This document shows, in pieces, positions 1 to 64,000 of a stretch of DNA of 64,000 nt; within the stretch, counting starts at the first letter, position 1; the number at the start of each line of letters is the position of its first letter. This DNA comes from Catenuloplanes atrovinosus (GTDB lineage Bacteria; Actinomycetota; Actinomycetes; Mycobacteriales; Micromonosporaceae): positions 1,116,001 through 1,180,000 of the forward strand of contig NZ_JAVDYB010000001.1 of NCBI RefSeq assembly GCF_031458235.1, in the 5' to 3' direction. The notes beneath the pieces are model-generated. The model did not search any database, was not told the DNA's origin, and saw only the letters and a list, made by a program, of their open reading frames with translations. The position numbers were made by a program, and so were the translations under genes.

Positions 1-89
1 ACCCGCGCACCCCCTGCGTGACCGAGGCCGTCGACGGCTACCTGGTGGACGGCGCCCTGCCCCCCGCCGGAACGGTGTGCGCGGGATAG
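1..89 (+). CDS. C-terminal end of a TAP-like secreted alpha/beta hydrolase (partial)
   Basis: Only the last 28 codons are in the window (reading frame 3, TAG at 87-89). The peptide ends PPAGTVCAG after a segment reading CVTEAVDGYLVDGALP. This matches the usual C-terminus of TAP-like alpha/beta hydrolases (secreted tripeptidyl aminopeptidase family of actinomycetes), in which a Cys near the end closes a disulfide. The catalytic core lies upstream of the window, so the function rests on this short tail alone. The stop overlaps a GTG of the following kinase gene (TAGTG), which suggests translational coupling. Confidence 0.6.
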   Translation, partial: PRTPCVTEAVDGYLVDGALPPAGTVCAG

Positions 90-1216
90 TGCGACACGTG
101 CGCGGTGTGTGGCTCGCTACGGTGCACAGCCTGACCGGTCTGCCGGCCGGGCTGTGCACCGCGGTGCTGGCCGGATGCGCGCTCCCGCTGAGCCCGGTGA
201 CGGTGGCCCCGCTGCGCGCCGTCGTGCGTGGCGCCACCGCGATGCAGCGCGCACGGTTCCGGGCGCTGCTCGGCGCCGAGATCCCCGACGTGCCGGGGGT
301 CCGGGACGCCACCCGCCGCACGACCGCCCTCTGGCGGCAGACCGCGTACCACCTGCTGGCCCTGCCGTTCGGGGCGGCCGGGGCGGCGGTCGTCACCGCC
401 GCCTGGTCGGCCGGGCTCGCGTTCGCCGGCCTGTCGTTCACCTTCGCGACGGGTGTGCGGGGCACGCTGCTGACGGCCGCCGGGCTGGCCCTGCTGGTCG
501 TCGCCGCCGCGCTCGGGCGGGGCGTCGCCCGGCTCGACGCCGCCGTGGCCCGGCGGCTGCTCGGGCCGAGCCCCACCGAGGCGCTCGCCGCCCGGCTCGA
601 CGAGCTCGCCCGCAGCCGGTCCCAGGCGATCGAGGCAGCTGACGCCGAGCGCCGCCGGATCGAACGCGACCTGCACGACGGCACCCAGCAGCGGCTGGTC
701 TCGCTCGCCCTGACGCTCGGCATGGCCCGCGCGGAGCTGCCCGACGGCCCGGCCCGCGACGCCGTCGGGCAGGCGCACGAGGAGGCCAAGGCGACCCTGG
801 CCGAGCTGCGCGGTTTCGTACGCGGCCTGCACCCGGCGGTGCTCGACGACCGGGGCCTCGACGCCGCGCTCTCCGGCCTGGTCGTGCGGCTGCCGCAGCC
901 GGTCGACCTGCACGTCGACGTGGTGCCGCGCTGCCCGGCGGTGATCGAGGCGATCGCCTACTTCGTGGTGTCCGAGTCGCTGACGAACATCGCCCGGCAC
1001 GCCCGCGCCACGCACGTGCGGGTCAGCGTCGTCCGGAGCCGGGACCGGCTGCGGATCACCGTCACCGACGACGGGATCGGCGGCGCCGCCGCCCGGCCCG
1101 GCGGCGGCCTGCACGGCCTGGGCCAGCGGGCCGCGTCGGTGGACGGTACCCTCCGCGTCCAGAGCCCACCGGGCGGACCGACGACTGTGGAGGTCGAGCT
1201 GCCGTGCGGATCGTGA
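89..1216 (+). CDS. Sensor histidine kinase, NarL/DesK-like (HisKA_3) class
   Basis: Membrane sensor kinase that should autophosphorylate and pass phosphate to the response regulator encoded 13 bp inside its 3' end. Two hydrophobic regions (about residues 86-125 and 126-147) form a short membrane anchor. The HisKA_3 dimerisation helix carries the phospho-acceptor in ERDLHDGTQQR (His about 196). The HATPase domain shows SESLTNIARHA (N box), VTDDGIGG (G1) and GGGLHGLGQRA (G2). GTG at 89 overlaps the preceding stop; an in-frame GTG at 77 is an alternative. No extracytoplasmic ligand domain is visible, so the signal is unknown. The overlap with the regulator and the adhesin-like gene indicates a single operon. 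Confidence 0.88.
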   Translation: MRHVRGVWLATVHSLTGLPAGLCTAVLAGCALPLSPVTVAPLRAVVRGATAMQRARFRALLGAEIPDVPGVRDATRRTTALWRQTAYHLLALPFGAAGAAVVTAAWSAGLAFAGLSFTFATGVRGTLLTAAGLALLVVAAALGRGVARLDAAVARRLLGPSPTEALAARLDELARSRSQAIEAADAERRRIERDLHDGTQQRLVSLALTLGMARAELPDGPARDAVGQAHEEAKATLAELRGFVRGLHPAVLDDRGLDAALSGLVVRLPQPVDLHVDVVPRCPAVIEAIAYFVVSESLTNIARHARATHVRVSVVRSRDRLRITVTDDGIGGAAARPGGGLHGLGQRAASVDGTLRVQSPPGGPTTVEVELPCGS

Positions 1217-1857
1217 TCGCGGAGGACTCGGTGCTGCTGCGCGACGGGCTGCGCAGGCTGATGGCCGCCAGCGACATCGACGTCGTCGCCACCGCCGGCG
1301 ACGCCGAAGAGCTGCTGCGTGCGGTCGAGGAGCACCGGCCCGACCTGGCCCTCATCGACGTGCGCATGCCGCCCACCCACACCGACGAGGGCGTCCGCGC
1401 CGCGCTGGTCCTCAAGCGGCAGTGGCCGGAGACGGCGATCCTGCTGCTGTCGCAGTACATCGAGGAGCGCTACGCGGCCGACCTGTTCGCCGAGCGCACC
1501 GGCGGGCTCGGCTATCTGCTCAAGGACCGGGTCGCCGACGTCACCGAGTTCATCGACGCGGTACGCCGGGTGGCGGCCGGCGGCACCGCCCTGGACCCCG
1601 AGGTGGTGGCGCAGATCCTCGCGCGCCGCCGCGGCGACCCGCTGGGCAGCCTGACGCCCCGGGAGACCGACGTGCTGGCCACGATGGCGGAGGGCCGGTC
1701 GAACGCGGCGATCGCCGCGGCGCTGGGCATCGGCGGGCACGCGGTGGAGAAACACGTCAACAACATCTTCGCGAAGCTGGGCCTGCAACGGGCCGACACC
1801 GACCACCGCCGCGTCCTCGCCGTGCTGCGGTTCCTGCGAATCGATCCGCGCTCGTGA
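1204..1857 (+). CDS. LuxR/NarL-family response regulator
   Basis: DNA-binding response regulator, partner of the kinase just upstream (13-bp overlap). The receiver domain has the acidic pair at E7/D8, phospho-acceptor D52 in LIDVRMPP and the conserved Lys107 in YLLKDRV. The C-terminal LuxR helix-turn-helix begins at LTPRETDVLATMAEGRSN (about 150) and ends in the KHVNNIFAKLGL recognition region. Length (217 aa) is normal for the family. Its stop overlaps the GTG of the next gene (GTGA), so the DUF4097-like protein is co-translated and is a likely member of the same envelope-stress response, by inference. Confidence 0.92.
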   Translation: MRIVIAEDSVLLRDGLRRLMAASDIDVVATAGDAEELLRAVEEHRPDLALIDVRMPPTHTDEGVRAALVLKRQWPETAILLLSQYIEERYAADLFAERTGGLGYLLKDRVADVTEFIDAVRRVAAGGTALDPEVVAQILARRRGDPLGSLTPRETDVLATMAEGRSNAAIAAALGIGGHAVEKHVNNIFAKLGLQRADTDHRRVLAVLRFLRIDPRS

Positions 1858-2573
1858 CCGGGACGATCGGCTGGCGGGTCATCGGTTCGGTGTGGAGCGC
1901 GCTGATCCTGCTGGCCTGCACCGGCGTCACGGCGGCCGTCGCCGCCGCGCAGAGCAGCCACACCACCACCGTGCACCACGGCATCCGGAGCCTGGTGGTC
2001 GAGCTGGACGAGGGACGGCTCACCGTCCGCCGGGGCGGCCCGGACGTGCGGGTGCACCGGCACCTGTCCTGGTCCTGGTTCGCGCCCCGGGTGACCGAGC
2101 GCCGGGACGACTCCACACTCACCCTCGGCGCGGGCTGTGCCACGCGGGTCTCCGACCGCAGCGACATCGTCGTCGCGGTCAACTGCTCGATCGACTACGA
2201 GATCGAGGTGCCGCCGGACCTGACCCTCACCGCCACCACGACCTCCGGCATCGAGGTCGACGGGCTGACCGGCGCGGCGAACCTGACCTGCGAGGAAGGT
2301 GACATCGTCGTCACCGGCGCGGGTGGTCCGGTCGTCGCGCGCACCTACATCGGTGACGTGGACGTGGTGTTCGTCCGCCCGCCGCTCACCGCCGACCTCA
2401 CCACCGGCGAGGGGAACATCCGGATGCTGGTCCCGCCGGGGCACGACTACCGGGTCTCCAGCTCGGCCCGGCACACCGCCAGCGCGGTCGTCAGCGCGCC
2501 GTCGGCCGCGCACCAGCTGATCGCGCGCGGCGACGGCACGGTGTCGATCGGATACACCGCCGGGCCCGGCTGA
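1854..2573 (+). CDS. DUF4097-like membrane-anchored adhesin/envelope protein
   Basis: A 239-residue protein with an N-terminal membrane anchor (about residues 7-28, WRVIGSVWSALILLACTGVT), followed by an all-beta region. That region has the stepped repeats typical of DUF4097 (putative adhesin) proteins, for example TTTSGIEVDGLTGAANLTC, EEGDIVVTGAGG and TTGEGNIRMLVPPG. Such proteins fold as parallel beta-solenoids at the cell surface, and several are controlled by two-component systems. The GTG start at 1854 overlaps the regulator's TGA. A longer open frame upstream is an out-of-frame shadow of the regulator gene. Confidence 0.7.
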   Translation: MTGTIGWRVIGSVWSALILLACTGVTAAVAAAQSSHTTTVHHGIRSLVVELDEGRLTVRRGGPDVRVHRHLSWSWFAPRVTERRDDSTLTLGAGCATRVSDRSDIVVAVNCSIDYEIEVPPDLTLTATTTSGIEVDGLTGAANLTCEEGDIVVTGAGGPVVARTYIGDVDVVFVRPPLTADLTTGEGNIRMLVPPGHDYRVSSSARHTASAVVSAPSAAHQLIARGDGTVSIGYTAGPG

Positions 2574-2769
2574 CGCGGGTCAGGCGACGACGACCCCGCC
2601 CTATCCCGCTCGTACCTGTTCGCCACAGCCGGCAGCCGGGTGTACCACCCCGCCCACCCGGCGCCGCTCGCTCACCTGCACCGATACCTGCCCCCCCCCG
2701 CACCTCGAACGTTCGTGGTCGGGGCACTGGCGCTGCGGTCGGAGCGCGGCAACCGGTAGCGTGCGGATC

Positions 2770-3717
2770 ATGAGAGATGGGTATCGCGGCGGGGCCGTGC
2801 TGGCCGAGGTGGTGCGGTCCGGGTTCACGGAGAGCGTGCACCGTGGGTCCGTCGTGGTCCTCGACGCGGGCGGGGCGCCGGTCGCGGTGCGCGGCGACGG
2901 GCGCGGCCCGGTCTTCCCGCGCTCGTCGAACAAGCCGTTGCAGGGCGTCGGCATGCTCCGCGCCGGTCTGCGGCTGGAGGCCGAGTCCGATCTCGCGCTG
3001 GTCTGCGCCAGCCACTGGGGTGAGGACGTGCACGTCAGCCGGGTGGAGGCGCTGCTGGACGCGCACGGATTCGCGGGCGCGGACCTGCGCTGCCCGCCCG
3101 ACCTGCCGGCCGGGCCGGTGCCGCGCGAGGCGGCGCTGCGGGCCGGGGAGGCGCCCACGCGTACCCGGATGAACTGCTCCGGCAAGCACACCGGCATGCT
3201 GCTCACCTGCCGGGCCGCGGGCTGGTCCACGGACGCGTACTGGGACCCGGCCCACCCGTTGCAGCGCATGCTGCGCGCCACGGCCGAGGAGCTGACCGGC
3301 GAGCCGGTCGCGGCGGTGGGCGTGGACGGGTGTGGCGCGCCGGTCTTCGCGTTCTCGCTGACCGGCGTGGCCCAGGCCTTCCTGCGCCTGGTGCACGCGG
3401 CACCGGGCTCGTTCGAGCGGCAGGTGGCGGACGCGATGCGCGCCCACCCGCGGATGGTGGCCGGCACCGGCGCGCTGGACACGGTGATCATGACGGAGGT
3501 GCCGAGGCTGCTGGCCAAGGGCGGTGCGGAGGGCTTCGCCGCGGTGGCGGTGCCGGGTGCCGGCGCGATCGCATTGAAGATCGACGACGGGAACCCGCGC
3601 GCGATCCCGGCCGTGTTGCGGGCCGCACTCGGTACGCTCGGCGTCGACTGGACCGCGCCGCCGTCCCCGGTTCTCGGCGGCGGAGAAACCGTTGGTGAAC
3701 TTTCGGCGACCTGGTAG
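2770..3717 (+). CDS. L-asparaginase, Rhizobium etli (class 3) type
   Basis: Hydrolyses L-asparagine to aspartate and ammonia in the cytoplasm; it belongs to the Asparaginase_II family (PF06089), not the E. coli AnsA/AnsB fold. The characteristic residues are present: the Ser-Ser-Asn-Lys motif at 52-55 (FPRSSNKPLQ), Cys136 and Lys139 in MNCSGKHTGML, and Cys188 in VDGCGAPVFAF. These correspond to the Ser/Lys and Cys/Lys/Cys zinc-site residues described for the R. etli enzymes. Length (315 aa) is normal. ATG 2770 was chosen; a GTG at 2761 is an in-frame alternative. No obvious ribosome site precedes it, and a TAGCGT element just upstream could give a near-leaderless mRNA. Confidence 0.9.
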   Translation: MRDGYRGGAVLAEVVRSGFTESVHRGSVVVLDAGGAPVAVRGDGRGPVFPRSSNKPLQGVGMLRAGLRLEAESDLALVCASHWGEDVHVSRVEALLDAHGFAGADLRCPPDLPAGPVPREAALRAGEAPTRTRMNCSGKHTGMLLTCRAAGWSTDAYWDPAHPLQRMLRATAEELTGEPVAAVGVDGCGAPVFAFSLTGVAQAFLRLVHAAPGSFERQVADAMRAHPRMVAGTGALDTVIMTEVPRLLAKGGAEGFAAVAVPGAGAIALKIDDGNPRAIPAVLRAALGTLGVDWTAPPSPVLGGGETVGELSATW

Positions 3718-3745
3718 CAACAAGTCCCCTTTAAGATGCTTCACC

Positions 3746-4357
3746 GTGGACGTTACCGAGTGCATGATCGCGGTACCGGCGGGCGAGGTGGCCCCGTTCC
3801 GCCTCGCCGCGCTCCCGGTGACCCGGGGCCTGTACGCGGAGGTCATCGGCTGGTGCCCCGGCGACGACCGGCTCCCGGTCACCGACGTGAGCTGGTGGGA
3901 CGCGGTGCTGTTCTGCAACGCGCTCTCCGCGCGCGACGGCCTTGCCCCGGTCTACCGGGTCGACGCCGGCGCGACGTGCGTCACCTGGGACCGCGGCGCC
4001 GACGGGTACCGGCTGCCGTCCGAGGCCGAGTGGGAGTACGCGTGCCGGGCCGGGACCACCGGGCCGCACTACGGCCCGCTGAACGAGGTCGCCTGGTACC
4101 GCGACAACTCCGGTGACCGGCTGCGCGCGGCCGGCGGCAAGATCCCGAACGCGTGGGGCTTCCACGACATGCTCGGCAACGCCTGGGACTGGTGCTGGGA
4201 CGCCTACGACACCGGCGGGTACGGCGGCGGCCACCGGGTGCTGCGCGGTGGCGGCTGGTGCGACGAGCGGTGGAGCTGCCGCGCCTCCGCCCGCCGGCGC
4301 AGCCACCCCAGCCTCGCGCTGGACGACGTCGGCTTCCGGGTGGCCCGCAACGCCTGA
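3746..4357 (+). CDS. Formylglycine-generating-enzyme-like (SUMF1/FGE-sulfatase domain) protein
   Basis: A compact 203-residue member of the FGE-sulfatase family (PF03781). Family hallmarks appear in order: PVTDVSWWDAVLFCNALS (45-62), YRLPSEAEWEYACRAGT (89-104), WGFHDMLGNAWDWCWD (137-152), RVLRGGGWCDERWSCR (164-179) and a C-terminal VGFRVARN. Members activate sulfatases or act as non-heme-iron or pore-type proteins. The two Cys near the C-terminus (172 and 178) are spaced six apart rather than the five of copper-dependent FGE, so true formylglycine activity is uncertain. No sulfatase gene lies in the window. The GTG at 3746 sits 28 bp after the asparaginase stop; longer in-frame extensions would overlap that gene. 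Confidence 0.78.
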   Translation: MDVTECMIAVPAGEVAPFRLAALPVTRGLYAEVIGWCPGDDRLPVTDVSWWDAVLFCNALSARDGLAPVYRVDAGATCVTWDRGADGYRLPSEAEWEYACRAGTTGPHYGPLNEVAWYRDNSGDRLRAAGGKIPNAWGFHDMLGNAWDWCWDAYDTGGYGGGHRVLRGGGWCDERWSCRASARRRSHPSLALDDVGFRVARNA

Positions 4358-4378
4358 GCGCCGCGGGCCACCGGAGCG

Positions 4379-6100
4379 TCACCGCATCGGCAACTGGACC
4401 GTGCTGCTCACCGGGCGGACCGACACCCGGGTGCCGGGCAGCGGCCGCAACGTGTAGTCGTAGTCGGTGGAGATCACGACCACGCCGAGCCGGTGTCCGG
4501 CCGGGACGGTGCGGTCGATCGGCTGCAGGTCCCAGCGCAGCCGGTACGTCCTACCCGGCGTGACCGGCTCGGACCGGGACACCGAGCGGCGGTTCTGCGG
4601 ATCGGTCCAGCCGCGGGTGAGGATCGTGGCCGTGCCGTCCGGTGCGTAGTCGACCAGCAGCGCGGTCAGGTTCGCCGCGGTCCGGTCGATGCTGACGTCC
4701 GCGGTGATCCACGGTGTGCCGCTGAGCCGGGTGTCCTCGGTCAGGACCGGCAACTGGTACGTCAGCGCGTGCGCCGGCTGGGAGAGCAGTTGCTCCGCGG
4801 TCCGGGTGCGCCCCTCGTCGACGAACGTGTCCGTCCGCGGCCGGCCGGTGGCCAGCGGGAAGGTGACGGCCCGGGTGCCGGGCGCGGGCCAGGCCCGGTC
4901 CGTCCCGGTGACCCGGCAGCCGTTGTCCTCCAGCGTCACCGGCGCCTCGTCCTCGATGCCGCTGTCCACCCGGTACAGGTAGTGGTCGACCCAGCGGTGC
5001 ATGGCGGGCGCGAACTCCGGCGCGCAGGACGAGCCGTGGCCGCGGTCGTAGAGCCAGAGCTTCTTGTCGCCGCGCAGCGCCTGCCACAGCTGGATGCCGT
5101 GCTTGGGCTTGACGTTCCAGTCCTGGAGGCCCTGGACCACGAAGACGCTGGCCTCGATCCGCCCGGCCCGCGCGGTGTAGTCGCGGGCGGCCCAGACCGG
5201 GGAGTAGTCGCCGGTCGTCCGGTCCTGCACGCGTTCCAGGTGGTCCATGTTGGACGCGCACACCTCCGGGTTGGTGCGGCTGAGCACGTACTTCGCCATG
5301 ATGTCCAGATCCTCGCCCTGCCACCCGCCGGGCGCCACGACCAGGCCGTTCGCCCGGTAGTAGTCGTACCAACTGGTGACCGCGGACATCGGGATGATCG
5401 TCTTCAGCGCGGACCGGCCGGTGATCGCCGCCATGATCGGCAGCGTGCCGTTGTAGGAGACGCCGTACATGCCGACGCTCCGGGCCGACCAGCGGGCGGA
5501 GACCACGTTGCCGTCCGCGTCGAACGCGCGGCCCCTGCCGTCCAGCCAGTCGACGACCGCGCGGGTGGAGACGATCTCGGCGGGACCGCCCGCGTCCGGG
5601 CAACCGGTCGAGGTGGCGGTGCCGATGCTGTCCATCGCGATCATCGCGTACCCGCGGGTGGTGTAGTACTCCCACGTGCTGACCGCGGCCGGTGCCGTGT
5701 TGAGGCTGGTCAGCGCGCGGTCGGCGGCGTGCGTCGCGCTCAGCGTGGCGGGCGCGCCCTCCTGCGGCAGCCGGTCCACGTCCACGTCGGGGTACGGCAC
5801 CTCCGGGGCGATCCCGCCGTACGGCGTCGGCATGATCAGCGACGCGACGCGCAGGCCCGCGGTCTCGGTCTCGCCGGGCCGGGTGATCTCGAGGTGGATC
5901 CGGTCCCGCACGCCGTCGTGGTCGGTGTCGGTCGGCGACTCCACCCAGACGTGCTCGTGGATCGCGTCGGCGTAGTCGAAGACCGGCTGGGTCGCGCCGT
6001 CCCGGACCACGATCGTCGTGCGGCCGCCGGCCGCGTGCGCCGGGGTCCCGGCGGCGACCGCTGTCAACACCAGGACAGCGGCCATGGCGGTACGAAGCAT
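4379..6100 (-). CDS. Secreted Xaa-Pro dipeptidyl-peptidase (S15/CocE-type) hydrolase
   Basis: Exported serine hydrolase of the PepX/CocE family. The signal peptide is MLRTAMAAVLVLTAVAAGTP ending AHA-A at about residue 23. Catalytic residues are readable: Ser215 in YGVSYNG, Asp327 in GLQDWNVKP and His355 in DRGHGSS. The conserved region PMSAVTSWYDYYRANG and a C-terminal jelly-roll domain (about 370-573) are typical of X-Pro dipeptidyl-peptidases. The start at 6100 has a GGAGGA box 3 bases upstream on the minus strand; an extension to 6133 adds only 11 residues before the signal peptide. The gene is transcribed divergently from the giant gene at 6281. Likely role: extracellular peptide degradation. 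Confidence 0.88.
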   Translation of the reverse strand: MLRTAMAAVLVLTAVAAGTPAHAAGGRTTIVVRDGATQPVFDYADAIHEHVWVESPTDTDHDGVRDRIHLEITRPGETETAGLRVASLIMPTPYGGIAPEVPYPDVDVDRLPQEGAPATLSATHAADRALTSLNTAPAAVSTWEYYTTRGYAMIAMDSIGTATSTGCPDAGGPAEIVSTRAVVDWLDGRGRAFDADGNVVSARWSARSVGMYGVSYNGTLPIMAAITGRSALKTIIPMSAVTSWYDYYRANGLVVAPGGWQGEDLDIMAKYVLSRTNPEVCASNMDHLERVQDRTTGDYSPVWAARDYTARAGRIEASVFVVQGLQDWNVKPKHGIQLWQALRGDKKLWLYDRGHGSSCAPEFAPAMHRWVDHYLYRVDSGIEDEAPVTLEDNGCRVTGTDRAWPAPGTRAVTFPLATGRPRTDTFVDEGRTRTAEQLLSQPAHALTYQLPVLTEDTRLSGTPWITADVSIDRTAANLTALLVDYAPDGTATILTRGWTDPQNRRSVSRSEPVTPGRTYRLRWDLQPIDRTVPAGHRLGVVVISTDYDYTLRPLPGTRVSVRPVSSTVQLPMR

Positions 6101-6218
6101 GCGTCCTCCACCGATGTAGGGAGATGTATCCATGGCAGACGCTAGTCGTTCCGGGGCGGCCGGGGCAGGGGCCGGAGCCGTTTACCACGCCTTAAGCGAC
6201 GGTTCACGGTGAGCGCTC

Positions 6219-6243
6219 GAACGGACCATCCGGTGGCGTCGTA
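6219..6243 (+). promoter_or_regulatory. ECF-type promoter box for the 3400-aa gene
   Basis: GAAC at 6219-6222 and CGTA at 6240-6243 are separated by exactly 17 bases. The start codon of the 3400-aa gene lies 37 bases further on. The same GAAC-N17-CGT(A/C) arrangement precedes four other transcription units of this locus, which also encodes an ECF sigma factor. GGAAC-like -35 and CGTC/CGTA -10 elements are standard for ECF sigma factors. The AAAGGAGG that overlaps the box looks like a ribosome site but has no start codon behind it. Confidence 0.6.
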
Positions 6244-6280
6244 AAGGAGGTTCCGCAGCGTCCACCAGCAGGGAGACACC

Positions 6281-9200
6281 GTGGCCTTCTTCCAGATCTG
6301 CGCCGACGGCCGGTTCATCCCGGTACCGTCCGGCGTCTTCTTCCACGACGGCCCGATGACGACGCCGGTCGATCTCGGCGCGCTGACCCGCGCGATGACC
6401 GCGGAGCGGCCCGGTGGCGGCATCGCGGTGTTCCTCACCCCGCGGGCGCTCACGGACCCGGCCGCGGTCAACCGCGTCCGGCTCGCGCTCGGCGGCGTGC
6501 CCGCGGCCGCGCGCGACGGGCTGCTGATCGGGTCGCTGTCCGGCGAGACGTACGACCCGGCCGGCTGGATGACGCTGACCGAGACGTTCGGGCTGCAGAA
6601 GCACGCGCCGTTCCGGGACGGCACGCCGCTGGACCGGCGCGTGATCGGCGTGGACGCGCAGGGACTGGAGGCGGTCGGCGTCCCGGACGCGATCCGGGTG
6701 CTGCCGCGCGCGCAGGCCGCCGCGCGGGAGACGCTGCGGGCCGCGGTGCGGCTGGGCACCGAGCGGACCGGCTCGCCCTGGCAGCGACTGGAGGCGCTGC
6801 TGGCGGAGGCGTCCGCGGTGCGCGACGCGCTGGGCGTGCCGGCGGCGTTCGCGGACGAGGCGAACCCGTCACCGGCGTACCAGCTCGCGGTGGGCCTGGC
6901 GCTGTTCGGGCCGCCGCCGGGGACGGACACCGGACTGCTCACCCGCGCGGTCCTGCCGCCCACCACGGCCGAGCTGCTGGCCGTGTTCGCCCCGGGCACC
7001 ACCGGTGAGCCGGCGGACCCGGCCGCGCTGCGCGACGCGCTGGTGGCGATGCCCGGCTCGGCGGCGCTGGTCCGCAGCGGCGATCGGACGCGCTGGCTGG
7101 TGTCCCGGGACGGCGCGGCGTACTGGGTGGACCCCGGCGCGGACCGGAACGCGGTCGCGCCGTTCGACCCGGAGTCCGGCGGCCGGCGTACGAACGAGCT
7201 GCGCGCGCCCGGCACCACGGTCACCATGCTCGACCCGGCCGGCCGGATCGTCACGTTCGCGCGGGCGGCGACCGCGCTGCCGCCCGGCGCGTTCACGCCC
7301 GCGCCGGAGCCGGTCGGGCCGGCCCCCGGCACGCCCCCGGCCGAGCCGGTGCCGCCGGCGGAGGCGGGCCCGGAACCGGAGGCCACACCGGGCGACCAGG
7401 CCCGCGACCTGGTCGCGGCGCTCGAGCTGCCGGCCGGCGAGCCGGTCATCGTGTTCTCCACCGCGGTCCGGACCGGGCTGGGCGGCGGCGACGGGCCCGC
7501 GCTGGCGCCCGCGGTGCTGCGGGACCTGGTCGACGGGCTGCGGCGGCAGTACCCGGACGGGCGGGTGCTGCTGATCGGCCCGGAACCCGCGGGAGACCTG
7601 CGCGAGCGCGCGCCGGAGCTGTTCGCGCTGCGCGACACGGCCGCCGCGCGCGGCATCGACCTGGCGGACGAGACGCGGCTGGACGCGATCCTCCGCGAGC
7701 TGACCAGGGTCGCGGACTCCACGCTGGCCGGCACGTCGGACCGGGTGCCGGCGGTGTCGGAGCGGCTCGGCATGCGCACGGTCCGGCTCGGCGCCGGGCC
7801 GGAGTTCGACGGCACCACGCGGGCCGACCTCGCCCGGCGGCAGCGCCTCGACGTGCCGATCGACTGGCCGGAGCTGCACCGGCGCGGCGCGGACGCGGTC
7901 GAGGCCGGCGACCGGGACGCGCTGGACCGCGCGCTGGACGACTGGACGGACTCCGCGACCGCGTACCGTGACCTGCTGGACCGGACCACCGCGCTGGGCC
8001 GCAGCCGGGCGCGGATCACCGATGGGCTGCTCGGCGTGCTGCGCGACGGCCGGAACCTCGACGCCGAGGCCGCGCGCGCCTGGTGGCAGGCGTTCTCCGC
8101 GGAGTCGCCGCTGGCGGACACGCTGACGCTGCACGACGACGACGCCACGCCCGCACCGGTCACGGCCGCCGACGTCGACGGGCTCGTCCGGGTCTTCACC
8201 ACGGACGTGGACGGGCTGGTGCGCCGCGTCGTCGACCTGGACCGCGAGTACGGCCGGCCGGTCCTGCCGAAGAAGGTCAAGCCCGAGGAGCGGGACGTCT
8301 TCGGCGGCAACGACGCCCCGCTGCTGCGCCCGGCCGCACCGGAGGACGCCGGGGAGCCGTCCCGGAACCCGCTGTTCCTGCCGCTGGACCCCGCCGCGAT
8401 CGAGGAGTTCCTGCGCGGCGCGCCGCGCAACGGCGAGCTGAAGAAGGACCGCATCCTGGAGGGATTCGTCCGGCGGCCCGCGCTCTGGATGCCCCTCGCC
8501 GAGCTGCGGCCGGACATGCTGACCGAGCACCCGGGCACGGAATGGCACTACTTCACCACCGCCGAGGGCGAGATCTTCATCGCCAGCGAGGTGCCGGTCG
8601 ACAAGCGCCTGCCGGCCGCCATGGAGGAGCTGGCCCGCCAGACCCGCCGGCTCGTCGGCGAGCGCGCGCCCGAGCTGGTCGGCCTGTCGCCGGACGAGGA
8701 GCGGCTGGCGCCGGTGATCGCGGCCATCGGCGCGGAGCTGGAACCGTACGTCGCGCGGATCACCGAGCTGGAGCGGACCTCCGTGATCAGCGCCAAGGAA
8801 CTCCAGGCGCTGTACGACGGATGGAAGCCGATCTACCCAGGGCTGACGCTGGACCACCTGGTGGAGGCGCTCAACACGGTCGGCCACCCGGCGCTCGGCG
8901 CGGTCGAGCTCCCGTCCCGGAACGGGTCGTACCTGCTGCGCGCGTCGCTCGGCCGGACCAGCGGCGAGCTGCACTTCATCGAGCCGCTGGAGACGCTGGA
9001 CATCAACACCAAGTCCGGCCGGTACATGAGCCTGCGGGTGCGCCCGCCGCAGGCCGGCGACCAGCCGCTGCGCTGGGCCGCCAACGTCGCCCGCCGGATC
9101 TCCGCCCAGCTCGGCATGCCGGTGCGGCTCGGCGAGATGAAGTACAGCGGCCTGCCGCCGGTCGAGGACAACCCGCTGGCCGAGGGCCTGCGGCCGACCG

Positions 9201-12200
9201 TCTCGCAGGTGGTCCCGGACGGGCTGGGCGGGTTCCGGGCCGACGGCATGGAGTTGATGATCCGCCGGGTGAAGGTCTCCGGCCGGGACGTGATGGTGCT
9301 GGTCTCGGACGCCGAATGGGAGCGGCTGCGCGGGCGCAACTGGCTGCCGGCGACCGATCGGCTCGGCGCCGGCCTGCCGGTGGTGGCGGTGCACAACGAG
9401 GGCGGCCACGTGCGCGTACCGGCCCGGCTGGACGGCGTCGACGGCGAGGTGCTGCTGACCCCGGACCAGCTCAGGACCGTCACCGAACGGCTGGGCGCGA
9501 ACCAGGCGCTGCTCTCCTGCGAGATCGCCGCGCTGCGGCCGGAGTTCGTCCAGGCGTACGCGGACGCGCTCGGCGGCGACGTGCTGGCCGCCCCGGGCGA
9601 CCTGCTGGCCGGCGCCGCCGGGGGCCGGCTGCTGACCCGCGGCGGCGACCCGTGGCTGCTGTTCACGCCGGAGGGCCTCGGCGAGAGCTGGGACACGCTC
9701 AACGACCTGCGGTCGTTCGACGGCTTCCGGTCGCGGGACGACCCGGAGGCGTTCGGCGCGTACGCGGCCGGCGAGCCGGAGTCCGGCGTCCTGCTCACCC
9801 GTACCCCGACCCCGGACGACGTGGTGAGCCGCGCGCGGGACGCCGAGCGCCGGGTCGAGGCCTGGCTGACCGAGGCCGGCGGCGAAGCCGCGGTGCGGCA
9901 GCGGGTGCGCGGCGACGAGGTCGCGCTGGACGCGCTGCGGGCGGCCCGGACGTTCCTGACCGACATCCGCCGGGTCATCGATCCGCCCGGGACGGCGGCC
10001 GGCACCACGGCCGCTCCGGCCGCGCTGATCGGCGGCCTGGACGCGGCGATCCAGGCGTTCGACACCGGCGTGGCGCCGCTGCGCAACCGGACCGGCGTGC
10101 CCGCGCCGCCCTGGCTGGACGAGAGCGCCACTGAGCGGATCACGGACGCGCTGGCGGCGGCGGTCCAGCAGGTGAGCGCGGGCGGGCACGGCTGGACGCT
10201 GGCCGTGGCGGACGACGACCCGACCACGGTCGTGCTCACCCGGGACGGCATGTCGTCGCGCCTGCGGGTGATCACCGACGGCACCGTCGGGGATGCCGAC
10301 CTGATGCTGCGCGAGCAGGACAACGCGGCGTCCGCGTATCGGCGCGAGGCGGCCCCGGCGGAGCTGCGCCTACCACCGTCGATGACGGTCGCGGACCTCA
10401 AGAGCACGCTGATCTGGGCCGGTGAGCAGCTCGACGCGGACCGCCGGGAGTGGATGCGCCGGATCACCCGGGTGATGTTCCACGCGCCGCCGCGCGCGCG
10501 GCTGGGCCCGGACGGCAAGCCGGCGTGGTTCCGGTCGTTCGGGCCGGCGGATCGCGGGCGGCTGGAGTCGCTGACGTACCAGCTGCGGCAGCCCGTCTCC
10601 GCGGGGCGGAACACCCGCATCGTGGCGGACCTGACCGCGCTGGGCGTGCTCAGCGACCAGAAGGGCGCCGCGCCGCGCGCCCAGGCGCTGGATCGCCGGC
10701 TGCGGCAGCAGAACCTGCCCGAGGAGGCCCGGCAGTTCGTCCGGGACCGGATGTTCGACACCCGGTCCAAGGACGCCGGCGCGGGCGTGCTCGACGCGGT
10801 GCGGACCGCGGCGGCGGTGCTGGTGGAGAACTCCGGCGAGATTCGCGGCGCCGGCCTGACGAAGGAGAACGGCGACGACATCCTGCGGCTGCGGGTCCCC
10901 GAGCATCCGCTCGCCGACGGCGAGGGCATCGTCCGCATCCGGATCGTGCCGGAGCCGCCCGACCCGATGGGCGACCTGGACGACACGGTCCGGCTGGAGA
11001 CGGCAGAGACGCCGACGCTGCGGGTACGGACCCGCACCAGCGACGCGGCTCTGCGCGTCCTGGTGGCGGGCCGGCTGTCGGTGCTGCTCACCACGCTGGA
11101 GAAGGCCGCACCGGGCGGCAAGGGCAAGGTCAGCAAATCCCGGTTCGAGGACGGACGACGGCTGCTGGCCGAGGAGACGGCGCTGCGCCAGATCCGCAAC
11201 GCGAACACGGGCGCGATCGCCCGGTGGAGCCGGTCGAGGACGCAGCGGCTGACGCTGCACCAGGAGATCCTGGACGCACTGATCGAGCGGCGGCGCGCCG
11301 AGATGCGCGGCCTGCTGGAGGGCGCCCTGCCGGACGACCTGCGCGCCCGGCTGACGGCCGCGCTGACGCAGCCGACGTGGCGGGCGAACGCGACGCCGGG
11401 CCCGATCGCCGACAAGCCGGGCATGGCCCTGCACACCGCGCGCCGCGTGCTGTCCGCCCCGGTGGCCGTCACGACCACCGTGGGCGCGGGCGTGCTGGCC
11501 GGCCGGCAGGGCTATCTGATCGGCTCCAGCGTGGCCGGGCAGGGCATGGCGGCGGTGCCGCAGGCGTGGTCGGACGCGGCGAACGCGCGGATGGGCGCCA
11601 CCGGCGGCCCGCCGAAGGACCGCCTGATCAAGCCGGGCGCGACCGCCCCCGGCTACGCGCTGTTCAGCGCGCCGAGCTGGTCCTCGCCGGCGCAGAACGT
11701 GATCAAGCGGTCCCCGTCCGGGTTCGCGCAGTCGCTGGCGTCGATGCTGGTGGCGGGCGCCGCGAGCACGCAGTGGGACAAGGGCGGCGCGGCGCTCGGC
11801 CTGACCGTGCTGGCGAACCTGATCCAGGCCGAACTGGACCACGTGTTCGACCGCCCGGAGGGCGTCTCCTCGAAGCGGTACGCCTTCGAGCACGCCCGCA
11901 CCTGGGACAAGATGCGCAACGACTTCGTGGAGAGCGCCTACTTCCGCGTCCGGGAGCTGATCGGGCGCAGCCAGTCGCAACCGCTGAGCCGCGAGGTGCG
12001 AGAGTCGCTGGAGGACACCCGCACCCACATCACCGCCATGATGCAGGGCATCCTGCACGAGGTCGACGTGGCCACCAGGGAGATGGTCCGGCGCCGCAAC
12101 AGCCCCTGGCGCCGCTCCGCGCTGTCCGAGACGTACGACCTGGTCGCCCGCGGCCTGGGTGACGGCATGCCCAGCCGCTTCCACAACGCGCTGCGGGTCG

Positions 12201-15200
12201 GCGGCCAGCACGCGGCGGCGCAGATCCCGTCACTGGTGCTGGGCGTCCTGGCGAACAGCGCGGTCGACCTGGTGACCATGAACATCGGGGCGGCCGGCGC
12301 CAGCGGTGCGGTCTACGGCGCCGGTTGGAGCGGGCTCAAACGGCACGAGTTCGCCGATCTCGTCGCGGTCGCGAGCTGGGACACCCTCAACCACCTCAGG
12401 TACCTGCTCGACGCGATCACGTTCCTGCTGGACAAGGATCTGCCGCTCACCGACGGGCGGCAACCGAGCACCCCGCCCCTCGGGATCGACGAACTGCCGC
12501 AGGCGAACCCCGACCGCTCCCGGCTGCTGACCGCGATGCGGAAGATCGGCCTCCGGCGCCTGTCCGAGGCGCGCGCCCAGGGCCGGGCCAACGACGCGGC
12601 CGGGCGCCCACGGGAGGTGTCCGGCCGGTTGCAGATGCTCTACAAGCACATACCGTCGTTCGTCACGCACCTGGCCGCGGCCGGTGCGATCGGCGGTGCG
12701 CTCAACCTGCCCGGCGCGGTGCTGGGGGTCGGCATCGCGGTCGGTGGCGTCGCCAAGCTCGCGACCGGCGTGGGCGAGAACCTGCTGCGGGTGTCGGCGC
12801 CGCTGTTCGCGCAGCAGGCCGGAATCCGGCAGTCGCTGGCCGAGACCGCGCGGATGACCAGCACGCGCGAGGAGTTGGCCACCGAGATCAAGGACCTGAT
12901 GGGGGCCGCCGCCGCGGCGCACCAGGAGATCAAGCCGGCACCGGTGCCGGGCTGGACCGGTTTCACCGGCACGATGCGGTCGATCCCCGGCGGCGTGCGG
13001 TCGCGGCTCGGCCGGGCCCACCGCGCCACCTCGCGCGGGCTGACCCGGGTCGGTGACCTGACGACCTGGCGGGAGCCCCCGGCGCTCTGGCGGGGCCCGG
13101 CGCCGACCGGGCCGGTCGAGCTGACGCACCGGGACCGGACCGCGCTCAACGAACTGCACGAGATGGCCCGGGACCTGGACTACGCGCACGACCCGGCGCG
13201 GACGGCACGGGCCGACCTGACGCCGGACGCGGTCGGCCGCAAACTGGTCGTGCTGCTCGACCGGCTCGGACTGCGTACCGCCCAGGACCCGCACGGCCAC
13301 CGCTGGCGTGCGGCGCGGGCGGATCTCCTGCGCCGGCACGGCTACCGCGTCCCGCCGAACGGGCCGCTCGACAGGCTCCGCAACGCGCGGGTGACCGGGG
13401 ACGGGGGCGCCGGCCGGCACACGCCGGTGGACGTGATCGAGGAGGCGCTGGCCGAGCACCACACGGCGGACCCGCTGACCACGACGCTCTGGACGGTCGC
13501 GAACCGCCCCTACTTCCGGCCGCTGCGGATGGACGTGCGGGCGGGCGGCTGGATCAAGGTCTTCCTCGGTGACGGCCGCCGGTACCGCATCCGGGTGAGC
13601 ACGGCCGTGGTCGGCGCGGACTCCGGGGCGCGGCTGCGCCTCGCCCCGGACGACCTGTGGCACGCGGTCCGCGGCACCACCCGCGACGAGGCACACACGC
13701 TGGTGCTCGATCCCGCGCACGCGGCCGACCCGGACCTGCTGGACTCCGCGCTGCGCTGGGCCACCGCCCAGATTCACCGGCACCGGACCGGCAACCGGCA
13801 CCGCGTCCAGGACATGATGACCGGGCCGGCGCGGATACTGCTCACGATGCCGTCGACCGGCGTGTCCGAGGTGCCGGAGGCGCGTGCGCGGGCGAGCGCC
13901 GGCCGTACCCTCGACGGTCAGGTGCCCGCGGCGACGATCCGGGGGATGGAGGATCTGCTGCCGGCGCTGACGTCGGCCGATGACGCCGGCGTCCGCACGT
14001 TCGTCTCCGGCGCGATGAACTGGGGCGAGGTGACGCTGACCCGGCTGGGTGAGCAGTTCGAGACCGGCTCCGGCGCCATCGTGCACCGGGCGCGGGGCCC
14101 GGCCGGCACCGAGCCCGTCGTGGTGAAGATCTTCCCGCGGATGAGCCGGTTCGTGGAGGAGCTGTCCGCCCTGGAACGGCTCTCCCGGCCGGGCTTCACC
14201 GCGTTCACGGTGCCGGAGGTCCGCGCGGTCGGTGCCGTCAACCGGTCCGGTACGCCGGTCGGCGTGCTGGTGATGTCCGAGGTAAACGGCGTCACGCTCA
14301 CCGATCTCCTGGCCGGCGTGGGCGCCGCGGCCCTCGCCTCGCTCCGCGCCGACGCGCTGGCCCGGGCCCGCGAGGCGATCGCCGCGCTCGGCCGGGCCAT
14401 GGCGGACCTGCACGCGCGGCGCGGCGGGGCGGTGAGCCAGGCCTACCTGGACGGTCAGGTGGCGTGGGTCCGGGACCAGGTGAGGCACCTGCCGGAGGGC
14501 CACGAGCAGCGGACCCGGGCGGAGGCGGCGATCTCGCTGGTGACGGCGGATCCGGGCCCGGCCGGCCTGGTCCACGGCGACGCGCACCCGGGCAACGTCG
14601 TGTGGCACCCGGTGGACGGCATCACGTTCCTCGACGTGTCCGGCGCGCACCGGTCGATCGGCCCGGACGGCGCCCCGGCCGGCATGCCGGAACGCGACAT
14701 CTCCACGTTCCTGTCCAAGCTGCGCAGCCAGGGCAGCGCACTCGGGCTGCGGATGCGGGACGAGCTGATGGTGTTGCGGCAGGCGTTCCTGGACGCGTAC
14801 GACGGGGCCGGCGGCGTCCGCGCGCAGCACGTCGCCGACATGTTCCAGGCGGCGCGACACGCCCGTCAGGTCCGGGAGGGCGCCCCGGTGGAGCTGATGG
14901 TGTTCCCCGCCGCCGTGCCGGACCAGCTCGGGCTCTCCGACCCGGCCCGCCTGCCGAACCCGGCCGCGCTGCTCGGCCAGGCCGTGCTGCTCGGCCGCCG
15001 CTACCGCGGGCACGAGGCCGGCCGGATCACGGTCGCGCTGGCCCGCGCGAACGCCGCGCCGCAGACCGAGCGGATCACCGAGCTGCTGGACACGTTCACC
15101 GGCGGCCTGGCCTCGGTCGTCGACGGGCTCGGCACCCTCCTCCGGACCGCCGGCCAGGACCCGGCACGCCTCTCCGCGTACCGCGACGAGTTCCTCGAGG

Positions 15201-16483
15201 TCCTGGAAAGCTACGGTGCCGCACGCCGGATGCTCGACCAGCTCGCCACCGAGACCGGCGACGGGACGCTGCGCCTGCCGCCGTGGCGGGAACTGGTCGA
15301 CGTGCGGGCGCCCGCGACGCCGGCCATGGAACCGATCCTGCTCGGCGAGTGGTCCGGCCCGCACGCCGGGGCGGCCGCCGACATCCTTGCGTCCGCGCGG
15401 GCCACGGGCGTGCCGGTGGTCGCGGTCGACCTGAGCGGGCCGGCCGGGATCGCCGGTCCGGTGGTGGAGGAGCTGCGGGCGGTGCTGGCCGGGTTCCGGC
15501 GCATGCGGACCGCGCCGGTGGTGGTCGCCACCGCGGCCACCCGCGCGTCCGGCGAGCTGTTCGAGAGCGTGCGGCGCGAGTTCACGCCGGTGCTGATCCA
15601 GTCGGCCGCGGCCGGGTTCGACCGGGTCTGGGTGCTCCAGGCGCCGGACGGCGAGTCCCGGCTGCTGGAGTCGCGGCTCGGCACCGAGATCTTCACGGCG
15701 GCCGGGCCGCTGGCGCGGCTGGTCCCACAGCGCGCGGACGGCGTGCACCTGCCCGGCGCGCTCGGCCTGTGGACCATGTCCCGGACCTGGTCGGCCGCGG
15801 CGGACCTGCACCGGGAGCACCTGGCCGAGCTGCACACGGACGCGGCGGCGGAGGCGCTGGCGGCGGCGGTCGCGGCCGAGCCGGGCGACGCGCGGCTCGC
15901 CGCGTTCCGCACCGTACTGGACGTGGCGCGGGCGGCCGGCGGCCTGCCCACGGACGGCGACGCGCGGCTGACCCCGGTGGCGCGGTCGCTGCTGGAGGTG
16001 GAGCCGGTGCCGGCGGCCGGGCCACGGGACCGGGCCACCGCCGGGTTCGTCTACGACTATCTCGCCACCATGGGCCCACGGACCGGGCGGTACGCCATGG
16101 ACGGCCTGCTCTTCCAGCTCATCCGGGCCGGCGCGCTCACCTGGGACCAGGGCCTGTCGCTGGTCCGCGCGACCGCCGCCACCCCGGCCGACCGCGCGAA
16201 CCTGGCCGTCTTCGAGGCGGTCCGGGACCTGCTCGCGGTGGATCCGGCGCTGGCCGGCGAGGACCCGATGACGCAGCCGGAGCTGCGCGCGATCATGAGC
16301 CGGATCGGCGGCGTCGCGGCGTCCCGGCTGACCACGGACGGGCGCAACCCGGACTGCGTCACCCCGAGCGACCGCGTCAACTGGGTCAAACACCTCGACG
16401 GGCTGCGTGACGCGCTGCGGGCGACGGAGCCCGGCCGCGCGTCCCTGATCGAGGTCGCCACCCACATCCTCACCAACTGCTGA
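6281..16483 (+). CDS. Giant 3400-aa T7SS-locus protein with embedded APH-like kinase domain
   Basis: No signal peptide; I do not recognise the full architecture. Residues about 240-520 hold a small beta domain (RWLVSRDGAAYWVDPG) and an alpha/beta domain. A second alpha/beta region lies around 960-1170. Four Gly/Ala-rich hydrophobic stretches (about 1723-1780, 1813-1856, 1980-2016 and 2120-2173) look able to enter a membrane. Residues about 2580-2830 form an aminoglycoside-phosphotransferase/choline-kinase-like domain with Lys2616 (VVVKIFPR), catalytic loop HGDAHPGN (Asp2767, Asn2772) and metal-binding Asp2785 (FLDVSGA), so it looks catalytically intact. Residues 3015-3400 are a module shared with two other large proteins here, ending THILTNC. 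GTG 6281 follows a GGGAG site. The stop lies 13 bp before the 689-aa gene, so the two are co-transcribed. Candidate secreted effector or surface protein, by inference. Confidence 0.72.
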   Translation: MAFFQICADGRFIPVPSGVFFHDGPMTTPVDLGALTRAMTAERPGGGIAVFLTPRALTDPAAVNRVRLALGGVPAAARDGLLIGSLSGETYDPAGWMTLTETFGLQKHAPFRDGTPLDRRVIGVDAQGLEAVGVPDAIRVLPRAQAAARETLRAAVRLGTERTGSPWQRLEALLAEASAVRDALGVPAAFADEANPSPAYQLAVGLALFGPPPGTDTGLLTRAVLPPTTAELLAVFAPGTTGEPADPAALRDALVAMPGSAALVRSGDRTRWLVSRDGAAYWVDPGADRNAVAPFDPESGGRRTNELRAPGTTVTMLDPAGRIVTFARAATALPPGAFTPAPEPVGPAPGTPPAEPVPPAEAGPEPEATPGDQARDLVAALELPAGEPVIVFSTAVRTGLGGGDGPALAPAVLRDLVDGLRRQYPDGRVLLIGPEPAGDLRERAPELFALRDTAAARGIDLADETRLDAILRELTRVADSTLAGTSDRVPAVSERLGMRTVRLGAGPEFDGTTRADLARRQRLDVPIDWPELHRRGADAVEAGDRDALDRALDDWTDSATAYRDLLDRTTALGRSRARITDGLLGVLRDGRNLDAEAARAWWQAFSAESPLADTLTLHDDDATPAPVTAADVDGLVRVFTTDVDGLVRRVVDLDREYGRPVLPKKVKPEERDVFGGNDAPLLRPAAPEDAGEPSRNPLFLPLDPAAIEEFLRGAPRNGELKKDRILEGFVRRPALWMPLAELRPDMLTEHPGTEWHYFTTAEGEIFIASEVPVDKRLPAAMEELARQTRRLVGERAPELVGLSPDEERLAPVIAAIGAELEPYVARITELERTSVISAKELQALYDGWKPIYPGLTLDHLVEALNTVGHPALGAVELPSRNGSYLLRASLGRTSGELHFIEPLETLDINTKSGRYMSLRVRPPQAGDQPLRWAANVARRISAQLGMPVRLGEMKYSGLPPVEDNPLAEGLRPTVSQVVPDGLGGFRADGMELMIRRVKVSGRDVMVLVSDAEWERLRGRNWLPATDRLGAGLPVVAVHNEGGHVRVPARLDGVDGEVLLTPDQLRTVTERLGANQALLSCEIAALRPEFVQAYADALGGDVLAAPGDLLAGAAGGRLLTRGGDPWLLFTPEGLGESWDTLNDLRSFDGFRSRDDPEAFGAYAAGEPESGVLLTRTPTPDDVVSRARDAERRVEAWLTEAGGEAAVRQRVRGDEVALDALRAARTFLTDIRRVIDPPGTAAGTTAAPAALIGGLDAAIQAFDTGVAPLRNRTGVPAPPWLDESATERITDALAAAVQQVSAGGHGWTLAVADDDPTTVVLTRDGMSSRLRVITDGTVGDADLMLREQDNAASAYRREAAPAELRLPPSMTVADLKSTLIWAGEQLDADRREWMRRITRVMFHAPPRARLGPDGKPAWFRSFGPADRGRLESLTYQLRQPVSAGRNTRIVADLTALGVLSDQKGAAPRAQALDRRLRQQNLPEEARQFVRDRMFDTRSKDAGAGVLDAVRTAAAVLVENSGEIRGAGLTKENGDDILRLRVPEHPLADGEGIVRIRIVPEPPDPMGDLDDTVRLETAETPTLRVRTRTSDAALRVLVAGRLSVLLTTLEKAAPGGKGKVSKSRFEDGRRLLAEETALRQIRNANTGAIARWSRSRTQRLTLHQEILDALIERRRAEMRGLLEGALPDDLRARLTAALTQPTWRANATPGPIADKPGMALHTARRVLSAPVAVTTTVGAGVLAGRQGYLIGSSVAGQGMAAVPQAWSDAANARMGATGGPPKDRLIKPGATAPGYALFSAPSWSSPAQNVIKRSPSGFAQSLASMLVAGAASTQWDKGGAALGLTVLANLIQAELDHVFDRPEGVSSKRYAFEHARTWDKMRNDFVESAYFRVRELIGRSQSQPLSREVRESLEDTRTHITAMMQGILHEVDVATREMVRRRNSPWRRSALSETYDLVARGLGDGMPSRFHNALRVGGQHAAAQIPSLVLGVLANSAVDLVTMNIGAAGASGAVYGAGWSGLKRHEFADLVAVASWDTLNHLRYLLDAITFLLDKDLPLTDGRQPSTPPLGIDELPQANPDRSRLLTAMRKIGLRRLSEARAQGRANDAAGRPREVSGRLQMLYKHIPSFVTHLAAAGAIGGALNLPGAVLGVGIAVGGVAKLATGVGENLLRVSAPLFAQQAGIRQSLAETARMTSTREELATEIKDLMGAAAAAHQEIKPAPVPGWTGFTGTMRSIPGGVRSRLGRAHRATSRGLTRVGDLTTWREPPALWRGPAPTGPVELTHRDRTALNELHEMARDLDYAHDPARTARADLTPDAVGRKLVVLLDRLGLRTAQDPHGHRWRAARADLLRRHGYRVPPNGPLDRLRNARVTGDGGAGRHTPVDVIEEALAEHHTADPLTTTLWTVANRPYFRPLRMDVRAGGWIKVFLGDGRRYRIRVSTAVVGADSGARLRLAPDDLWHAVRGTTRDEAHTLVLDPAHAADPDLLDSALRWATAQIHRHRTGNRHRVQDMMTGPARILLTMPSTGVSEVPEARARASAGRTLDGQVPAATIRGMEDLLPALTSADDAGVRTFVSGAMNWGEVTLTRLGEQFETGSGAIVHRARGPAGTEPVVVKIFPRMSRFVEELSALERLSRPGFTAFTVPEVRAVGAVNRSGTPVGVLVMSEVNGVTLTDLLAGVGAAALASLRADALARAREAIAALGRAMADLHARRGGAVSQAYLDGQVAWVRDQVRHLPEGHEQRTRAEAAISLVTADPGPAGLVHGDAHPGNVVWHPVDGITFLDVSGAHRSIGPDGAPAGMPERDISTFLSKLRSQGSALGLRMRDELMVLRQAFLDAYDGAGGVRAQHVADMFQAARHARQVREGAPVELMVFPAAVPDQLGLSDPARLPNPAALLGQAVLLGRRYRGHEAGRITVALARANAAPQTERITELLDTFTGGLASVVDGLGTLLRTAGQDPARLSAYRDEFLEVLESYGAARRMLDQLATETGDGTLRLPPWRELVDVRAPATPAMEPILLGEWSGPHAGAAADILASARATGVPVVAVDLSGPAGIAGPVVEELRAVLAGFRRMRTAPVVVATAATRASGELFESVRREFTPVLIQSAAAGFDRVWVLQAPDGESRLLESRLGTEIFTAAGPLARLVPQRADGVHLPGALGLWTMSRTWSAAADLHREHLAELHTDAAAEALAAAVAAEPGDARLAAFRTVLDVARAAGGLPTDGDARLTPVARSLLEVEPVPAAGPRDRATAGFVYDYLATMGPRTGRYAMDGLLFQLIRAGALTWDQGLSLVRATAATPADRANLAVFEAVRDLLAVDPALAGEDPMTQPELRAIMSRIGGVAASRLTTDGRNPDCVTPSDRVNWVKHLDGLRDALRATEPGRASLIEVATHILTNC

Positions 16484-16496
16484 CCGGAGGACCGCC

Positions 16497-18566
16497 GTGA
16501 CCCTGCCGCTGACCCCGCGCGTCATGGACGCGATCTGCCTGGAACACGTCATCCCGACCGGCACCGGCAGCCTCATCGTCAACGCGGCGCCGTCCACGCT
16601 GGACCGCGACGCGCTGCTGCACGAGGCGCTCACGCTCCCCGCGATCCCGAAGTACACCACCGTGTCGTTCGGACCGGGCATGCGCGACGCGCTCGTCGAC
16701 GCCCGGCCCGGCACCGTGACCTGGGAGGACGGCATCGCACGCCCGACCGGTGAGCTCGGCCCGGAGCACGGGACCGTGCGGGCGCTGATGTACCAGTACT
16801 TCCGCGGCATCCCCGGCGAGGCGATGGACCGGATCGTCGAGCGGCCGCTGTTCGGCCCTTCCGGGGAGGCCGCGACGATGAGCCCGGACGAACTCGGCGC
16901 GCGCGCCGACCTGATGGGGTTGCCGGTGGAGATCCCGGCCGACCGGCTGCGCCCGGCGGCGACCACGCTCGACCCGCACCGGATTCTGTACTTCGACGAG
17001 CACGGCCGGCTCACCACGGAGCCGTACGCGCGGATGATCCGGGTCGTGCCGGCCCGGCACTGGGAGCCGGACCCGTACGCCACCGCCTCGCCGGAGGCGC
17101 GCGCGGAGGCGCTGCGGGACGGCTACCCGACCGCGCGGATCGTGCCCGCGGGGGGCCGGGTGCAGCTCGGCCTGCCGCCCGCGCTGACCGCGCACGCGCA
17201 CGGCGACGCGGTGCGCGGCGCCCGGCAACCGCGCGCGGAGGATCTGGAGCGGCTGCCCGGCCAGGTCACCGTGGCCACCTACGGCGATCTGCTCGCGCAC
17301 GTGGCCGGCGGGACCGCGACGCACTCGCTGGTCGAGGTGCGCGCGCCCGGAGCGGCCGCATCCGAGGTGTTCCTGGCCGTGCACGACCCGTCCGGCGACG
17401 CGTTCCTCGACCTGGGCACCGGCCGGGCCGCGCTGTTCCCGCCCGGCCCGGAGCTGATCCGGGTGGCCGCGCTGCCCGGCGAGATGACCGTGGCGGAACG
17501 GGTGCTCGACCTGGCCGCCGGCGACGTCACGGTGCGGCCGATCGTCCGGCCGCGCGGGGTGACCGCGTACCGCACGTTCGGGCCGTCCGGCATCCGCGCG
17601 GTCGACGTGCTGGGCGACGTACCCCCGAAGATCCTGGATCCGATCGCGGACGCGGCGGAGGCGATCGGCCAGTCCGTGATCGTGGTCGGGCCGCGGGCAC
17701 GCACCGGGCCGTCCCGCCGCGACCTGCTCCGGCTGGAGAAGATGCTGTTCCAGCACCTGCAGAACGGCGGGCCGGCCCCGATCGTGCTGGACCACGGCGA
17801 GGCCGGGACGCACCAGGCGGAACTCACCGCGATCGCCGGCCGGTACGGCGCACCGGTGATGCGCCGGGTGCCGGGGCTCGGCCTCGACCTCACGCTCAAG
17901 TGGACCGGTGCCGGGCCGGGCGACACCACCGCGGTCCCGCCGTTCACGGAGATCAACCGGGAGACGCTGAAATCGGTCGGCGACCGGCAGCGCGCGAACG
18001 AAAGGGTCAAGACCGAGTCGGCGCTCGCGTCGTACCTGTCGATGGACCCGGCGGACACCACGCGACTCCGTGACACGCTGGCCAAGGAGGGCAGCGCGCT
18101 CAAGGCGCTGCGCGAGCAGATCTCCGCGCTGCCCGCCGACAGCGCGCTGTTCGCGCCGCACGCCGCGCTGCTGGACATGTTCGGCCGGCAGGACGGCCTG
18201 TTCGAGGCGGCGCTCGGCTATCTGGACGCGACCGCGGACGGCGCCATCAAGACCATGCCGTCCGTCACGTCGGCGCTGGACCGCGAGCCGGCGGCGCGCT
18301 CCGCCGCGCTGGAGGAACTCAAGGCCGTCACCGCCGGTACGCTCGACGACGGCGCCAGCCGGGCCATTCTCGACGCCATCAAGCTGCGGTTGGAGGGCGC
18401 CGACGCGAAGGCGGTCGAGCAGGCCATCCACACCCACTCGGGGTACCTGCCGAAGGAGGGCGGCCGGGCCGACTTCATCCGCCAGCTCAGCGCGTGGCAG
18501 CAGCAGATGCCCGAGCACGCCGAGGTGTTCAGCGAGGTGGCGCTCTACGTGACCACCTGTCCGTGA
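16497..18566 (+). CDS. 689-aa companion protein sharing the C-terminal module of the giants
   Basis: Unknown function. GTG 16497 follows GGAGG seven bases upstream and lies 13 bp after the 3400-aa gene, so the two form an operon. Residues about 255-345 contain EVFLAVHDPSGDAFLDLGTG, resembling the small beta domain near the N-terminus of the 3400-aa protein. Residues about 355-470 are alpha/beta (SVIVVGPRA, APIVLDHGEAG, APVMRRVPGLGLDLTLKW). The rest is helical and ends in YVTTCP. The tail (DFIRQLSAWQQQMPE through TTCP) aligns with those of the 3400-aa and 5196-aa proteins. No signal peptide or membrane segment is visible. It may be a minimal version or partner of the giants. A strong hairpin follows at 18574-18606. 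Confidence 0.7.
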   Translation: MTLPLTPRVMDAICLEHVIPTGTGSLIVNAAPSTLDRDALLHEALTLPAIPKYTTVSFGPGMRDALVDARPGTVTWEDGIARPTGELGPEHGTVRALMYQYFRGIPGEAMDRIVERPLFGPSGEAATMSPDELGARADLMGLPVEIPADRLRPAATTLDPHRILYFDEHGRLTTEPYARMIRVVPARHWEPDPYATASPEARAEALRDGYPTARIVPAGGRVQLGLPPALTAHAHGDAVRGARQPRAEDLERLPGQVTVATYGDLLAHVAGGTATHSLVEVRAPGAAASEVFLAVHDPSGDAFLDLGTGRAALFPPGPELIRVAALPGEMTVAERVLDLAAGDVTVRPIVRPRGVTAYRTFGPSGIRAVDVLGDVPPKILDPIADAAEAIGQSVIVVGPRARTGPSRRDLLRLEKMLFQHLQNGGPAPIVLDHGEAGTHQAELTAIAGRYGAPVMRRVPGLGLDLTLKWTGAGPGDTTAVPPFTEINRETLKSVGDRQRANERVKTESALASYLSMDPADTTRLRDTLAKEGSALKALREQISALPADSALFAPHAALLDMFGRQDGLFEAALGYLDATADGAIKTMPSVTSALDREPAARSAALEELKAVTAGTLDDGASRAILDAIKLRLEGADAKAVEQAIHTHSGYLPKEGGRADFIRQLSAWQQQMPEHAEVFSEVALYVTTCP

Positions 18567-18573
18567 CGGCCGG

Positions 18574-18606
18574 GCCGGTGGCCCCGCGCGCGGCGGGGCC
18601 ACCGGC
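18574..18606. terminator. Bidirectional hairpin terminator
   Basis: A perfect 14-bp inverted repeat (GCCGGTGGCCCCGC and its complement) with a 5-base loop sits between the convergent 689-aa and 248-aa genes. There is no T-run, which is common for actinobacterial terminators. It can serve both strands. Confidence 0.75.
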
Positions 18607-18611
18607 ACACC

Positions 18612-19358
18612 TCAGTGGTCGACGGGCTCGCCGGTCTCGTCGTCGATCCACTCGACCTCGACGCCGGGACCCTCCACGCCGTTCCAGATCGCGCCGTCGT
18701 GCACGGTGATCCGCAGGTCGTGCGGGCCCTCGCGGGTCTCGACCCAGGTCCAGTCGCCCTCGACCTCCTGGCCGCGGGTGAACCACGGGCGCGAGTACAC
18801 GCTGTCCGGCCGCTCCGGCGTGTTCGACGACACCGGTGGCGCGTCCGTGTCGCGGAACCCCTCCGGGTGCTCGGTACCGTCGTCCGCGGGCAGGTCCCAG
18901 GTCGCGTTGTCCGGGATGTAGTTGTTCCGGTCGCCGTCCGGTGGGCCCACCTCCAGCAGCGCGTCGCCGAACATCCGGAACGCGGCCGTCAGGCTGGACT
19001 CCGTCTGCGCGTACGCGTTGCCGGCCCCCATCAGCCCGCCCGCGAACTGGCTGAGCAGGCCGACCTTCCCGCCGTTCTCGGCGGTCGCGCCCTCCTCACC
19101 GAAGAAGTCCGTGACCGCCGCCAGGTACGTGTCGGAGAACGCCTTCGCCTCCTGCTCGCTCCGCCCGGACCAGCCCAGGTGCAGCTGGTCCCAGGCGTTC
19201 GCGATCCGCTCGAACGCGCCGCTGATGGCGACGCCGATGTCCCTGATGTCCTTGCCGCACTGGAACAGCTCCGGAGCGTCGATCCTCATGACCTCGGTCG
19301 CGAGGCTGTACGGCAGCTGATCTCCAGTGGGAATGTTGCCGTGATCGGGCACACCCAC
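18612..19358 (-). CDS. WXG-superfamily T7SS substrate with C-terminal extension
   Basis: A 248-residue protein. Residues 25-125 form a WXG100-like helical hairpin: helix one ends at the turn LGWSGRS (W63-S-G65), and helix two carries AYAQTESSL (Y116 and E120), which fits the YxxxD/E type VII export signal. A Pro/Asp-rich linker follows, then a C-terminal beta domain (WTWVETREGPHDLRITVHDG) of unknown role, possibly an effector or binding head. GTG at 19358 is preceded by GGAGAGG. The gene is divergent from the repeat protein at 19515 and shares a terminator with the 689-aa gene. It is likely exported by the EccC/EccD system, by inference from the fold and signal. Confidence 0.72.
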   Translation of the reverse strand: MGVPDHGNIPTGDQLPYSLATEVMRIDAPELFQCGKDIRDIGVAISGAFERIANAWDQLHLGWSGRSEQEAKAFSDTYLAAVTDFFGEEGATAENGGKVGLLSQFAGGLMGAGNAYAQTESSLTAAFRMFGDALLEVGPPDGDRNNYIPDNATWDLPADDGTEHPEGFRDTDAPPVSSNTPERPDSVYSRPWFTRGQEVEGDWTWVETREGPHDLRITVHDGAIWNGVEGPGVEVEWIDDETGEPVDH

Positions 19359-19514
19359 CCCCTCTCCAGGCCGAATACGCCATCACAGAGCGTGGGGCCC
19401 GGGGCGTGGAGGCGTCCACGTCCCGTTTCGCGTGGCTTGCCGGTGCCCCAGCGCCGCTCGCTACCCTCGGCCGCGCCGCGCCGGCGGTTATCGACTGCGA
19501 CGAATGGTGGGACG

Positions 19515-22457
19515 ATGAGCACCTCCGAGATCGGTTCCGTCGCCGGTTACCGCGACGGCAGCACCGCCGAGTTCGACCTGGACGGCATCCTGGCCCGGCA
19601 GACCCGGCCGGACGGCGTCGTCCTCGACGCGTTCGACGCGCACCAGCGGCCGACCGCCGGGCACACGGACGCGGCCCGGTTCACCGTCGCCTATCCGGAG
19701 GCACGCAATGACCTTCCGCAGGAAAGAGACGGCGCAGGCGTTGAGCTCTCACCGGCCGGGGACGTCATCCGCCGGCGATACGCCGACGGCACCGTCCATG
19801 AGTCTTTTGACTCCCTCGGCCGACCGCACCAGGGAATCGCGGGCGATACTCGCTTCGACATCGAATACGGCGCGAACGGCCGCGTCACCAATCGTTTCGT
19901 CGACGGTACGGTCGTCGACTACGACGGCGCCGGCCGCGTTCTCCGCCACGAGACGCCCGACGGCACCGTCTACGATTCCTTCGACCCGGCGGGTCGCCCC
20001 ACGGCCGGTCACGGCACCACGGATTTCACCATCGACTATCCGGCCGGCGGCGGCTCCGTCATCCGCTACGCCGACGGCTCCTCCGCCACCTTCGACGCGG
20101 ACGGCACCCTCGTCTCCCAGTCACCCGGCCCCGCGCCGGATCCCGGCACCACCGTCACCACCGCCGCTGCCGAACCACCGGCCCGGCAGGTAGCCGACGA
20201 CGGCACGGTCTTCTCGTCGTTCGACGGGGACGGCCGTCCGCTGGCCGGTGAGACGCCGGAGGGCGACCGCTTCACCATGTCCTATGACGCCGGCGGCGGT
20301 TCGACGGTGTCGTACGCCGATGGTTCCACGGTCGTGTTCGACGCCGCCGGTGACGTGGTGTCCCAACGGCTGGCGGACGGGACGGTGTTCTCGTCGTTCG
20401 ACGGCGAGAACCGGCCGCTGAAGGGAGAGACGCCGGAGGGCGACCGTTTCACCATGTCCTACGACGCCGCCAGCGGCTCCACCATGTCGTACGGCGACGG
20501 CTCGTCCGTGGGGCTCGACGCCGACGGGAAGGTGATCTCACAGCGGCTGGCCGACGGGACCGCCTTCACGTCGTTCGACGGCGATGGTCGGCCGCTCACG
20601 GGCCGGACGCCGGAGGGCGAGCGGTTCACGATCTCCTACGACGCCGGCGGCGGTTCGACGATGTCGTACGCCGATGGTTCTTCGGTCGTGTTCGATGCCG
20701 CCGGTGAGGTGACGCGGCAGACGCTGGCGGACGGGACCGTGTTCACGTCGTTCGACGGCGAGGGACGGCCGCTGAGCGGTGTGACGCCGGAGGGGGACCC
20801 GTTCACGATCTCCTACGACGACGGCGGCGGCTCCACCATGACGTACCCCGACGGGTCGTCCGTGGTGTTCGGCGCCGACGGTGCCGTGACGCGGCAGACG
20901 CTGGACGACGGCACCGTGTTCACCGCCTTCGACGACGACGGGCGGCCGGTCGCGGGAGAGACGCCCGAGGACGACCCGTTCACCGTCGCGTACGACGAGC
21001 GCGGCTCGCGGACCTCCTACGCCGACGGGTCGAGCGTGCGGTTCGACGCGAACGGCACCGTGGTGTCGCAGCGGCTCGCGGACGGGACGGAGTTCACCCG
21101 GTTCGACGCCCAGGGCCGGCCGCTGGCCGGGACCACGCCGGAGGGGCAGCGGTTCGCGGTCTCCTACGACGACCGGGGCGGCTCGGTGATGACGTACGCG
21201 GACGGGTCCTCCGTGTCGTTCGCGGCGAACGGGGCCGTGGTGTCGCAGACGCTGGCGGACGGGACCGAGTTCACCGGGTTCGACCCGGAGAACCGGCCGC
21301 TGGCCGGGAGGACGCCGGAGGGGCAGCAGTTCGCGGTCTCCTACGACGACCGCGGCGGGTCCGTGACGAGGTACGCGGACGGGTCCTCGGTCACGGTCGA
21401 CGCGAACGGCACCGTGGTCGGGCAGCGGCTCGCGGACGGCACCGTGTTCACCGCGTTCGACGGCGAGGGGCGGCCGTGGAAGGGGATGACGCCGGAGGGC
21501 CGGTCGATCACGCTGACCTACGACGGCGGCACCGTCACCACGGCGTACGGGGACGGCTCCTCGCTCACCACGGACGCGGACGGCGATCCGCTGCGGATGA
21601 CCACGGTGGACGGCACGGTGTTCACCGAGTTCCACGGCGACGGGCGGCCGAAGGTGGGCGTGACGGCGCAGGGCGAGCGGTTCACGATGACCTACGACGA
21701 CACCGACCACACGACCCGGATCGCGTACGACAACGGCACCACGATCGTGCTCGACGCGAACGACGACCCGACGTACATGAGCACCTCGGACGGCTCGGTC
21801 TTCACCGACTTCCTCGACGACGGGCGGCCGCGCTCCGGGACCGGCCCGAACGGCGAGCACATCTCGTTCACCTACGACGACCGGGCCGGCACGTCGACCG
21901 CGGTGATCGGCGACAACACGATCGTCTACGACGCCGGCGGCAACCCGGTCTCGCTGACCACCGCCCAGGGCTACGTCTTCAGCGACTTCGAGAACGGCAA
22001 CTTCACCCGCGGGTACGACCCGGCGAGCGGCCGCCACTTCGACATCAGTTACGGGCCGAACGGCGAGACCACCTGGCGGTACGGCGAGCACGACTCCGTG
22101 ACGTTCGACCGGAACGGCAGGCCGATCTACGCGGAGTACGTCGACGGCGACGGCCGCGCCATCGGGGTCGACTACGCGATCCAGATCCCGCTGCTGCAGC
22201 AGACCGCCGAGTACACCCGGACCGAGCGGGAGACCGTCTCCGCCCAGCTGGAGCTGCTCAAGGGGCAGATCACGGAGGCGAAGGGCTACTGGGTCAGCCC
22301 GGCCGGCCGCACGTTCGAGGCGTACAGCGCGGTCGTGGAGACGGCCGCGAACAACCTGCTCGGCGTGCTCGACGCCGCGATCAGCAAGCTGGAGCTGACC
22401 CACGCCAACTACGTCGGCAGCGAGAGCACGAACGCCGGCAACATGACGCCGAAGTAA
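19515..22457 (+). CDS. RHS/YD-like repeat protein with C-terminal WXG100 domain
   Basis: A 980-residue protein made mostly of a repeat of about 59 residues. Each unit contains DGTVFTSFDGDGRPL, then PEG(D/E)RFTxSYD, then YADGSSVxFDAxGxVxxQ. About 14 copies of the DGTxF element can be counted, so this is a long beta-strand-rich fibre like RHS/YD proteins. The last 90 residues are a helical WXG100-type domain: turn YWVSPAGRTF (W926) and export motif YVGSE (966-970). The domain order is reversed relative to usual WXG-headed toxins. ATG 19515 has GGTGGG upstream; longer in-frame sequence runs through the opposite gene and is not coding. Likely a T7SS-exported surface fibre, by inference. Confidence 0.78.
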   Translation: MSTSEIGSVAGYRDGSTAEFDLDGILARQTRPDGVVLDAFDAHQRPTAGHTDAARFTVAYPEARNDLPQERDGAGVELSPAGDVIRRRYADGTVHESFDSLGRPHQGIAGDTRFDIEYGANGRVTNRFVDGTVVDYDGAGRVLRHETPDGTVYDSFDPAGRPTAGHGTTDFTIDYPAGGGSVIRYADGSSATFDADGTLVSQSPGPAPDPGTTVTTAAAEPPARQVADDGTVFSSFDGDGRPLAGETPEGDRFTMSYDAGGGSTVSYADGSTVVFDAAGDVVSQRLADGTVFSSFDGENRPLKGETPEGDRFTMSYDAASGSTMSYGDGSSVGLDADGKVISQRLADGTAFTSFDGDGRPLTGRTPEGERFTISYDAGGGSTMSYADGSSVVFDAAGEVTRQTLADGTVFTSFDGEGRPLSGVTPEGDPFTISYDDGGGSTMTYPDGSSVVFGADGAVTRQTLDDGTVFTAFDDDGRPVAGETPEDDPFTVAYDERGSRTSYADGSSVRFDANGTVVSQRLADGTEFTRFDAQGRPLAGTTPEGQRFAVSYDDRGGSVMTYADGSSVSFAANGAVVSQTLADGTEFTGFDPENRPLAGRTPEGQQFAVSYDDRGGSVTRYADGSSVTVDANGTVVGQRLADGTVFTAFDGEGRPWKGMTPEGRSITLTYDGGTVTTAYGDGSSLTTDADGDPLRMTTVDGTVFTEFHGDGRPKVGVTAQGERFTMTYDDTDHTTRIAYDNGTTIVLDANDDPTYMSTSDGSVFTDFLDDGRPRSGTGPNGEHISFTYDDRAGTSTAVIGDNTIVYDAGGNPVSLTTAQGYVFSDFENGNFTRGYDPASGRHFDISYGPNGETTWRYGEHDSVTFDRNGRPIYAEYVDGDGRAIGVDYAIQIPLLQQTAEYTRTERETVSAQLELLKGQITEAKGYWVSPAGRTFEAYSAVVETAANNLLGVLDAAISKLELTHANYVGSESTNAGNMTPK
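19720..22120 (+). repeat. Tandem 177-bp (59-residue) coding repeats
   Basis: In-frame tandem repeats inside the RHS-like gene. The best-conserved copies lie between about 20200 and 21480, where successive units start with GACGG(C/G)AC(G/C)-like codons for DGT. DNA identity between neighbouring copies is high enough to suggest recent unit duplication, while the flanking copies have drifted. Confidence 0.8.
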
Positions 22458-22472
22458 TTCCTCCGTCGTCTT

Positions 22473-22497
22473 GAACCGGCCCCCGGGCGGCTCCGTA
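22473..22497 (+). promoter_or_regulatory. ECF-type promoter box for the core T7SS operon
   Basis: GAAC at 22473-22476, 17 bases, then CGTA at 22494-22497 (full context TTGAAC and CGTAGTC). The box lies between the repeat-protein stop and the regulator start codon at 22575. The box at 56621 matches it also in the flanks (TTGAAC, CGTAGTC, then GGGCG one base later). It would drive the regulator, membrane protein, EccA-like, EccC, WXG100 and EccD genes. Confidence 0.65.
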
Positions 22498-22574
22498 GTC
22501 AGGGCGTCCGGGTCCCCGCGCCCGGGCGCACGGACCGGCGCCGGCCGGTGTGTGGGACTGACCAGGAGGATCAG

Positions 22575-23216
22575 ATGCTCACGATCGCGATCATCGACGA
22601 CCACCCGGTGAAACGGGCCGGTCTGGAGAAGTTCGTCGCCGAGACGCCCGGCCTGGCCGTGGCCGCGTCCGTGCGGGCGGTGGCGGACCTGGCCGGCGAC
22701 GTACGGTTCGACGTCGCGATCCTGGACGTGCCGCTGCGGCCCGGCGGCCCGGCACTGTCCGAGATCGAGGCGCTGGTGGCGCGCGGGCCGGTCGTGGTCA
22801 GCTCCACCTGGGAGCGCCCGCTGACGTTCGGGGCGGTGCTGCGGACCGGCGTGCGCGGGTTCGTGGCCGGGCGCGCGGACGGGCGCAACATCGTGGCCGC
22901 GCTGATCACGGTGGGGGAGGGCGGCTTCTACGTCTGCCCGCAGCTGGCCGGCCGGTTCCAGGCCGAGCTGGTCCGCAACGTCAACGAGGACCCGGCCGGG
23001 CTGGCACCGCGCGAGGTGGAGACGCTGCGCTGGATCGCCCGCGGGCTCACCCACTCGCAGATCGCGGGCCGAATGGGGCTGACCGAGGCGACGGTCAACA
23101 CGTACGCGAAGCGAATCCGGGCGAAGCTCAACGCGGGCAACAAGGCGGAGCTGACCCGGATGGCGATCGAGCTGGGCCACATGGCGGGCGAGACCCGCCG
23201 CTTCCCGGCCGCGTAG
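22575..23216 (+). CDS. Atypical NarL/LuxR-family response regulator of the T7SS operon
   Basis: A 213-residue orphan regulator at the head of the core secretion operon. The receiver keeps D8/D9 and phospho-acceptor D51 (VAILDVPLRP). The segment that normally carries the invariant switch Lys reads GFVAGRADG, so that Lys is missing and classic phosphorylation-driven activation is doubtful. The LuxR helix-turn-helix (LAPREVETLRWIARGLTHSQ through VNTYAKRIRAKL) is intact. ATG 22575 has AGGAGGA upstream; in-frame codons to 22548 give a less plausible start. No cognate kinase is adjacent. It probably regulates the secretion genes, perhaps together with the ECF sigma factor (inference). Confidence 0.8.
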   Translation: MLTIAIIDDHPVKRAGLEKFVAETPGLAVAASVRAVADLAGDVRFDVAILDVPLRPGGPALSEIEALVARGPVVVSSTWERPLTFGAVLRTGVRGFVAGRADGRNIVAALITVGEGGFYVCPQLAGRFQAELVRNVNEDPAGLAPREVETLRWIARGLTHSQIAGRMGLTEATVNTYAKRIRAKLNAGNKAELTRMAIELGHMAGETRRFPAA

Positions 23217-23230
23217 AAGGGGCGATCCCG

Positions 23231-24004
23231 GTGGACGAGCAGCAGCCGACGACGATCTCGCGACAGGGCCCGCCGCCGTCGCCGCACGCGGAGCGCCTGG
23301 AGTTCGTGCGCGCGTTCATCGACCACGCGCGTCACCAGCCGAGCCCGGACCGGCTGGTCGCCCGGCCGCACACCGCCATCTTCGTCGCGTCCGGCTGCGC
23401 CATCATGGCGGTGCTGGTCGGCCTCGTGTTCAGCCTGTTCACCGGCGACCGGTACGGCAGCGACCCGGCCGCCGCCGCGTCGCCGAGCCCGACCGGGCCG
23501 CCCACGTTCACCGCGGTCACCGGCTGGGACTGCCGGGGTGAGCCGGAACACGTCTTCGAGGCGCGCGGCCGTACGCCACAGTGGCAGATCGTCGCCGGGA
23601 ACGCGTGGGCGCGGGACGGCTGCCGCGGCAACTACGCGACCGTGCCGCTGACCGGCGACAACGGCTACGACGACCCGTCCGTGGTGCTCATCTGGGCGTT
23701 CACGCCGGGCTTCGGGGTGGACAAGTGCGACGTCGCCGCGTACGCGCCGAAGCTGGATGTGAAACAGGTGACTCCCGCGGTGAAGGCGCACTTCACCATC
23801 ACCGCCGGGCGGGACGGCGAGAACCTGGGTACCTTCGACCTCAACCAGGGGAGCAGGCAAGGCGAATGGCTGGAGGCCGGGTCGTTCCCGGTAGCCAACG
23901 GCAAGTTTACGATCCGCCTGGGAAACCGGGGGAAGTCCGAGAACAGCCGTGAGCGGCTGATCGTCTCTCAGCTGCGAATCACCTGCGGAAAGGCCGACAG
24001 GTGA
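23231..24004 (+). CDS. Single-pass membrane protein with extracytoplasmic Cys-rich beta domain
   Basis: I do not recognise this 257-residue protein. It has a cytoplasmic N-terminus of about 48 residues, one transmembrane helix (about 49-71, TAIFVASGCAIMAVLVGLVF), a Ser/Pro linker and an outer domain of about 170 residues. The four Cys of that domain (GWDCRG, RDGCRG, VDKCDV, RITCGK) could form two disulfides. The domain is strand-rich (VKAHFTITAGRDGENLGTFD), like a beta-sandwich. GTG 23231 is 14 bp after the regulator stop with AAGGGG upstream. It lies inside the core operon between the regulator and the EccA-like gene. A role as an accessory or sensor subunit of the apparatus is possible. Confidence 0.65.
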   Translation: MDEQQPTTISRQGPPPSPHAERLEFVRAFIDHARHQPSPDRLVARPHTAIFVASGCAIMAVLVGLVFSLFTGDRYGSDPAAAASPSPTGPPTFTAVTGWDCRGEPEHVFEARGRTPQWQIVAGNAWARDGCRGNYATVPLTGDNGYDDPSVVLIWAFTPGFGVDKCDVAAYAPKLDVKQVTPAVKAHFTITAGRDGENLGTFDLNQGSRQGEWLEAGSFPVANGKFTIRLGNRGKSENSRERLIVSQLRITCGKADR

Positions 24005-24044
24005 GGCCCCCGGACGGAACTACCAGGACGGAGGAGCCGCACGG

Positions 24045-26786
24045 ATGCGCACCGGGATAGCTGACGCCTCGTCGTCGGCCCGGATAGAACGGGTCGGCAC
24101 CAAGGGATGGGGCCGGCACCGGACCATCGGCGAGGCGGTCCGCGCCGCGCAGGACGGCGGGATCGTCTCCGTCGCCGCGGGCCGGTACGCCGAGAGCGTC
24201 GTGGTCGACAGGTCGGTGCGGATCGTCGCGGAGTCCGGTGGCGTGGAGATCGCGCCCGCGGACGGCCCGGCGATCGAGGTGCGGTCCGGCACCGCCGCGG
24301 TGCAGGGTCTGCGGCTGCTGTCCGCGCAGCCGATCCGGCCCGCGGTCACGGTCGCGGGCGGAACGGTCACCGTGGACGGCTGCGAGATCCAGGGCGGCCG
24401 GGTGGAGGTGGCCGGCCAGGCGACGGTGACGCTCACCGACTGCACGATCACCGGCGCGGCCGGCGCCGGCCTGGACGTGGCCGACTCCGCGCGCCTGCAC
24501 CTGAACGGCGGCGCGGTCCAGCACGTCGACGGCGCCGGCGTGATGGTCCGCGGCGGCGCCCGGGTCACCCTCACCGAGACCGCGGTGCGGCACGTCACCG
24601 CCGCCGGCCTGCACCTGCGCGAGTCCGCCGGGGCCGAGGCCGTGCGCGCCGAGTTCTCCCACGTGGGGATCTCCGCGCTGCTGGTCGAGGACGAGGCCGC
24701 CGCCACCGTACGGGACTGCCAGTTCTTCGACAACGACGGCGACGTGCTCCGAGCCACCGGCAGCGCGCCGTTCCACGCGGACTGGTGGCCGGGCGCGCTG
24801 CCGGACCGCCCGCAGCTCGACCCCCCGGCGCTCGGCGACGGCGAGCCCGGCGGCATCCGGATGGAACGCTGCACCGTGGACCGCACCGGCGGCACCGCGG
24901 TGCACCTGTCCGGCACCGCGCACGCGGGCATCGCGGACTGCCGCATCGACACGGTCACCGGCGCCGGCGTGGTCGCGACCGGCGACGCACGGCTGGTGAT
25001 GACGGACACGCACGTGGTGCGCCCGCGCAGCACCGGCGTGGCACTGCTGGCCCAGGCGCACGCGCGGATCGAGCGCTGCTCGGTCACCGACTCCGGCGCG
25101 AACGGGCTGTTCCTGGCCGGGGACTCGCGCGTGCTGCTGCGCGCGCTCGGCGTCAAGCAGACCCGGTACACGGCCGTGCACCTGGGCGGCACCGCGATCG
25201 CCACGCTGGCCGACTGCGAGATCGCCGACACCCCGGAGTGCGGCATCCGGATCACCGGTCGCGCCATGGCCCGGATCGACGGCGGCCGGGTGGACCGCGC
25301 CCGGCAGGCCGGCGTGGCCGTGGAGGAGACCGGCGACGTGCACCTGCGCGGCATGACCGTGGCCGAGGGCGAGGTCGGCGTGCGCGTCGACTCGCCGCAT
25401 CACGCGCTGGTCGAGCGCTGCACCATCACGGAGATCGCGCAGACCGGGTTCGAGGCCGCGAAGGGCTCCGGCCCGATCGTGCGGGACACCCGGATCGACG
25501 GCTGCGGCGGCGCCGGGCTGTTCGTGGACGCGGACGCCGCGCCGATCGCGGACGGCCTGACCATCGAGCGGATCGGCGGCACCGGCGTGGTGGTCTGGGG
25601 CGGCGCCGCGCCGGTCATCCGCGCCACCACCATCGCCAACTGCAAGAAGAACGGCCTCTACCTGGGTGCGGAGGCGCGCGGCACGGTCGAGGACCTGGAC
25701 GTCACCGGCACCGGGTACCCGGCGCTCTACATCGGGGCGTCGGCCACGCCGGTGCTGCGCCGCGTCCACGTGCACGACGTGGAGGAGGACCTGACGCTGG
25801 TCGACGGCGCCGACCCCACGTTCGAGCAGTGCACGGTGGACGCGGTCGGCACCTCCACGATGCCGGTGGAGGGCGCGAACCCGCTGGTCCGCCGGGCCGG
25901 CGCGGCCGTGACCTCACCGTCGGCGACCCGGCCGCCCGCGTCCGCGGCCACGCCGGACCCGGCCGCGGCGGAGACGCTGCCGGAGCTGCTGGCGCAGTTG
26001 GAGCGGCTGGTCGGCCTGGAGAAGGTGAAGCAGGACGTCGGCTCGCTGGTCAAGCTGGTCCAGATGGTGCAGAAGCGCCGCGAGGCCGGGCTCAGCCCGC
26101 CGCCGATGTCGCGCCACCTGGTCTTCGCCGGCAACCCGGGCACCGGCAAGACCACGGTCGCCCGGCTGTACGGCCGAATCCTGCGCGCGCTCGGCATGCT
26201 GGGCAGCGGCCACCTGGTCGAGGTGGACCGGTCCGCGCTGGTCGGCGAGTACGTCGGCCACACCGCGCCGAAGACGCAGGCCGCGTTCCGCCGCGCGCTG
26301 CACGGCGTGCTCTTCATCGACGAGGCGTACGCGCTGACCCCGGACGGGCACGGCGCGGACTTCGGCCAGGAGGCCATCTCCACGCTGGTCAAGCTGATGG
26401 AGGACCACCGCGAGGAGGTCGTCGTCATCGTGGCCGGCTACCCGTACGAGATGGTCCGGTTCATCAGCACCAACCCGGGTCTGGCCTCCCGCTTCTCCCG
26501 CACGCTCACGTTCGAGGACTACTCCTCGGACGAGCTGGTCCGCATCGTGCAGTCGCAGGCCGCCGACCACGAGTACCACCTCGGGCCGGAGACGGTCGAG
26601 AAGCTGCGGCGGTACTTCGACTCGGTCGACCGGGGCGAGGGCTTCGGCAACGGCCGGTTCGCCCGCGGCGTCTTCCAGCACATGACCGAGCAGCACGCGG
26701 CGCGCGTCGCGGAACTGGCCGTGCCCACCACCGAGCAGCTCACCCGGCTCGAACCCGAAGACCTGCCAGACGTGCCTGATTCATAG
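24045..26786 (+). CDS. EccA-like AAA+ ATPase fused to an N-terminal parallel beta-helix
   Basis: A 913-residue protein. The C-terminal ~270 residues are a CbxX/CfqX-type AAA+ ATPase like mycobacterial EccA: entry motif GLEKVKQDVGSL, Walker A GNPGTGKTT (from 695), Walker B LFIDEAY (D759/E760) and the sensor/arginine region NPGLASRFSRTLTF. Mycobacterial EccA carries a TPR-like N-terminus. Here residues about 30-600 are instead right-handed beta-helix repeats with the pattern xxxVxxxGxAxxTVxDCxIxxxxxxGV, of the NosD/pectate-lyase solenoid type. There is no signal peptide, so the helix is presumably cytosolic and may bind substrates or chaperoned complexes. ATG 24045 follows GGAGGAG; the stop lies eight bases before eccC. 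Confidence 0.88.
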   Translation: MRTGIADASSSARIERVGTKGWGRHRTIGEAVRAAQDGGIVSVAAGRYAESVVVDRSVRIVAESGGVEIAPADGPAIEVRSGTAAVQGLRLLSAQPIRPAVTVAGGTVTVDGCEIQGGRVEVAGQATVTLTDCTITGAAGAGLDVADSARLHLNGGAVQHVDGAGVMVRGGARVTLTETAVRHVTAAGLHLRESAGAEAVRAEFSHVGISALLVEDEAAATVRDCQFFDNDGDVLRATGSAPFHADWWPGALPDRPQLDPPALGDGEPGGIRMERCTVDRTGGTAVHLSGTAHAGIADCRIDTVTGAGVVATGDARLVMTDTHVVRPRSTGVALLAQAHARIERCSVTDSGANGLFLAGDSRVLLRALGVKQTRYTAVHLGGTAIATLADCEIADTPECGIRITGRAMARIDGGRVDRARQAGVAVEETGDVHLRGMTVAEGEVGVRVDSPHHALVERCTITEIAQTGFEAAKGSGPIVRDTRIDGCGGAGLFVDADAAPIADGLTIERIGGTGVVVWGGAAPVIRATTIANCKKNGLYLGAEARGTVEDLDVTGTGYPALYIGASATPVLRRVHVHDVEEDLTLVDGADPTFEQCTVDAVGTSTMPVEGANPLVRRAGAAVTSPSATRPPASAATPDPAAAETLPELLAQLERLVGLEKVKQDVGSLVKLVQMVQKRREAGLSPPPMSRHLVFAGNPGTGKTTVARLYGRILRALGMLGSGHLVEVDRSALVGEYVGHTAPKTQAAFRRALHGVLFIDEAYALTPDGHGADFGQEAISTLVKLMEDHREEVVVIVAGYPYEMVRFISTNPGLASRFSRTLTFEDYSSDELVRIVQSQAADHEYHLGPETVEKLRRYFDSVDRGEGFGNGRFARGVFQHMTEQHAARVAELAVPTTEQLTRLEPEDLPDVPDS

Positions 26787-26794
26787 GAGACCGC

Positions 26795-29700
26795 GTGTCC
26801 CGCATCTCGTTCCACCGCCCGGCCCGGTTCCTGCCGCCGGCCGCACCGCAGGACAAGGTGGTGCTGCCCGCGCCGCCGGAGCAGAAGCAGAGCAACGCCG
26901 GCTTCATCAGCCTGCTGCTGCCGCTGCTGTCCAGCCTCGGCATCGCGGCGTACATGGTGTCGTACGGCCGGCCGATGCTGATCGCGCTCGCGATCATCTT
27001 CGCGGTCGTGTCGTTCAGCGCCACGATCGCGTTCCGGGTGCAGAACAAGCACCTGGAGCGGCGGACCGTGATGCGGCAGCGGGCCCGGTACCGCGCGCTG
27101 CTGATGGACGTGCGGACGAACGCCCGGCAGGTGGCGTCCACGCAGCGCATGCTCGGCGCGTGGGCGCACCCGGAGCCGGACCGGCTGCTGGCGATCGCGC
27201 ACAGCGGCCGGCGGGTGTGGGAACGGCGGCAGGGCGACCCGGACTTCCTTCGGGTGCGCATCGGCCTGGGCGACGCGGAACTGTCCACGCCGATCCAGAT
27301 CGGCACCCGGCTGGACCCGCTGGCCGATTACGACTGGGAGTCGATGCGCGCGGCCCGGCGACTGGTCGACTCGATGAGCAAGGTCGCGGCGCAGCCGATC
27401 GCGATCGACCTGGGGACCGCGGGCGTGGTCAGCGTGCTCGGCGCGCCCGCGGACACGGCCGCGCTGACCCGGGCCATGCTCTGCCAGCTCGCGGTCATGC
27501 ACGCGCCGGACGACGTGCTGGTCGCGATCGAGGCGCCGGACGTGACGGAGTGGGAGTGGGCGAAGTGGCTGCCGCACACGTTCGAGCCCGGGTCCCGGCG
27601 CCGGGGCCGTGCGGTGCCGCTGGTCAGCACGGAGCACGGCGGGCTGGCCGACGTGCTGGACCGGGAGCTGCGCCGGCGCTCGGACGCGGCCGGCGCGCGG
27701 CGGCTGCAGACCGCGTTCGACCGCGGCGCGGCGCCGGAGCAGCAGCGGCTCGTGGTGGTGTTCACCGCGTTCGACCCGGTCTCCGAGTGGGGGCGCTCGC
27801 CGCAGCTGCGGGCGCTGCTGGAGGCGGCCGGGCCGCAGCTGGGCATCACGCTGATCTTCCTGGGCCGGCGTGAGTCGCAGGAGCCGGGCCGGGTGGACCT
27901 GCGGGTGAGCGTGGCGGCCGGCGGCGGACTGTCGCTGACCGGGCGCACCGGCGGCGCGGTCACGTCCGAACTGTCCCAGCAGGACCGGGTGAGCACGCCG
28001 ATGGCCGAGCTGATCGCCCGGAAGCTGACGCCGCTGACGCTCACGGACGAGCAGGAGCAGGTGCTGGCCCGTACCGTGTCGCTGATCGAGACGCTGTTGA
28101 ACGGCCGGGCCCTGGACTCGTCGCTGGGCGGGCTGTGGGAACCGCAGCTGGGCCCGGACCGGCTGCTGCGCGTGCCGATCGGCACGGACGGCGACGGGCA
28201 GAGCGTGGTGCTGGACATCAAGGAGTCCGCGCAGGGCGGCTCCGGGCCGCACGGCCTGATCGTGGGCGCCACCGGCTCCGGCAAGAGCGAGCTGCTGCGG
28301 ACGCTGGTCGCCGGCCTGATGGTGACGCACTCGCCGGAGCTGCTCAGCCTGGTGGTGGTCGACTTCAAGGGCGGTGCCACGTTCGCGCCGCTGGCCGGCA
28401 TGCCGCACGTGGCCGGCATGATCACGAACCTGGCCGACGACGCCATGCTGATCGACCGGGTGCGGTCCGCGCTCGCCGGTGAGCAGCAGCGCCGCCAGCA
28501 GCTGCTGCGCCTGGCCGGCAACGTCGACTCGATCCGGGAGTACCAGCGGCGGCGGCTGGCGGGGGAGAGGGGCGCCGACGGTGCGCCGCTGCCGCCGATG
28601 CCGTACCTGCTGGTCATCATCGACGAGTTCGCCGAACTGCTCAGCGCGCACCCGGAGTTCGTCGACCTGTTCGTCCAGATCGGGCGGGTGGGCCGGAGCC
28701 TCGGCATCCACCTGCTGTTCTCCACCCAGCGGCTGGAGGAGGGGCGGCTGCGCGGGCTGGACTCGCACCTGTCGTACCGGATCTGCCTGCGCACGTTCAG
28801 CGCGCAGGAGAGCCGGACCGTGATCGGCACCCAGGACGCGTACCGGCTGCCGCCGATCCCGGGCTCGGCGTACCTGAAGGTGGACGAGACGATCTACCGC
28901 CGGTTCCGGGTCGCGCACGTCTCCGCGCCGTTCGTGTCGCCGGAGGAACGGGACGCGGACGGGGCGGCGCCGACCTCGATCCTGCCGTACGAGATGCGCG
29001 GCCTGACCGCCGCCGACCTGTACGAGGAGGACGAGGAGGACGCGCCGATGCCGTCCGGCGACGGACCGACCGAGCTGAGCGTGATCGTCGACCGGCTCTC
29101 CGGCCGCGGCACCCCGGCCCGGCAGGTGTGGCTGCCGCCGCTGCCCCGCGCGGTGCCGCTGGACGTGCTGCTCGGCCCGATCGCGGTGCAGTCCGGCCGC
29201 GGCCTGTCCGCCACCATGTGGCCGGCCGCCGGTGAGCTGCGCATCCCGGTCGGCGTGGTGGACCTGCCCGCCCAGCAGGCGCAGGAGCCGCTGCTGCTGG
29301 ACCTGGGCGGCCCGCACGGCAACCTGGCGATCGTGGGCGCGCCCCGGTCCGGCCGGAGCACGCTGCTGCGTACCCTCATGCTGGCCACCGTCCTGACCCA
29401 CACGCCGGCGGAGGCGCAGTTCTACTGCATCGACTTCGGCGGCGAGACGCTGCACCCGTTCACGGCCGCGCCGCACGTCGGCGACGTGGCCGGGCGGATG
29501 GACCGGGAGATGGTCGGCCGCATGCTGGCCGACATCCGGGCGCTGATCGCCGGCCGGGAGAAGCTGTTCCGCGAGCTGGGCATCGACTCCGTGGCGGAGT
29601 TCCGGGCGCGGCGCGACTCCGGGCGGCTGCCGGACGGGCTCCGGGCCGCGGACGTGTTCCTGATCGTGGACAACTGGGGCGCGCTGCGCACCGAGCTGGA

Positions 29701-30844
29701 CACGCTGGAACCCGTCATGATCGAGATCGCGTCCCGGGGGCTCGGCGTCGGCGTCCACCTGATCCTGACCACGAACCGGTGGATGGAGATCCGCCCGGCG
29801 CTGCGGGAGAGCATCGGCACCCGGCTGGAGCTGCGGCTCAACGACTACAACGAGTCCGACATCCACCGCCGGATGGCGCAGGCGATGCCGTCCAACCTGC
29901 CCGGGCGGCTGCTCTGCCCGCCCGGCGTCTACGGCCACGTGGTGCTGCCGCGCCTGGACGGCCGGGACACCGACGAGGGCGTCCGCGACGCCCAGCAGGA
30001 CATCCTCGCCAAGATCGGGCCATCCTGGCACGGCAAGCCCGCGCCGCGCGTGCGCATGCTGCCGGAGAGCATCGTGCGCGACGACCTGGACGCGAACGGC
30101 ATCGCGCCGACCGCGGTCCCGATCGGCATCGGCGAGCCGGACATCGCCACGGTCGGCCTGGACCTGGTCGAAGGCGACCCGCACTTCGTGGTCTTCGGCG
30201 ACACCGCGTCCGGCAAGAGCACGTTCCTGCGGACCTGGCTGCGGAACCTGATCGACCGGCAGACCGGCTGGGAGGCGCGCGTGGTGCTGATCGACTACCG
30301 CCGCTCGCTGCTCGGCATCGTCCCCGAGGGACACCTCGGCGCCTACGCCGCCGACGCGCAGACCACCAAGGTGTACGCCGCGCAGATCGCCGGGAAGCTG
30401 CGCGAGCGCATGCCCCCGGCCACGGTCACCCCGGAGGAGCTCAAGGCGCGGAGCTGGTGGGAGGGCCCGGAGATCTACGTGGTCATCGACGACTACGACC
30501 TGGTCGGCGGCGGCATGCAGTCACCGCTGGCGCCGCTGGTCGAGTTCATCCCGCACGCCCGGGACATCGGCTTCCACGTGGTGCTGGCGCGCCGGGTGGC
30601 CGGCGCGGGCCGGGGCGCGGTCGGTGACGTGTTCCTCTCCCGGGTGCGGGACCTGGGCGGCGGCGGCCTGCTGCTGTCCGGCGACTCCCGCGAGGGCCAG
30701 CTGCTCGGCACGGAGAAGCCCGCGACCCGGCCCGCCGGGCGCGGCGCGCTGGTCAGCCGCGGCCGGCCCACCCGGCTGGTGCAGATCGCGCTGGACGAGG
30801 CGGCCGAGCCCGCCGAGCCGGACGCCGCGGTGTCCGCGCGCTGA
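26795..30844 (+). CDS. eccC: T7SS core ATPase EccC (FtsK/SpoIIIE family)
   Basis: A 1349-residue membrane ATPase that powers type VII export. Two N-terminal transmembrane helices (about 35-56 and 60-80) precede three FtsK/SpoIIIE domains. Domain 1 has Walker A GATGSGKSE (491-499) and Walker B LLVIIDEFAEL. Domain 2 has GAPRSGRST (848-856), with Arg in place of the Walker A Lys, and FLIVDNWGAL. Domain 3 has GDTASGKST (1135-1143) and YVVIDDYDLV. In the family, domain 1 is the essential motor and domain 3 recognises substrate signals. GTG 26795 lies eight bases after the EccA-like stop, with AGGAGA upstream. The WXG100 pair and eccD follow. Confidence 0.96.
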   Translation: MSRISFHRPARFLPPAAPQDKVVLPAPPEQKQSNAGFISLLLPLLSSLGIAAYMVSYGRPMLIALAIIFAVVSFSATIAFRVQNKHLERRTVMRQRARYRALLMDVRTNARQVASTQRMLGAWAHPEPDRLLAIAHSGRRVWERRQGDPDFLRVRIGLGDAELSTPIQIGTRLDPLADYDWESMRAARRLVDSMSKVAAQPIAIDLGTAGVVSVLGAPADTAALTRAMLCQLAVMHAPDDVLVAIEAPDVTEWEWAKWLPHTFEPGSRRRGRAVPLVSTEHGGLADVLDRELRRRSDAAGARRLQTAFDRGAAPEQQRLVVVFTAFDPVSEWGRSPQLRALLEAAGPQLGITLIFLGRRESQEPGRVDLRVSVAAGGGLSLTGRTGGAVTSELSQQDRVSTPMAELIARKLTPLTLTDEQEQVLARTVSLIETLLNGRALDSSLGGLWEPQLGPDRLLRVPIGTDGDGQSVVLDIKESAQGGSGPHGLIVGATGSGKSELLRTLVAGLMVTHSPELLSLVVVDFKGGATFAPLAGMPHVAGMITNLADDAMLIDRVRSALAGEQQRRQQLLRLAGNVDSIREYQRRRLAGERGADGAPLPPMPYLLVIIDEFAELLSAHPEFVDLFVQIGRVGRSLGIHLLFSTQRLEEGRLRGLDSHLSYRICLRTFSAQESRTVIGTQDAYRLPPIPGSAYLKVDETIYRRFRVAHVSAPFVSPEERDADGAAPTSILPYEMRGLTAADLYEEDEEDAPMPSGDGPTELSVIVDRLSGRGTPARQVWLPPLPRAVPLDVLLGPIAVQSGRGLSATMWPAAGELRIPVGVVDLPAQQAQEPLLLDLGGPHGNLAIVGAPRSGRSTLLRTLMLATVLTHTPAEAQFYCIDFGGETLHPFTAAPHVGDVAGRMDREMVGRMLADIRALIAGREKLFRELGIDSVAEFRARRDSGRLPDGLRAADVFLIVDNWGALRTELDTLEPVMIEIASRGLGVGVHLILTTNRWMEIRPALRESIGTRLELRLNDYNESDIHRRMAQAMPSNLPGRLLCPPGVYGHVVLPRLDGRDTDEGVRDAQQDILAKIGPSWHGKPAPRVRMLPESIVRDDLDANGIAPTAVPIGIGEPDIATVGLDLVEGDPHFVVFGDTASGKSTFLRTWLRNLIDRQTGWEARVVLIDYRRSLLGIVPEGHLGAYAADAQTTKVYAAQIAGKLRERMPPATVTPEELKARSWWEGPEIYVVIDDYDLVGGGMQSPLAPLVEFIPHARDIGFHVVLARRVAGAGRGAVGDVFLSRVRDLGGGGLLLSGDSREGQLLGTEKPATRPAGRGALVSRGRPTRLVQIALDEAAEPAEPDAAVSAR

Positions 30845-30934
30845 CCCGGGGGACACCCGAATCGGTCACTGTCGGAGTCCAGTGCCCGGTTGGGATGCTG
30901 CGACCGGAATCCGGCATCGCAGCGAGGAGGGCTC

Positions 30935-31255
30935 GTGGAGGGCTACGACGTAACACCGGAGGACGTCCAGCAGGCGGCCACCGACTGCTGGACCACCGCG
31001 GAGGACATCAAGCAGGAACTGGCCGCGATCAAGGGGTACGTGGCCGGCCTGCGCGACCAGTGGCAGGGCGTCGCGGCGCAGAACTTCGACCAGCTGATGA
31101 TCGACTTCGACGCGTTCGCGCTGATGCTGAACAACGCGCTGGTCAACATCAGCTACGGGCTCCGCGGCAACTTCAACAACTACGTCAGCGTCGAGGAGTT
31201 CGCCTCGAACAACCTCGTCGCGGTCAACAACGAGATCCCCGGCGTCTACCTGTAA
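30935..31255 (+). CDS. WXG100 protein (EsxA/EsxB-like), first of pair
   Basis: A 106-residue helical hairpin with the turn DQWQGVAAQNF (W43-Q-G45) and a C-terminal export motif YVSVE (83-87) fitting YxxxD/E. Typical ESX substrate and co-secreted partner of the next gene. GTG 30935 has GAGGAGG four bases upstream; the in-frame extension to 30890 has no ribosome site. It sits 90 bp after eccC in the core operon. It probably forms a heterodimer with the second WXG100 protein that binds EccC domain 3. Confidence 0.92.
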   Translation: MEGYDVTPEDVQQAATDCWTTAEDIKQELAAIKGYVAGLRDQWQGVAAQNFDQLMIDFDAFALMLNNALVNISYGLRGNFNNYVSVEEFASNNLVAVNNEIPGVYL

Positions 31256-31281
31256 CGCCCCGGCCGACAGGAGTTCCGGAC

Positions 31282-31593
31282 ATGCCCGACATCTTCGAGA
31301 CCCACATCCGCGTCCCCACCGACCTGGAGGGGGCCGGCACCTTCATCAACGGCGCGTCCGCCGAGATCATCGGGGACCTCACCCGGCTGGAGAACCAGCT
31401 CGCGCCGCTGGCCGCCACCTGGGTCGGCAGCAGCGCCACCTACTTCGAGGACCAGCGCCTCGCGTGGAACGTCGCGGCCGACGGGCTGTTCGGCCCGGAG
31501 GGCGTGCTCGGCATGATCGCGCACGCGCTGAACGTGAACTACCAGAACTACTCCGAGGCCGAGCTGGCCAACGAGAACACCTGGAAGCGCTAG
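31282..31593 (+). CDS. WXG100 protein (EsxA/EsxB-like), second of pair
   Basis: A 103-residue helical hairpin with the turn ATWVGSSATYFEDQRL (W47-V-G49) and the C-terminal motif YSEAE (90-94), again YxxxD/E. ATG 31282 follows ACAGGAG. The stop TAG is directly followed by the ATG of eccD (TAGATG). Having both partners carry the export motif is less common than the one-partner arrangement of mycobacterial EsxA/EsxB. Confidence 0.92.
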   Translation: MPDIFETHIRVPTDLEGAGTFINGASAEIIGDLTRLENQLAPLAATWVGSSATYFEDQRLAWNVAADGLFGPEGVLGMIAHALNVNYQNYSEAELANENTWKR

Positions 31594-32970
31594 ATGGCCG
31601 ACCAGCGCAGCCTCGTGACGGTCGTCGGCGCGCGCAAGCGCGTCGACGTCGCGCTGCCCGCGACCACGCCGGTGGGCGAGTACGCGGGCCGGCTCGCCGA
31701 CCTGTGCGGGCAGGACGGTCACGACGTGTTCCCGCCGGCCTGGTCGCTGACCCCGGCCGGCGGGGCACCGCTGGCGCTGGAGGACTCGCTCGTGGACGCG
31801 GGCGTGGCCGACGGCGCGGTGCTCTACCTGATCGACGTGGCCGGCGACCCCGGCGGCGAGCCCGCGATCGAGGACATCGAGGAGCTGGTCGCGGACCAGA
31901 CCGAGAGCTACCGCGCGGCCGAGCCGCCGCGCGGCCTGATCGTGATCGCGCTGTCGCTGGCCTGGCTGGCCGCGACCGGGTACGTGCTGCTGCGCGCGCA
32001 CGGCGGGCTCACCGCCGCGATCGCCATGACGCTCGCGGCGCTGGTGCTGCTGGGCACGTCCTGGGGGCTGCAACAGCGGCGCTCGGCCGTACCGCCGGGG
32101 CTCTGCCTGGCCATGTCGATGGCCTCGGCCGCGTGCATGGCCGCGGCCGGCGGGCTGCTGTTCGCGGAGCTCAGCGCCGGGCTCTGGTGGGTCGGCGTGA
32201 TCGCCGGCGCGAACCTCGGCATGGTGATGGCGCTGGCCACCACGCCCGAGCTCATCCTGTTCGCGGTGGAGTTGCAACTGCTGGTCGCGGGCCTGCTCAT
32301 CCCGCTCTTCCTGCCGCTGCGGGTGACCGCCGCGGAGGCGGCCGCGGCCGTGGTGGTGGCCGCCGTCGCGCTGCTCGGCGGCTCGAAGTGGATCGCCGCC
32401 AGCATCACCGCGTGGGCCTCCCGGCCGCCGAAGTCCAGCGCGCCGATGGCCCAGGCGGTCACCGGGCTGCTGGTCCGCGCGCGCCGGGTGCTGACGTTCG
32501 TGATCGCCGGGCCGGTGCTGGCGCTGACCGTGGCGCAGCCGGTGCTGGCGCTCTCCGGCAACTGGTGGGCGATCGTGCTGGCCGCGGTCTCCGGCACGGC
32601 GCTGCTGGTCCGTACCAGGCAGGCCGGGTTCCGCGGCGAGACGATCGCGTTCGGCGTGAGCGGGCTGGCCGGCGTGTTCGCCGCGATCGGCGCGGTCGCG
32701 CACCGCTTCGGCGGCACCGGCGCCACCGCGGTCACGCTGGTGCTGTGCGGATTCGTGGTGCTCGCCATCGGCGTGCTGATCTCGCTGGTCCAGCTCCCGA
32801 TCACGGAGTCGACCACGGACGTGTCGCTGGCCGGTGCGGCGGCGGCCGGGCGCCGCTCGGTCGCCGAGGTGGTCGGCATGCTGTGCAACCTGGCGGTCGC
32901 GCCGCTGGCCATGGGCGTCTACGGCGTCTACGGCGAGCTGGCCGCGATCGGCGCCGGCATCATCCACTGA
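31594..32970 (+). CDS. eccD: T7SS membrane channel subunit EccD
   Basis: A 458-residue inner-membrane protein. Residues 1 to about 85 are a YukD-like ubiquitin fold (VTVVGARKRVDVALPATTPV). The remainder contains about 11 transmembrane helices starting near residue 113 (GLIVIALSLAWLAATGYVLL), the standard EccD topology. EccD dimers form the membrane vestibule of the type VII complex with EccB, EccC and EccE. It starts on the base after the WXG100 stop and ends the core operon before a hairpin at 32972-33004. No eccB or eccE gene is found on either side. Confidence 0.93.
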   Translation: MADQRSLVTVVGARKRVDVALPATTPVGEYAGRLADLCGQDGHDVFPPAWSLTPAGGAPLALEDSLVDAGVADGAVLYLIDVAGDPGGEPAIEDIEELVADQTESYRAAEPPRGLIVIALSLAWLAATGYVLLRAHGGLTAAIAMTLAALVLLGTSWGLQQRRSAVPPGLCLAMSMASAACMAAAGGLLFAELSAGLWWVGVIAGANLGMVMALATTPELILFAVELQLLVAGLLIPLFLPLRVTAAEAAAAVVVAAVALLGGSKWIAASITAWASRPPKSSAPMAQAVTGLLVRARRVLTFVIAGPVLALTVAQPVLALSGNWWAIVLAAVSGTALLVRTRQAGFRGETIAFGVSGLAGVFAAIGAVAHRFGGTGATAVTLVLCGFVVLAIGVLISLVQLPITESTTDVSLAGAAAAGRRSVAEVVGMLCNLAVAPLAMGVYGVYGELAAIGAGIIH

Positions 32971-32971
32971 G

Positions 32972-33004
32972 GAACGCCGGGTCCGCGCGAGCGGCCCGGC
33001 GTTC
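32972..33004. terminator. Bidirectional hairpin terminator after eccD
   Basis: Perfect 10-bp inverted repeat GAACGCCGGG/CCCGGCGTTC with a 13-base loop, followed by TCTC. It lies between the convergent eccD and EspC-like genes. Confidence 0.7.
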
Positions 33005-33016
33005 TCTCGTGCCCGG

Positions 33017-33646
33017 TCAGAAGATCTCGGTGATCTGCGGCGGGTCCGGGAACTGCGACGCGTAGTCGATGTTGGCGTAGGCCTGCGCGGCCGCGTCGAC
33101 CGCCATGATGTACTGCCCGACCAGCGTGATCAGGTCCGCGGACGCGGTGAGCAACTGGTGCTGGTACGTGTTGAGCTGGGTGACCTGCTGCGGGCTGGCG
33201 CCGTAGTAGTCGTCGACCGTGTGCGTCTCCCAGTTCCACTGGCCGCCGCCCGGGGTGGACGTCGTCGACTCCTCGTGGATGCCGCCGTTGTACGGATTGC
33301 CGTCGCCGCCCACGTCCGCCTCGCTGGAGACCGCGAAGATCCAGCTCTCCCGCTGCCCGATGTAGGTCCGCAGGTCGTTGTACTTGGTCACGGTGTCACC
33401 GACCACCTCCAGCGCGCCGACCACGCGGTCCACGATGTCGCCGGTGTTCACCTCGAACGGGTTCACGTCGACCGTGGCGGTGGGCGCCTCGGCGTCGCCG
33501 GACGTCTCCTCCGGCGTCCGGATGGTGATCTCCGGCCCGGACAGCCACTGTGGATCGTCCGGGTCCGGCCCGTCCCCCCAGGTGCCGTCGAACTCCAGCA
33601 CCGGTGGTGTGACGTCCGGAGTCGGATCTTGTAACTCCTCCGGCAT
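33017..33646 (-). CDS. Putative T7SS substrate, EspC-like helical protein
   Basis: A 209-residue protein with an acidic, Pro-rich N-terminus (1-60), a segment resembling ESX-associated EspC-type starts (FEVNTGDIVDRVVGALEVVG), a middle linker and a long C-terminal helix. That helix ends AQAYANIDYASQF, in which Y190-ANI-D194 fits the YxxxD/E export signal. There is no signal peptide. ATG 33646 was used; GAGAGGAG lies upstream on the minus strand. The gene is divergent from the 5196-aa gene with a 191-bp shared intergenic region. I infer it is exported by this system, perhaps together with the giant. Homology is by pattern only. Confidence 0.62.
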   Translation of the reverse strand: MPEELQDPTPDVTPPVLEFDGTWGDGPDPDDPQWLSGPEITIRTPEETSGDAEAPTATVDVNPFEVNTGDIVDRVVGALEVVGDTVTKYNDLRTYIGQRESWIFAVSSEADVGGDGNPYNGGIHEESTTSTPGGGQWNWETHTVDDYYGASPQQVTQLNTYQHQLLTASADLITLVGQYIMAVDAAAQAYANIDYASQFPDPPQITEIF

Positions 33647-33837
33647 CCCGCACTCCTCTCACGGCGGATAGTTCCACCCTGACTGTCCGGCGCCGGTCCC
33701 CACCGGGCAACGTCCCTTTTCCGATGACCGGAGCCGCGGCGAACGTGGGGCTGTCGCGTGCGGACCGGCCGCGCCTAGCGTCGGGGTGCTCGCCCGCCGT
33801 CGGCGGCGACCCTGCCGCGATCCTGGGAGGTACGCAC

Positions 33838-36800
33838 GTGGCGGACGGAGCCCTGCACCCGGATCCGGCCAACATCGACGCGCTCGCCGGTGAGTGGGAC
33901 AAGTTCGCCATCGAGATCGGCGAGCTGTCCGGCGCGCTGGACCAGCTGATCAACGCGCAGTGGAACGGCGACACGGCCGTGCAGTCCGACCGGGTCGCCG
34001 AGGCGATCAAGACGCGGGTCACCGAGATCAGGGACGCCTGCACCCAGATGGCCACCTCGCTGCGGGAGATGGCCGAGGAGGTCCGCAAGGCGATCCAGGC
34101 CCGCCGCGCGCAGGAGCTGATCGAACGAATCTTCCTGATCCTGACCATCGTCGGCACGTTCTTCCTGTTCCTGACGCCGTTCTTCGCGATGATCGGCAAC
34201 CTGGGCCGGCTCGGCGCGATCCTTTCCGTGGTCGGCCGCGCGCTCAACGTGGTCGGGGACCTGGTCGCCACCATCCTGAGCCGGCTGCCGATGGTCACGG
34301 CCGCGGCAGCGGAGAACATCGGCGCGTTCGTCAACGGCGTGTTCTGGGCGGTCGGCATCAGCTTCGGCATCCAGGGCGGCGTGCACGCCGGCTTCGGCGT
34401 GCCCTGGCAGCCTGACGTGTGGAACGAGGTGACGAACGCGCTGGTCGGTGGCGCCACCGCCATCATGTTCGGCGGCATCCAGATCTACTCGTGGGGCAAG
34501 AACGGCGCTGTCCAGACCCGGTCCGTGCACGACCCGTCGCGGCTCAACCACAGCAACCCGGGCCCGGTCACCATCCCCCGGGTCGACGCGGCCACCCCGA
34601 CGCCGATGCCGGTCGGCGACGGGCACCTTCCGCCGCCCGCCGCGTTCGCCACGGCCGACGGCACGGTGCCACCACCGAGGTCCATGCCGCACCTGGACGA
34701 GGTGTCCAGCCGGCCGCCGGGCGTCGACGGCGACCTGCCGGTGCTGGCCTCCTCGACCGGCGTCAACCACCAGGTCGGCGAGATCGGCGCGCTGCCGCCC
34801 GCCGGCACCACGGCCGGCGGGGCGCACGTGCCGCCGCCCACCCCGCGCGGCGGCGAGCACCAGGCCGTGGCGCCCGTCCCGCACGGTACGAGCGCCACGC
34901 ACGCGGGCACGCCGCCGCTCGGCCGCACGCCGTCGCCGGAGCCGCACCGGCTGGGCGACCCGCCGATCACCCACGGCGGCTCGCGGGCCGGGACGCCGCC
35001 GGTCGCGCACCTCGACAACACCGTGCTGCCACCGGCCGGGCGGCCGTCCACACCGGACGGACGGCCGGGCGGGGTCACGCCGCCGGCGCCGCACGGTCTG
35101 ACCCCGCAGACGCCGCACTCGCCCACGCACGCGCCGCTGCCCGGCGACCCGGTCACCCACGGGAACGGGCGGATGTCGCCGCCGCCGGGCGATCCGCAGC
35201 CGCTCGCGGGCGGCCGGCCGGCCACACCGGCGCCGCAGCAGCCCCACGACGTGATCGCGTCCGGGCGGCCCACGGCCCGGGCCGAGCCGGTGCCGCACGG
35301 CACGGCCGGCCGGCCGGGCACGCCCACGCCGCCGCCCGAGCCGGTGCCGCACGGTACGGCCGGCCGGCCGGGCACGCCCACCCCGCCGGCCGAGCCGGTG
35401 CCGCACGGTGCGGCCGGCCGGCCGGGCACGCCCACGCCGCCGGCCGGGGAGCCGCAGCGCCCGGTGGTCAGCGAGTCGTCCCGGACGGTGGCGGACCTGA
35501 CGAAGCCGTCCAGCCTGCCGCAGACGCCGTCCGGCGGCGGCCGGTCCGCCGTGCCGGAGCCGCCGCTCGGCCGGCCCGGCACGCCGCAGGCGATGCCGGT
35601 GCACGACGGCCCGAGCACGGCGCCGGAGGGCCCGCGCGGCCGGACGCCGTCCGACGCGTCGTCGGTCTCGTCGCTGCCACCGGCCCGGCGGCCGGCCGGC
35701 GGCGACGGCCAGGTGCCCGAGCCGATCGTCCGCCGCGCCCGCTCGGCCGAGTCGTTCGCGTCGAGCACGTCACCGGAGTCGCCCGCGCCGGCCGTCCGCC
35801 GCGCCGACCCGGCCGACCCGCCGGCAGCCGGCACGACGACGCCCGAGCCACCCGTCTCCCGCCGCCCCCCGACCGCCACGGAGATCGTGGAGAGCGCACC
35901 GATGACGCCGCGCCGTCTCCCGTCGGCCGAGTCGCTGCGCGCGCCGGTCCCGCTGTCGCGCGGCGGCGACGATCCGGCGAGCGCGCCGTCGCCGTCGCGG
36001 GCCGGGGACGACGCGATCGTCCGCGACCTCGACGACCTCCGGCAGCGGCTGCGGGACCGCGGCGTGGCGGACCGGGAGTTCGACCGGCGGGTGACCGAGT
36101 ACCTGGCCGGCCAGCGGGCCCGGGAGAACGGCGCGGACGCGCCCACCGTGCGGCGGGAGGACCTGGACGACCTCCGGCACGACTTCTACACCGACACGGA
36201 CCGCGGGCTGAAGGACCTGTTCACCGGCGCCGGCCCGGTCCGGGTGAAGGACGGCGTCGCCTACGTCCAGGAGCGGGGCACGGCGCTGCACGAGGCCTTC
36301 ACGTCGCGGATGGAGCCGCCGACCGACCCGGGAACACCGGTGATCAGCGCGTCGTCGCGCCCGAGCGCCTACGAGGCGATGTGGCGGGACGGGGACGACA
36401 CGCCGACGGCCGGCCGGCGTCCCGGATCCGACGCGGACGACGAGGCCGCGGCGATCACGGCATGGCGGGCCGAGGACCTCGACGCGACCGTCAAGGACTG
36501 GAACGACCTGAAGACGCGGCTGGAGGCAGGGCAGCGCGCGGACGCCGAGTTCAACTCGCGGGTGCGGGGCTTCGTCGACGACTGGTTCGCGGCGCACACC
36601 GGCCCCGACGCACCGCCCTTCACCCGGGCCGAACTCTCGGCGGAGCTGCAGAGGCGCCGCCTCGACTTCTCCGAGTTCGGCCGGCCGGAGCTGCGGAAAC
36701 TCGTCGCCGAAGGCCGGCTCGGGACGGTCGGGGACGCGGTCGCCGTCATCCGCCGGCAGGGCGAGGGCCTGCTGCGGGACTTCACCCTGGACGCCACCCG

Positions 36801-39800
36801 GCTCACCGGTGCCGACCCGGCCGGGGCGCCCGCCGCGGTGTCCCGGCAGGCCGGCACCCGGAACGAGATCGCCGGAAACCGGGACGTGCTGGCGGACCGG
36901 CTGTGGGCCCGTCAGGAGGCGGACGCGGTGTTCAACGCGCGGGTCCGCGAGTTCGTGGACGACTGGTTCGCGCGGCACTCCGGACCGGACGCGCCGTCCT
37001 TCACCCGGCGCGAACTGGCGGACGCGCTGGAGAGCCACCGGTTCGAGTTCTTCTACGACAGCCAGCTCACGCTGCGCCGGCATTTCGCGGACGGGATGCG
37101 AATCCGGGTGCAGGACGGGGTCGACTTCCTCACGACGCAGGGGGAGCGGCTGCCGGAGGTGTTCGGGCAGGAGACGTACCGGCTGATGGCGCGGCGCCAG
37201 GCGAACGAGATCTCGGCCGGCCTCGGCCGCGAGCACGCGGAGCGCCACCCGGGCCTGCTGGCGCCGGAGGCCTACCGGCGCGTGGCGAACGAACTGCGGA
37301 TCGAGGCCTCGTCCCACGCGGTCGGCCGTCGCTACGACGCCGACGGCACGCCGCGAGCCACGCCGGACGAGCACTGGGACCACGACCCGACCACGCCGCA
37401 GGGCCGCGAGCGGCTGGAACGGTACTACCGGGACCGGATCGCGGAGGAGGTCCGGGCCGCGCACGATCCGGTGATCCAGCGCGAGTTCACGCCGATCGCG
37501 GACGAACTGGACGCGCTGGCGGCGGCCGGACGGCCGGACGTACCGGCGCCGTGGGAGCCGCCGACGAAGGCGTCACTGCTTCGCGAGTTCCGGGACCGGG
37601 TGCTGGACCGGCTGATCGCGCGGCGGGACGCGACCGACCCGGTACCGGCCGTCCGCGAGGAGATGATCGAGCGGCTGCGCACCCGGCGCCTGGCCGAGGA
37701 GGAGTTCGCCCGCGGCCGGCAGGAGCTCGACGCCGTGATCGACCGGCGCGGCGGCATCGACCGGCCGTGGGAGCGCGCGTTCCGCGCCGACCTGGAGCGG
37801 GACCTGCGCACTCGGGTCGCGAACGCGGGGCCGCACCCCACGCCGGACCGGGTGGCCGCGATCCGGGACCAGTGGACCGCCGAGCTGCCCACCCGGCTGG
37901 ACCGGGCGATGCGCGCCGTCACGTACGCGCGCTTCGACGACGTGCTGACCGGCTGGCGGAGCCGGCAGACCGAGACCGGGCAGCCGCACCACCTCACGGA
38001 CGAGGCGGTCGAGACGCTCCGGGCCCGCTACGAGCGCGCGACCGGCGACGACGTGGCGGCTTGGCGCGGCACCGACCGCGACACCGACCCGCGGATCATC
38101 CAGGACCGGCTGGCCTCGCGCGCGGACGAGGCGCGGGCCTGGCTGACCGGCGCGGCTCGCCTGGAGCACGACCTCTCCGCGGTACGGACCCACGCCGCCG
38201 CCGTCGAGCGGGACTTCCGCCAGGGCACCGCCGGCGGCAACCCGCTGAGCGAGGCCGGGTACGCCCGGGCCCGCGCCGACCTGCTCGCCGACGTGCGGGG
38301 GGCGCGCGTCACGGGCGACCGGGCCGGCGTACGGCGGCACCTCGACGACTACCGCGGCCGGCTGGAGCGGGAACGCCTCTTCGAGGCCGAGCACGCCCGG
38401 GTCGCCGACCGGGTGGACGCGCGACTGCGGCCGGACGGCGGCCCGGTCACGCCGGAGCGGCGGACACTGCTGGACCAGGCGCTGGAGCGCTTCCGCGGCC
38501 GGGTGCACGACGCCGCCCGGCCGTCGGCCGTGTTCACCGGCGACGACGTACCCGGCACGGTCACCGACGCCCGCGCCGCCCGGCTCCGGCAGGCCCGCGC
38601 GCGGTTCCTGGAGGAGCTGTCCGCGCCGCCGTCCGGGCGCGCCGCACCGGAACCCGCGCCCACGCCACGGCGCGGTGCCGCGCCGGAGCCGGAGACCGTG
38701 GTCGACCGGCTGGCCGACGACGCGGGCCACTGGGCCGACCGGCGGTTCGCCGAGCGGCACGCGTCCGACCCGGACCGCACGCCGTCGCCGGAGGGGTACG
38801 CCCGCGCCCGCGACGAGTTCGTCCGGGACGTACGCGCCGCCGCCACCACCGAGCTGCGGCACGGCGCGGTCGAGCCGCCCGCGCTGCGCGACCGGATCCA
38901 GGAACTGGAACGCGGCTTCGCCGAGCGGCTGCACGCGGAACGGCGGTTCGAGGACCGGCTCGCGATCGAACGCGCGCACCTGGACGAGACGGTCGGCGGG
39001 TGGGTGGCAACCGATCGGGACCTGGCGCCGTACGACGCCGCGATCCGCGCCGAGCTGGTCGCCGACCTGCGGGCCCGGGTGCTCGACGCCGGGCCCGACG
39101 GTGCCGGCACGGCCGCGGCCCGGTGGCGCGACGGCCTCGGCGACCGGCGCGACGCGATCACCCGCGCCGTGCGGACCTCCGCCGACATCGACGGCATGGT
39201 GCGGGCCGCGCACGCGGACCTCGACCCGCACCACCCGGTGGATTCGCGGACCGTCGATCCGGTCCGCCGGAGACTGGCGGACGCGATCGTCGCCGAGCTG
39301 CGCGCCTGGCGCGACTCGGCCACCGGCGGCGGCACCGCGATCCGGGCCGGCGAGCTGACCGAGCGGCTGGACGGCCACGTCCGGGCCGCACGGCGCGAGG
39401 TGGAGCTCGGCATCCGGCGGGACGCGTACGCGCGCGGCGAACGCACCTGGGCCCGCACGACCGTGACCCGGATGGACACACCGGTACCGGCCGGTGCGCG
39501 CGACCGTGCGATCGCCGGCCACCTGGACGAGACGCGGGCCGCGTTCACCGAGGCGGGCGGCCCCGGCCGGGCGCTGGACGAGCGGATGGCCACGCTCCGG
39601 GACGGCTTCGCGCGGCGGGTGCGGCGGGAGGCCGCGATCGAGGAGGCCTACCGCACGTCGGTGCTGCCGGCGCTGGACGAGCGACTGCCCCGGCCGCACG
39701 GGAACACGGCGGAGGCGGCCCGGGTGGCCCGCATCCGCGGCGAGGAGTTCAACGACTTCCGGGACCGGATGCTCCGCCACGACGGCTCCGACGCGCGCGC

Positions 39801-42800
39801 CGTGGTGGGCGAGTGGCGGGCCGGCCTGGAGGAGCGGATCGCCGGCGCCGGGCACCTCGGCGGGCTGGAGCGCGCGTTCGGCGAGTTCTTCGACACGCAG
39901 GTCTCCGCGCGGGTACGCACCGGCGAGCACGTCTCCGCCCGGTTCACCGACGGGCAGTCGCGGCGGATCGCCAACCGCGCCGCGTACCTGCACGACCGGG
40001 CCTGGCTGACCGGCGGTGAGGGCGCGCGGGCGGTGGACGTGCACCGTACCGTCCTGGACCGGCTGCGCCGGGACGCGGTCGCGGCCGCGCACCGGATGGA
40101 GCTGGACGCCGCGGTCCGGAAGGTGTTCAGCGACCAGCAGGCCGCGCAGACCGAGCACTTCGGGCCCGCGCGCGACGCCGGGGACCTGACGCTCCGCCCG
40201 GCCGAACTGGACCGGCTCCACGAGCGGCTCACCCAACGGCTCACCCGGGACTTCTGGAACGTCTGGGGCCGCGAGCCGGGCGGCGTGAACCGCGCGCCCG
40301 AGCTCTCCGGCGACCGGCACCGGGCCTGGCAGCAGCGGCTGGACCGGGCCCGCGCCGACCTGGCCGAGTGGATGCACCAGGCCCGCGTGGACCGGATCGG
40401 CGCCGGTCACGGCCCGATCACGCCGCGCGCGGAGCACCCGGCGGCCGCGCCGTCCGGCCCGGACACCGGCCGGCCGCACACCATCATCAGCGGCCGGGAG
40501 CGCCTCGCCGCACTGGCCGACTCGCTGCGCGCCCGGTTCGGCCACGGCCCGGCCACGCCCCGGGCGCCGCTGCCGGACCCGGAGCCGGTGCCGCCGAGCC
40601 GCGGCGAACCGATGGCGCTGAGCGCGTACCAGCGCGAGCAGGTGTGGCAGCGGACGCTGCCGGAGCTGCGCGAGCACGGCCTCCAGCGGGCCCGGCTGGA
40701 ACAGGACCTGGTGCTGCGCGGCTACGACGGCGACGCCGCGTTCCGCCGTGCGGTCCGGACCTGGGAGCGGGACAACCCGGAGCTGGTCGCGTACCTCAGC
40801 GAGCGGGACCGGCGGGCGATCCGCTCGGCCGACTTCGACCCCGGCATGCAGACCATCCGGGAGTACGCGTGGGGCCGTCGTGGCGAGAGCGTCGCCGACC
40901 CGGCCGAGGTCCGCGCGATGATCGACGCCAACGCCGCGATCCTGCGCGAGCGGTTCACCGCGGTCGCGGACCACCACCGCACGCTGGAACGGCAGGGCAG
41001 GACGCCCACGCCGCCCGCGGACGAGCCGATGCCGCGTGACTGGCCCGCCGGCGAGTCGTCCTGGCGCGAGCTCCAGCGCATCCCGGACGCGCGGGCGCGC
41101 CGGGACGCCGAGGCCATGTTCCGGGACGTGGCCGCGACCTACGCGGGCACGCGCGGCCCGGGCCGGCGCACGCTCCCGGCCGAGCACGTCGACCGGGCCG
41201 GCGCGTCCTTCTTCCGGGAGGCCCGCCTGCACCACGAGGGCGCGCCGGCCGGCGGGCTGATCACGCCGCGGGACGCGTTCCTGAGCCGGATGGGGCCGGC
41301 CCGCGGCCGGCTGGCCGACGACCTCTCCCTGGCACAGGTCGCCGACCACGCGTTCGCGACCGCGACCGCACCGTCCACGCTGGCCGACGGCGTCGCGCGG
41401 CTCACCCGCCGGCCGGCGCCGGCCGAGTCGCTGGCGCGGCTCACACCGGACCAGCTCTCCCGCGTCCGCGAGACGTTCCACGGCTCGCTGCGGCAGCTTC
41501 GGGACGAGCTGTGGGCCGGCCGGCCCGGCGAGTTCGCCCGCCGGCACGACGCCGGCGACCTGCTCGGACGCTCCGGCGACGACCCGTCGCCGACACCGCG
41601 GTGGAACGCGCGGCTGGACCGGCTGGCCGAGACGCTGCCCGCCCGGATCGAGCAGGAGCACCTGTTCGGCGGGCTCACCGGCCAGGCGGCCACGGAGTTC
41701 GACGCGGTGATGGGCGGGCCCGGCCGGCACCGGCTCCCGGACGCCACCTACGACGCGCTCGCCGACCGGTTCCGCAGCGACTACGTGACCGCGCACCGGG
41801 AGATGTACGGCATCGGCGAGCGGGAGACCCGGACCTGGCTCGGCCACGAGGCCGCGCACGAGAACGGGTTCGGCACCCGCCTGGACGAGCTGCGCGAGCA
41901 GGCCGCCGGGCGGGCCTGGGACGCGCCGTTCACCGAGGAGACGGTGCACGACCCGGTGCCCACCGGCACCGCGCCGCTCGGCCGGGACGACGCGCACCTG
42001 GTGCCGGAGGACTTCGGCGGCGTACCGCGGTGGAACGCCCGCCCGGACGTGGACACGGCCGGCGGCGGCGAGCGCGCCGGCGGCACGCCGGAGCCCCGGG
42101 AGCTGCCGGAGCCGCCGCGGGCCACGCCGGAGCAGGACGCGCTGTTCCAGCGCCTGGAGCGGGAGCTGTCCGGCGCGTACGCACGGCGGGTGCGGCACGC
42201 CGCCGGGATCGAGACCCGCCGCCCGGACCTGGCCGAGGGCTTCGACGACCAGCTCCGGGAGACCGGCGCCGCGTTCGCCGGCGCGGACCCGCGGTTCGGT
42301 TCGCTGCACACGCTCCCGGCCGGGGAGCGCGCGGCCTGGCGCAGCCGGTTCGTGGCGGACGGCGACGCGCTGTTCGAGCGCGTCTGGGAGCCGGTGCTGC
42401 GCGACGGCGCGCCGGAGGGATCGCCGGCCTGGCGCCGCGCGGAGGCGGACTGGGAGGCCGGCTACCAGCGGCTGCGCGCTCAGCTGCGGCTCGACGCGTT
42501 CCACCGGCACCAGATCGGCCGCCACCACGACGTGGTCGCCCGGCACGTGGAGGCCGCCCGGACGATGGGTATCGCCGACCACGACATCGCGGTCGGCGTG
42601 CAGGCGTTCGCGCGGGACGTGCAGGTGACCGCGGACTCGCTGATCGCCTCCCGGCCGCGCCCGCACGCCGGCCCGGACCGGTTCGACGCGGGCGACCTGG
42701 CCCGGTGGGACGCGGCCGACGCCGCGCTGCACCGGCGCCTGCGGGAGTACGTGATGAACGCCGGCCTCGACGCGGACACCGCGGTCGGCCGGGTCAAGGA

Positions 42801-45800
42801 GCACGTCGGCGGCCAGTTCGACCGGTGGAACGCGTCGGCGTCCGACGACGCGCCGCCGATGCACCGGCTGCGTGACGAGGTGGAGCGGCAGGCGCCGCAG
42901 CTGGTCGAGCGGACGCGCGCGCACGTGATCGACACCTGGGTGCGGCACCGCGACTCGCTCGGCACCGGCCACGCGCGGGCCGCCATCGAGCGTGACCTCG
43001 ACCTGGTGGCCGGGCAGGTGGCGGCGGAGCACCTGAGCACGTTCCGTGACGTGCACGGCGGCGCGGGCGCGCGGCAGCGGCACGCCTACGAGCACACCCG
43101 CGACCTCCACACCGGGCGCGCGGTCGACGAGCTGATCGACACGCTGCGCGGCTCCGGCAGCACGCTGCCCCGGGCCGGCGTGGAGCGGATGGTGCTGGAG
43201 ATCCGGGACCGGATGCGCGAGGTCGACGCGGAGCTGCGCGGCGAACTGGGCGCGTCCCGGTACTCGCCGGAGTCGGTGGACCGGGCCGTCGAGCGCCTCT
43301 CGGCCGAGGCCGACCAGATCCGCGCGGAGGTCCCGGCCCGGATCCGCTACGAGGAACGCCTGGACGCCGGCCTCCAGGGCGCCGCGCGACGGTACGCCGG
43401 CCTGCTCGGCGACAGCCCGCACGTCGCCGTCAACCGCACGCTCGCCGCCGGCTTCGGACGCGAGTGGTTCGGCCGGTTCGACGCGGTGTACGGCGGCGAG
43501 AGCGCGCTGCTGAGCCGCCCGCTCCCGGGCCGTACCGTCGACGACCTCGCCGCACGGGTACGCCCCGCCGCGGCGGAACACCTGGCCGAGGGCGCGCCGT
43601 GGACCGCGTCCGAGGTGCGGGCCGTCATCGCCCGGCGCAGCGCGCCGCCGGACGGCGGGCAGCCGTTCGCGATCGGGTTCGCCGGCGACGAACGGACGGT
43701 CCGGGTGGTGGCCGGCGGCGACGAGGCGACCGTCCGGGACATGCTGGACTGGTACCTGGGCGACCTGCCGACCGCCGCCCGCCGGGCCGTCGTGCTGGAC
43801 ATCGGCCAGGTCACCGACGTCGTCCCGGCCACGTTCGGGGCGCGGCTGGCCGACGCGCACGACGTCGTGGTCGAGTTCCCCGGCGGCGGGCCCGGCACGG
43901 CCGGCGACTCGCCGCGCCTGATCGGGTTCGGCCCGCGCGGCGACCGGGTGCCGCTGGCGTTCGCGGAGACCGTGCGCGTCACGCCGTCCGCGCGCGCCGG
44001 GCACACCGCGGAGCACTTCGGACTGACCCCGCACCCGGACGGCGGCTACGACCTCGGCAACGGCTGGCGGCTCTCGGTCACCCGCGACGCCGGCGGCGTG
44101 CCGCGCACGGTCGGCACCACCGGCCCGGACGGCATGCCGGAGGCGGTCGGCGGCCTGATCCGGCGGTTGCACGAGGCCGGGATCGACCCGGTCGCGGCCG
44201 GCGCCGCGCCCGAGTTCACGGTCACCGTCCGGGACGGCTTCGGCACCAGCCTGGATGCGCTCTACCGCGGCTTCCGGGACATCCGCGCGGCGAACCTCGG
44301 CCGGGCCGGTACGAACGACGCCGTCAACCGGTCGATCGACGAGTTCGTCGCGTCCCGCGGTCGGACGGCCGGCGACGCCGCGGAGTCCCGGTTCCCCCGC
44401 GTGCCCGACGACGCGGACCTGACGCTGCGGCTGGCGAACCTGCGCCGGGACGATCCGACCGGCACCGCGCACCCGGGCGAGGAGCCGGACACCCCGCCGG
44501 TCGTCGACCCGGAGCCGGCCGAGTTGCGGGCCCGGGTGGACGCGCTGCGCGGCGACGACGGCCGGGCGAGCGACTGGCTGGACCCCGGCACCGGGCGCAC
44601 CGAGCGGTACGGGTACCGCGCCATCCGGGACGGTGCGGCACCGCCCACCCGGGAGGAGGCCGCCGCGCTCGACCACGAGTGGCGCACGCTCTCCCACGGC
44701 CGGGACCAGCGCGCGATCGACGCGTACTGGGACAAGCTCGCCCGCCGCGGCATCGAGCCGGCCACCGGGGCGCCACGCGACGAGCCCTCGTTCCCGGTGG
44801 CGCCGATCTCGGACGACGAGTTCGTCCGGATGTACTCCGACGCCGCCGGCGCGCGCGGACGCGAGCGCGGCCTGGCCACGGACACCATCGACGCACATCT
44901 CGCCGAGGTGGACCGGGTGATCCGGGCCGGTGACGCGGAGGGGTTCGCCCGCGCGGTCCACCGGTACGACACTGACGTGTGGGACGCGGTGTACGCCGCG
45001 AACGCCCGCGAGCGCGCGCTGGAGCAGGCCCGCGCGGCCGGCGTCGCCGAGGACGACGCGCTCGCGTACCACCGGGAACTCATGGGCCTGCCCGGGGACG
45101 ACCCGGCGCGCGGCGCTGCGCTGCGCGAGGCGTGGCTGCGGCGGATCGGCGAGGAGGTGCCGGCCGCCCCGCCGGAGCGCCCGGCGAGCCCGGCGCCCGC
45201 GACGGAGGCCGATCCGGAGCTGCTCCGCCGGCTCGAGGGCCTGGCGGCGCCCCGACTCGGCACGGCCGCGATGCCGGACGCGCCCACCGGGGCGCCGGGC
45301 GGCCGCTCCGGGCCGCGCGGCGGGGACGGCGACGGCGCGGCCCACGTCGTCCGGTCGCGGCGGCAGCCGTCGTCCGCGGCGGAGCACGCGGCGCTGCAGG
45401 GCCGGCTGGACCGGCTGCGCGGCGGTGACCGCGGGCCGGAGACCGTGCCCGGCGCCCCGTCGGCCGACCTGAGCGACCTGCGCGCGCTCATGGGCGGCTC
45501 CGGCGACGACACCCCGCCACCCCCGCCACCCGGCGACGGTCACGGGGACGGCGGCCACGGTGGTCCCGGTGACGGCGGCGCGCCCGGCACGCCACCGCGC
45601 GGGCAGGCCGCCGGCTCGGAGACGATGCCGCTCCAGCAGCGCCCCGCCGAGGCGCCCGCGCCGCGCGCCGTGGAACGGCCCGACGCCCGCTCGTTCACCG
45701 CCTCCTACGACTACCGCCCGGTGCGCGAGGACGTGCCGCCCGCGAGCCGGCAGCGGATCGCGCGGTTCGAGGGCGGGCTGGAGACCGCGCGGGCGACCGG

Positions 45801-48800
45801 CGACCCCGCGCGGGTCCGCGCCTGGCACCACGAGCTGGACCGCGCCGGATACCGGGCCGCGCCGCTCACCGGGACCGCGCTCACCCCGCTGGCACCGCAC
45901 GAGGAGGAGTTCCTGCGCGACCAGCGCCGGGCCGCGAGCGCGCACCCGGTCACCGAGTCGACGGTGGACACCTTCCTGATCGGCGCGGAGCGGGCGGTCC
46001 GCGCCGGGGACCGGGACGCGTTCGCCCGCGCCGTGACCGAGCTGCTGGACGCGGCCGCGGCCGGGCGACGGGACCAGCGACTGCGCGAGCAGGTGGAGGC
46101 GGTGCGGCGCGAGGAGGCGCGCGCGGCGGGCATGTCCGCCGCGGCGTTCACCGCGCACCGGGCGGCGGTCCACGAGGCGGTCGAGTCCGGCTCGGCGGCA
46201 CGGCTGAGCGCGGCGCTGGACGCGTACGCCCGGGACCTGGCCGCGGCCCGGGACTCCGGCGAGCGCTCCGACCTGACCGCGCCGGTGCGGCACCCGGGCG
46301 ACGACGCCGCCGCGCGGCGGGACCTCGACCGGCAGCTGCGCCGGTTCGACGCCATGCGCGGGACCGCGGCGCTGAGCGGGCCGGAGGCGGCGGAGCACCG
46401 CAGGATCGAGCTGACCCGGACGTACACGACCGTGCTGACCACGGTGATGGAGTCGGTGCACCGGGTGGACGCGATGCTGGACCGGCAGCGGGAGATCCTG
46501 ACCGAGGACGAGCGCGAGGCGATCCGGGCCCAGCACCTGGTCACGGCCGCGGACCGGCTCGCCGGTGCGCTGGACGACGGCACCACGGCCGGCCTGGCCG
46601 ATGTGGAGGCCGCCACCGGGGCCCGGATCGACGGCGTGCTCGCCGCCCTGGAGCGGGGGGAGGAGCCGGACGTACCGCCGATGCCCGCGCGCCGGATCGC
46701 CCCGCCCGCCGCGGCGACGGAGACCGTGCCGCCGCTGCCCGCCGGGCTGGACGGCGCGGACCTGGCCCGGCTGACCGCCGACGCCGGCGCCGCGGTCGAC
46801 CGGGCGCTGCGGCGGGACCGCGCGGAGGAGAGCCGGCCGCCGCACCCGCTCACCGTGGCGGAGATCCGCCGTCGGGTCCTGCACGGCCTGGCCGAGGCGT
46901 TCCAGGTGACCTGGGGCGCGCTGCCGCCGGGCCGGTACGCGGCCGAGGCGCTGCTCGACGCGCCGCACCCGCTGGACCCGGCCGGGCAGCGCGCCTGGCA
47001 GCGGGCGCTGCGCGACGCCGAGCACGCGGCGCAGACGGCGCTCGCGGAGGCGGACGCGCTCCGCGGCGCCCTGGAGGAGGCCGCCGACCGGTTCCACGAC
47101 CTCACGCTGCGCGCCGGCATCGAGCCCGGCCCGATCCTGGACCGGCTCGCGCTGCGGTTCCGCGAGGACGCGGCGCGCGAGCACTACCGGGCCCGGGGCC
47201 TGCCGGAGGAGCGGCTCGCCCGGGACCTGGACGCGGAACGGCACCGGGACGACGCGTTCGTCACCCGCCTCACCCGGCCGCACGGCCCGGCCACCGGCGA
47301 CGCCGCGGCCGAACCGGACCCGGAGCGGCACGACCGGTGGGAGGCGCGGCGCGAGGCGCTCGGCCGGGAACTGCGCCGCCGCGCCGAGCTGCGCGCCCGG
47401 GTCCAGGAGAACCGGCCCGACTGGGACGCGGTCTTCGACGAGGAGTCGCGGCGGGGCCGGCCCGGCGCGCCGCCGGAGAGCGCGCGGGCGGACTTCGCCC
47501 GCCGCGCCGAGCAGGCCTACGAGCAGCTCTGGGGGTACGTGGCCGAGCGCGCCGAGAGCCTGGACGCACCGCTCTGGGACGCGGCCCGGCAGCAGTGGGA
47601 GAACACACTCCGCGACCTGCTCCGGCCCCCGGCCCCCGCGAACCCGGGCACGACGGTCCAGGCACCGCCCCGCCCACCGGCGGAACCGGTCGCCCGGCCC
47701 GAGAAGCGCTCCGGCACGGCCGCCCCGACACGTCCGCCCCAGCCGTTCGCCCCGGCCGAACAGGCACTGGACTCCATTCACGCGGCCGTCCGGCGCGCGG
47801 AGCACCGCGCCTCCGCGCTCGTGCGCGGCCTGGACCTGCCGGACGAGATCCGCGAACGCGTCCGCGCCGACGCGCGGGAACTGCTGCACGCGGAACTGAC
47901 CACGGCCACCGAGCAGCTGAACCGGCTGCGGTACACCGAGTCCGGCCGGGCCACCGCGGTCGGCGACGCGAACCGGCGGCTGATCGCGCTGGTGGACGGC
48001 CTGCCGGCCCGCGCCGCGCTGTGGCGTCGGATGGTCGCGGACGCGCCGCGCGCGGCGCAGGACTTCGCCGCGGAGATGAACCGCGCCGCCGCGGTACGCC
48101 GCACCGTGCTGGCCACCGCGCCGGTCTTCGCGCACGAGTGGCTGACCGAGTACGCGCGCACCCACGGCGGCCCGGTGACGCTCTCCGAGCCCGCGCTCCG
48201 GGCGTACGCCCGGGAGGTGGCGCACGCCGCGGCCCGGCGCGCGCTGGACGGCGTGGCCGGCCGCGACGCGCTGGCCGAGGCCGAGCGTGACCTGCTGCGG
48301 ATGGCGGACGGCCTGTTCACGGACGAACCCGCGCCGCACGACGCGGCGAACCGGGTGCCGCGCCTGCCCCGCGGCCTGGGCGCGGACGACGACGGCATCA
48401 TCCGGATCGGCGACGCCGGCCACCACTTCCTGCGGCAGCTCCGGGACGGGCGCCGGTCCGCGGGCGTCGACGGGCCGGTCGTCGTGGTCGGCGGTGACCT
48501 CGCCCCCGACACGGTGCGGGACCGGCTCGGCGGCGTGCTCGAGGCCTACTACGAGCTCGGCACGCGCCCGGTCGTCGCGCTCGGCGACGGTGTCGGCCCG
48601 GACGCGTACCGCGACCTGATCACGCTCTACCAGGTGCCGGTCGTCCGGCGTACCGAGCGGTCACCCGGCGGGCTCCGGCTCGACCGGGCCTGGGAGGTGC
48701 GGCTGCCGGCCGGCCCGCGGGACGCGCCGGACGCGGCCGGCGCGCTCACCCTGGCCGCGCGGGCGCCGGGCCTGGACGGGTACGGCGACGTGCTCTCCGA

Positions 48801-49428
48801 GGAACTGCACCGGTGGCTGTCCGCCGGCACCTGGACGGAGAAGCGGGACCTCTTCCGCGACCTCGGCGACACGCTGTCCACACCGGACAACCGGCACGCG
48901 GTCGAGCGCATCCTGCTGCGGCGCCCGGCCCGCGACGTCCGGCACGGCCACGGTGCGGTGCGGGAGCTGCCGCGCCCGGTGGCCGGCGGCACCGAGGCCG
49001 CGGTCGATGCGGTCGGCACCCACCGGGCCGTCCTGGAGCTGGCCGCGCGGGGCCGCGCCGGCACCGCGTTCGACTACCTGACCGCGACGGACGCGGCCAC
49101 CCGGACCACGCTGCTCGCCGACGAGGTGGTCCGGGACCCGCGGCCGGATTCGATCGCCACGCTGGTCGGGCTGGCCAACGGCGCCAACGACGACGTCACG
49201 CACGGCGCCAACGCGGCCGTGCTGGAGGCGCTGCGCCTCACGCTGGCCGAGACCGACGGCGTGCCGCCCGCGGCCGAACAGCTGATCACCGCGAACCGGA
49301 TGTACCTGGCCGACGGCACGGACCGCGCGCACTGGGCGCGCCGGCTCCGCGACATGGCGGCCGGCATGCCGGACCGGGTGGCGCAGCTGGCCAGGATCTC
49401 CGAGCTGGTGATGACGTGCATGCCGTGA
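33838..49428 (+). CDS. Giant 5196-aa WXG-headed protein with long helical repeat region
   Basis: GTG 33838 follows GGGAGG. Residues 1-95 are a WXG100-like/CpnT-N-terminus-type helical hairpin (AQWNGDTAV, W42-N-G44). Residues 98-220 are hydrophobic, with at least one clear transmembrane helix (IFLILTIVGTFFLFLTPFFA). Residues about 226-720 are a Pro/Gly/His-rich linker with PEPVPHGTAGRPGTPTPP repeats. From 733 to 1118 there are three diverged tandem repeats of 110-140 residues (turn FVDDWFAxHxGPDAP). Then follow thousands of residues of charged Arg/Glu/Ala helices, broken by an alpha/beta domain near residues 3265-3500. Residues 4851-5196 are the C-terminal module shared with the 3400- and 689-aa proteins, ending LVMTCMP. 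No known toxin domain was recognised. Likely a T7SS-exported surface giant, by inference. Confidence 0.75.
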   Translation: MADGALHPDPANIDALAGEWDKFAIEIGELSGALDQLINAQWNGDTAVQSDRVAEAIKTRVTEIRDACTQMATSLREMAEEVRKAIQARRAQELIERIFLILTIVGTFFLFLTPFFAMIGNLGRLGAILSVVGRALNVVGDLVATILSRLPMVTAAAAENIGAFVNGVFWAVGISFGIQGGVHAGFGVPWQPDVWNEVTNALVGGATAIMFGGIQIYSWGKNGAVQTRSVHDPSRLNHSNPGPVTIPRVDAATPTPMPVGDGHLPPPAAFATADGTVPPPRSMPHLDEVSSRPPGVDGDLPVLASSTGVNHQVGEIGALPPAGTTAGGAHVPPPTPRGGEHQAVAPVPHGTSATHAGTPPLGRTPSPEPHRLGDPPITHGGSRAGTPPVAHLDNTVLPPAGRPSTPDGRPGGVTPPAPHGLTPQTPHSPTHAPLPGDPVTHGNGRMSPPPGDPQPLAGGRPATPAPQQPHDVIASGRPTARAEPVPHGTAGRPGTPTPPPEPVPHGTAGRPGTPTPPAEPVPHGAAGRPGTPTPPAGEPQRPVVSESSRTVADLTKPSSLPQTPSGGGRSAVPEPPLGRPGTPQAMPVHDGPSTAPEGPRGRTPSDASSVSSLPPARRPAGGDGQVPEPIVRRARSAESFASSTSPESPAPAVRRADPADPPAAGTTTPEPPVSRRPPTATEIVESAPMTPRRLPSAESLRAPVPLSRGGDDPASAPSPSRAGDDAIVRDLDDLRQRLRDRGVADREFDRRVTEYLAGQRARENGADAPTVRREDLDDLRHDFYTDTDRGLKDLFTGAGPVRVKDGVAYVQERGTALHEAFTSRMEPPTDPGTPVISASSRPSAYEAMWRDGDDTPTAGRRPGSDADDEAAAITAWRAEDLDATVKDWNDLKTRLEAGQRADAEFNSRVRGFVDDWFAAHTGPDAPPFTRAELSAELQRRRLDFSEFGRPELRKLVAEGRLGTVGDAVAVIRRQGEGLLRDFTLDATRLTGADPAGAPAAVSRQAGTRNEIAGNRDVLADRLWARQEADAVFNARVREFVDDWFARHSGPDAPSFTRRELADALESHRFEFFYDSQLTLRRHFADGMRIRVQDGVDFLTTQGERLPEVFGQETYRLMARRQANEISAGLGREHAERHPGLLAPEAYRRVANELRIEASSHAVGRRYDADGTPRATPDEHWDHDPTTPQGRERLERYYRDRIAEEVRAAHDPVIQREFTPIADELDALAAAGRPDVPAPWEPPTKASLLREFRDRVLDRLIARRDATDPVPAVREEMIERLRTRRLAEEEFARGRQELDAVIDRRGGIDRPWERAFRADLERDLRTRVANAGPHPTPDRVAAIRDQWTAELPTRLDRAMRAVTYARFDDVLTGWRSRQTETGQPHHLTDEAVETLRARYERATGDDVAAWRGTDRDTDPRIIQDRLASRADEARAWLTGAARLEHDLSAVRTHAAAVERDFRQGTAGGNPLSEAGYARARADLLADVRGARVTGDRAGVRRHLDDYRGRLERERLFEAEHARVADRVDARLRPDGGPVTPERRTLLDQALERFRGRVHDAARPSAVFTGDDVPGTVTDARAARLRQARARFLEELSAPPSGRAAPEPAPTPRRGAAPEPETVVDRLADDAGHWADRRFAERHASDPDRTPSPEGYARARDEFVRDVRAAATTELRHGAVEPPALRDRIQELERGFAERLHAERRFEDRLAIERAHLDETVGGWVATDRDLAPYDAAIRAELVADLRARVLDAGPDGAGTAAARWRDGLGDRRDAITRAVRTSADIDGMVRAAHADLDPHHPVDSRTVDPVRRRLADAIVAELRAWRDSATGGGTAIRAGELTERLDGHVRAARREVELGIRRDAYARGERTWARTTVTRMDTPVPAGARDRAIAGHLDETRAAFTEAGGPGRALDERMATLRDGFARRVRREAAIEEAYRTSVLPALDERLPRPHGNTAEAARVARIRGEEFNDFRDRMLRHDGSDARAVVGEWRAGLEERIAGAGHLGGLERAFGEFFDTQVSARVRTGEHVSARFTDGQSRRIANRAAYLHDRAWLTGGEGARAVDVHRTVLDRLRRDAVAAAHRMELDAAVRKVFSDQQAAQTEHFGPARDAGDLTLRPAELDRLHERLTQRLTRDFWNVWGREPGGVNRAPELSGDRHRAWQQRLDRARADLAEWMHQARVDRIGAGHGPITPRAEHPAAAPSGPDTGRPHTIISGRERLAALADSLRARFGHGPATPRAPLPDPEPVPPSRGEPMALSAYQREQVWQRTLPELREHGLQRARLEQDLVLRGYDGDAAFRRAVRTWERDNPELVAYLSERDRRAIRSADFDPGMQTIREYAWGRRGESVADPAEVRAMIDANAAILRERFTAVADHHRTLERQGRTPTPPADEPMPRDWPAGESSWRELQRIPDARARRDAEAMFRDVAATYAGTRGPGRRTLPAEHVDRAGASFFREARLHHEGAPAGGLITPRDAFLSRMGPARGRLADDLSLAQVADHAFATATAPSTLADGVARLTRRPAPAESLARLTPDQLSRVRETFHGSLRQLRDELWAGRPGEFARRHDAGDLLGRSGDDPSPTPRWNARLDRLAETLPARIEQEHLFGGLTGQAATEFDAVMGGPGRHRLPDATYDALADRFRSDYVTAHREMYGIGERETRTWLGHEAAHENGFGTRLDELREQAAGRAWDAPFTEETVHDPVPTGTAPLGRDDAHLVPEDFGGVPRWNARPDVDTAGGGERAGGTPEPRELPEPPRATPEQDALFQRLERELSGAYARRVRHAAGIETRRPDLAEGFDDQLRETGAAFAGADPRFGSLHTLPAGERAAWRSRFVADGDALFERVWEPVLRDGAPEGSPAWRRAEADWEAGYQRLRAQLRLDAFHRHQIGRHHDVVARHVEAARTMGIADHDIAVGVQAFARDVQVTADSLIASRPRPHAGPDRFDAGDLARWDAADAALHRRLREYVMNAGLDADTAVGRVKEHVGGQFDRWNASASDDAPPMHRLRDEVERQAPQLVERTRAHVIDTWVRHRDSLGTGHARAAIERDLDLVAGQVAAEHLSTFRDVHGGAGARQRHAYEHTRDLHTGRAVDELIDTLRGSGSTLPRAGVERMVLEIRDRMREVDAELRGELGASRYSPESVDRAVERLSAEADQIRAEVPARIRYEERLDAGLQGAARRYAGLLGDSPHVAVNRTLAAGFGREWFGRFDAVYGGESALLSRPLPGRTVDDLAARVRPAAAEHLAEGAPWTASEVRAVIARRSAPPDGGQPFAIGFAGDERTVRVVAGGDEATVRDMLDWYLGDLPTAARRAVVLDIGQVTDVVPATFGARLADAHDVVVEFPGGGPGTAGDSPRLIGFGPRGDRVPLAFAETVRVTPSARAGHTAEHFGLTPHPDGGYDLGNGWRLSVTRDAGGVPRTVGTTGPDGMPEAVGGLIRRLHEAGIDPVAAGAAPEFTVTVRDGFGTSLDALYRGFRDIRAANLGRAGTNDAVNRSIDEFVASRGRTAGDAAESRFPRVPDDADLTLRLANLRRDDPTGTAHPGEEPDTPPVVDPEPAELRARVDALRGDDGRASDWLDPGTGRTERYGYRAIRDGAAPPTREEAAALDHEWRTLSHGRDQRAIDAYWDKLARRGIEPATGAPRDEPSFPVAPISDDEFVRMYSDAAGARGRERGLATDTIDAHLAEVDRVIRAGDAEGFARAVHRYDTDVWDAVYAANARERALEQARAAGVAEDDALAYHRELMGLPGDDPARGAALREAWLRRIGEEVPAAPPERPASPAPATEADPELLRRLEGLAAPRLGTAAMPDAPTGAPGGRSGPRGGDGDGAAHVVRSRRQPSSAAEHAALQGRLDRLRGGDRGPETVPGAPSADLSDLRALMGGSGDDTPPPPPPGDGHGDGGHGGPGDGGAPGTPPRGQAAGSETMPLQQRPAEAPAPRAVERPDARSFTASYDYRPVREDVPPASRQRIARFEGGLETARATGDPARVRAWHHELDRAGYRAAPLTGTALTPLAPHEEEFLRDQRRAASAHPVTESTVDTFLIGAERAVRAGDRDAFARAVTELLDAAAAGRRDQRLREQVEAVRREEARAAGMSAAAFTAHRAAVHEAVESGSAARLSAALDAYARDLAAARDSGERSDLTAPVRHPGDDAAARRDLDRQLRRFDAMRGTAALSGPEAAEHRRIELTRTYTTVLTTVMESVHRVDAMLDRQREILTEDEREAIRAQHLVTAADRLAGALDDGTTAGLADVEAATGARIDGVLAALERGEEPDVPPMPARRIAPPAAATETVPPLPAGLDGADLARLTADAGAAVDRALRRDRAEESRPPHPLTVAEIRRRVLHGLAEAFQVTWGALPPGRYAAEALLDAPHPLDPAGQRAWQRALRDAEHAAQTALAEADALRGALEEAADRFHDLTLRAGIEPGPILDRLALRFREDAAREHYRARGLPEERLARDLDAERHRDDAFVTRLTRPHGPATGDAAAEPDPERHDRWEARREALGRELRRRAELRARVQENRPDWDAVFDEESRRGRPGAPPESARADFARRAEQAYEQLWGYVAERAESLDAPLWDAARQQWENTLRDLLRPPAPANPGTTVQAPPRPPAEPVARPEKRSGTAAPTRPPQPFAPAEQALDSIHAAVRRAEHRASALVRGLDLPDEIRERVRADARELLHAELTTATEQLNRLRYTESGRATAVGDANRRLIALVDGLPARAALWRRMVADAPRAAQDFAAEMNRAAAVRRTVLATAPVFAHEWLTEYARTHGGPVTLSEPALRAYAREVAHAAARRALDGVAGRDALAEAERDLLRMADGLFTDEPAPHDAANRVPRLPRGLGADDDGIIRIGDAGHHFLRQLRDGRRSAGVDGPVVVVGGDLAPDTVRDRLGGVLEAYYELGTRPVVALGDGVGPDAYRDLITLYQVPVVRRTERSPGGLRLDRAWEVRLPAGPRDAPDAAGALTLAARAPGLDGYGDVLSEELHRWLSAGTWTEKRDLFRDLGDTLSTPDNRHAVERILLRRPARDVRHGHGAVRELPRPVAGGTEAAVDAVGTHRAVLELAARGRAGTAFDYLTATDAATRTTLLADEVVRDPRPDSIATLVGLANGANDDVTHGANAAVLEALRLTLAETDGVPPAAEQLITANRMYLADGTDRAHWARRLRDMAAGMPDRVAQLARISELVMTCMP
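35281..35451 (+). repeat. Tandem coding repeat in the Pro-rich linker
   Basis: Three in-frame copies of a roughly 54-bp unit encode PEPVPHGTAGRPGTPTPP with small changes. They sit inside the disordered linker of the 5196-aa protein. Confidence 0.75.
36034..37190 (+). repeat. Three diverged domain-level repeats in the 5196-aa protein
   Basis: Copies begin near 36034, 36494 and 36877. Each reads L.xR..AD.xFxxRVxxFVDDWFA.H.GPDAP.FTRxEL followed by a helical part ending in a GDGV/QxxG segment. Copies two and three are the most alike. They appear to be a small folded unit at the start of the helical region. Confidence 0.6.
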
Positions 49429-49430
49429 CC

Positions 49431-49466
49431 GCCGGCGCGCCGGGCGCTCCCACCCGGCGCGCCGGC
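49431..49466. terminator. Bidirectional hairpin terminator after the 5196-aa gene
   Basis: Perfect 14-bp inverted repeat GCCGGCGCGCCGGG/CCCGGCGCGCCGGC with an 8-base loop, between the convergent giant and YbaB-like genes. Confidence 0.75.
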
Positions 49467-49471
49467 CCCGC

Positions 49472-49813
49472 TCAGGGCCGGTCGAGCGTCTCCGGCCGGA
49501 TGCCGGTCACCGCCCCGATCTGGTCGGTCATCGGCCGCAGATGCTCCTCGGCCACCCGCTGGAGCGAGCCGCTGGCCCGGGTGAACGCCTCCGCCACCAG
49601 CCCCTCCAGCAGGCCGCGCCGGGACGGGTCGAGCAGGCTCGGGTCGATGGAGACCTCCGAGACGCGGCCGTTCGCGCCGAGCGCGACCGTGACCAGGCCG
49701 TCGCCGGCCTCGCCGGTCATCGTCATGGACGCCAGGCGGGACTGCATCTGCGCCATCTGCTCCGCCATGGCCCGGGTCCGGGCGGCGAACTGCTCCAGGT
49801 CGAACGATTGCAT
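49472..49813 (-). CDS. YbaB/EbfC-family protein (EspL-like)
   Basis: A 113-residue protein with the YbaB/EbfC layout. A helical N-terminus (ARTRAMAEQMAQMQSRLASM) is followed by a central beta sheet (GLVTVALGANGRVSEVSIDP), then LLDPSRRGLLEGLVAEAFTRA and a C-terminal helix. Family members bind DNA as dimers. Mycobacterial ESX-1 clusters carry YbaB-like EspL, which supports a regulatory or chaperone role here. ATG 49813 has AGGGAG upstream; longer in-frame sequence to 50206 is not supported. It has its own ECF-type box at 49858-49882. Confidence 0.82.
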   Translation of the reverse strand: MQSFDLEQFAARTRAMAEQMAQMQSRLASMTMTGEAGDGLVTVALGANGRVSEVSIDPSLLDPSRRGLLEGLVAEAFTRASGSLQRVAEEHLRPMTDQIGAVTGIRPETLDRP

Positions 49814-49857
49814 GACTGCGACTCCCTGTCGTGGCGGGACTGACGGTTCGCGCGTTC

Positions 49858-49882
49858 TACGAGCCCGGCCCGGCCCCGGTTC
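49858..49882 (-). promoter_or_regulatory. ECF-type promoter box for the YbaB-like gene
   Basis: Read on the minus strand, GAAC (49882-49879) is followed by 17 bases and CGTA (49861-49858). The start codon of the YbaB-like gene lies 44 bases downstream. Same spacing as the other four boxes of the locus. Confidence 0.6.
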
Positions 49883-50045
49883 GACCGCGTCCCCGGCGGG
49901 GACACCCGAACGAGGGCGGTGACGGTTCCGGACCGCCCCTGCTTGACTGGGCCTGCCCACGAGACCCCCGCCCGGACCGTCACCCCGGTCCCGCGACACC
50001 CCGGCGCGACGGCCCCGGAGCCGCTCCCGCTCGCGGGAGCGGCAC

Positions 50046-50070
50046 GAACCGGCACCGCCGCCGGACCGTC
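50046..50070 (+). promoter_or_regulatory. ECF-type promoter box for the first LysM/TM gene
   Basis: GAAC at 50046-50049, 17 bases, CGTC at 50067-50070; the start codon at 50115 is 44 bases downstream, the same distance as in the divergent YbaB-like gene. Confidence 0.58.
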
Positions 50071-50114
50071 GCGGACCGGGCACGGTGCCGGGCGGGTCCG
50101 CCCGGAGGTAGACC

Positions 50115-52316
50115 ATGAAGGCTCGGCTCGCGCTCACCGCGCTGATCGGTGCGCTGCTGGCGCTGGCCGGCGCGCCGGCCCACGCGGAACCACCCGCCAC
50201 CGGCAAGTACTACGTGGTCGGCGAGCCCGTGAACGGCCGGCCCGAATACCTCTACGCGATCGCGCTGAAGACGCTCGGCGACGGCAACCGCTATCCCGAG
50301 ATCGCGGAGCTGAACCTCGGCCGCACCCAGCCGGACGGCGGCGCGCTCGACTCCGGCGGCGCGGTCCGGCCCGGCTGGGTGCTGGTGCTGCCGGCCGACG
50401 CGGGCGGCGAGGGCGTGCAGGACGGCCCGCTGCCCGCGATCGCGCCGCGTCCGGTGGCGACCCGCCCGGCCGCCGCACCGCCGCGGCCGGAGTCCACCGG
50501 CAGCGCGGGCATCCTGTGGGGCTTCGCGTTCGTGTTCATGCTGCTGCTGGTCTTCGCGGTGGTGAACATCCTGCACAGCGGCGCGCGGGCCGCCGCGCTG
50601 GCCGCGTCCCGGCCGGGCGGTCGGCCGCTGCCCGGTCCCGGCGATCCGCCGCCGCCCCCGGCGCCGCCGGGCACGGCGCTCGCGGAGGCGGACGAGGACG
50701 ACGAGGAGGACGCCGGGCTGGACCTGGCGGTCTCCGCCGCGTCCTCGGCGGGGTGGGGGCGGTCGTCCCCGCCGGCGGAGGAGGGGACCCGTCCGGCGAC
50801 ACCGGACCAGCGGGAGACCTGGGGGCCGCCGGCGGGGGAGACCGCGACCGTCCGGATCGGGCCGTCGGGCGGTTTCGTCCCGCCCGGCGCGCCCGCGAAG
50901 CGCGGCGAGGACCAGACCGACCCCGATCCGGGGGTACGGGTGACGGCCGCGTCCTCCGCACCGGAGACGCCGGTGGCATTGTCCACATCGGATGGCGGTG
51001 CGGCGGGGGCCTCGCGGGCCGACGACGCCACGCGCGACGACGGCGGCGCCGGGGACGCGCTCCACGATCCGGAGAGGTCGGCCGCGACGGACTCGGCCGC
51101 GACGGACTCGGCCGCGACGGACTCGGCCGCGACGGACTCGGCCGAGATCAGTTCAGCCGCACCGTCTCCGGCCACGTCCGGTTCGGCCGCACGATCCTCA
51201 GCCCCGTCCGGTTCGGTCGCGTCCGGTCCGGTCGCGTCCGGTTCGGCCGGGACGACCTCGGGCGCTGTGACGACCTCGGCCGCGACGTCGCCGGCCGCTG
51301 TGACGACCCCGGCTGCCGCGGCCTCGCCGGCGACGAGTGCGGCAGTCACGACGCCGGCCGTGAGCGCGGCCGGGGTGGCGGGCTCGGGCGCCTCGCGTAC
51401 CGAGGAGGCGCCGACGGAGACGTTCGCGGCGCCCGGCGCCGAGCCGACGGCGAGCCGGTTCGCGCCGCGGACGGAGACGTTCGCGCCGGTCGCGGCGGAG
51501 GTGCCGGCGGGGGCGAGCGCGTTCGCGGCGGACGAGCCCGGGGAGACGTTCGCCGCGCGGGTGCCGGAGGAGGCGGTGGCGGCGTTCGCCGAGCCCGCGG
51601 TCACGCCGTGGAAGAGCCGCGTGCTCGCCACCGCGGGCGCGCCCGCCCGTGGACGCTCCACCGTGGACGTACCGCTGCCGGACGAGCCGATCACGGCCAC
51701 CTCGGCCGGGACCGGCGCGCCCCGCCGCCCCTCACCCGGCGGCCGTGGCCCGGCCGGTCCCAAGCCGCCGCTGCCCGGCCCCGGCGACGACGAACCGGAG
51801 CTGAACGAGGCGGTACGGGCCGAGGAGGGCACGGTCGTGGTGCGGCTGAGCGGTCTCGGCGCGGTGCGGAGCGCGCCCGCGTACGCCTGGCTGGCCGAGG
51901 ACGACCTCCCGATGGGCGGCATCGTGCCGCTGGTGCTGGGCCGGCGGGACGGCTGGCTGCTGCACGCGGACCTCGGCCGTACCCCGGACTGCGTGGCGAT
52001 CACCGGCCCGCTGGCGGCGGTGCGGCGGCAGGCGGCCGGCTACGCCCGGCGGCTGCACGAGACCGGGCACGGCGTCTCCGTGATCGGCGGCGCGCTCGGC
52101 GACCGGATCGTGCCCGGCCTGCGCCTCGACCGCGTGCCGGAACCGCCCGCACCCGGCGCGGAGCCGCCCGCACCGCAGGTGGTGTTCTGCTCCGCGGAGG
52201 ACGCCGCGGCCACGACCGGCATCCGGCGGCTCGCCGCCGCGACCGCCGGCCGGATCGTGCCCGTGATCCTGGGCCCGGCCGCGTCCGCGCGCTGGACCCT
52301 GCACCTGCACGGCTGA
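50115..52316 (+). CDS. LysM-like/transmembrane T7SS accessory protein, paralogue 1
   Basis: A 733-residue protein. Signal peptide MKARLALTALIGALLALAGA ends AHA-E at 24. Residues about 30-96 are a LysM-like module (KYYVVGEPV, YAIALKTLGDGNRYPEIAEL, VRPGWVLVLPADA). A transmembrane helix (131-153) places the rest inside the cell. A long disordered linker (about 160-560) includes four copies of Ala-Thr-Asp-Ser-Ala. A cytosolic domain of about 150 residues follows (VPLVLGRRDGWLLHADLGRT, GHGVSVIGGALGD). That domain resembles the segment found before the BTAD domain in LysM/TM regulators of actinomycetes, but no BTAD domain is present. GGAGGTAGACC precedes ATG 50115. It may replace missing structural subunits such as EccB or EccE, by inference. 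Confidence 0.72.
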   Translation: MKARLALTALIGALLALAGAPAHAEPPATGKYYVVGEPVNGRPEYLYAIALKTLGDGNRYPEIAELNLGRTQPDGGALDSGGAVRPGWVLVLPADAGGEGVQDGPLPAIAPRPVATRPAAAPPRPESTGSAGILWGFAFVFMLLLVFAVVNILHSGARAAALAASRPGGRPLPGPGDPPPPPAPPGTALAEADEDDEEDAGLDLAVSAASSAGWGRSSPPAEEGTRPATPDQRETWGPPAGETATVRIGPSGGFVPPGAPAKRGEDQTDPDPGVRVTAASSAPETPVALSTSDGGAAGASRADDATRDDGGAGDALHDPERSAATDSAATDSAATDSAATDSAEISSAAPSPATSGSAARSSAPSGSVASGPVASGSAGTTSGAVTTSAATSPAAVTTPAAAASPATSAAVTTPAVSAAGVAGSGASRTEEAPTETFAAPGAEPTASRFAPRTETFAPVAAEVPAGASAFAADEPGETFAARVPEEAVAAFAEPAVTPWKSRVLATAGAPARGRSTVDVPLPDEPITATSAGTGAPRRPSPGGRGPAGPKPPLPGPGDDEPELNEAVRAEEGTVVVRLSGLGAVRSAPAYAWLAEDDLPMGGIVPLVLGRRDGWLLHADLGRTPDCVAITGPLAAVRRQAAGYARRLHETGHGVSVIGGALGDRIVPGLRLDRVPEPPAPGAEPPAPQVVFCSAEDAAATTGIRRLAAATAGRIVPVILGPAASARWTLHLHG
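51081..51140 (+). repeat. Four tandem 15-bp coding repeats
   Basis: GCCGCGACGGACTCG repeated four times in frame, encoding Ala-Ala-Thr-Asp-Ser units in the linker of the 733-aa protein. Degenerate GTCCGGTTCGG repeats follow to about 51250. Confidence 0.85.
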
Positions 52317-52327
52317 CCGCCGCGATG

Positions 52328-53728
52328 TCACCGGACCCGGCGGCGGCGGACCAGCCAGAGCGGCACCTGCCAGGCGGCCACGAAGGTGCCGAGCCCGGCC
52401 ACCAGCAGCGCGACCTGCCCGGCACCGCCGGTGCCGGTGGCCTGCTCGCCGGTGGTGTCCGGCCGGGCGGCGACCGCGGCCGTGACCGCGGCGACCGGGT
52501 CGATGAACCCCCAGCCGGTGGCCGGGTCCGGGGAGCCGCCGTCGCGGTCCGCGGTCGCCTCCACGATCTGGGTGGCGTCGACGGCGGACAGCTCCGGCGC
52601 GGCGGCGCGGACCAGCGCCAGCAGCCCGGCCGCGAACGGCGCCGCGAAGTCGGAGCCGGTGCCCTGCAACGGCGGCCGGCCGGCGGTGCCGATGGTGGTC
52701 ACGCCGATGCCGGGGGCGAGCACGTCGACGCCGCCGCCCTGCCGCGGCTCCGAGGGCGCGCCGTCCGCGCCCACGCCGCCGACGCGCAGCAGGCCGGGAC
52801 GGTCCCCGGGGCCGGGGCCGGCCGCGGAGGCCGGCACGACCACGGCCACGTCCTGCGTGACCGCGGCGTCGATCGCGGCCGCGACCTCGGGCGCGGCGGT
52901 GTCGGTGGGGATGGTCAGCGCCACCACGGACGCGCCGGCGTCGACGGCGAGCGCGACCGCGTCCGCGGCGTCGCGCGCGGCGGCGCGCCCGCCCTCGCCG
53001 GTCCGCACCCGGACCGGCACGATCTCGGCCTCCGGTGCCATGCCGCTGAACCGCCCGCCGCCCTTGGCGCGCGCGGCCGCGATGCCGGCCATCGCGGTGC
53101 CGTGGCCGGTGCAGTCCACGGTGGCGGGGCTCTCGCCCACGCCGGGCCGCACGCGCCCGGCCAGCGCCGGGACGGACGCGTCCACGCCGCCGTCGACGAT
53201 CGCGACCGCGACGCCGGTGCCCCGGCCGCGGTCCCAGGCGCCGTCCAGGTCGAAACGCAGCTGCGCCCAGGGCAGCCCATCCGGCGCGAGGCGGTCGGGC
53301 GCGCGCTCCGGGCAGGCCCCGGCGGACGGGGACGGCGCGGGGGACGCGCTCGGCACGGGACCCACGCCGGGGAGCACGCCGTACCGGACGTCGCCGCCGG
53401 CCGCGTCCCAGGGCAGGGCCAGGATCCAGCCGGCCCGCAACTGCTCCGGGTCGCTCAGCACACCGCCGTCCGGCTGCCGGCGACCGCCGTTGAGCGCGAC
53501 CAGCTCGGAGTAGCGCGCGCCGTCGCCGAGCAGGCGGGCGGAGATGTCCCGCAGCCGCTCCGGCCGCCCGTCCGCCCCGGTGGTCACGACGTAGTACTTC
53601 CAGAACTCCGCCGGCTCCGCGGCCAGCGCCCGTGCCGGGAGCAGTGGCGCGGCCACCAGCAGCAGGAACGGTGCCAGCCAGCGGAGGGGGAGGCGTCGGG
53701 TGCGGTGGCCGGCCACACGCGGGGTCAT
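52328..53728 (-). CDS. Mycosin-like subtilase with LysM-like N-terminus; catalytic Ser displaced
   Basis: A 466-residue membrane-anchored subtilase homologue of the MycP type: signal peptide (to about 37), LysM-like module (43-108, KYYVVTTGADG through GWILALPWDA), S8 domain (about 145-425) and a C-terminal transmembrane helix (about 438-458) with an Arg-rich end. Asp179 (VAIVDGGVD) and His209 (CTGHGTAMAG) are present. The Ser motif, normally GTSFAAP, reads TGSDFAAPFAAG, which puts Asp360 at the Ser position and Ser359 one residue early. The oxyanion Asn region reads VVVPASAAG without Asn. Activity is therefore doubtful; MycP also has a structural role in the ESX complex. ATG 53728 has GGAG upstream. 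Convergent with the 733-aa gene, 11 bp apart. Confidence 0.85.
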   Translation of the reverse strand: MTPRVAGHRTRRLPLRWLAPFLLLVAAPLLPARALAAEPAEFWKYYVVTTGADGRPERLRDISARLLGDGARYSELVALNGGRRQPDGGVLSDPEQLRAGWILALPWDAAGGDVRYGVLPGVGPVPSASPAPSPSAGACPERAPDRLAPDGLPWAQLRFDLDGAWDRGRGTGVAVAIVDGGVDASVPALAGRVRPGVGESPATVDCTGHGTAMAGIAAARAKGGGRFSGMAPEAEIVPVRVRTGEGGRAAARDAADAVALAVDAGASVVALTIPTDTAAPEVAAAIDAAVTQDVAVVVPASAAGPGPGDRPGLLRVGGVGADGAPSEPRQGGGVDVLAPGIGVTTIGTAGRPPLQGTGSDFAAPFAAGLLALVRAAAPELSAVDATQIVEATADRDGGSPDPATGWGFIDPVAAVTAAVAARPDTTGEQATGTGGAGQVALLVAGLGTFVAAWQVPLWLVRRRRVR

Positions 53729-53754
53729 GCCGGTCTCCAAATCGGATCTTCGCG

Positions 53755-53790
53755 CTACGGTGTCCACGGGAACGCTCCCGGCCACCGTAG
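53755..53790. promoter_or_regulatory. 36-bp dyad in the divergent mycosin/LysM-TM promoter region
   Basis: Outer arms CTACGGTG (53755-53762) and CACCGTAG (53783-53790) enclose inner arms CGGGA (53767-53771) and TCCCG (53776-53780). The dyad sits in the 153-bp region between two divergent genes. Each outer arm ends in CGTAG facing away from the centre, the same -10-like tetramer as in the ECF boxes, but no GAAC lies 17 bases upstream. It could be an operator or a two-way promoter. Confidence 0.5.
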
Positions 53791-53881
53791 GCCATCGGTA
53801 CCCCACCCGGCGACACCGCCCGCACCGCGGGCGCGTGGCCGGGCACACCACGTCCACGACCTCGCGAGGGAGGGCCGCGCG

Positions 53882-55612
53882 GTGTCCCGCCGGTTGATGC
53901 TGATGCTCGCCGTGATCGCCGGCGCACTGCTCGGCGCGCCCGTCCCGGCCTCGGCCGAGCCGGCCGGCACCGGGAAGTACTACGTGGTCGGCGAGCCCGT
54001 CGGCGGTCAGCGCGAATACCTGTTCGCAATCGCGCTGAAGACGCTCGGTGACGGCAATCGCTATCCGGAGATCGTGGAGCTGAACCGGGGACGGCCGCAG
54101 CCGGACGGCGGCGCGCTGGTCGACCCGACGGACGTGCGCCCCGGCTGGATCCTGGTGCTCCCGGCGGACGCGGCGGGGCCGAGCGTGCGTACCGGGCCGC
54201 TCCCGTCGGTCTCCACGGCGGCGGACCCGCCGGTGAACGCGGTGGCCGGCCCGGAGCCGGCCCACGACGGCGGCCGGGGGAACCCCACGCTGTTCGGTGT
54301 CGGCACCGGGCTGGTCGTGGCCGGCGCGCTGGCCCTGACCATGCTGGCCGTCCGCGCCGGCCGCCGTCCGGCCCCCGCGGGCGCCCCCGGGGTGACACGG
54401 CGCCGGTCCGCCGGCGGCGAGACCACCGCGACGCTGCCCAGCGGCGGAACGGTCACGCAGCGGACGTTCTCCGGGCCCACGTTCGCGGAGCCGGTGGCGG
54501 AGCGGACCGTCGCCGGGCCGATCGGCGAGGCCTCCTCCGCGGCGACCGCATCCCCCGCCGAGGCGGTGGACAGCCGCGTCGCGGCGGCCGAAAGTCGCGC
54601 CGCCGAGGCGGAACGGCGTGCCGCGGAGGCGGAGATCCGCGCCGCCGCGATCGAGGGCCGCCTCCGCGCCGGCGAACGCCGCGAACCGCCGGTCGCGCAG
54701 GCGGGCGAGCCCGCGGCACCGCAACGGACCCACGCCGCGGACGCGGACGCGGCGAGCCTGGCACCCGTCCCGCTCGACGTACCGGCGGACGGCCCGATCC
54801 GGCTCGGCACCGGCGGGCTCGTCGCCGGCCTCCCGCCCGCCGACCGCCGGGCCGCCGACCCGGACGCCTCCAATGCACCCGGCCCCGAGTCGGCATCCGG
54901 CCCTGGGTTGGCATCCGGCCCTGGGCCGGCATCCAGCCACGAAACGGCACCCGACACCGAGCCGGCACCCGGGCAGGGAGCGGCATTCGGCCCGGGGCCG
55001 GCTCCCGGCCCGAAGCCGGCATCCGGCCCGGACGTGCCGGCCGCCCCCGTGGGCGACAAGCCCCCGCTGCCCGCCCCCGCCGACCGTGCCCCCGAGGTGC
55101 GGGAGACCCTGGACGCCGGCACCGGACCCGTCCGGGTACGCCTGCTCGGCGCCACCCGCGCCCCCGCCGCGCCCGCCTACGCGTGGCTGGCCGACGGTGA
55201 GACACCGCCGCCCGCGGCCGTGCCGCTGGTGCTCGGCCGCCGGGGCGGATGGCGGCTGCACGTGGACCTGGCGCGGACCCCCGACGTGGTGACGATCGTC
55301 GGCCCGGAGGACGACCGCCGCCGCCAGGCCGCCGCGTTCGCCCGCACGCTGCACGAGTCCGGGGTGGACGTGGCCGTGGTCGGCGACACGCTCGGCGCCG
55401 AGCCGCCGGCCGGCGTGCGGCGGATCGACGAGTTCCCGCCGCTGCCCCCACGCGGCGCCGCGCCGTCCGCGCCGCACGTGGTGATCTGCGAGCGGATGCC
55501 GGCGCACGCCCGGCGGATGGCCGTGGCGACCGGCGGGCGCGCCGTACCCGTGCTGGTGGGGGACGTGCCGGCCGCGCGCTGGTCGATTCAGCTCGGCGGC
55601 GGCGCGGCCTGA
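53882..55612 (+). CDS. LysM-like/transmembrane T7SS accessory protein, paralogue 2
   Basis: A 576-residue paralogue of the protein at 50115 with the same architecture. Signal peptide ends ASA-E at 25, LysM-like module 32-98 (YAIALKTLGDGNRYPEI-type core, here FAIALKTLGDGNRYPEIVEL) and transmembrane helix 136-158. The cytosolic linker contains an Ala/Glu/Arg coiled coil (about 218-256) and imperfect GPGPASGP repeats. The C-terminal domain (VPLVLGRRGGWRLHVDLART, GVDVAVVGDTLGA) matches paralogue 1. GTG 53882 follows GAGGGAGGG. The gene is divergent from the first mycosin-like gene, and its 3' end overlaps the opposing 309-aa gene by 25 bp. Function inferred from context only. Confidence 0.72.
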   Translation: MSRRLMLMLAVIAGALLGAPVPASAEPAGTGKYYVVGEPVGGQREYLFAIALKTLGDGNRYPEIVELNRGRPQPDGGALVDPTDVRPGWILVLPADAAGPSVRTGPLPSVSTAADPPVNAVAGPEPAHDGGRGNPTLFGVGTGLVVAGALALTMLAVRAGRRPAPAGAPGVTRRRSAGGETTATLPSGGTVTQRTFSGPTFAEPVAERTVAGPIGEASSAATASPAEAVDSRVAAAESRAAEAERRAAEAEIRAAAIEGRLRAGERREPPVAQAGEPAAPQRTHAADADAASLAPVPLDVPADGPIRLGTGGLVAGLPPADRRAADPDASNAPGPESASGPGLASGPGPASSHETAPDTEPAPGQGAAFGPGPAPGPKPASGPDVPAAPVGDKPPLPAPADRAPEVRETLDAGTGPVRVRLLGATRAPAAPAYAWLADGETPPPAAVPLVLGRRGGWRLHVDLARTPDVVTIVGPEDDRRRQAAAFARTLHESGVDVAVVGDTLGAEPPAGVRRIDEFPPLPPRGAAPSAPHVVICERMPAHARRMAVATGGRAVPVLVGDVPAARWSIQLGGGAA

Positions 55613-56517
55613 TCCGGCGTCAGCCGCCCGTCCGGCCCGGACCGGAACCCGGAGCCGCCGCGCGCGCCCGCCGGGTGGTACGGCCACCACGGCTCCGGCT
55701 CCCCGTACTCGCCGATCGCGCACAGCCCGGACCGGTCCGCGAGCAGCTCGGCACCGCCACCGGGCGGCGGCGCCCACACGGTCGCGCCGGTGGCGTCCGC
55801 CAGCGCGGCCAGGTTCGCCCGCAGCCGGGCGCGTTCCGGCTCCGGAGTCGGCCAGGTCAGCCAGAGCCGCAGGTCGCCGCCGTAGAGCGGCAGGTCGCCG
55901 AGCACGGCCGCCAGGCCCCGGCCCGGGTACGCCGCGCACGTACCGTCGTAGTCGCCGGCCACGAAGTCGCCGTCCCGCACGGTGACCGCGACCGTGGCCA
56001 GGCCGGGATGCCCGGGGCGCAGCCGGTGCGCGGCCGCGCGCCGGGTGACGAAGTCGGCGCGGGTGGCCAGCGCGAACCCGCCCGGCAGCGGCAGCGCCAC
56101 CAGCCCGGTGCGCGGCCGCACCACGCCGCCGTCCACCGCGAACCAGCCGGGCAGCGGCGTGGCCAGGTCCGGCGGCTGGATCACCGTCCACTCCACCGGC
56201 ACGCCGGTGACCCGGTCCCTTGCGATCACGGCCGGATCGCCGCCCAGCACCGCGCCCTCCGGCACGCACAGCACGTCGCGCCCGAGCAGCCCGGCCACCT
56301 CGCGGAACAGCGGCGCGAACGCGGCGCCGTCGTCGATCAGCATGCGCGCGTCGTCCGAGGGCTCGCCGCCCCGGCGGACCAGCTCCGCCAGCCGGCGCCC
56401 GGTCAGCGGCTCGCCTGGCGCGTCCGGCGTGACCAGGCCGCCGTCCGGGTGCGGCGTGAGCCGGACGTCGACGAGCCCGGCCGGATGCCGGTGCGTGGCC
56501 GGTCGCGTCGCGTGCAT
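55588..56517 (-). CDS. T7SS-locus protein of unknown function with two Rossmann-like segments
   Basis: A 309-residue soluble protein that I do not recognise. Two segments look like successive copies of one alpha/beta motif: PLFREVAGLLGRDVLCVPEG (near residues 70-90) and the later LAALADATGATVWAPPPGGG. A similar motif, YADALGGDVLAAPGDLLAG, occurs in the 3400-aa protein, so they may share a small domain. There is no signal peptide or membrane helix. ATG 56517 has GTGAGGG upstream and was preferred over an in-frame ATG at 56571. The last eight codons overlap the convergent LysM/TM gene. The product may recognise or chaperone the giant proteins. Confidence 0.6.
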   Translation of the reverse strand: MHATRPATHRHPAGLVDVRLTPHPDGGLVTPDAPGEPLTGRRLAELVRRGGEPSDDARMLIDDGAAFAPLFREVAGLLGRDVLCVPEGAVLGGDPAVIARDRVTGVPVEWTVIQPPDLATPLPGWFAVDGGVVRPRTGLVALPLPGGFALATRADFVTRRAAAHRLRPGHPGLATVAVTVRDGDFVAGDYDGTCAAYPGRGLAAVLGDLPLYGGDLRLWLTWPTPEPERARLRANLAALADATGATVWAPPPGGGAELLADRSGLCAIGEYGEPEPWWPYHPAGARGGSGFRSGPDGRLTPDQAAPPPS

Positions 56518-56620
56518 GCCCTCACCCTGATCGTCGCCCCGCGCGTGGTCGGGACAGCCTCTCATCGCCACGGCCGCGGTGCGAAGCCGGAGACGATCTG
56601 AATTCGTCCGCGACCGCGTT

Positions 56621-56645
56621 GAACGGGTCGGACCGGCGAACCGTA
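56621..56645 (+). promoter_or_regulatory. ECF-type promoter box for the mycosin/sigma/anti-sigma operon
   Basis: TTGAAC (GAAC 56621-56624), 17 bases, then CGTAGTC (CGTA 56642-56645). The start codon of the second mycosin-like gene lies 51 bases downstream. It heads the operon that encodes the ECF sigma factor, as expected for sigma-factor autoregulation. Confidence 0.65.
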
Positions 56646-56696
56646 GTCGGGGCGACGGAGACCCGGGCAGGTGCGGCGTTGTGGAGGAGAGTTCCG

Positions 56697-58241
56697 GTGC
56701 CGAGGACGGATCGAGCCCTGTACCGGCTGCTCATCGGGCTGTTGCTGGCCTGTGGAGCGGCCCAGCTGACCGCGGTCGCCGGTGCCTCCGCGGCCCCGGC
56801 GGCGGAGCAGTACGTGAAGTACTACACAGTCGCCGGGTCCTACCGGGACGAGCCGGAGAACCTGACCGAGATCGCGGTGCGGTTCCTCGGCGACGGCTCC
56901 CGGTCGACCGAGATCTTCACATTGAACTCGGGCCGGCGGCAGCCCGGGGGCGGCACGCTGACCGACCCGAAGGCGCTGCGCGAGGGCTGGTCGCTGGTGC
57001 TGCCGTGGGACGCCTACGGCGACGGCGTCCGGTACGGGCTGCTCCCGGGCACCGCGTCGCCGTCCCCGACGCCGTCCGCGTCGCCGCCGCCGACCCGGCA
57101 GCAGACCACGCCGGCGCGGCCGGAACCGCCGGTTCAGCAGCCCGCGCCGCCGGCCGCCGCACCGCCGACGCCCGCCACGCCCGAGGCGCCGCCTGCCCCG
57201 CCGTCCCAGGACTGCGGCGTCACCGGCCCGGCCGCCGCGGAGTCGACCTGGGCGCAGCAGAGGCTCGCCCCGGAGGGCGCCTGGGAGACCACGCGCGGCA
57301 ACGGCGTCATCGTGGCCGTCGTCGACTCCGGAGTGGACGCCAGCCTCCCTCAACTCAGCGGCCGGGTGATCGCCGGCGCGGACATCACGGCCGGCGACGG
57401 CAACGGCGACTCCGACTGCCTGGGCAGCGGCACCGGCATGGCCGCGATCATCGCGGGCGCGTCCGACCAGCCCGACACGCCGTCCGGCCTGGCGCCGGAC
57501 GCCACCATCCTGCCCATCCGCGTGGTCGGTGACGGCGGGCCCGCGGACCCGGCCGAGGAGGCCACCGCGATCGAGGTGGCGGTCTCCGCCGGCGCCGGCG
57601 TCATCGCGGTCGGCACGCACGTCGACCCGGGCGACCCGCTGGTCTCCGCCGCGATCTCCAACGCGCTCACCCACGACGTACTGGTGGTGGTGCCCGCCAC
57701 CGCGACGCCGCTGCCGGAGCCCGCGAAGGGCGCGGACGGCGCGCTGATCACGGTCGGCGCGGTGGACGCGGACGGCGCGCTCGCGGGCGAGGAGGGCGCG
57801 TCCGCGGACGTGGTGGCGCCCGGCATCGGCGTGGCCACGCTCGGCGTCAACGGCAGCGGCACCATCACCACCAGCGGCCCGCAGTACGCGGTCGCCTTCG
57901 TCGCGGGCCAGGCCGCGCTGGTCCGCGCCGCCCACCCCGGGCTGAACGCCGCCCAGGTCAAGCACCGGATCGAGGTCACCGCGGACCGGATGGAGACCGA
58001 CGACGACGGGTACGGCTGGGGCCTGATCAACCCGGTCGCCGCGGTCAGCGCGGTCGTCGAGGGCGAGGTGGTCACGCCACCGGCCGCGTCCGACCCGGGC
58101 ATCGGCCTGGGCGCCGTGATCGCGATGGTGATTGTGGTGCTCATCATGCTCGCCGCCGTGGCGCTGCTGGTGCTCCGCGCCCGCCGCTGGGCGCAGGGGC
58201 CGGTCAGCGAGCCGTACGAGGCGGAGGTGCCGGTCCGATGA
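56697..58241 (+). CDS. Mycosin-like pseudoprotease with LysM-like N-terminus
   Basis: A 514-residue membrane-anchored subtilase homologue: signal peptide (to about 33), LysM-like module (41-106, KYYTVAGSYRD through GWSLVLPWDA), Pro-rich linker, S8-like domain (about 185-435) and C-terminal transmembrane helix (about 467-489, AVIAMVIVVLIMLAAVALLV). Only Asp210 of the triad remains (VAVVDSGVD). The His motif reads CLGSGTGMAA (Ser244 for His), the Ser motif reads SGPQYAVAFVAG (Gln396 for Ser), and the oxyanion Asn is missing (VVVPATATP). It cannot work as a standard serine protease and is likely a structural subunit of the apparatus. GTG 56697 follows GGAGGAGA; longer in-frame sequence lacks a ribosome site. 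Its TGA overlaps an ATG upstream of the sigma gene. Confidence 0.85.
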   Translation: MPRTDRALYRLLIGLLLACGAAQLTAVAGASAAPAAEQYVKYYTVAGSYRDEPENLTEIAVRFLGDGSRSTEIFTLNSGRRQPGGGTLTDPKALREGWSLVLPWDAYGDGVRYGLLPGTASPSPTPSASPPPTRQQTTPARPEPPVQQPAPPAAAPPTPATPEAPPAPPSQDCGVTGPAAAESTWAQQRLAPEGAWETTRGNGVIVAVVDSGVDASLPQLSGRVIAGADITAGDGNGDSDCLGSGTGMAAIIAGASDQPDTPSGLAPDATILPIRVVGDGGPADPAEEATAIEVAVSAGAGVIAVGTHVDPGDPLVSAAISNALTHDVLVVVPATATPLPEPAKGADGALITVGAVDADGALAGEEGASADVVAPGIGVATLGVNGSGTITTSGPQYAVAFVAGQAALVRAAHPGLNAAQVKHRIEVTADRMETDDDGYGWGLINPVAAVSAVVEGEVVTPPAASDPGIGLGAVIAMVIVVLIMLAAVALLVLRARRWAQGPVSEPYEAEVPVR

Positions 58242-58402
58242 CCGCGCCGGCGGTGGCCGGGCCGCGGCGGGTGGCCGCACCCGGTGCACCGGAGCCCTTC
58301 GCCTGCCGTAGATTTGGCCGCGTTCTGGAGGACGGACGGTTACCCACCACATGGGAGTCACCTCGTGACCGAGTTTTCGGTGCGGTGCACCGGGGCCACG
58401 CC

Positions 58403-58975
58403 GTGAGCGGTCAGGAGGCACCGGTGCCGGCCGCGCACGACGAAGACCCCGGGCCGGACGCCGCGGAGCTGTCGCCGGAGGAGCGCATGCGCCTCATCCA
58501 CGAGGCGCACTCCGGGCCGGTGCTCCGCTTCCTCACCCGGCTCACGCTCGGCGACCAGGACCTCGCGGAGGACCTGCTCCAGGAGGCGATGCTGCGCGCC
58601 TGGCGCAACATCGACGTGCTGCCGCGGGACACCGCCCGGGTGGCGCCCTGGCTGTTCACGGTGGCGCGCAACGTGGCGATCGACGCGGCCCGCGCCCGCA
58701 AGGCCCGCCCGCCGGAGATCGTGCTGGCCGACATCTCCCGGCTGCCGGAGCCGAGCGACGCGGTCGACGGGATGGTCGCCGGGCACATCGTCCGGCAGGC
58801 GCTGGAGCAGCTCAGCCCGGACCACCGGGCGGTCCTGATCGAGGTGTACTTCCGGGGCGCGTCCACCGCGGAAGCGGCGGCCAGGCTCGGCATACCGGAG
58901 GGTACAGTGAAATCGCGTGCCTACTACGCGGTGCGGTCCATGCGGTCGGCCGTCGGCTCGGTGGAGCCGGAATGA
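58403..58975 (+). CDS. ECF-family RNA polymerase sigma factor
   Basis: A 190-residue group 4 sigma factor. Region 2 reads LTLGDQDLAEDLLQEAMLRAWRN through ARVAPWLFTVARNVAIDAARARKAR. Region 4 reads LSPDHRAVLIEVYFRGASTAEAAARLGIPEGTVKSRAYYAVRSMR. GTG 58403 gives the usual ECF length. An in-frame ATG at 58238 (ATGA overlap with the mycosin-like stop) would add 55 residues of non-family sequence. It is followed directly (ATGA) by a zinc-finger anti-sigma gene. I propose it reads the five GAAC-N17-CGT(A/C) boxes of this locus, including its own. Confidence 0.93.
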   Translation: MSGQEAPVPAAHDEDPGPDAAELSPEERMRLIHEAHSGPVLRFLTRLTLGDQDLAEDLLQEAMLRAWRNIDVLPRDTARVAPWLFTVARNVAIDAARARKARPPEIVLADISRLPEPSDAVDGMVAGHIVRQALEQLSPDHRAVLIEVYFRGASTAEAAARLGIPEGTVKSRAYYAVRSMRSAVGSVEPE

Positions 58976-60051
58976 CCACGGGGCAGGAGGGCGCGAGGGG
59001 AGGCGCGGCGCACATGGGTGACGATCACCAGCATGCCGCGCTGGCGCTCTATCTTCTCGGTGCGCTGCCGGAGCGTGAGCGCGCCGACTTCGAGCGACAC
59101 CTGGCCGGCTGCGACCGCTGCCTGGACGAGGCGATGGACCTGGGCCCGACCACGAGCGGCCTGGGCCAGTTCAGCGACGACGACATCCACGCGTTCCTGA
59201 CCGCGGTCGGCACCGACGACCCGCTCGCGCCGATCCCGGCCACCGCGCCCCGCGCGGCCCCGTCCGATCAGGACGGTCCGGCCCGCGAGCCCTCGCCGGG
59301 CGACCTCCCGGCCAGCGGCACGCCGGCCCACCATGTCCCGTCAAGCGGCACGCCGGCCCGCGACCTTCCGGCCAGCGGCACGCCGGGCCACGACCTTCCG
59401 GCCAGCGGCACGCCGGGCCACCATGTCCCGTCAAGCGGAACGCCGGCCCGCGACTCTCCGGAGAACGGGACGCCGGCCGCCGGCATCCCGGTCGGCGGGA
59501 CCCCGGACCGCGGGATACCGGCGGGTGACACCGCGACGCGCGGTGAGACCCCGGCCGCACCCCGCCCCAGGGGGCGGGCGGACGCGCCGAGCCGCCCCGC
59601 CGACAACCGTCCGTCGTCCCGGCGCCGGCGCCGTACCGTGGTGACCGCCGCCGCGGCCGTGCTGCTGGTCGTCGTGGCCGGGCTGTCCGTGGTGTTCCTG
59701 CGCGGCGGCGACCCGTCCACGCCGGGCGATCCCGCGCTGGTCACGATCGCGGAGGCGGAGGGCTCCGGCGTCACGCTGGCGGTCTCCATCATCGAGACGC
59801 CCACGGACGGCGAGATCGTCCGCGCCACGGTCAGCGGCCTTCAGCCCGGTACGCCGTACCGGCTCTACGCGGCCGGCCGCAGCGGTGAGACGTTCGTGAT
59901 CCGCGACTGGGCCGCGCGTCCCGGCGTGCACGACGTCGAGGGCCGCCTGCCCGCCCCGGCCGACACGCTCGCCTCGTTCACGGTCGCGCTCGCCGACGGC
60001 GGCCCGATCATCACCGCGCTGATCTCCGGCGCCACCCCGACCCCACGCTGA
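58972..60051 (+). CDS. Membrane-anchored zinc-finger anti-sigma factor
   Basis: A 359-residue partner of the ECF factor, coupled to it by an ATGA overlap. The N-terminal anti-sigma domain has the ZAS metal motif, a preceding His (HQHAALALYLL) and HLAGCDRC (HxxxCxxC). A Pro-rich linker with eight decapeptide repeats leads to a transmembrane helix (about 222-244, VVTAAAAVLLVVVAGLSVVF). An outer domain of about 110 residues carries strands such as VTLAVSIIETPTDGEIVRATVSG, resembling the rskA-type C-terminal domain. It should hold the sigma factor at the membrane and release it on an envelope or secretion signal. The long repeat spacer between the sigma-binding and membrane parts is unusual. Confidence 0.9.
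   Translation: MTTGQEGARGGAAHMGDDHQHAALALYLLGALPERERADFERHLAGCDRCLDEAMDLGPTTSGLGQFSDDDIHAFLTAVGTDDPLAPIPATAPRAAPSDQDGPAREPSPGDLPASGTPAHHVPSSGTPARDLPASGTPGHDLPASGTPGHHVPSSGTPARDSPENGTPAAGIPVGGTPDRGIPAGDTATRGETPAAPRPRGRADAPSRPADNRPSSRRRRRTVVTAAAAVLLVVVAGLSVVFLRGGDPSTPGDPALVTIAEAEGSGVTLAVSIIETPTDGEIVRATVSGLQPGTPYRLYAAGRSGETFVIRDWAARPGVHDVEGRLPAPADTLASFTVALADGGPIITALISGATPTPR
59302..59541 (+). repeat. Eight tandem 30-bp coding repeats in the anti-sigma gene
   Basis: Decapeptide units of the form (D/H)(L/V)P(A/S)SGTP(A/G)(H/R). The first five copies are nearly identical at the DNA level and the last three have drifted. The number of copies is a likely site of length variation between strains. Confidence 0.85.
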
Positions 60052-60055
60052 CGCT

Positions 60056-60075
60056 GTGAGCGGCCCGCCGCTCAC
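60056..60075. terminator. Hairpin terminator between convergent operons
   Basis: GTGAGCGG/CCGCTCAC, an 8-bp perfect stem with a 4-base loop. It starts five bases after the anti-sigma stop and covers the stop codon of the opposing small gene. Confidence 0.6.
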
Positions 60076-60458
60076 GGCCGGCTCAGGTCGCCGACCACCA
60101 CCATGAGCTGCAACGGCAGTTCCCGGTCCGCGTGACCGACCTCCAGCACCAGGCCACGGTCGCCGATCACCCACAGGTCGACCTCGAAGAACCACGTGGT
60201 CAAATGCTCGAACAGCTCCCGCCCCGGCTCGTCGGGCAGGTCGTCCGCGAAGTACGCCTCCAGGCTCCTCCGGACCGGCTCGCCGTACCGCGCGGTGACC
60301 TGCGCGGCCAGCCGGTCCCGCTCCGCCTCGAACTCGGCGCGCACCGCGGGCAACTCGTCCGTACCGTCGAAGAAGTCCCGGCTGACCCGGAGGTCCACGT
60401 GGTGCGGCTGGCCGTGCCGCAGCGGCATCTCCAGCAGGTCCTCGAACAACGCGGTCAC
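60072..60458 (-). CDS. Small protein of unknown function coupled to the VOC gene
   Basis: A 128-residue acidic, probably cytosolic protein; no family recognised. It reads FEDLLEMPLRHGQPHHVDLRV at the start, then a helical middle (AVRAEFEAERDRLAAQVTAR), and ends in strands (EVDLWVIGDRGLVLEVGHAD, LQLMVVVGDL). The GTG at 60458 overlaps the VOC stop (GTGA), which favours it over longer starts. It is the last gene of the minus-strand operon. Confidence 0.65.
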   Translation of the reverse strand: MTALFEDLLEMPLRHGQPHHVDLRVSRDFFDGTDELPAVRAEFEAERDRLAAQVTARYGEPVRRSLEAYFADDLPDEPGRELFEHLTTWFFEVDLWVIGDRGLVLEVGHADRELPLQLMVVVGDLSRP

Positions 60459-60835
60459 TCCCAGACGGTGGCGAGCCGGGCGAACACCTCGGGGTCGCTG
60501 TGCAGCGGGATCACGCACAGCAGGTGACCGCCGGGCGCGCGCAGGATGCGGCAGTCCAGCCAGCGGTCGACCTCCACGGCGCCGAGCCCGATCAGCCGCG
60601 CGGTCTCCGCGTCGAGGTCGTCGGTCTCGATGTCCAGGTGGTACCGCGGCGCGTCGTCCACGGCCTGGACCGCCAGCGACAGGTCCGGCAGCGCGCCGGG
60701 CAGCGAGGTGAACTGCGGCTCGTCGGTGCCGGGCCGCGCCGGCACGCCGAGCGCCCGGGACCAGAACGTCGCGGCCCGGTCCGCGTCCGCGCGGGGCACG
60801 TCGATGAGCCAGGTGGACAGCCGGCTGCGATGCAT
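60455..60835 (-). CDS. VOC-superfamily (glyoxalase-like) protein
   Basis: A 126-residue vicinal-oxygen-chelate fold protein of the Glyoxalase-like type: LSTWLIDVPRADADRAATFW at the start, a central YHLDIETDDLDAETARLIGL and a final GGHLLCVIP. Actinobacterial homologues are mostly uncharacterised; many act in antibiotic binding or as dioxygenase-like enzymes. ATG 60835 lies 10 bases after the response-regulator stop, so it is probably in the same operon. Its substrate cannot be read from sequence. Confidence 0.82.
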   Translation of the reverse strand: MHRSRLSTWLIDVPRADADRAATFWSRALGVPARPGTDEPQFTSLPGALPDLSLAVQAVDDAPRYHLDIETDDLDAETARLIGLGAVEVDRWLDCRILRAPGGHLLCVIPLHSDPEVFARLATVWE

Positions 60836-60845
60836 GACCCGCAGC

Positions 60846-61499
60846 CTAGTGGAGCAGCCCGGCCTGGGTGGCCAGCAGCGCGGCCTGTACGCGGTTCTCG
60901 CACTCCAGTTTGAGCAGGATCCGGCTGACGTGCGTCTTGACCGTGCTCTCCGAGATGACCAGTTTCTCGCTGATCGCGGTGTTGGACAGGCCGCGGGCCA
61001 GCAGCCGCAGCACCTCGGCCTCCCGCTCGCTGAGGTCGGCCGCGGCCAGCCGGGCGCCGGCGTCCGAGGACGGTGCCGTGCCGAGGCCGCGCAGCCGGGT
61101 GACCGCGTGCCGGGTGACCGGCGGGGACAGGAACATCTCGCCGGCCGCGGCCGCCTTCAGCGCGGGGCCCAGTTCCTCGGCCGCGGAGCTCTTCAGCACG
61201 AACCCGGCCGCGCCGTTCGCGAGCGCCTCGTCGATGTACTGCTCCTCGCCGAACGTGGTCAGCATGATCACGCGGGTGGGCCCGGTGATGGCGCGCAGCG
61301 CCGCCAGCCCGTCCACCACCGGCATGCGGATGTCCATCAGCACCACGTCCGGCTTGAACCGGTCGACCGCGGACCGGGCCTCCCGCCCGTTCCCCGCCTC
61401 CGCGACCACCTCCACGCCCGGGAGCGCGCCCAGCACCAGCCGGATGCCGCCCCGGGTCAACTCGTCGTCATCGGCGATCACGACGCGCAGCAGGCTCAT
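60846..61499 (-). CDS. NarL/FixJ-family response regulator
   Basis: A 217-residue regulator, partner of the kinase upstream on the minus strand. The receiver has D10-D12, phospho-acceptor D56 (VLMDIRMP), T81/T82 and Lys103 (FVLKSSAAEE). The LuxR helix-turn-helix is LSEREAEVLRLLARGLSNTA through STVKTHVSRILLKL. All expected residues are present. Its ATG is overlapped (ATGA) by the last of three tiny tandem ORFs that fill the gap to the kinase gene, so its translation may depend on them. Length is typical. Confidence 0.93.
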   Translation of the reverse strand: MSLLRVVIADDDELTRGGIRLVLGALPGVEVVAEAGNGREARSAVDRFKPDVVLMDIRMPVVDGLAALRAITGPTRVIMLTTFGEEQYIDEALANGAAGFVLKSSAAEELGPALKAAAAGEMFLSPPVTRHAVTRLRGLGTAPSSDAGARLAAADLSEREAEVLRLLARGLSNTAISEKLVISESTVKTHVSRILLKLECENRVQAALLATQAGLLH

Positions 61500-61710
61500 G
61501 CCGCGTAATCCCGCATGCCGCGGTGTCCGTGTGGTCGCCGAGCTGATTCGCTCGCGAGCTCGCTCATGCCGCGTAGTCCTCCATGCCGCGGTGTCCGTGT
61601 GGTCGCCGAGCTGATTCGCTCGCGAGCTCGCTCATGCCGCGTAGTCCTCCATGCCGCGGTGTCCGTGTGGTCGGCGCTGAGCTGATGATTCGCTCGCAAG
61701 CTCGCTCATG
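61494..61710 (-). repeat. Three 68/68/74-bp tandem repeats forming a ladder of ATGA-coupled mini-ORFs
   Basis: The 235-bp gap between kinase and regulator is filled by three tandem copies. On the minus strand each is a mini-ORF starting MSELASESARRPHGHRGM and ending DYAA: 61632-61709 (25 codons), 61564-61635 (23) and 61496-61567 (23). Each TGA overlaps the next ATG as ATGA, and the last overlaps the regulator's ATG. Only the first has a ribosome site (GGAG). The unit length of 68 equals 72 minus the 4-base overlap. It contains the palindrome GCGAGCTCGC. These may be a translational attenuation/coupling device or simply a duplicated start region. Confidence 0.7.
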
Positions 61711-61734
61711 CCGCTCCAGCCGGGCGAGGCGTTC

Positions 61735-63249
61735 TCATTGGTCCAGCATCTCCTTCGACACCAGCGCACCGTCGCGGAAACAGAAACGGTACCGGCCGAA
61801 GAACGAGTCCGCACGCAACGTGAACCGCGCCTGGTAGGAGACGCAGGTGAGACCGGGTGGCGGGTTCGTGTCGACGATCGCGGCGGTCGGCTCCGGCAGC
61901 CGCGCGCGGACCTCCGGCTCCGGCGTGCCGATCGCGATGTCGTCGTAGGTGTCCCGGCCGACCATGTACGTGGCCACCGACGTCCAGGCGGTGCCCACGC
62001 AGAGCGCCAGCACCGTGCTGACGCCGACCGCGATCAGTGCCCAGCCCAGGCGGCGGGACCGGTCCGCCCGGCGGAATTCGGTCTGCACGTCCGCGACCGG
62101 GCCCGGCGTGGTGGGCGCCTGTGGCGTCAGCGGCAGCGTGGCCGCGATCCGGAAGCCGCCGTCCAGTTCCCGGCCGTGGTAGAGGACGCCGCCGGTCAGC
62201 CGTACCCGCTCGCCGAGCCCGTGCAGGCCCTGCCCGCTGCTCGGTACGCCGCTCGGCTGGCCGGGCGTGTTGACCACCTCGGCGACCAGCGCGTCCGGTT
62301 CGTACCGCAGCGCCAGCGTGATCTCTCCGCCGCGCGCGTGCCGGAGCGCGTTCGTCACGCCCTCCTGCAGCGTCCGGTAGGCCGCGTGGTCGATCAGTGG
62401 ATGCAGCGGCACCGGCTCGCCCTCCCGGCGCAGCGTGATCCGGGCACCCGCGGCCCGCGCGCCCTCGACCAGCGCGTCCGCGTCCGCGAGCCGGGCCGGT
62501 GCGGACTCGGCGTCGTCCGGGCCGCCGTCGCGCAGCACGGCCAGGATCTGCCGCAGCTCGTCCATCGCCTGCATGGACGTGCCGTGCAGCAGCTTCAGCG
62601 TGTCCGACGTGCGCACCTGGTCCGGTGCGGCCTGCAGCGCGCCGCTGTACAGCGAGATGAGCGTGAGCCGGTGACCGAGCGAGTCGTGCATCTCCCGCGC
62701 GATGCGGCTGGCCTCGCGCACCCGTACCCGCTCGGCCATGGTCTTCTGCTGCTCCTCCAGGTGCAGCGTGCGCTCGCGCATCAGCGACAGCAACTGGCGG
62801 CGCTGCGCGGTCATCCGGGCCACGATCGCCGGGAGCGCGTAGAGCATCACGAATGTGACCAGCGAGAACAGGGCCTGCACCACGCCGGGCTCGCTGTTGC
62901 GGAGGTCGCCGAGCAGCGTGATCACCAGCACCGCGAGGAACGCGCCGGTCACCCGCGGGCCGCTGCGCACGCGCAGCCCGGCCGAGACGCTGAGCGCGAA
63001 CATCAGGACCACGCCGGCCTGGCCGCTCACCGCCGTGAGCAGGGCCGCCAGGACCAGCGCGGTCACCGGGTACCGCCGGCGCACCAGCACCAGCACCACG
63101 TCCACGCACCCGACCAGCACCGCCACCGCCACCGGCAGCGGGATCCGGGTCACCCCGGGCATCCCGACGGCGGTGGCGGTGAGGATCAGTGCGAGGCCGG
63201 CCTCGTAGGCGAGAAAGGCGGGCCGTGGCCACCTCGACTGCATGTCCAT
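61735..63249 (-). CDS. Sensor histidine kinase with extra C-terminal transmembrane/extracytoplasmic domain
   Basis: A 504-residue kinase. The N-terminal half has about five or six transmembrane helices (12-145). HisKA_3 carries His188 in AREMHDSLGHR. The HATPase shows EGVTNALRHARGG and GQGLHGLGERVRLTGG. Unusually, after the ATPase domain there is another transmembrane helix (about 402-424, LGWALIAVGVSTVLALCVGT). An outer domain follows (GTPEPEVRARLPEP, LTCVSYQ, YRFCFRDGALV), with two Cys that could pair. That domain is homologous to the small protein encoded just upstream. ATG 63249 overlaps the upstream stop (TGATG). The C-terminal domain is a likely second sensor. Confidence 0.9.
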   Translation of the reverse strand: MDMQSRWPRPAFLAYEAGLALILTATAVGMPGVTRIPLPVAVAVLVGCVDVVLVLVRRRYPVTALVLAALLTAVSGQAGVVLMFALSVSAGLRVRSGPRVTGAFLAVLVITLLGDLRNSEPGVVQALFSLVTFVMLYALPAIVARMTAQRRQLLSLMRERTLHLEEQQKTMAERVRVREASRIAREMHDSLGHRLTLISLYSGALQAAPDQVRTSDTLKLLHGTSMQAMDELRQILAVLRDGGPDDAESAPARLADADALVEGARAAGARITLRREGEPVPLHPLIDHAAYRTLQEGVTNALRHARGGEITLALRYEPDALVAEVVNTPGQPSGVPSSGQGLHGLGERVRLTGGVLYHGRELDGGFRIAATLPLTPQAPTTPGPVADVQTEFRRADRSRRLGWALIAVGVSTVLALCVGTAWTSVATYMVGRDTYDDIAIGTPEPEVRARLPEPTAAIVDTNPPPGLTCVSYQARFTLRADSFFGRYRFCFRDGALVSKEMLDQ

Positions 63250-63623
63250 CACTCGGCGACAGTAATCCGGCTCTTCTCCGCGAGCGCGCCGTCCACGAAG
63301 CAGAACCGCCACATCGGCTGCTCCGCGCCCTCGGACAGCGGCTTCACCGTGTAGTAGACGCACGACGCGCCGGCCGGCATGCCCTGCTTACCCGGGTCGT
63401 CGCCGTACAGGTCCTCGTCCTTGACGTCGCGGAGCGGCTCGGGCAGCGCGGCCCGCACCTGGCTCTCCGGCGTGCCCTCCTTCTGCGCGTCGAACTGCTC
63501 CTGCGTGACGCCCGCCTCGACGATCTGCCGGCCGATGTTGTAGCCGTTCCACCCGAGCCACCCGACGCCGGCGCACAGCACCACGAGCACGATCGCGACC
63601 GCGATTCCGATCTTCTTCCGCAT
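63249..63623 (-). CDS. Small membrane-anchored protein matching the kinase's C-terminal domain
   Basis: A 124-residue protein with one N-terminal transmembrane helix (about 5-27, IGIAVAIVLVVLCAGVGWLG) and an outer domain reading GTPESQVRAALPEP, GASCVYYTVK and MWRFCFVDGALAEKS. The same three motifs, in the same order, form the C-terminal domain of the adjacent histidine kinase, including both Cys. ATG 63623 has GAGGAG six bases upstream. It is coupled to the kinase by TGATG. It may compete or dimerise with the kinase domain as a signal partner, by inference. Confidence 0.78.
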   Translation of the reverse strand: MRKKIGIAVAIVLVVLCAGVGWLGWNGYNIGRQIVEAGVTQEQFDAQKEGTPESQVRAALPEPLRDVKDEDLYGDDPGKQGMPAGASCVYYTVKPLSEGAEQPMWRFCFVDGALAEKSRITVAE

Positions 63624-63739
63624 GACAACTCCTCGATCTCGGTGGGATGTCTCCAGCCTCCCGAGATTCCGGCGCCGATTCGTCAGCGTATCGACGGATC
63701 TTCACCGCGATGCGGTGGTACGAAAGTGCCATCGGCCGA

Positions 63740-64000
63740 TCAGACAGAAGACCATGATTTACCCGCTTCCGGCGGGCTGAGGTCCGCATGCTCCCGCGGG
63801 CACCGGTCGGCCGCGGGCGGCCTCCCTGCCGGTGCCGTGGGTGGTGCGGGGCGCGTCTCCCGGCGGAGGACGGGGAGGATCTCCGCGCCGATCAGGTCGA
63901 TCTGTTCCAGCACGGTGGAGAGCGGCAGGCCGGCGTGGTCGATCAGGAACAGCTGACGGCGGTAGTCGCCAGCGTACTCGCGGAAGCCGAGCACGCGGTC
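63740..64000 (-). CDS. C-terminal end of an LLM-type flavin-dependent oxidoreductase (partial)
   Basis: The gene runs in from beyond the right edge. The visible part reads VLGFREYAGDYRRQLFLIDH and LPLSTVLEQIDLIGAEILPV, the usual C-terminal signature of actinobacterial luciferase-like monooxygenase/LLM oxidoreductases. A variable Pro/Ala-rich tail follows to the stop at 63740-63742. The FMN/F420-binding core is outside the window, so cofactor and substrate cannot be judged. Confidence 0.7.
   Translation of the reverse strand, partial: DRVLGFREYAGDYRRQLFLIDHAGLPLSTVLEQIDLIGAEILPVLRRETRPAPPTAPAGRPPAADRCPREHADLSPPEAGKSWSSV

Follow-up and report, generated by a model that had tools for sequence, protein, structure and literature searches.

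Introduction

Polymorphic toxins consist of a conserved carrier with exchangeable effector domains, and giant actinobacterial proteins combine several toxin domains, the longest having 13,652 aa; their diversity, as far as the survey describes it, lies in the C-terminal toxin domains (Zhang et al. 2012, PMC3482391). The closest type VII secretion substrates are the LXG/WXG proteins, the reverse substrate TslA, and the PE-PPE and WXG100 heterodimers of mycobacterial ESX systems, which are described as interacting via helical hairpins (PMC11217815).

In this study, we analyzed a window of 64,000 nt from Catenuloplanes atrovinosus (Micromonosporaceae; GCF_031458235.1, NZ_JAVDYB010000001.1, positions 1,116,001-1,180,000), which encodes three large proteins ending near a Cys (Table 1). 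Like polymorphic toxins, these proteins appear to join a conserved carrier to exchangeable parts; unlike the toxins as surveyed in PMC3482391, their giants have an internal variable part between two conserved ends, a Cys marks the C-end, and the locus usually encodes an empty partner as well. EccC and a WXG100 pair lie nearby and the head of the 5196-aa protein looks WXG-like, with scores below cut-offs, as would suit LXG/WXG substrates or TslA, whereas the 3400- and 689-aa proteins have no WXG/LXG match in Pfam and no family in Pfam or NCBIfam at E<=0.1; the main text of PMC11217815 nowhere uses the word "cysteine". The pairing that we propose below would recall the PE-PPE and WXG100 heterodimers of that account, but the partners here have 654-785 aa or more, and one of them is loaded with cargo.

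Table 1. Coordinates of the frame proteins, their parts and neighboring genes in the window.
Feature	Positions	Strand	Remarks
3400-aa P+ giant	6281..16483	+	ends ..THILTNC
N-frame, 3400-aa giant	6281..7213	+	about residues 1-311 (to ~327 against G655); Cys7 at 6299-6301 in ICADGR
Cargo, 3400-aa giant	7214..15340	+	about residues 312-3020
C-frame (P+ type), 3400-aa giant	15341..16483	+	Cys3359 at 16355-16357; terminal Cys3400 at 16478-16480
689-aa P- protein	16497..18566	+	ends ..YVTTCP
N-frame, 689-aa protein	16497..17531	+	Cys14 at 16536-16538
C-frame (P- type), 689-aa protein	17559..18566	+	Cys688 at 18558-18560; alignments A1, A4
Protein with one TM-like stretch, then 4 Cys	23231..24004	+	relatives recur in many loci
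Beta-helix + AAA ATPase	24045..26786	+	Pfam PF13229, PF00004, PF17866
EccC (FtsK/SpoIIIE ATPase)	26795..30844	+	Pfam PF01580, 5e-83
WXG100 protein a	30935..31255	+	Pfam 1.5e-14; one Cys, residue 18
WXG100 protein b	31282..31593	+	Pfam 2.2e-7
EccD-like (YukD + EccD transmembrane domain)	31594..32970	+	Pfam PF08817, PF19053
5196-aa WXG-headed giant	33838..49428	+	ends ..LVMTCMP; alternative ATG at 33724 gives 5234 aa
P- like C-frame, 5196-aa giant	48394..49428	+	Cys5194 at 49417-49419
YbaB/EbfC family protein beside WXG giant	49472..49813	-	Pfam PF02575, 3.4e-21; relatives in several loci
MycP-like subtilase	56697..58241	+	Pfam PF00082, 1e-20

Results

Frame types and cysteine pattern

The three ORFs and their Cys-tail ends were recovered as the original prediction had described them. 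Their C-terminal module, here called the C-frame, has ~335-390 residues and is Cys-ended. It comes in two versions, a P+ frame, in which an additional Cys lies 39-53 residues ahead of the end, and a P- frame with none there. The original prediction had overlooked that the 689- and 3400-aa proteins are also alike over their N-terminal ~310-330 residues, the N-frame, with one Cys near the start. N-frames of subtype-1 giants and of their small partners matched each other in hhalign (99.0, E 9.5e-18; 0.1 for the reversed control). A papain-like fold with a catalytic Cys was considered as a candidate for the N-frame. The idea that N-frame and C-frame arose from a single duplicated domain was rejected (hhalign Prob <=6.7, with one overlap artifact set aside, N-frame B1- against C-frame B1-, in which short proteins contributed the same residues).

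Among counted relatives that are complete at the C-terminus (from 19 genomes, all of one family, the Micromonosporaceae), 96/96 had a Cys within the last 12 residues, versus 44/715 other proteins, and none of the 35 rows of the P+ alignment A3 deviated at Cys3359 or Cys3400. All 36 counted small partners had the N-frame Cys and no interior Cys. Observed and expected interior Cys numbered 0 and 164 in small proteins, 76 and 1216 in giants, and 14 and 595 in WXG giants; judged from these counts, Cys is depleted away from the protein ends. The ..NC ends of P+ proteins, together with the N-terminal Cys, prompted an intein-like reading, which we set aside on the basis of intein motifs only; it has no Pfam support and P- proteins mostly end in TCP.

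Among 37 neighboring giant/small adjacencies of <1 kb (32 giants), every one combined one P+ with one P- frame (31 + 6, 0 otherwise), and the counts indicate that this combination is the rule for such neighbors. These adjacencies come from two subtypes, so the rule reflects few independent events. In the second subtype, which is also present in the C. atrovinosus genome just outside the window, the cargo sits in P-. The P+ gene came first in 23/25 subtype-1 pairs and in 5/5 same-strand subtype-2 pairs, six between-pair adjacencies being left out of this count. An intact partner within 1 kb was absent for 13/45 giants and 5/36 small proteins.

Homology of the C-frames

The sole direct BLASTP link among the three proteins joined the 689- and 5196-aa proteins (139 aa, E 2.4e-5); the 3400-aa protein had no match to the 689-aa protein at E<=1 and interior matches alone to the 5196-aa protein (E at least 0.17). 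Profile comparison of the three C-terminal families by hhalign gave pairwise Prob of 99.2, 97.7 and 99.8, and larger sets of subtype-1 P+ and P- frames gave Prob 99.0 (E 2.3e-18) against Prob <=2.2 for six reversed controls. Once the HMMER filters were switched off, the P+ model found the 689-aa (1.1e-9) and 5196-aa (1.1e-23) proteins, the P- model found the 3400-aa (9.3e-9) and 5196-aa (3.8e-31) proteins, and 0/96 reversed controls were recovered. The 5196-aa C-frame was also recovered in its own genome by profiles A1 (E 3.1e-24) and A3 (E 4.3e-21). With default filters and whole proteins, the P+ model recovered 14/37 P- proteins and 0/15 WXG giants, and the P- model 2/44 P+ proteins and 1/15 WXG giants. 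A model of the 15 WXG giants, with filters off, found neither the 3400- nor the 689-aa protein (1/44 P+ and 10/37 P- proteins recovered), and the C-frames of subtype-2 WXG giants showed no hhalign link to P+ (Prob 0.2 and 0.8) and a weak one to P- (Prob 25.5 and 40.4). The P+ and P- models thus recover the other members in the profile search that had been set as a test, with sensitive settings needed, since cross-recovery under default filters was poor compared with that obtained with filters off. The predicted common module is supported by both hhalign and HMMER, with reversed or shuffled sequences as controls for the C-frame and N-frame comparisons, and from sequence comparison we conclude that the C-frames are homologous.

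In the AlphaFold2 model of the 689-aa protein, the C-half mostly has pLDDT 70-90 and the last helices (656-670 and 672-687) form a hairpin, in agreement with the strands and helices that had been described for the module. Fold comparison of the C-frame gave weak Rossmann-like matches only, among the families listed. In line with the statement that no named family was known for the module, there was no significant match in Pfam, NCBIfam (0/20 modules) or PDB sequences (best E 0.027). The name "Lonely Cys domain", from public annotation, was absent among the NCBIfam matches and not found in open-licence PMC full text, and is not used here. A Cys-ended frame system was likewise not found in open-licence PMC full text.

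Two profiles searched over 396 genomes of the phylum gave three weak matches outside Micromonosporaceae (E 2.3e-4 to 4.4e-4); members may have been missed because ~5 candidates per genome were scored. The genome-collection scan returned three loci, all from C. japonicus.

Conserved ends and exchangeable cargo

The orthologous locus had conserved ends and a variable middle in 5/5 comparisons with the 3400-aa protein, whose N-frame was kept in all five orthologues. Residues about 1090-3010 had no match in G047, G067 and G084 and a partial one in C. japonicus and G655. The classical polymorphic-toxin layout, a conserved N-terminus with a variable C-terminal toxin, was not found there, and the alignments indicate that at this one orthologous locus the cargo is exchanged while both ends are conserved. 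Since the N- and C-terminal parts are common to both proteins, the 689-aa protein is a frame without cargo, and in the 3400-aa protein this frame surrounds ~2,700 residues of exchangeable cargo. Empty frame proteins have 654-785 residues, and the cargo between frames ranges from hundreds to ~12,000 residues.

Pfam was run on 13 giants, two of them represented by just the shortened ORF as called; the toxin domain PF15644 scored above cut-off in two of the 13 (E 4.7e-25 and 7.7e-6) and below it in a third (0.0068). Neither the 3400- nor the 5196-aa protein of the window had a toxin domain or any Pfam match in its cargo. Most cargo has no Pfam match, so the word toxin is justified for few giants. 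HGDAHPGN in the 3400-aa cargo is presumably a kinase-like motif, and we took another segment (..LLSC..) to be caspase-like; among PDB sequences the former matched 5yjz at E 0.078 and the latter had no match, and neither is claimed. The caspase-like segments reached at most Prob 0.4 with C-frames and 3.5 with N-frames, and the reading of the C-frame as a decayed copy of them was rejected. GDGNCLF in two G036 giants, which we regard as OTU-like, lacked Pfam support in the pieces scanned, and a PCxxC-type motif in one G670 giant, deaminase-like in our estimation, lies outside the piece scanned with Pfam.

Type VII secretion locus and WXG giants

The window holds a T7SSa (ESX) locus set of EccC, EccD, a WXG100 pair and a mycosin; neither EccB nor EccE was named among the Pfam matches of the window proteins scanned. 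P+ frames occurred in 19/22 genomes with a close EccD (at least 250 bits). Strong P+ matches were found in 23 genomes, two of which (G736 and G120) lack EccC/EccD within the stretches examined, 119 kb and 40 kb long. Whether matches always sit beside EccC/EccD had been proposed as a check; this is nearly, though not without exception, the case, and we consider the frames to be linked to EccC/EccD by gene neighborhood. The RHS protein of the locus matches WXG100 weakly at its C-terminus (E 0.0013, below cut-off).

The 5196-aa giant has only two Cys, at residues 68 and 5194, and its head matched Pfam WXG100 (2.8e-4), T7SS_signal (4.2e-4) and NCBIfam WXG100 (8.9e-5), all below cut-offs (gathering, for Pfam WXG100). 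By eye, 15 WXG giants have a WXG-type head, with W-x-G/R itself located in 14. Nearly all listed relatives of WXG100 protein a have a Cys at 17-19. Pairing of this Cys with one in the giant head was dismissed as not general, for WXG100 protein a has the Cys where the giant head has none.

Discussion

The frame proteins are likely type VII-linked polymorphic effectors. A common C-terminal module near EccC/EccD, as originally predicted, stands, but the description was incomplete: the module is the second half of a two-ended frame, in two versions, and the 689-aa protein is cargo-free. On balance, though with considerable doubt, we favor the reading that the C-frame is the C-terminal half of a two-ended frame of type VII (ESX-like)-linked giant effectors, whose frames pair and whose terminal Cys form a clasp.

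Each frame protein consists of an N-frame and a C-frame, with P+ and P- encoded mostly side by side, one loaded with cargo and the other empty, and a WXG-headed giant with a P- like C-frame as the third protein. Gene linkage suggests export via the adjacent type VII system, after which P+ may pair through its C-frame with P- or with the WXG giant. Outside the cell the terminal Cys could be oxidized into a disulfide clasp of the partners, and P+ might also form a bridge between its terminal Cys and the additional one that immediately precedes the last helical hairpin; DsbA-VKOR is described as oxidizing exported proteins in mycobacteria (PMC12421883). The docking or crosslink role first suggested for the module is plausible. 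We offer only tentatively, and with more doubt than confidence, a further-reaching version: P+, P- and the WXG giant, the latter as targeting handle, would be exported by type VII as a redox-clasped two-part delivery frame with covalently joined terminal Cys, its cargo being of almost any length, in either partner, and freed by reduction in the target.

The C-frame might instead be a C-terminal type VII targeting domain, reverse and TslA-like, read by EccC or the WXG pair, with the Cys only steadying the last hairpin. This is consistent with the hairpin predicted in the 689-aa model, with the LXG-like domain reported at the C-terminus of TslA (PMC11217815) and with the weak match of the RHS protein; we consider it unlikely, however, as a Cys-ended C-frame is retained by the 15 WXG giants even though they have a WXG-type head, and a targeting signal leaves the two complementary frame types and the conserved N-frame Cys unexplained. 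More doubtful still is a bond in cis that links the N-terminal Cys to the C-terminal one within each frame protein, which would close the frame and loop the cargo out. Such a bond would suit the 28 counted subtype-1 small proteins with two Cys, one near each end, but P+ has a third Cys, and the WXG giants keep the terminal Cys without an N-frame Cys; in 7/15 the called protein has no other Cys, which means that an intrachain bond cannot be its only function. The 689-aa model does not place the N-terminal Cys, as Cys14 lies in a region of pLDDT ~42. We hold it very improbable that the terminal Cys serves for chemical attachment (to a lipid, thioester, cell wall or cofactor): evidence for lipid or thioester chemistry was not found, no modifying enzyme was recognized among the window proteins scanned with Pfam, and the position of the Cys varies from the last to the twelfth-last residue, even though its terminal location, its invariance and the giants with a single Cys would fit such a role.

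If the paired-frame reading is correct, conserved frames, exchangeable inner cargo and an empty partner would form a packaging scheme for very large secreted proteins, a way in which actinobacteria standardize proteins of about 1,300 to 17,000 residues and move them out of the cell. A Cys-poor giant with a Cys at its C-end, near EccC/EccD, would then be the mark of such an effector, and the substrate logic of non-mycobacterial ESX-like systems would become testable by a few cysteine substitutions.

The C-terminal module and its relatives

The original prediction that the 3400-, 689- and 5196-aa proteins share a Cys-tailed C-terminal module was sound: the open reading frames end as it described, and profile comparison joined the three C-termini mutually (Prob 99.2, 97.7, and 99.8), BLASTP linking a sole pair, the 689- and 5196-aa proteins (E 2.4e-5). 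Its interpretation of the module needed widening to conserved frames at both ends and two frame types, P+ (as in the 3400-aa protein), with an extra Cys 39-53 residues before the end, and P- (as in the 689-aa protein). In larger sets, true scores were far higher than those of controls: P+ and P- of subtype 1, one of two kinds of pairs, scored 140.6 against each other, vs. 20.5 for a reversed control and a shuffled maximum of 16.2. The predicted recovery of the other members by profile held with filters off for the P- model (3400-aa protein at 9.3e-9) and the P+ model (689-aa at 1.1e-9, 5196-aa at 1.1e-23), but the model of WXG-headed giants, filters off, recovered neither the 3400- nor the 689-aa protein. 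Cross-recovery was much poorer under default filters, and linkage of subtype-2 WXG giants to other C-frames stays weak. The P+ and P- models picked 0 of 96 reversed sequences with filters off; they also picked three decoys (G006b_018, G006b_019, and G120_015), each plainly a broken or uncounted member, and, among 146 interior pieces of giants, three that look like internal copies. G120_015, a 638-aa ORF of L193 in genome G120, ends SKCL and is recognized by both frame models (2.2e-28 with the P- one); it is likely a further family member, outside the counts.

Frame types, pairing and cargo

Genes were called by a codon-usage script on 22 stretches of 19 member-bearing genomes; the stretch of a twentieth, G568, held no members. 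Ninety-six members with complete C-ends were counted, comprising 45 giants with internal cargo, 36 small cargo-free proteins and 15 WXG giants, of which 10 were named by hand, partly on the Cys tail, and the remaining ones by BLAST. The counts exclude seven ORFs that were broken or cut, as well as shorter fragments and G120_015.

C-frames and N-frames gave the same sorting. Subtype-1 giants grouped with subtype-2 small proteins as P+ (C-frame 100, E 1.5e-39; N-frame 99.9, E 2e-31), and subtype-2 giants with subtype-1 small proteins as P- (C-frame 99.8, E 1.6e-27; N-frame 99.7, E 4.2e-27), so that the cargo-bearing frame is P+ for subtype 1 and P- for subtype 2. Judged by sequence, frame identity is kept while the cargo-bearing type differs between subtypes. 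All 37 adjacencies under 1 kb between giants (32) and small proteins set one P+ beside one P-, although only two subtypes lie behind them and few independent events are therefore represented. Of the 45 giants, 13 lack an intact partner within 1 kb, as do 5 of the 36 small proteins. Stand-alone P- remnants of about 70 residues, consisting of the Cys tail only (dN/dS about 0.25-0.53), apparently occupy matching positions in two or three species.

At the 3400-aa locus, about residues 4-311 and 3021-3400 were conserved in all five orthologs compared, and about residues 1090-3010 were unmatched in three genomes (G047, G067, and G084) and partially matched in Catenuloplanes japonicus and G655. One C. 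japonicus giant carries PF15644 (E 4.7e-25). The two longest called proteins, the WXG giants of G699 and G626, are very long by bacterial standards.

Coordinates of the features discussed
Feature	Location	Strand	Remarks
3400-aa protein	window 6281-16483		Cys-ended, as predicted
689-aa protein	window 16497-18566		Cys-tailed, as predicted
RHS-repeat protein	window 19515-22457	+	
5196-aa protein	window 33838-49428		Cys-tailed, as predicted
YbaB/EbfC protein	window 49472-49813	-	
Second subtilase	window 52328-53728	-	PF00082, 1e-21
Subtype-2 pair	window coordinates 64877-71011 (L050:877-7011)		1345-aa P- giant and 692-aa P+ small protein; just past window end
WXG giant	G699 C1:745739-795553		16,604 called residues; 17,163 codons stop to stop
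WXG giant	G626 C1:2141195-2189725		16,176 called residues; 16,824 codons stop to stop
P- Cys-tail remnants	G067 C1:7038738, 6996952		
P- Cys-tail remnants	G047 C1:7509183, 7433557		
P- Cys-tail remnant	G084 C1:5313029-5313262		

Cysteines

A Cys stands among the last 12 residues of 96/96 members vs. 44/715 of the remaining called proteins with at least 150 aa. Pattern search found the N-frame Cys in 36/36 small proteins and 44/45 giants, and in the 45th (G721_013) the stretch CPDIKVIPLPAG was recognized by eye; the position in G684_011 was set by hand. Alignments anchored on these Cys show them fully conserved partly by construction. Invariance is limited to one Leu and two C-frame Cys in A3, the 35-row P+ alignment, and to one Gly and the terminal Cys in A4, another family alignment. 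Interior Cys numbered 0 vs. 164 expected in small proteins, 76 vs. 1216 in giants and 14 vs. 595 in WXG giants; several of those in giants stand in contexts that look catalytic.

Distribution and linkage to type VII secretion

Lying at 1116001-1180000 of the 8.9-Mb chromosome, the window contains an ESX-like type VII locus with, by Pfam, EccC, an EccD-like protein, two WXG100 proteins, a beta-helix/AAA ATPase, a mycosin-like subtilase, a YbaB protein and an RHS protein. The YbaB/EbfC protein, encoded convergently with the WXG giant at the latter's 3' end, has relatives in several loci and is reminiscent of EspL of mycobacterial ESX-1. The RHS-repeat protein lacks Cys, matches WXG100 weakly at its C-terminal end (residues 889-967, E 0.0013) and is possibly a reverse-type T7SS substrate. 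A second subtilase shares the locus with the mycosin-like one.

With about 5 or 6 candidates scored per genome, the B-module profile (small proteins) had matches at E<=1e-3 in 20 of the 354 family genomes, the P+ profile in 33 of 354 (23 at E<=1e-20), and outside the family there were three weak matches alone in draws of 396 phylum genomes. Within the genus, all five genomes examined gave matches and three hold large arrays of frame-family genes; C. japonicus (Micromonosporaceae) is a named relative.

Among 340 family genomes sampled from a larger set, 31 matched EccD of the window locus at E<=1e-15, and 22 reached 250 bits, a limit of our own choosing. P+ frames (E<=1e-20) occur in 19 of these 22, on one contig with EccD and within 30 kb of it in 16 and on different contigs in three. 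The association was not without exception: four of the 23 strong P+ genomes were absent from the EccD matches (some perhaps outside the 340 drawn), and EccD was present in the stretches examined of G670 and G699 and absent from those of G736 and G120.

Proposed mechanism

Taken from sequence, the most likely reading is that frame proteins are exported carriers of effectors. The cargo would lie enclosed by a frame at either end and be accompanied by an empty partner whose type is the opposite, and the WXG giant, with its P- like end, may form a third component. A disulfide may join P+ and P-; the terminal Cys is kept in WXG giants that have no N-frame Cys, which points to a bond with another molecule. 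In mycobacteria, DsbA-VKOR oxidizes exported proteins (PMC12421883). The logic of the system is similar to that of T7SS substrates and polymorphic toxins, but the C-terminal variability that is a feature of the latter is not found in the frame proteins.
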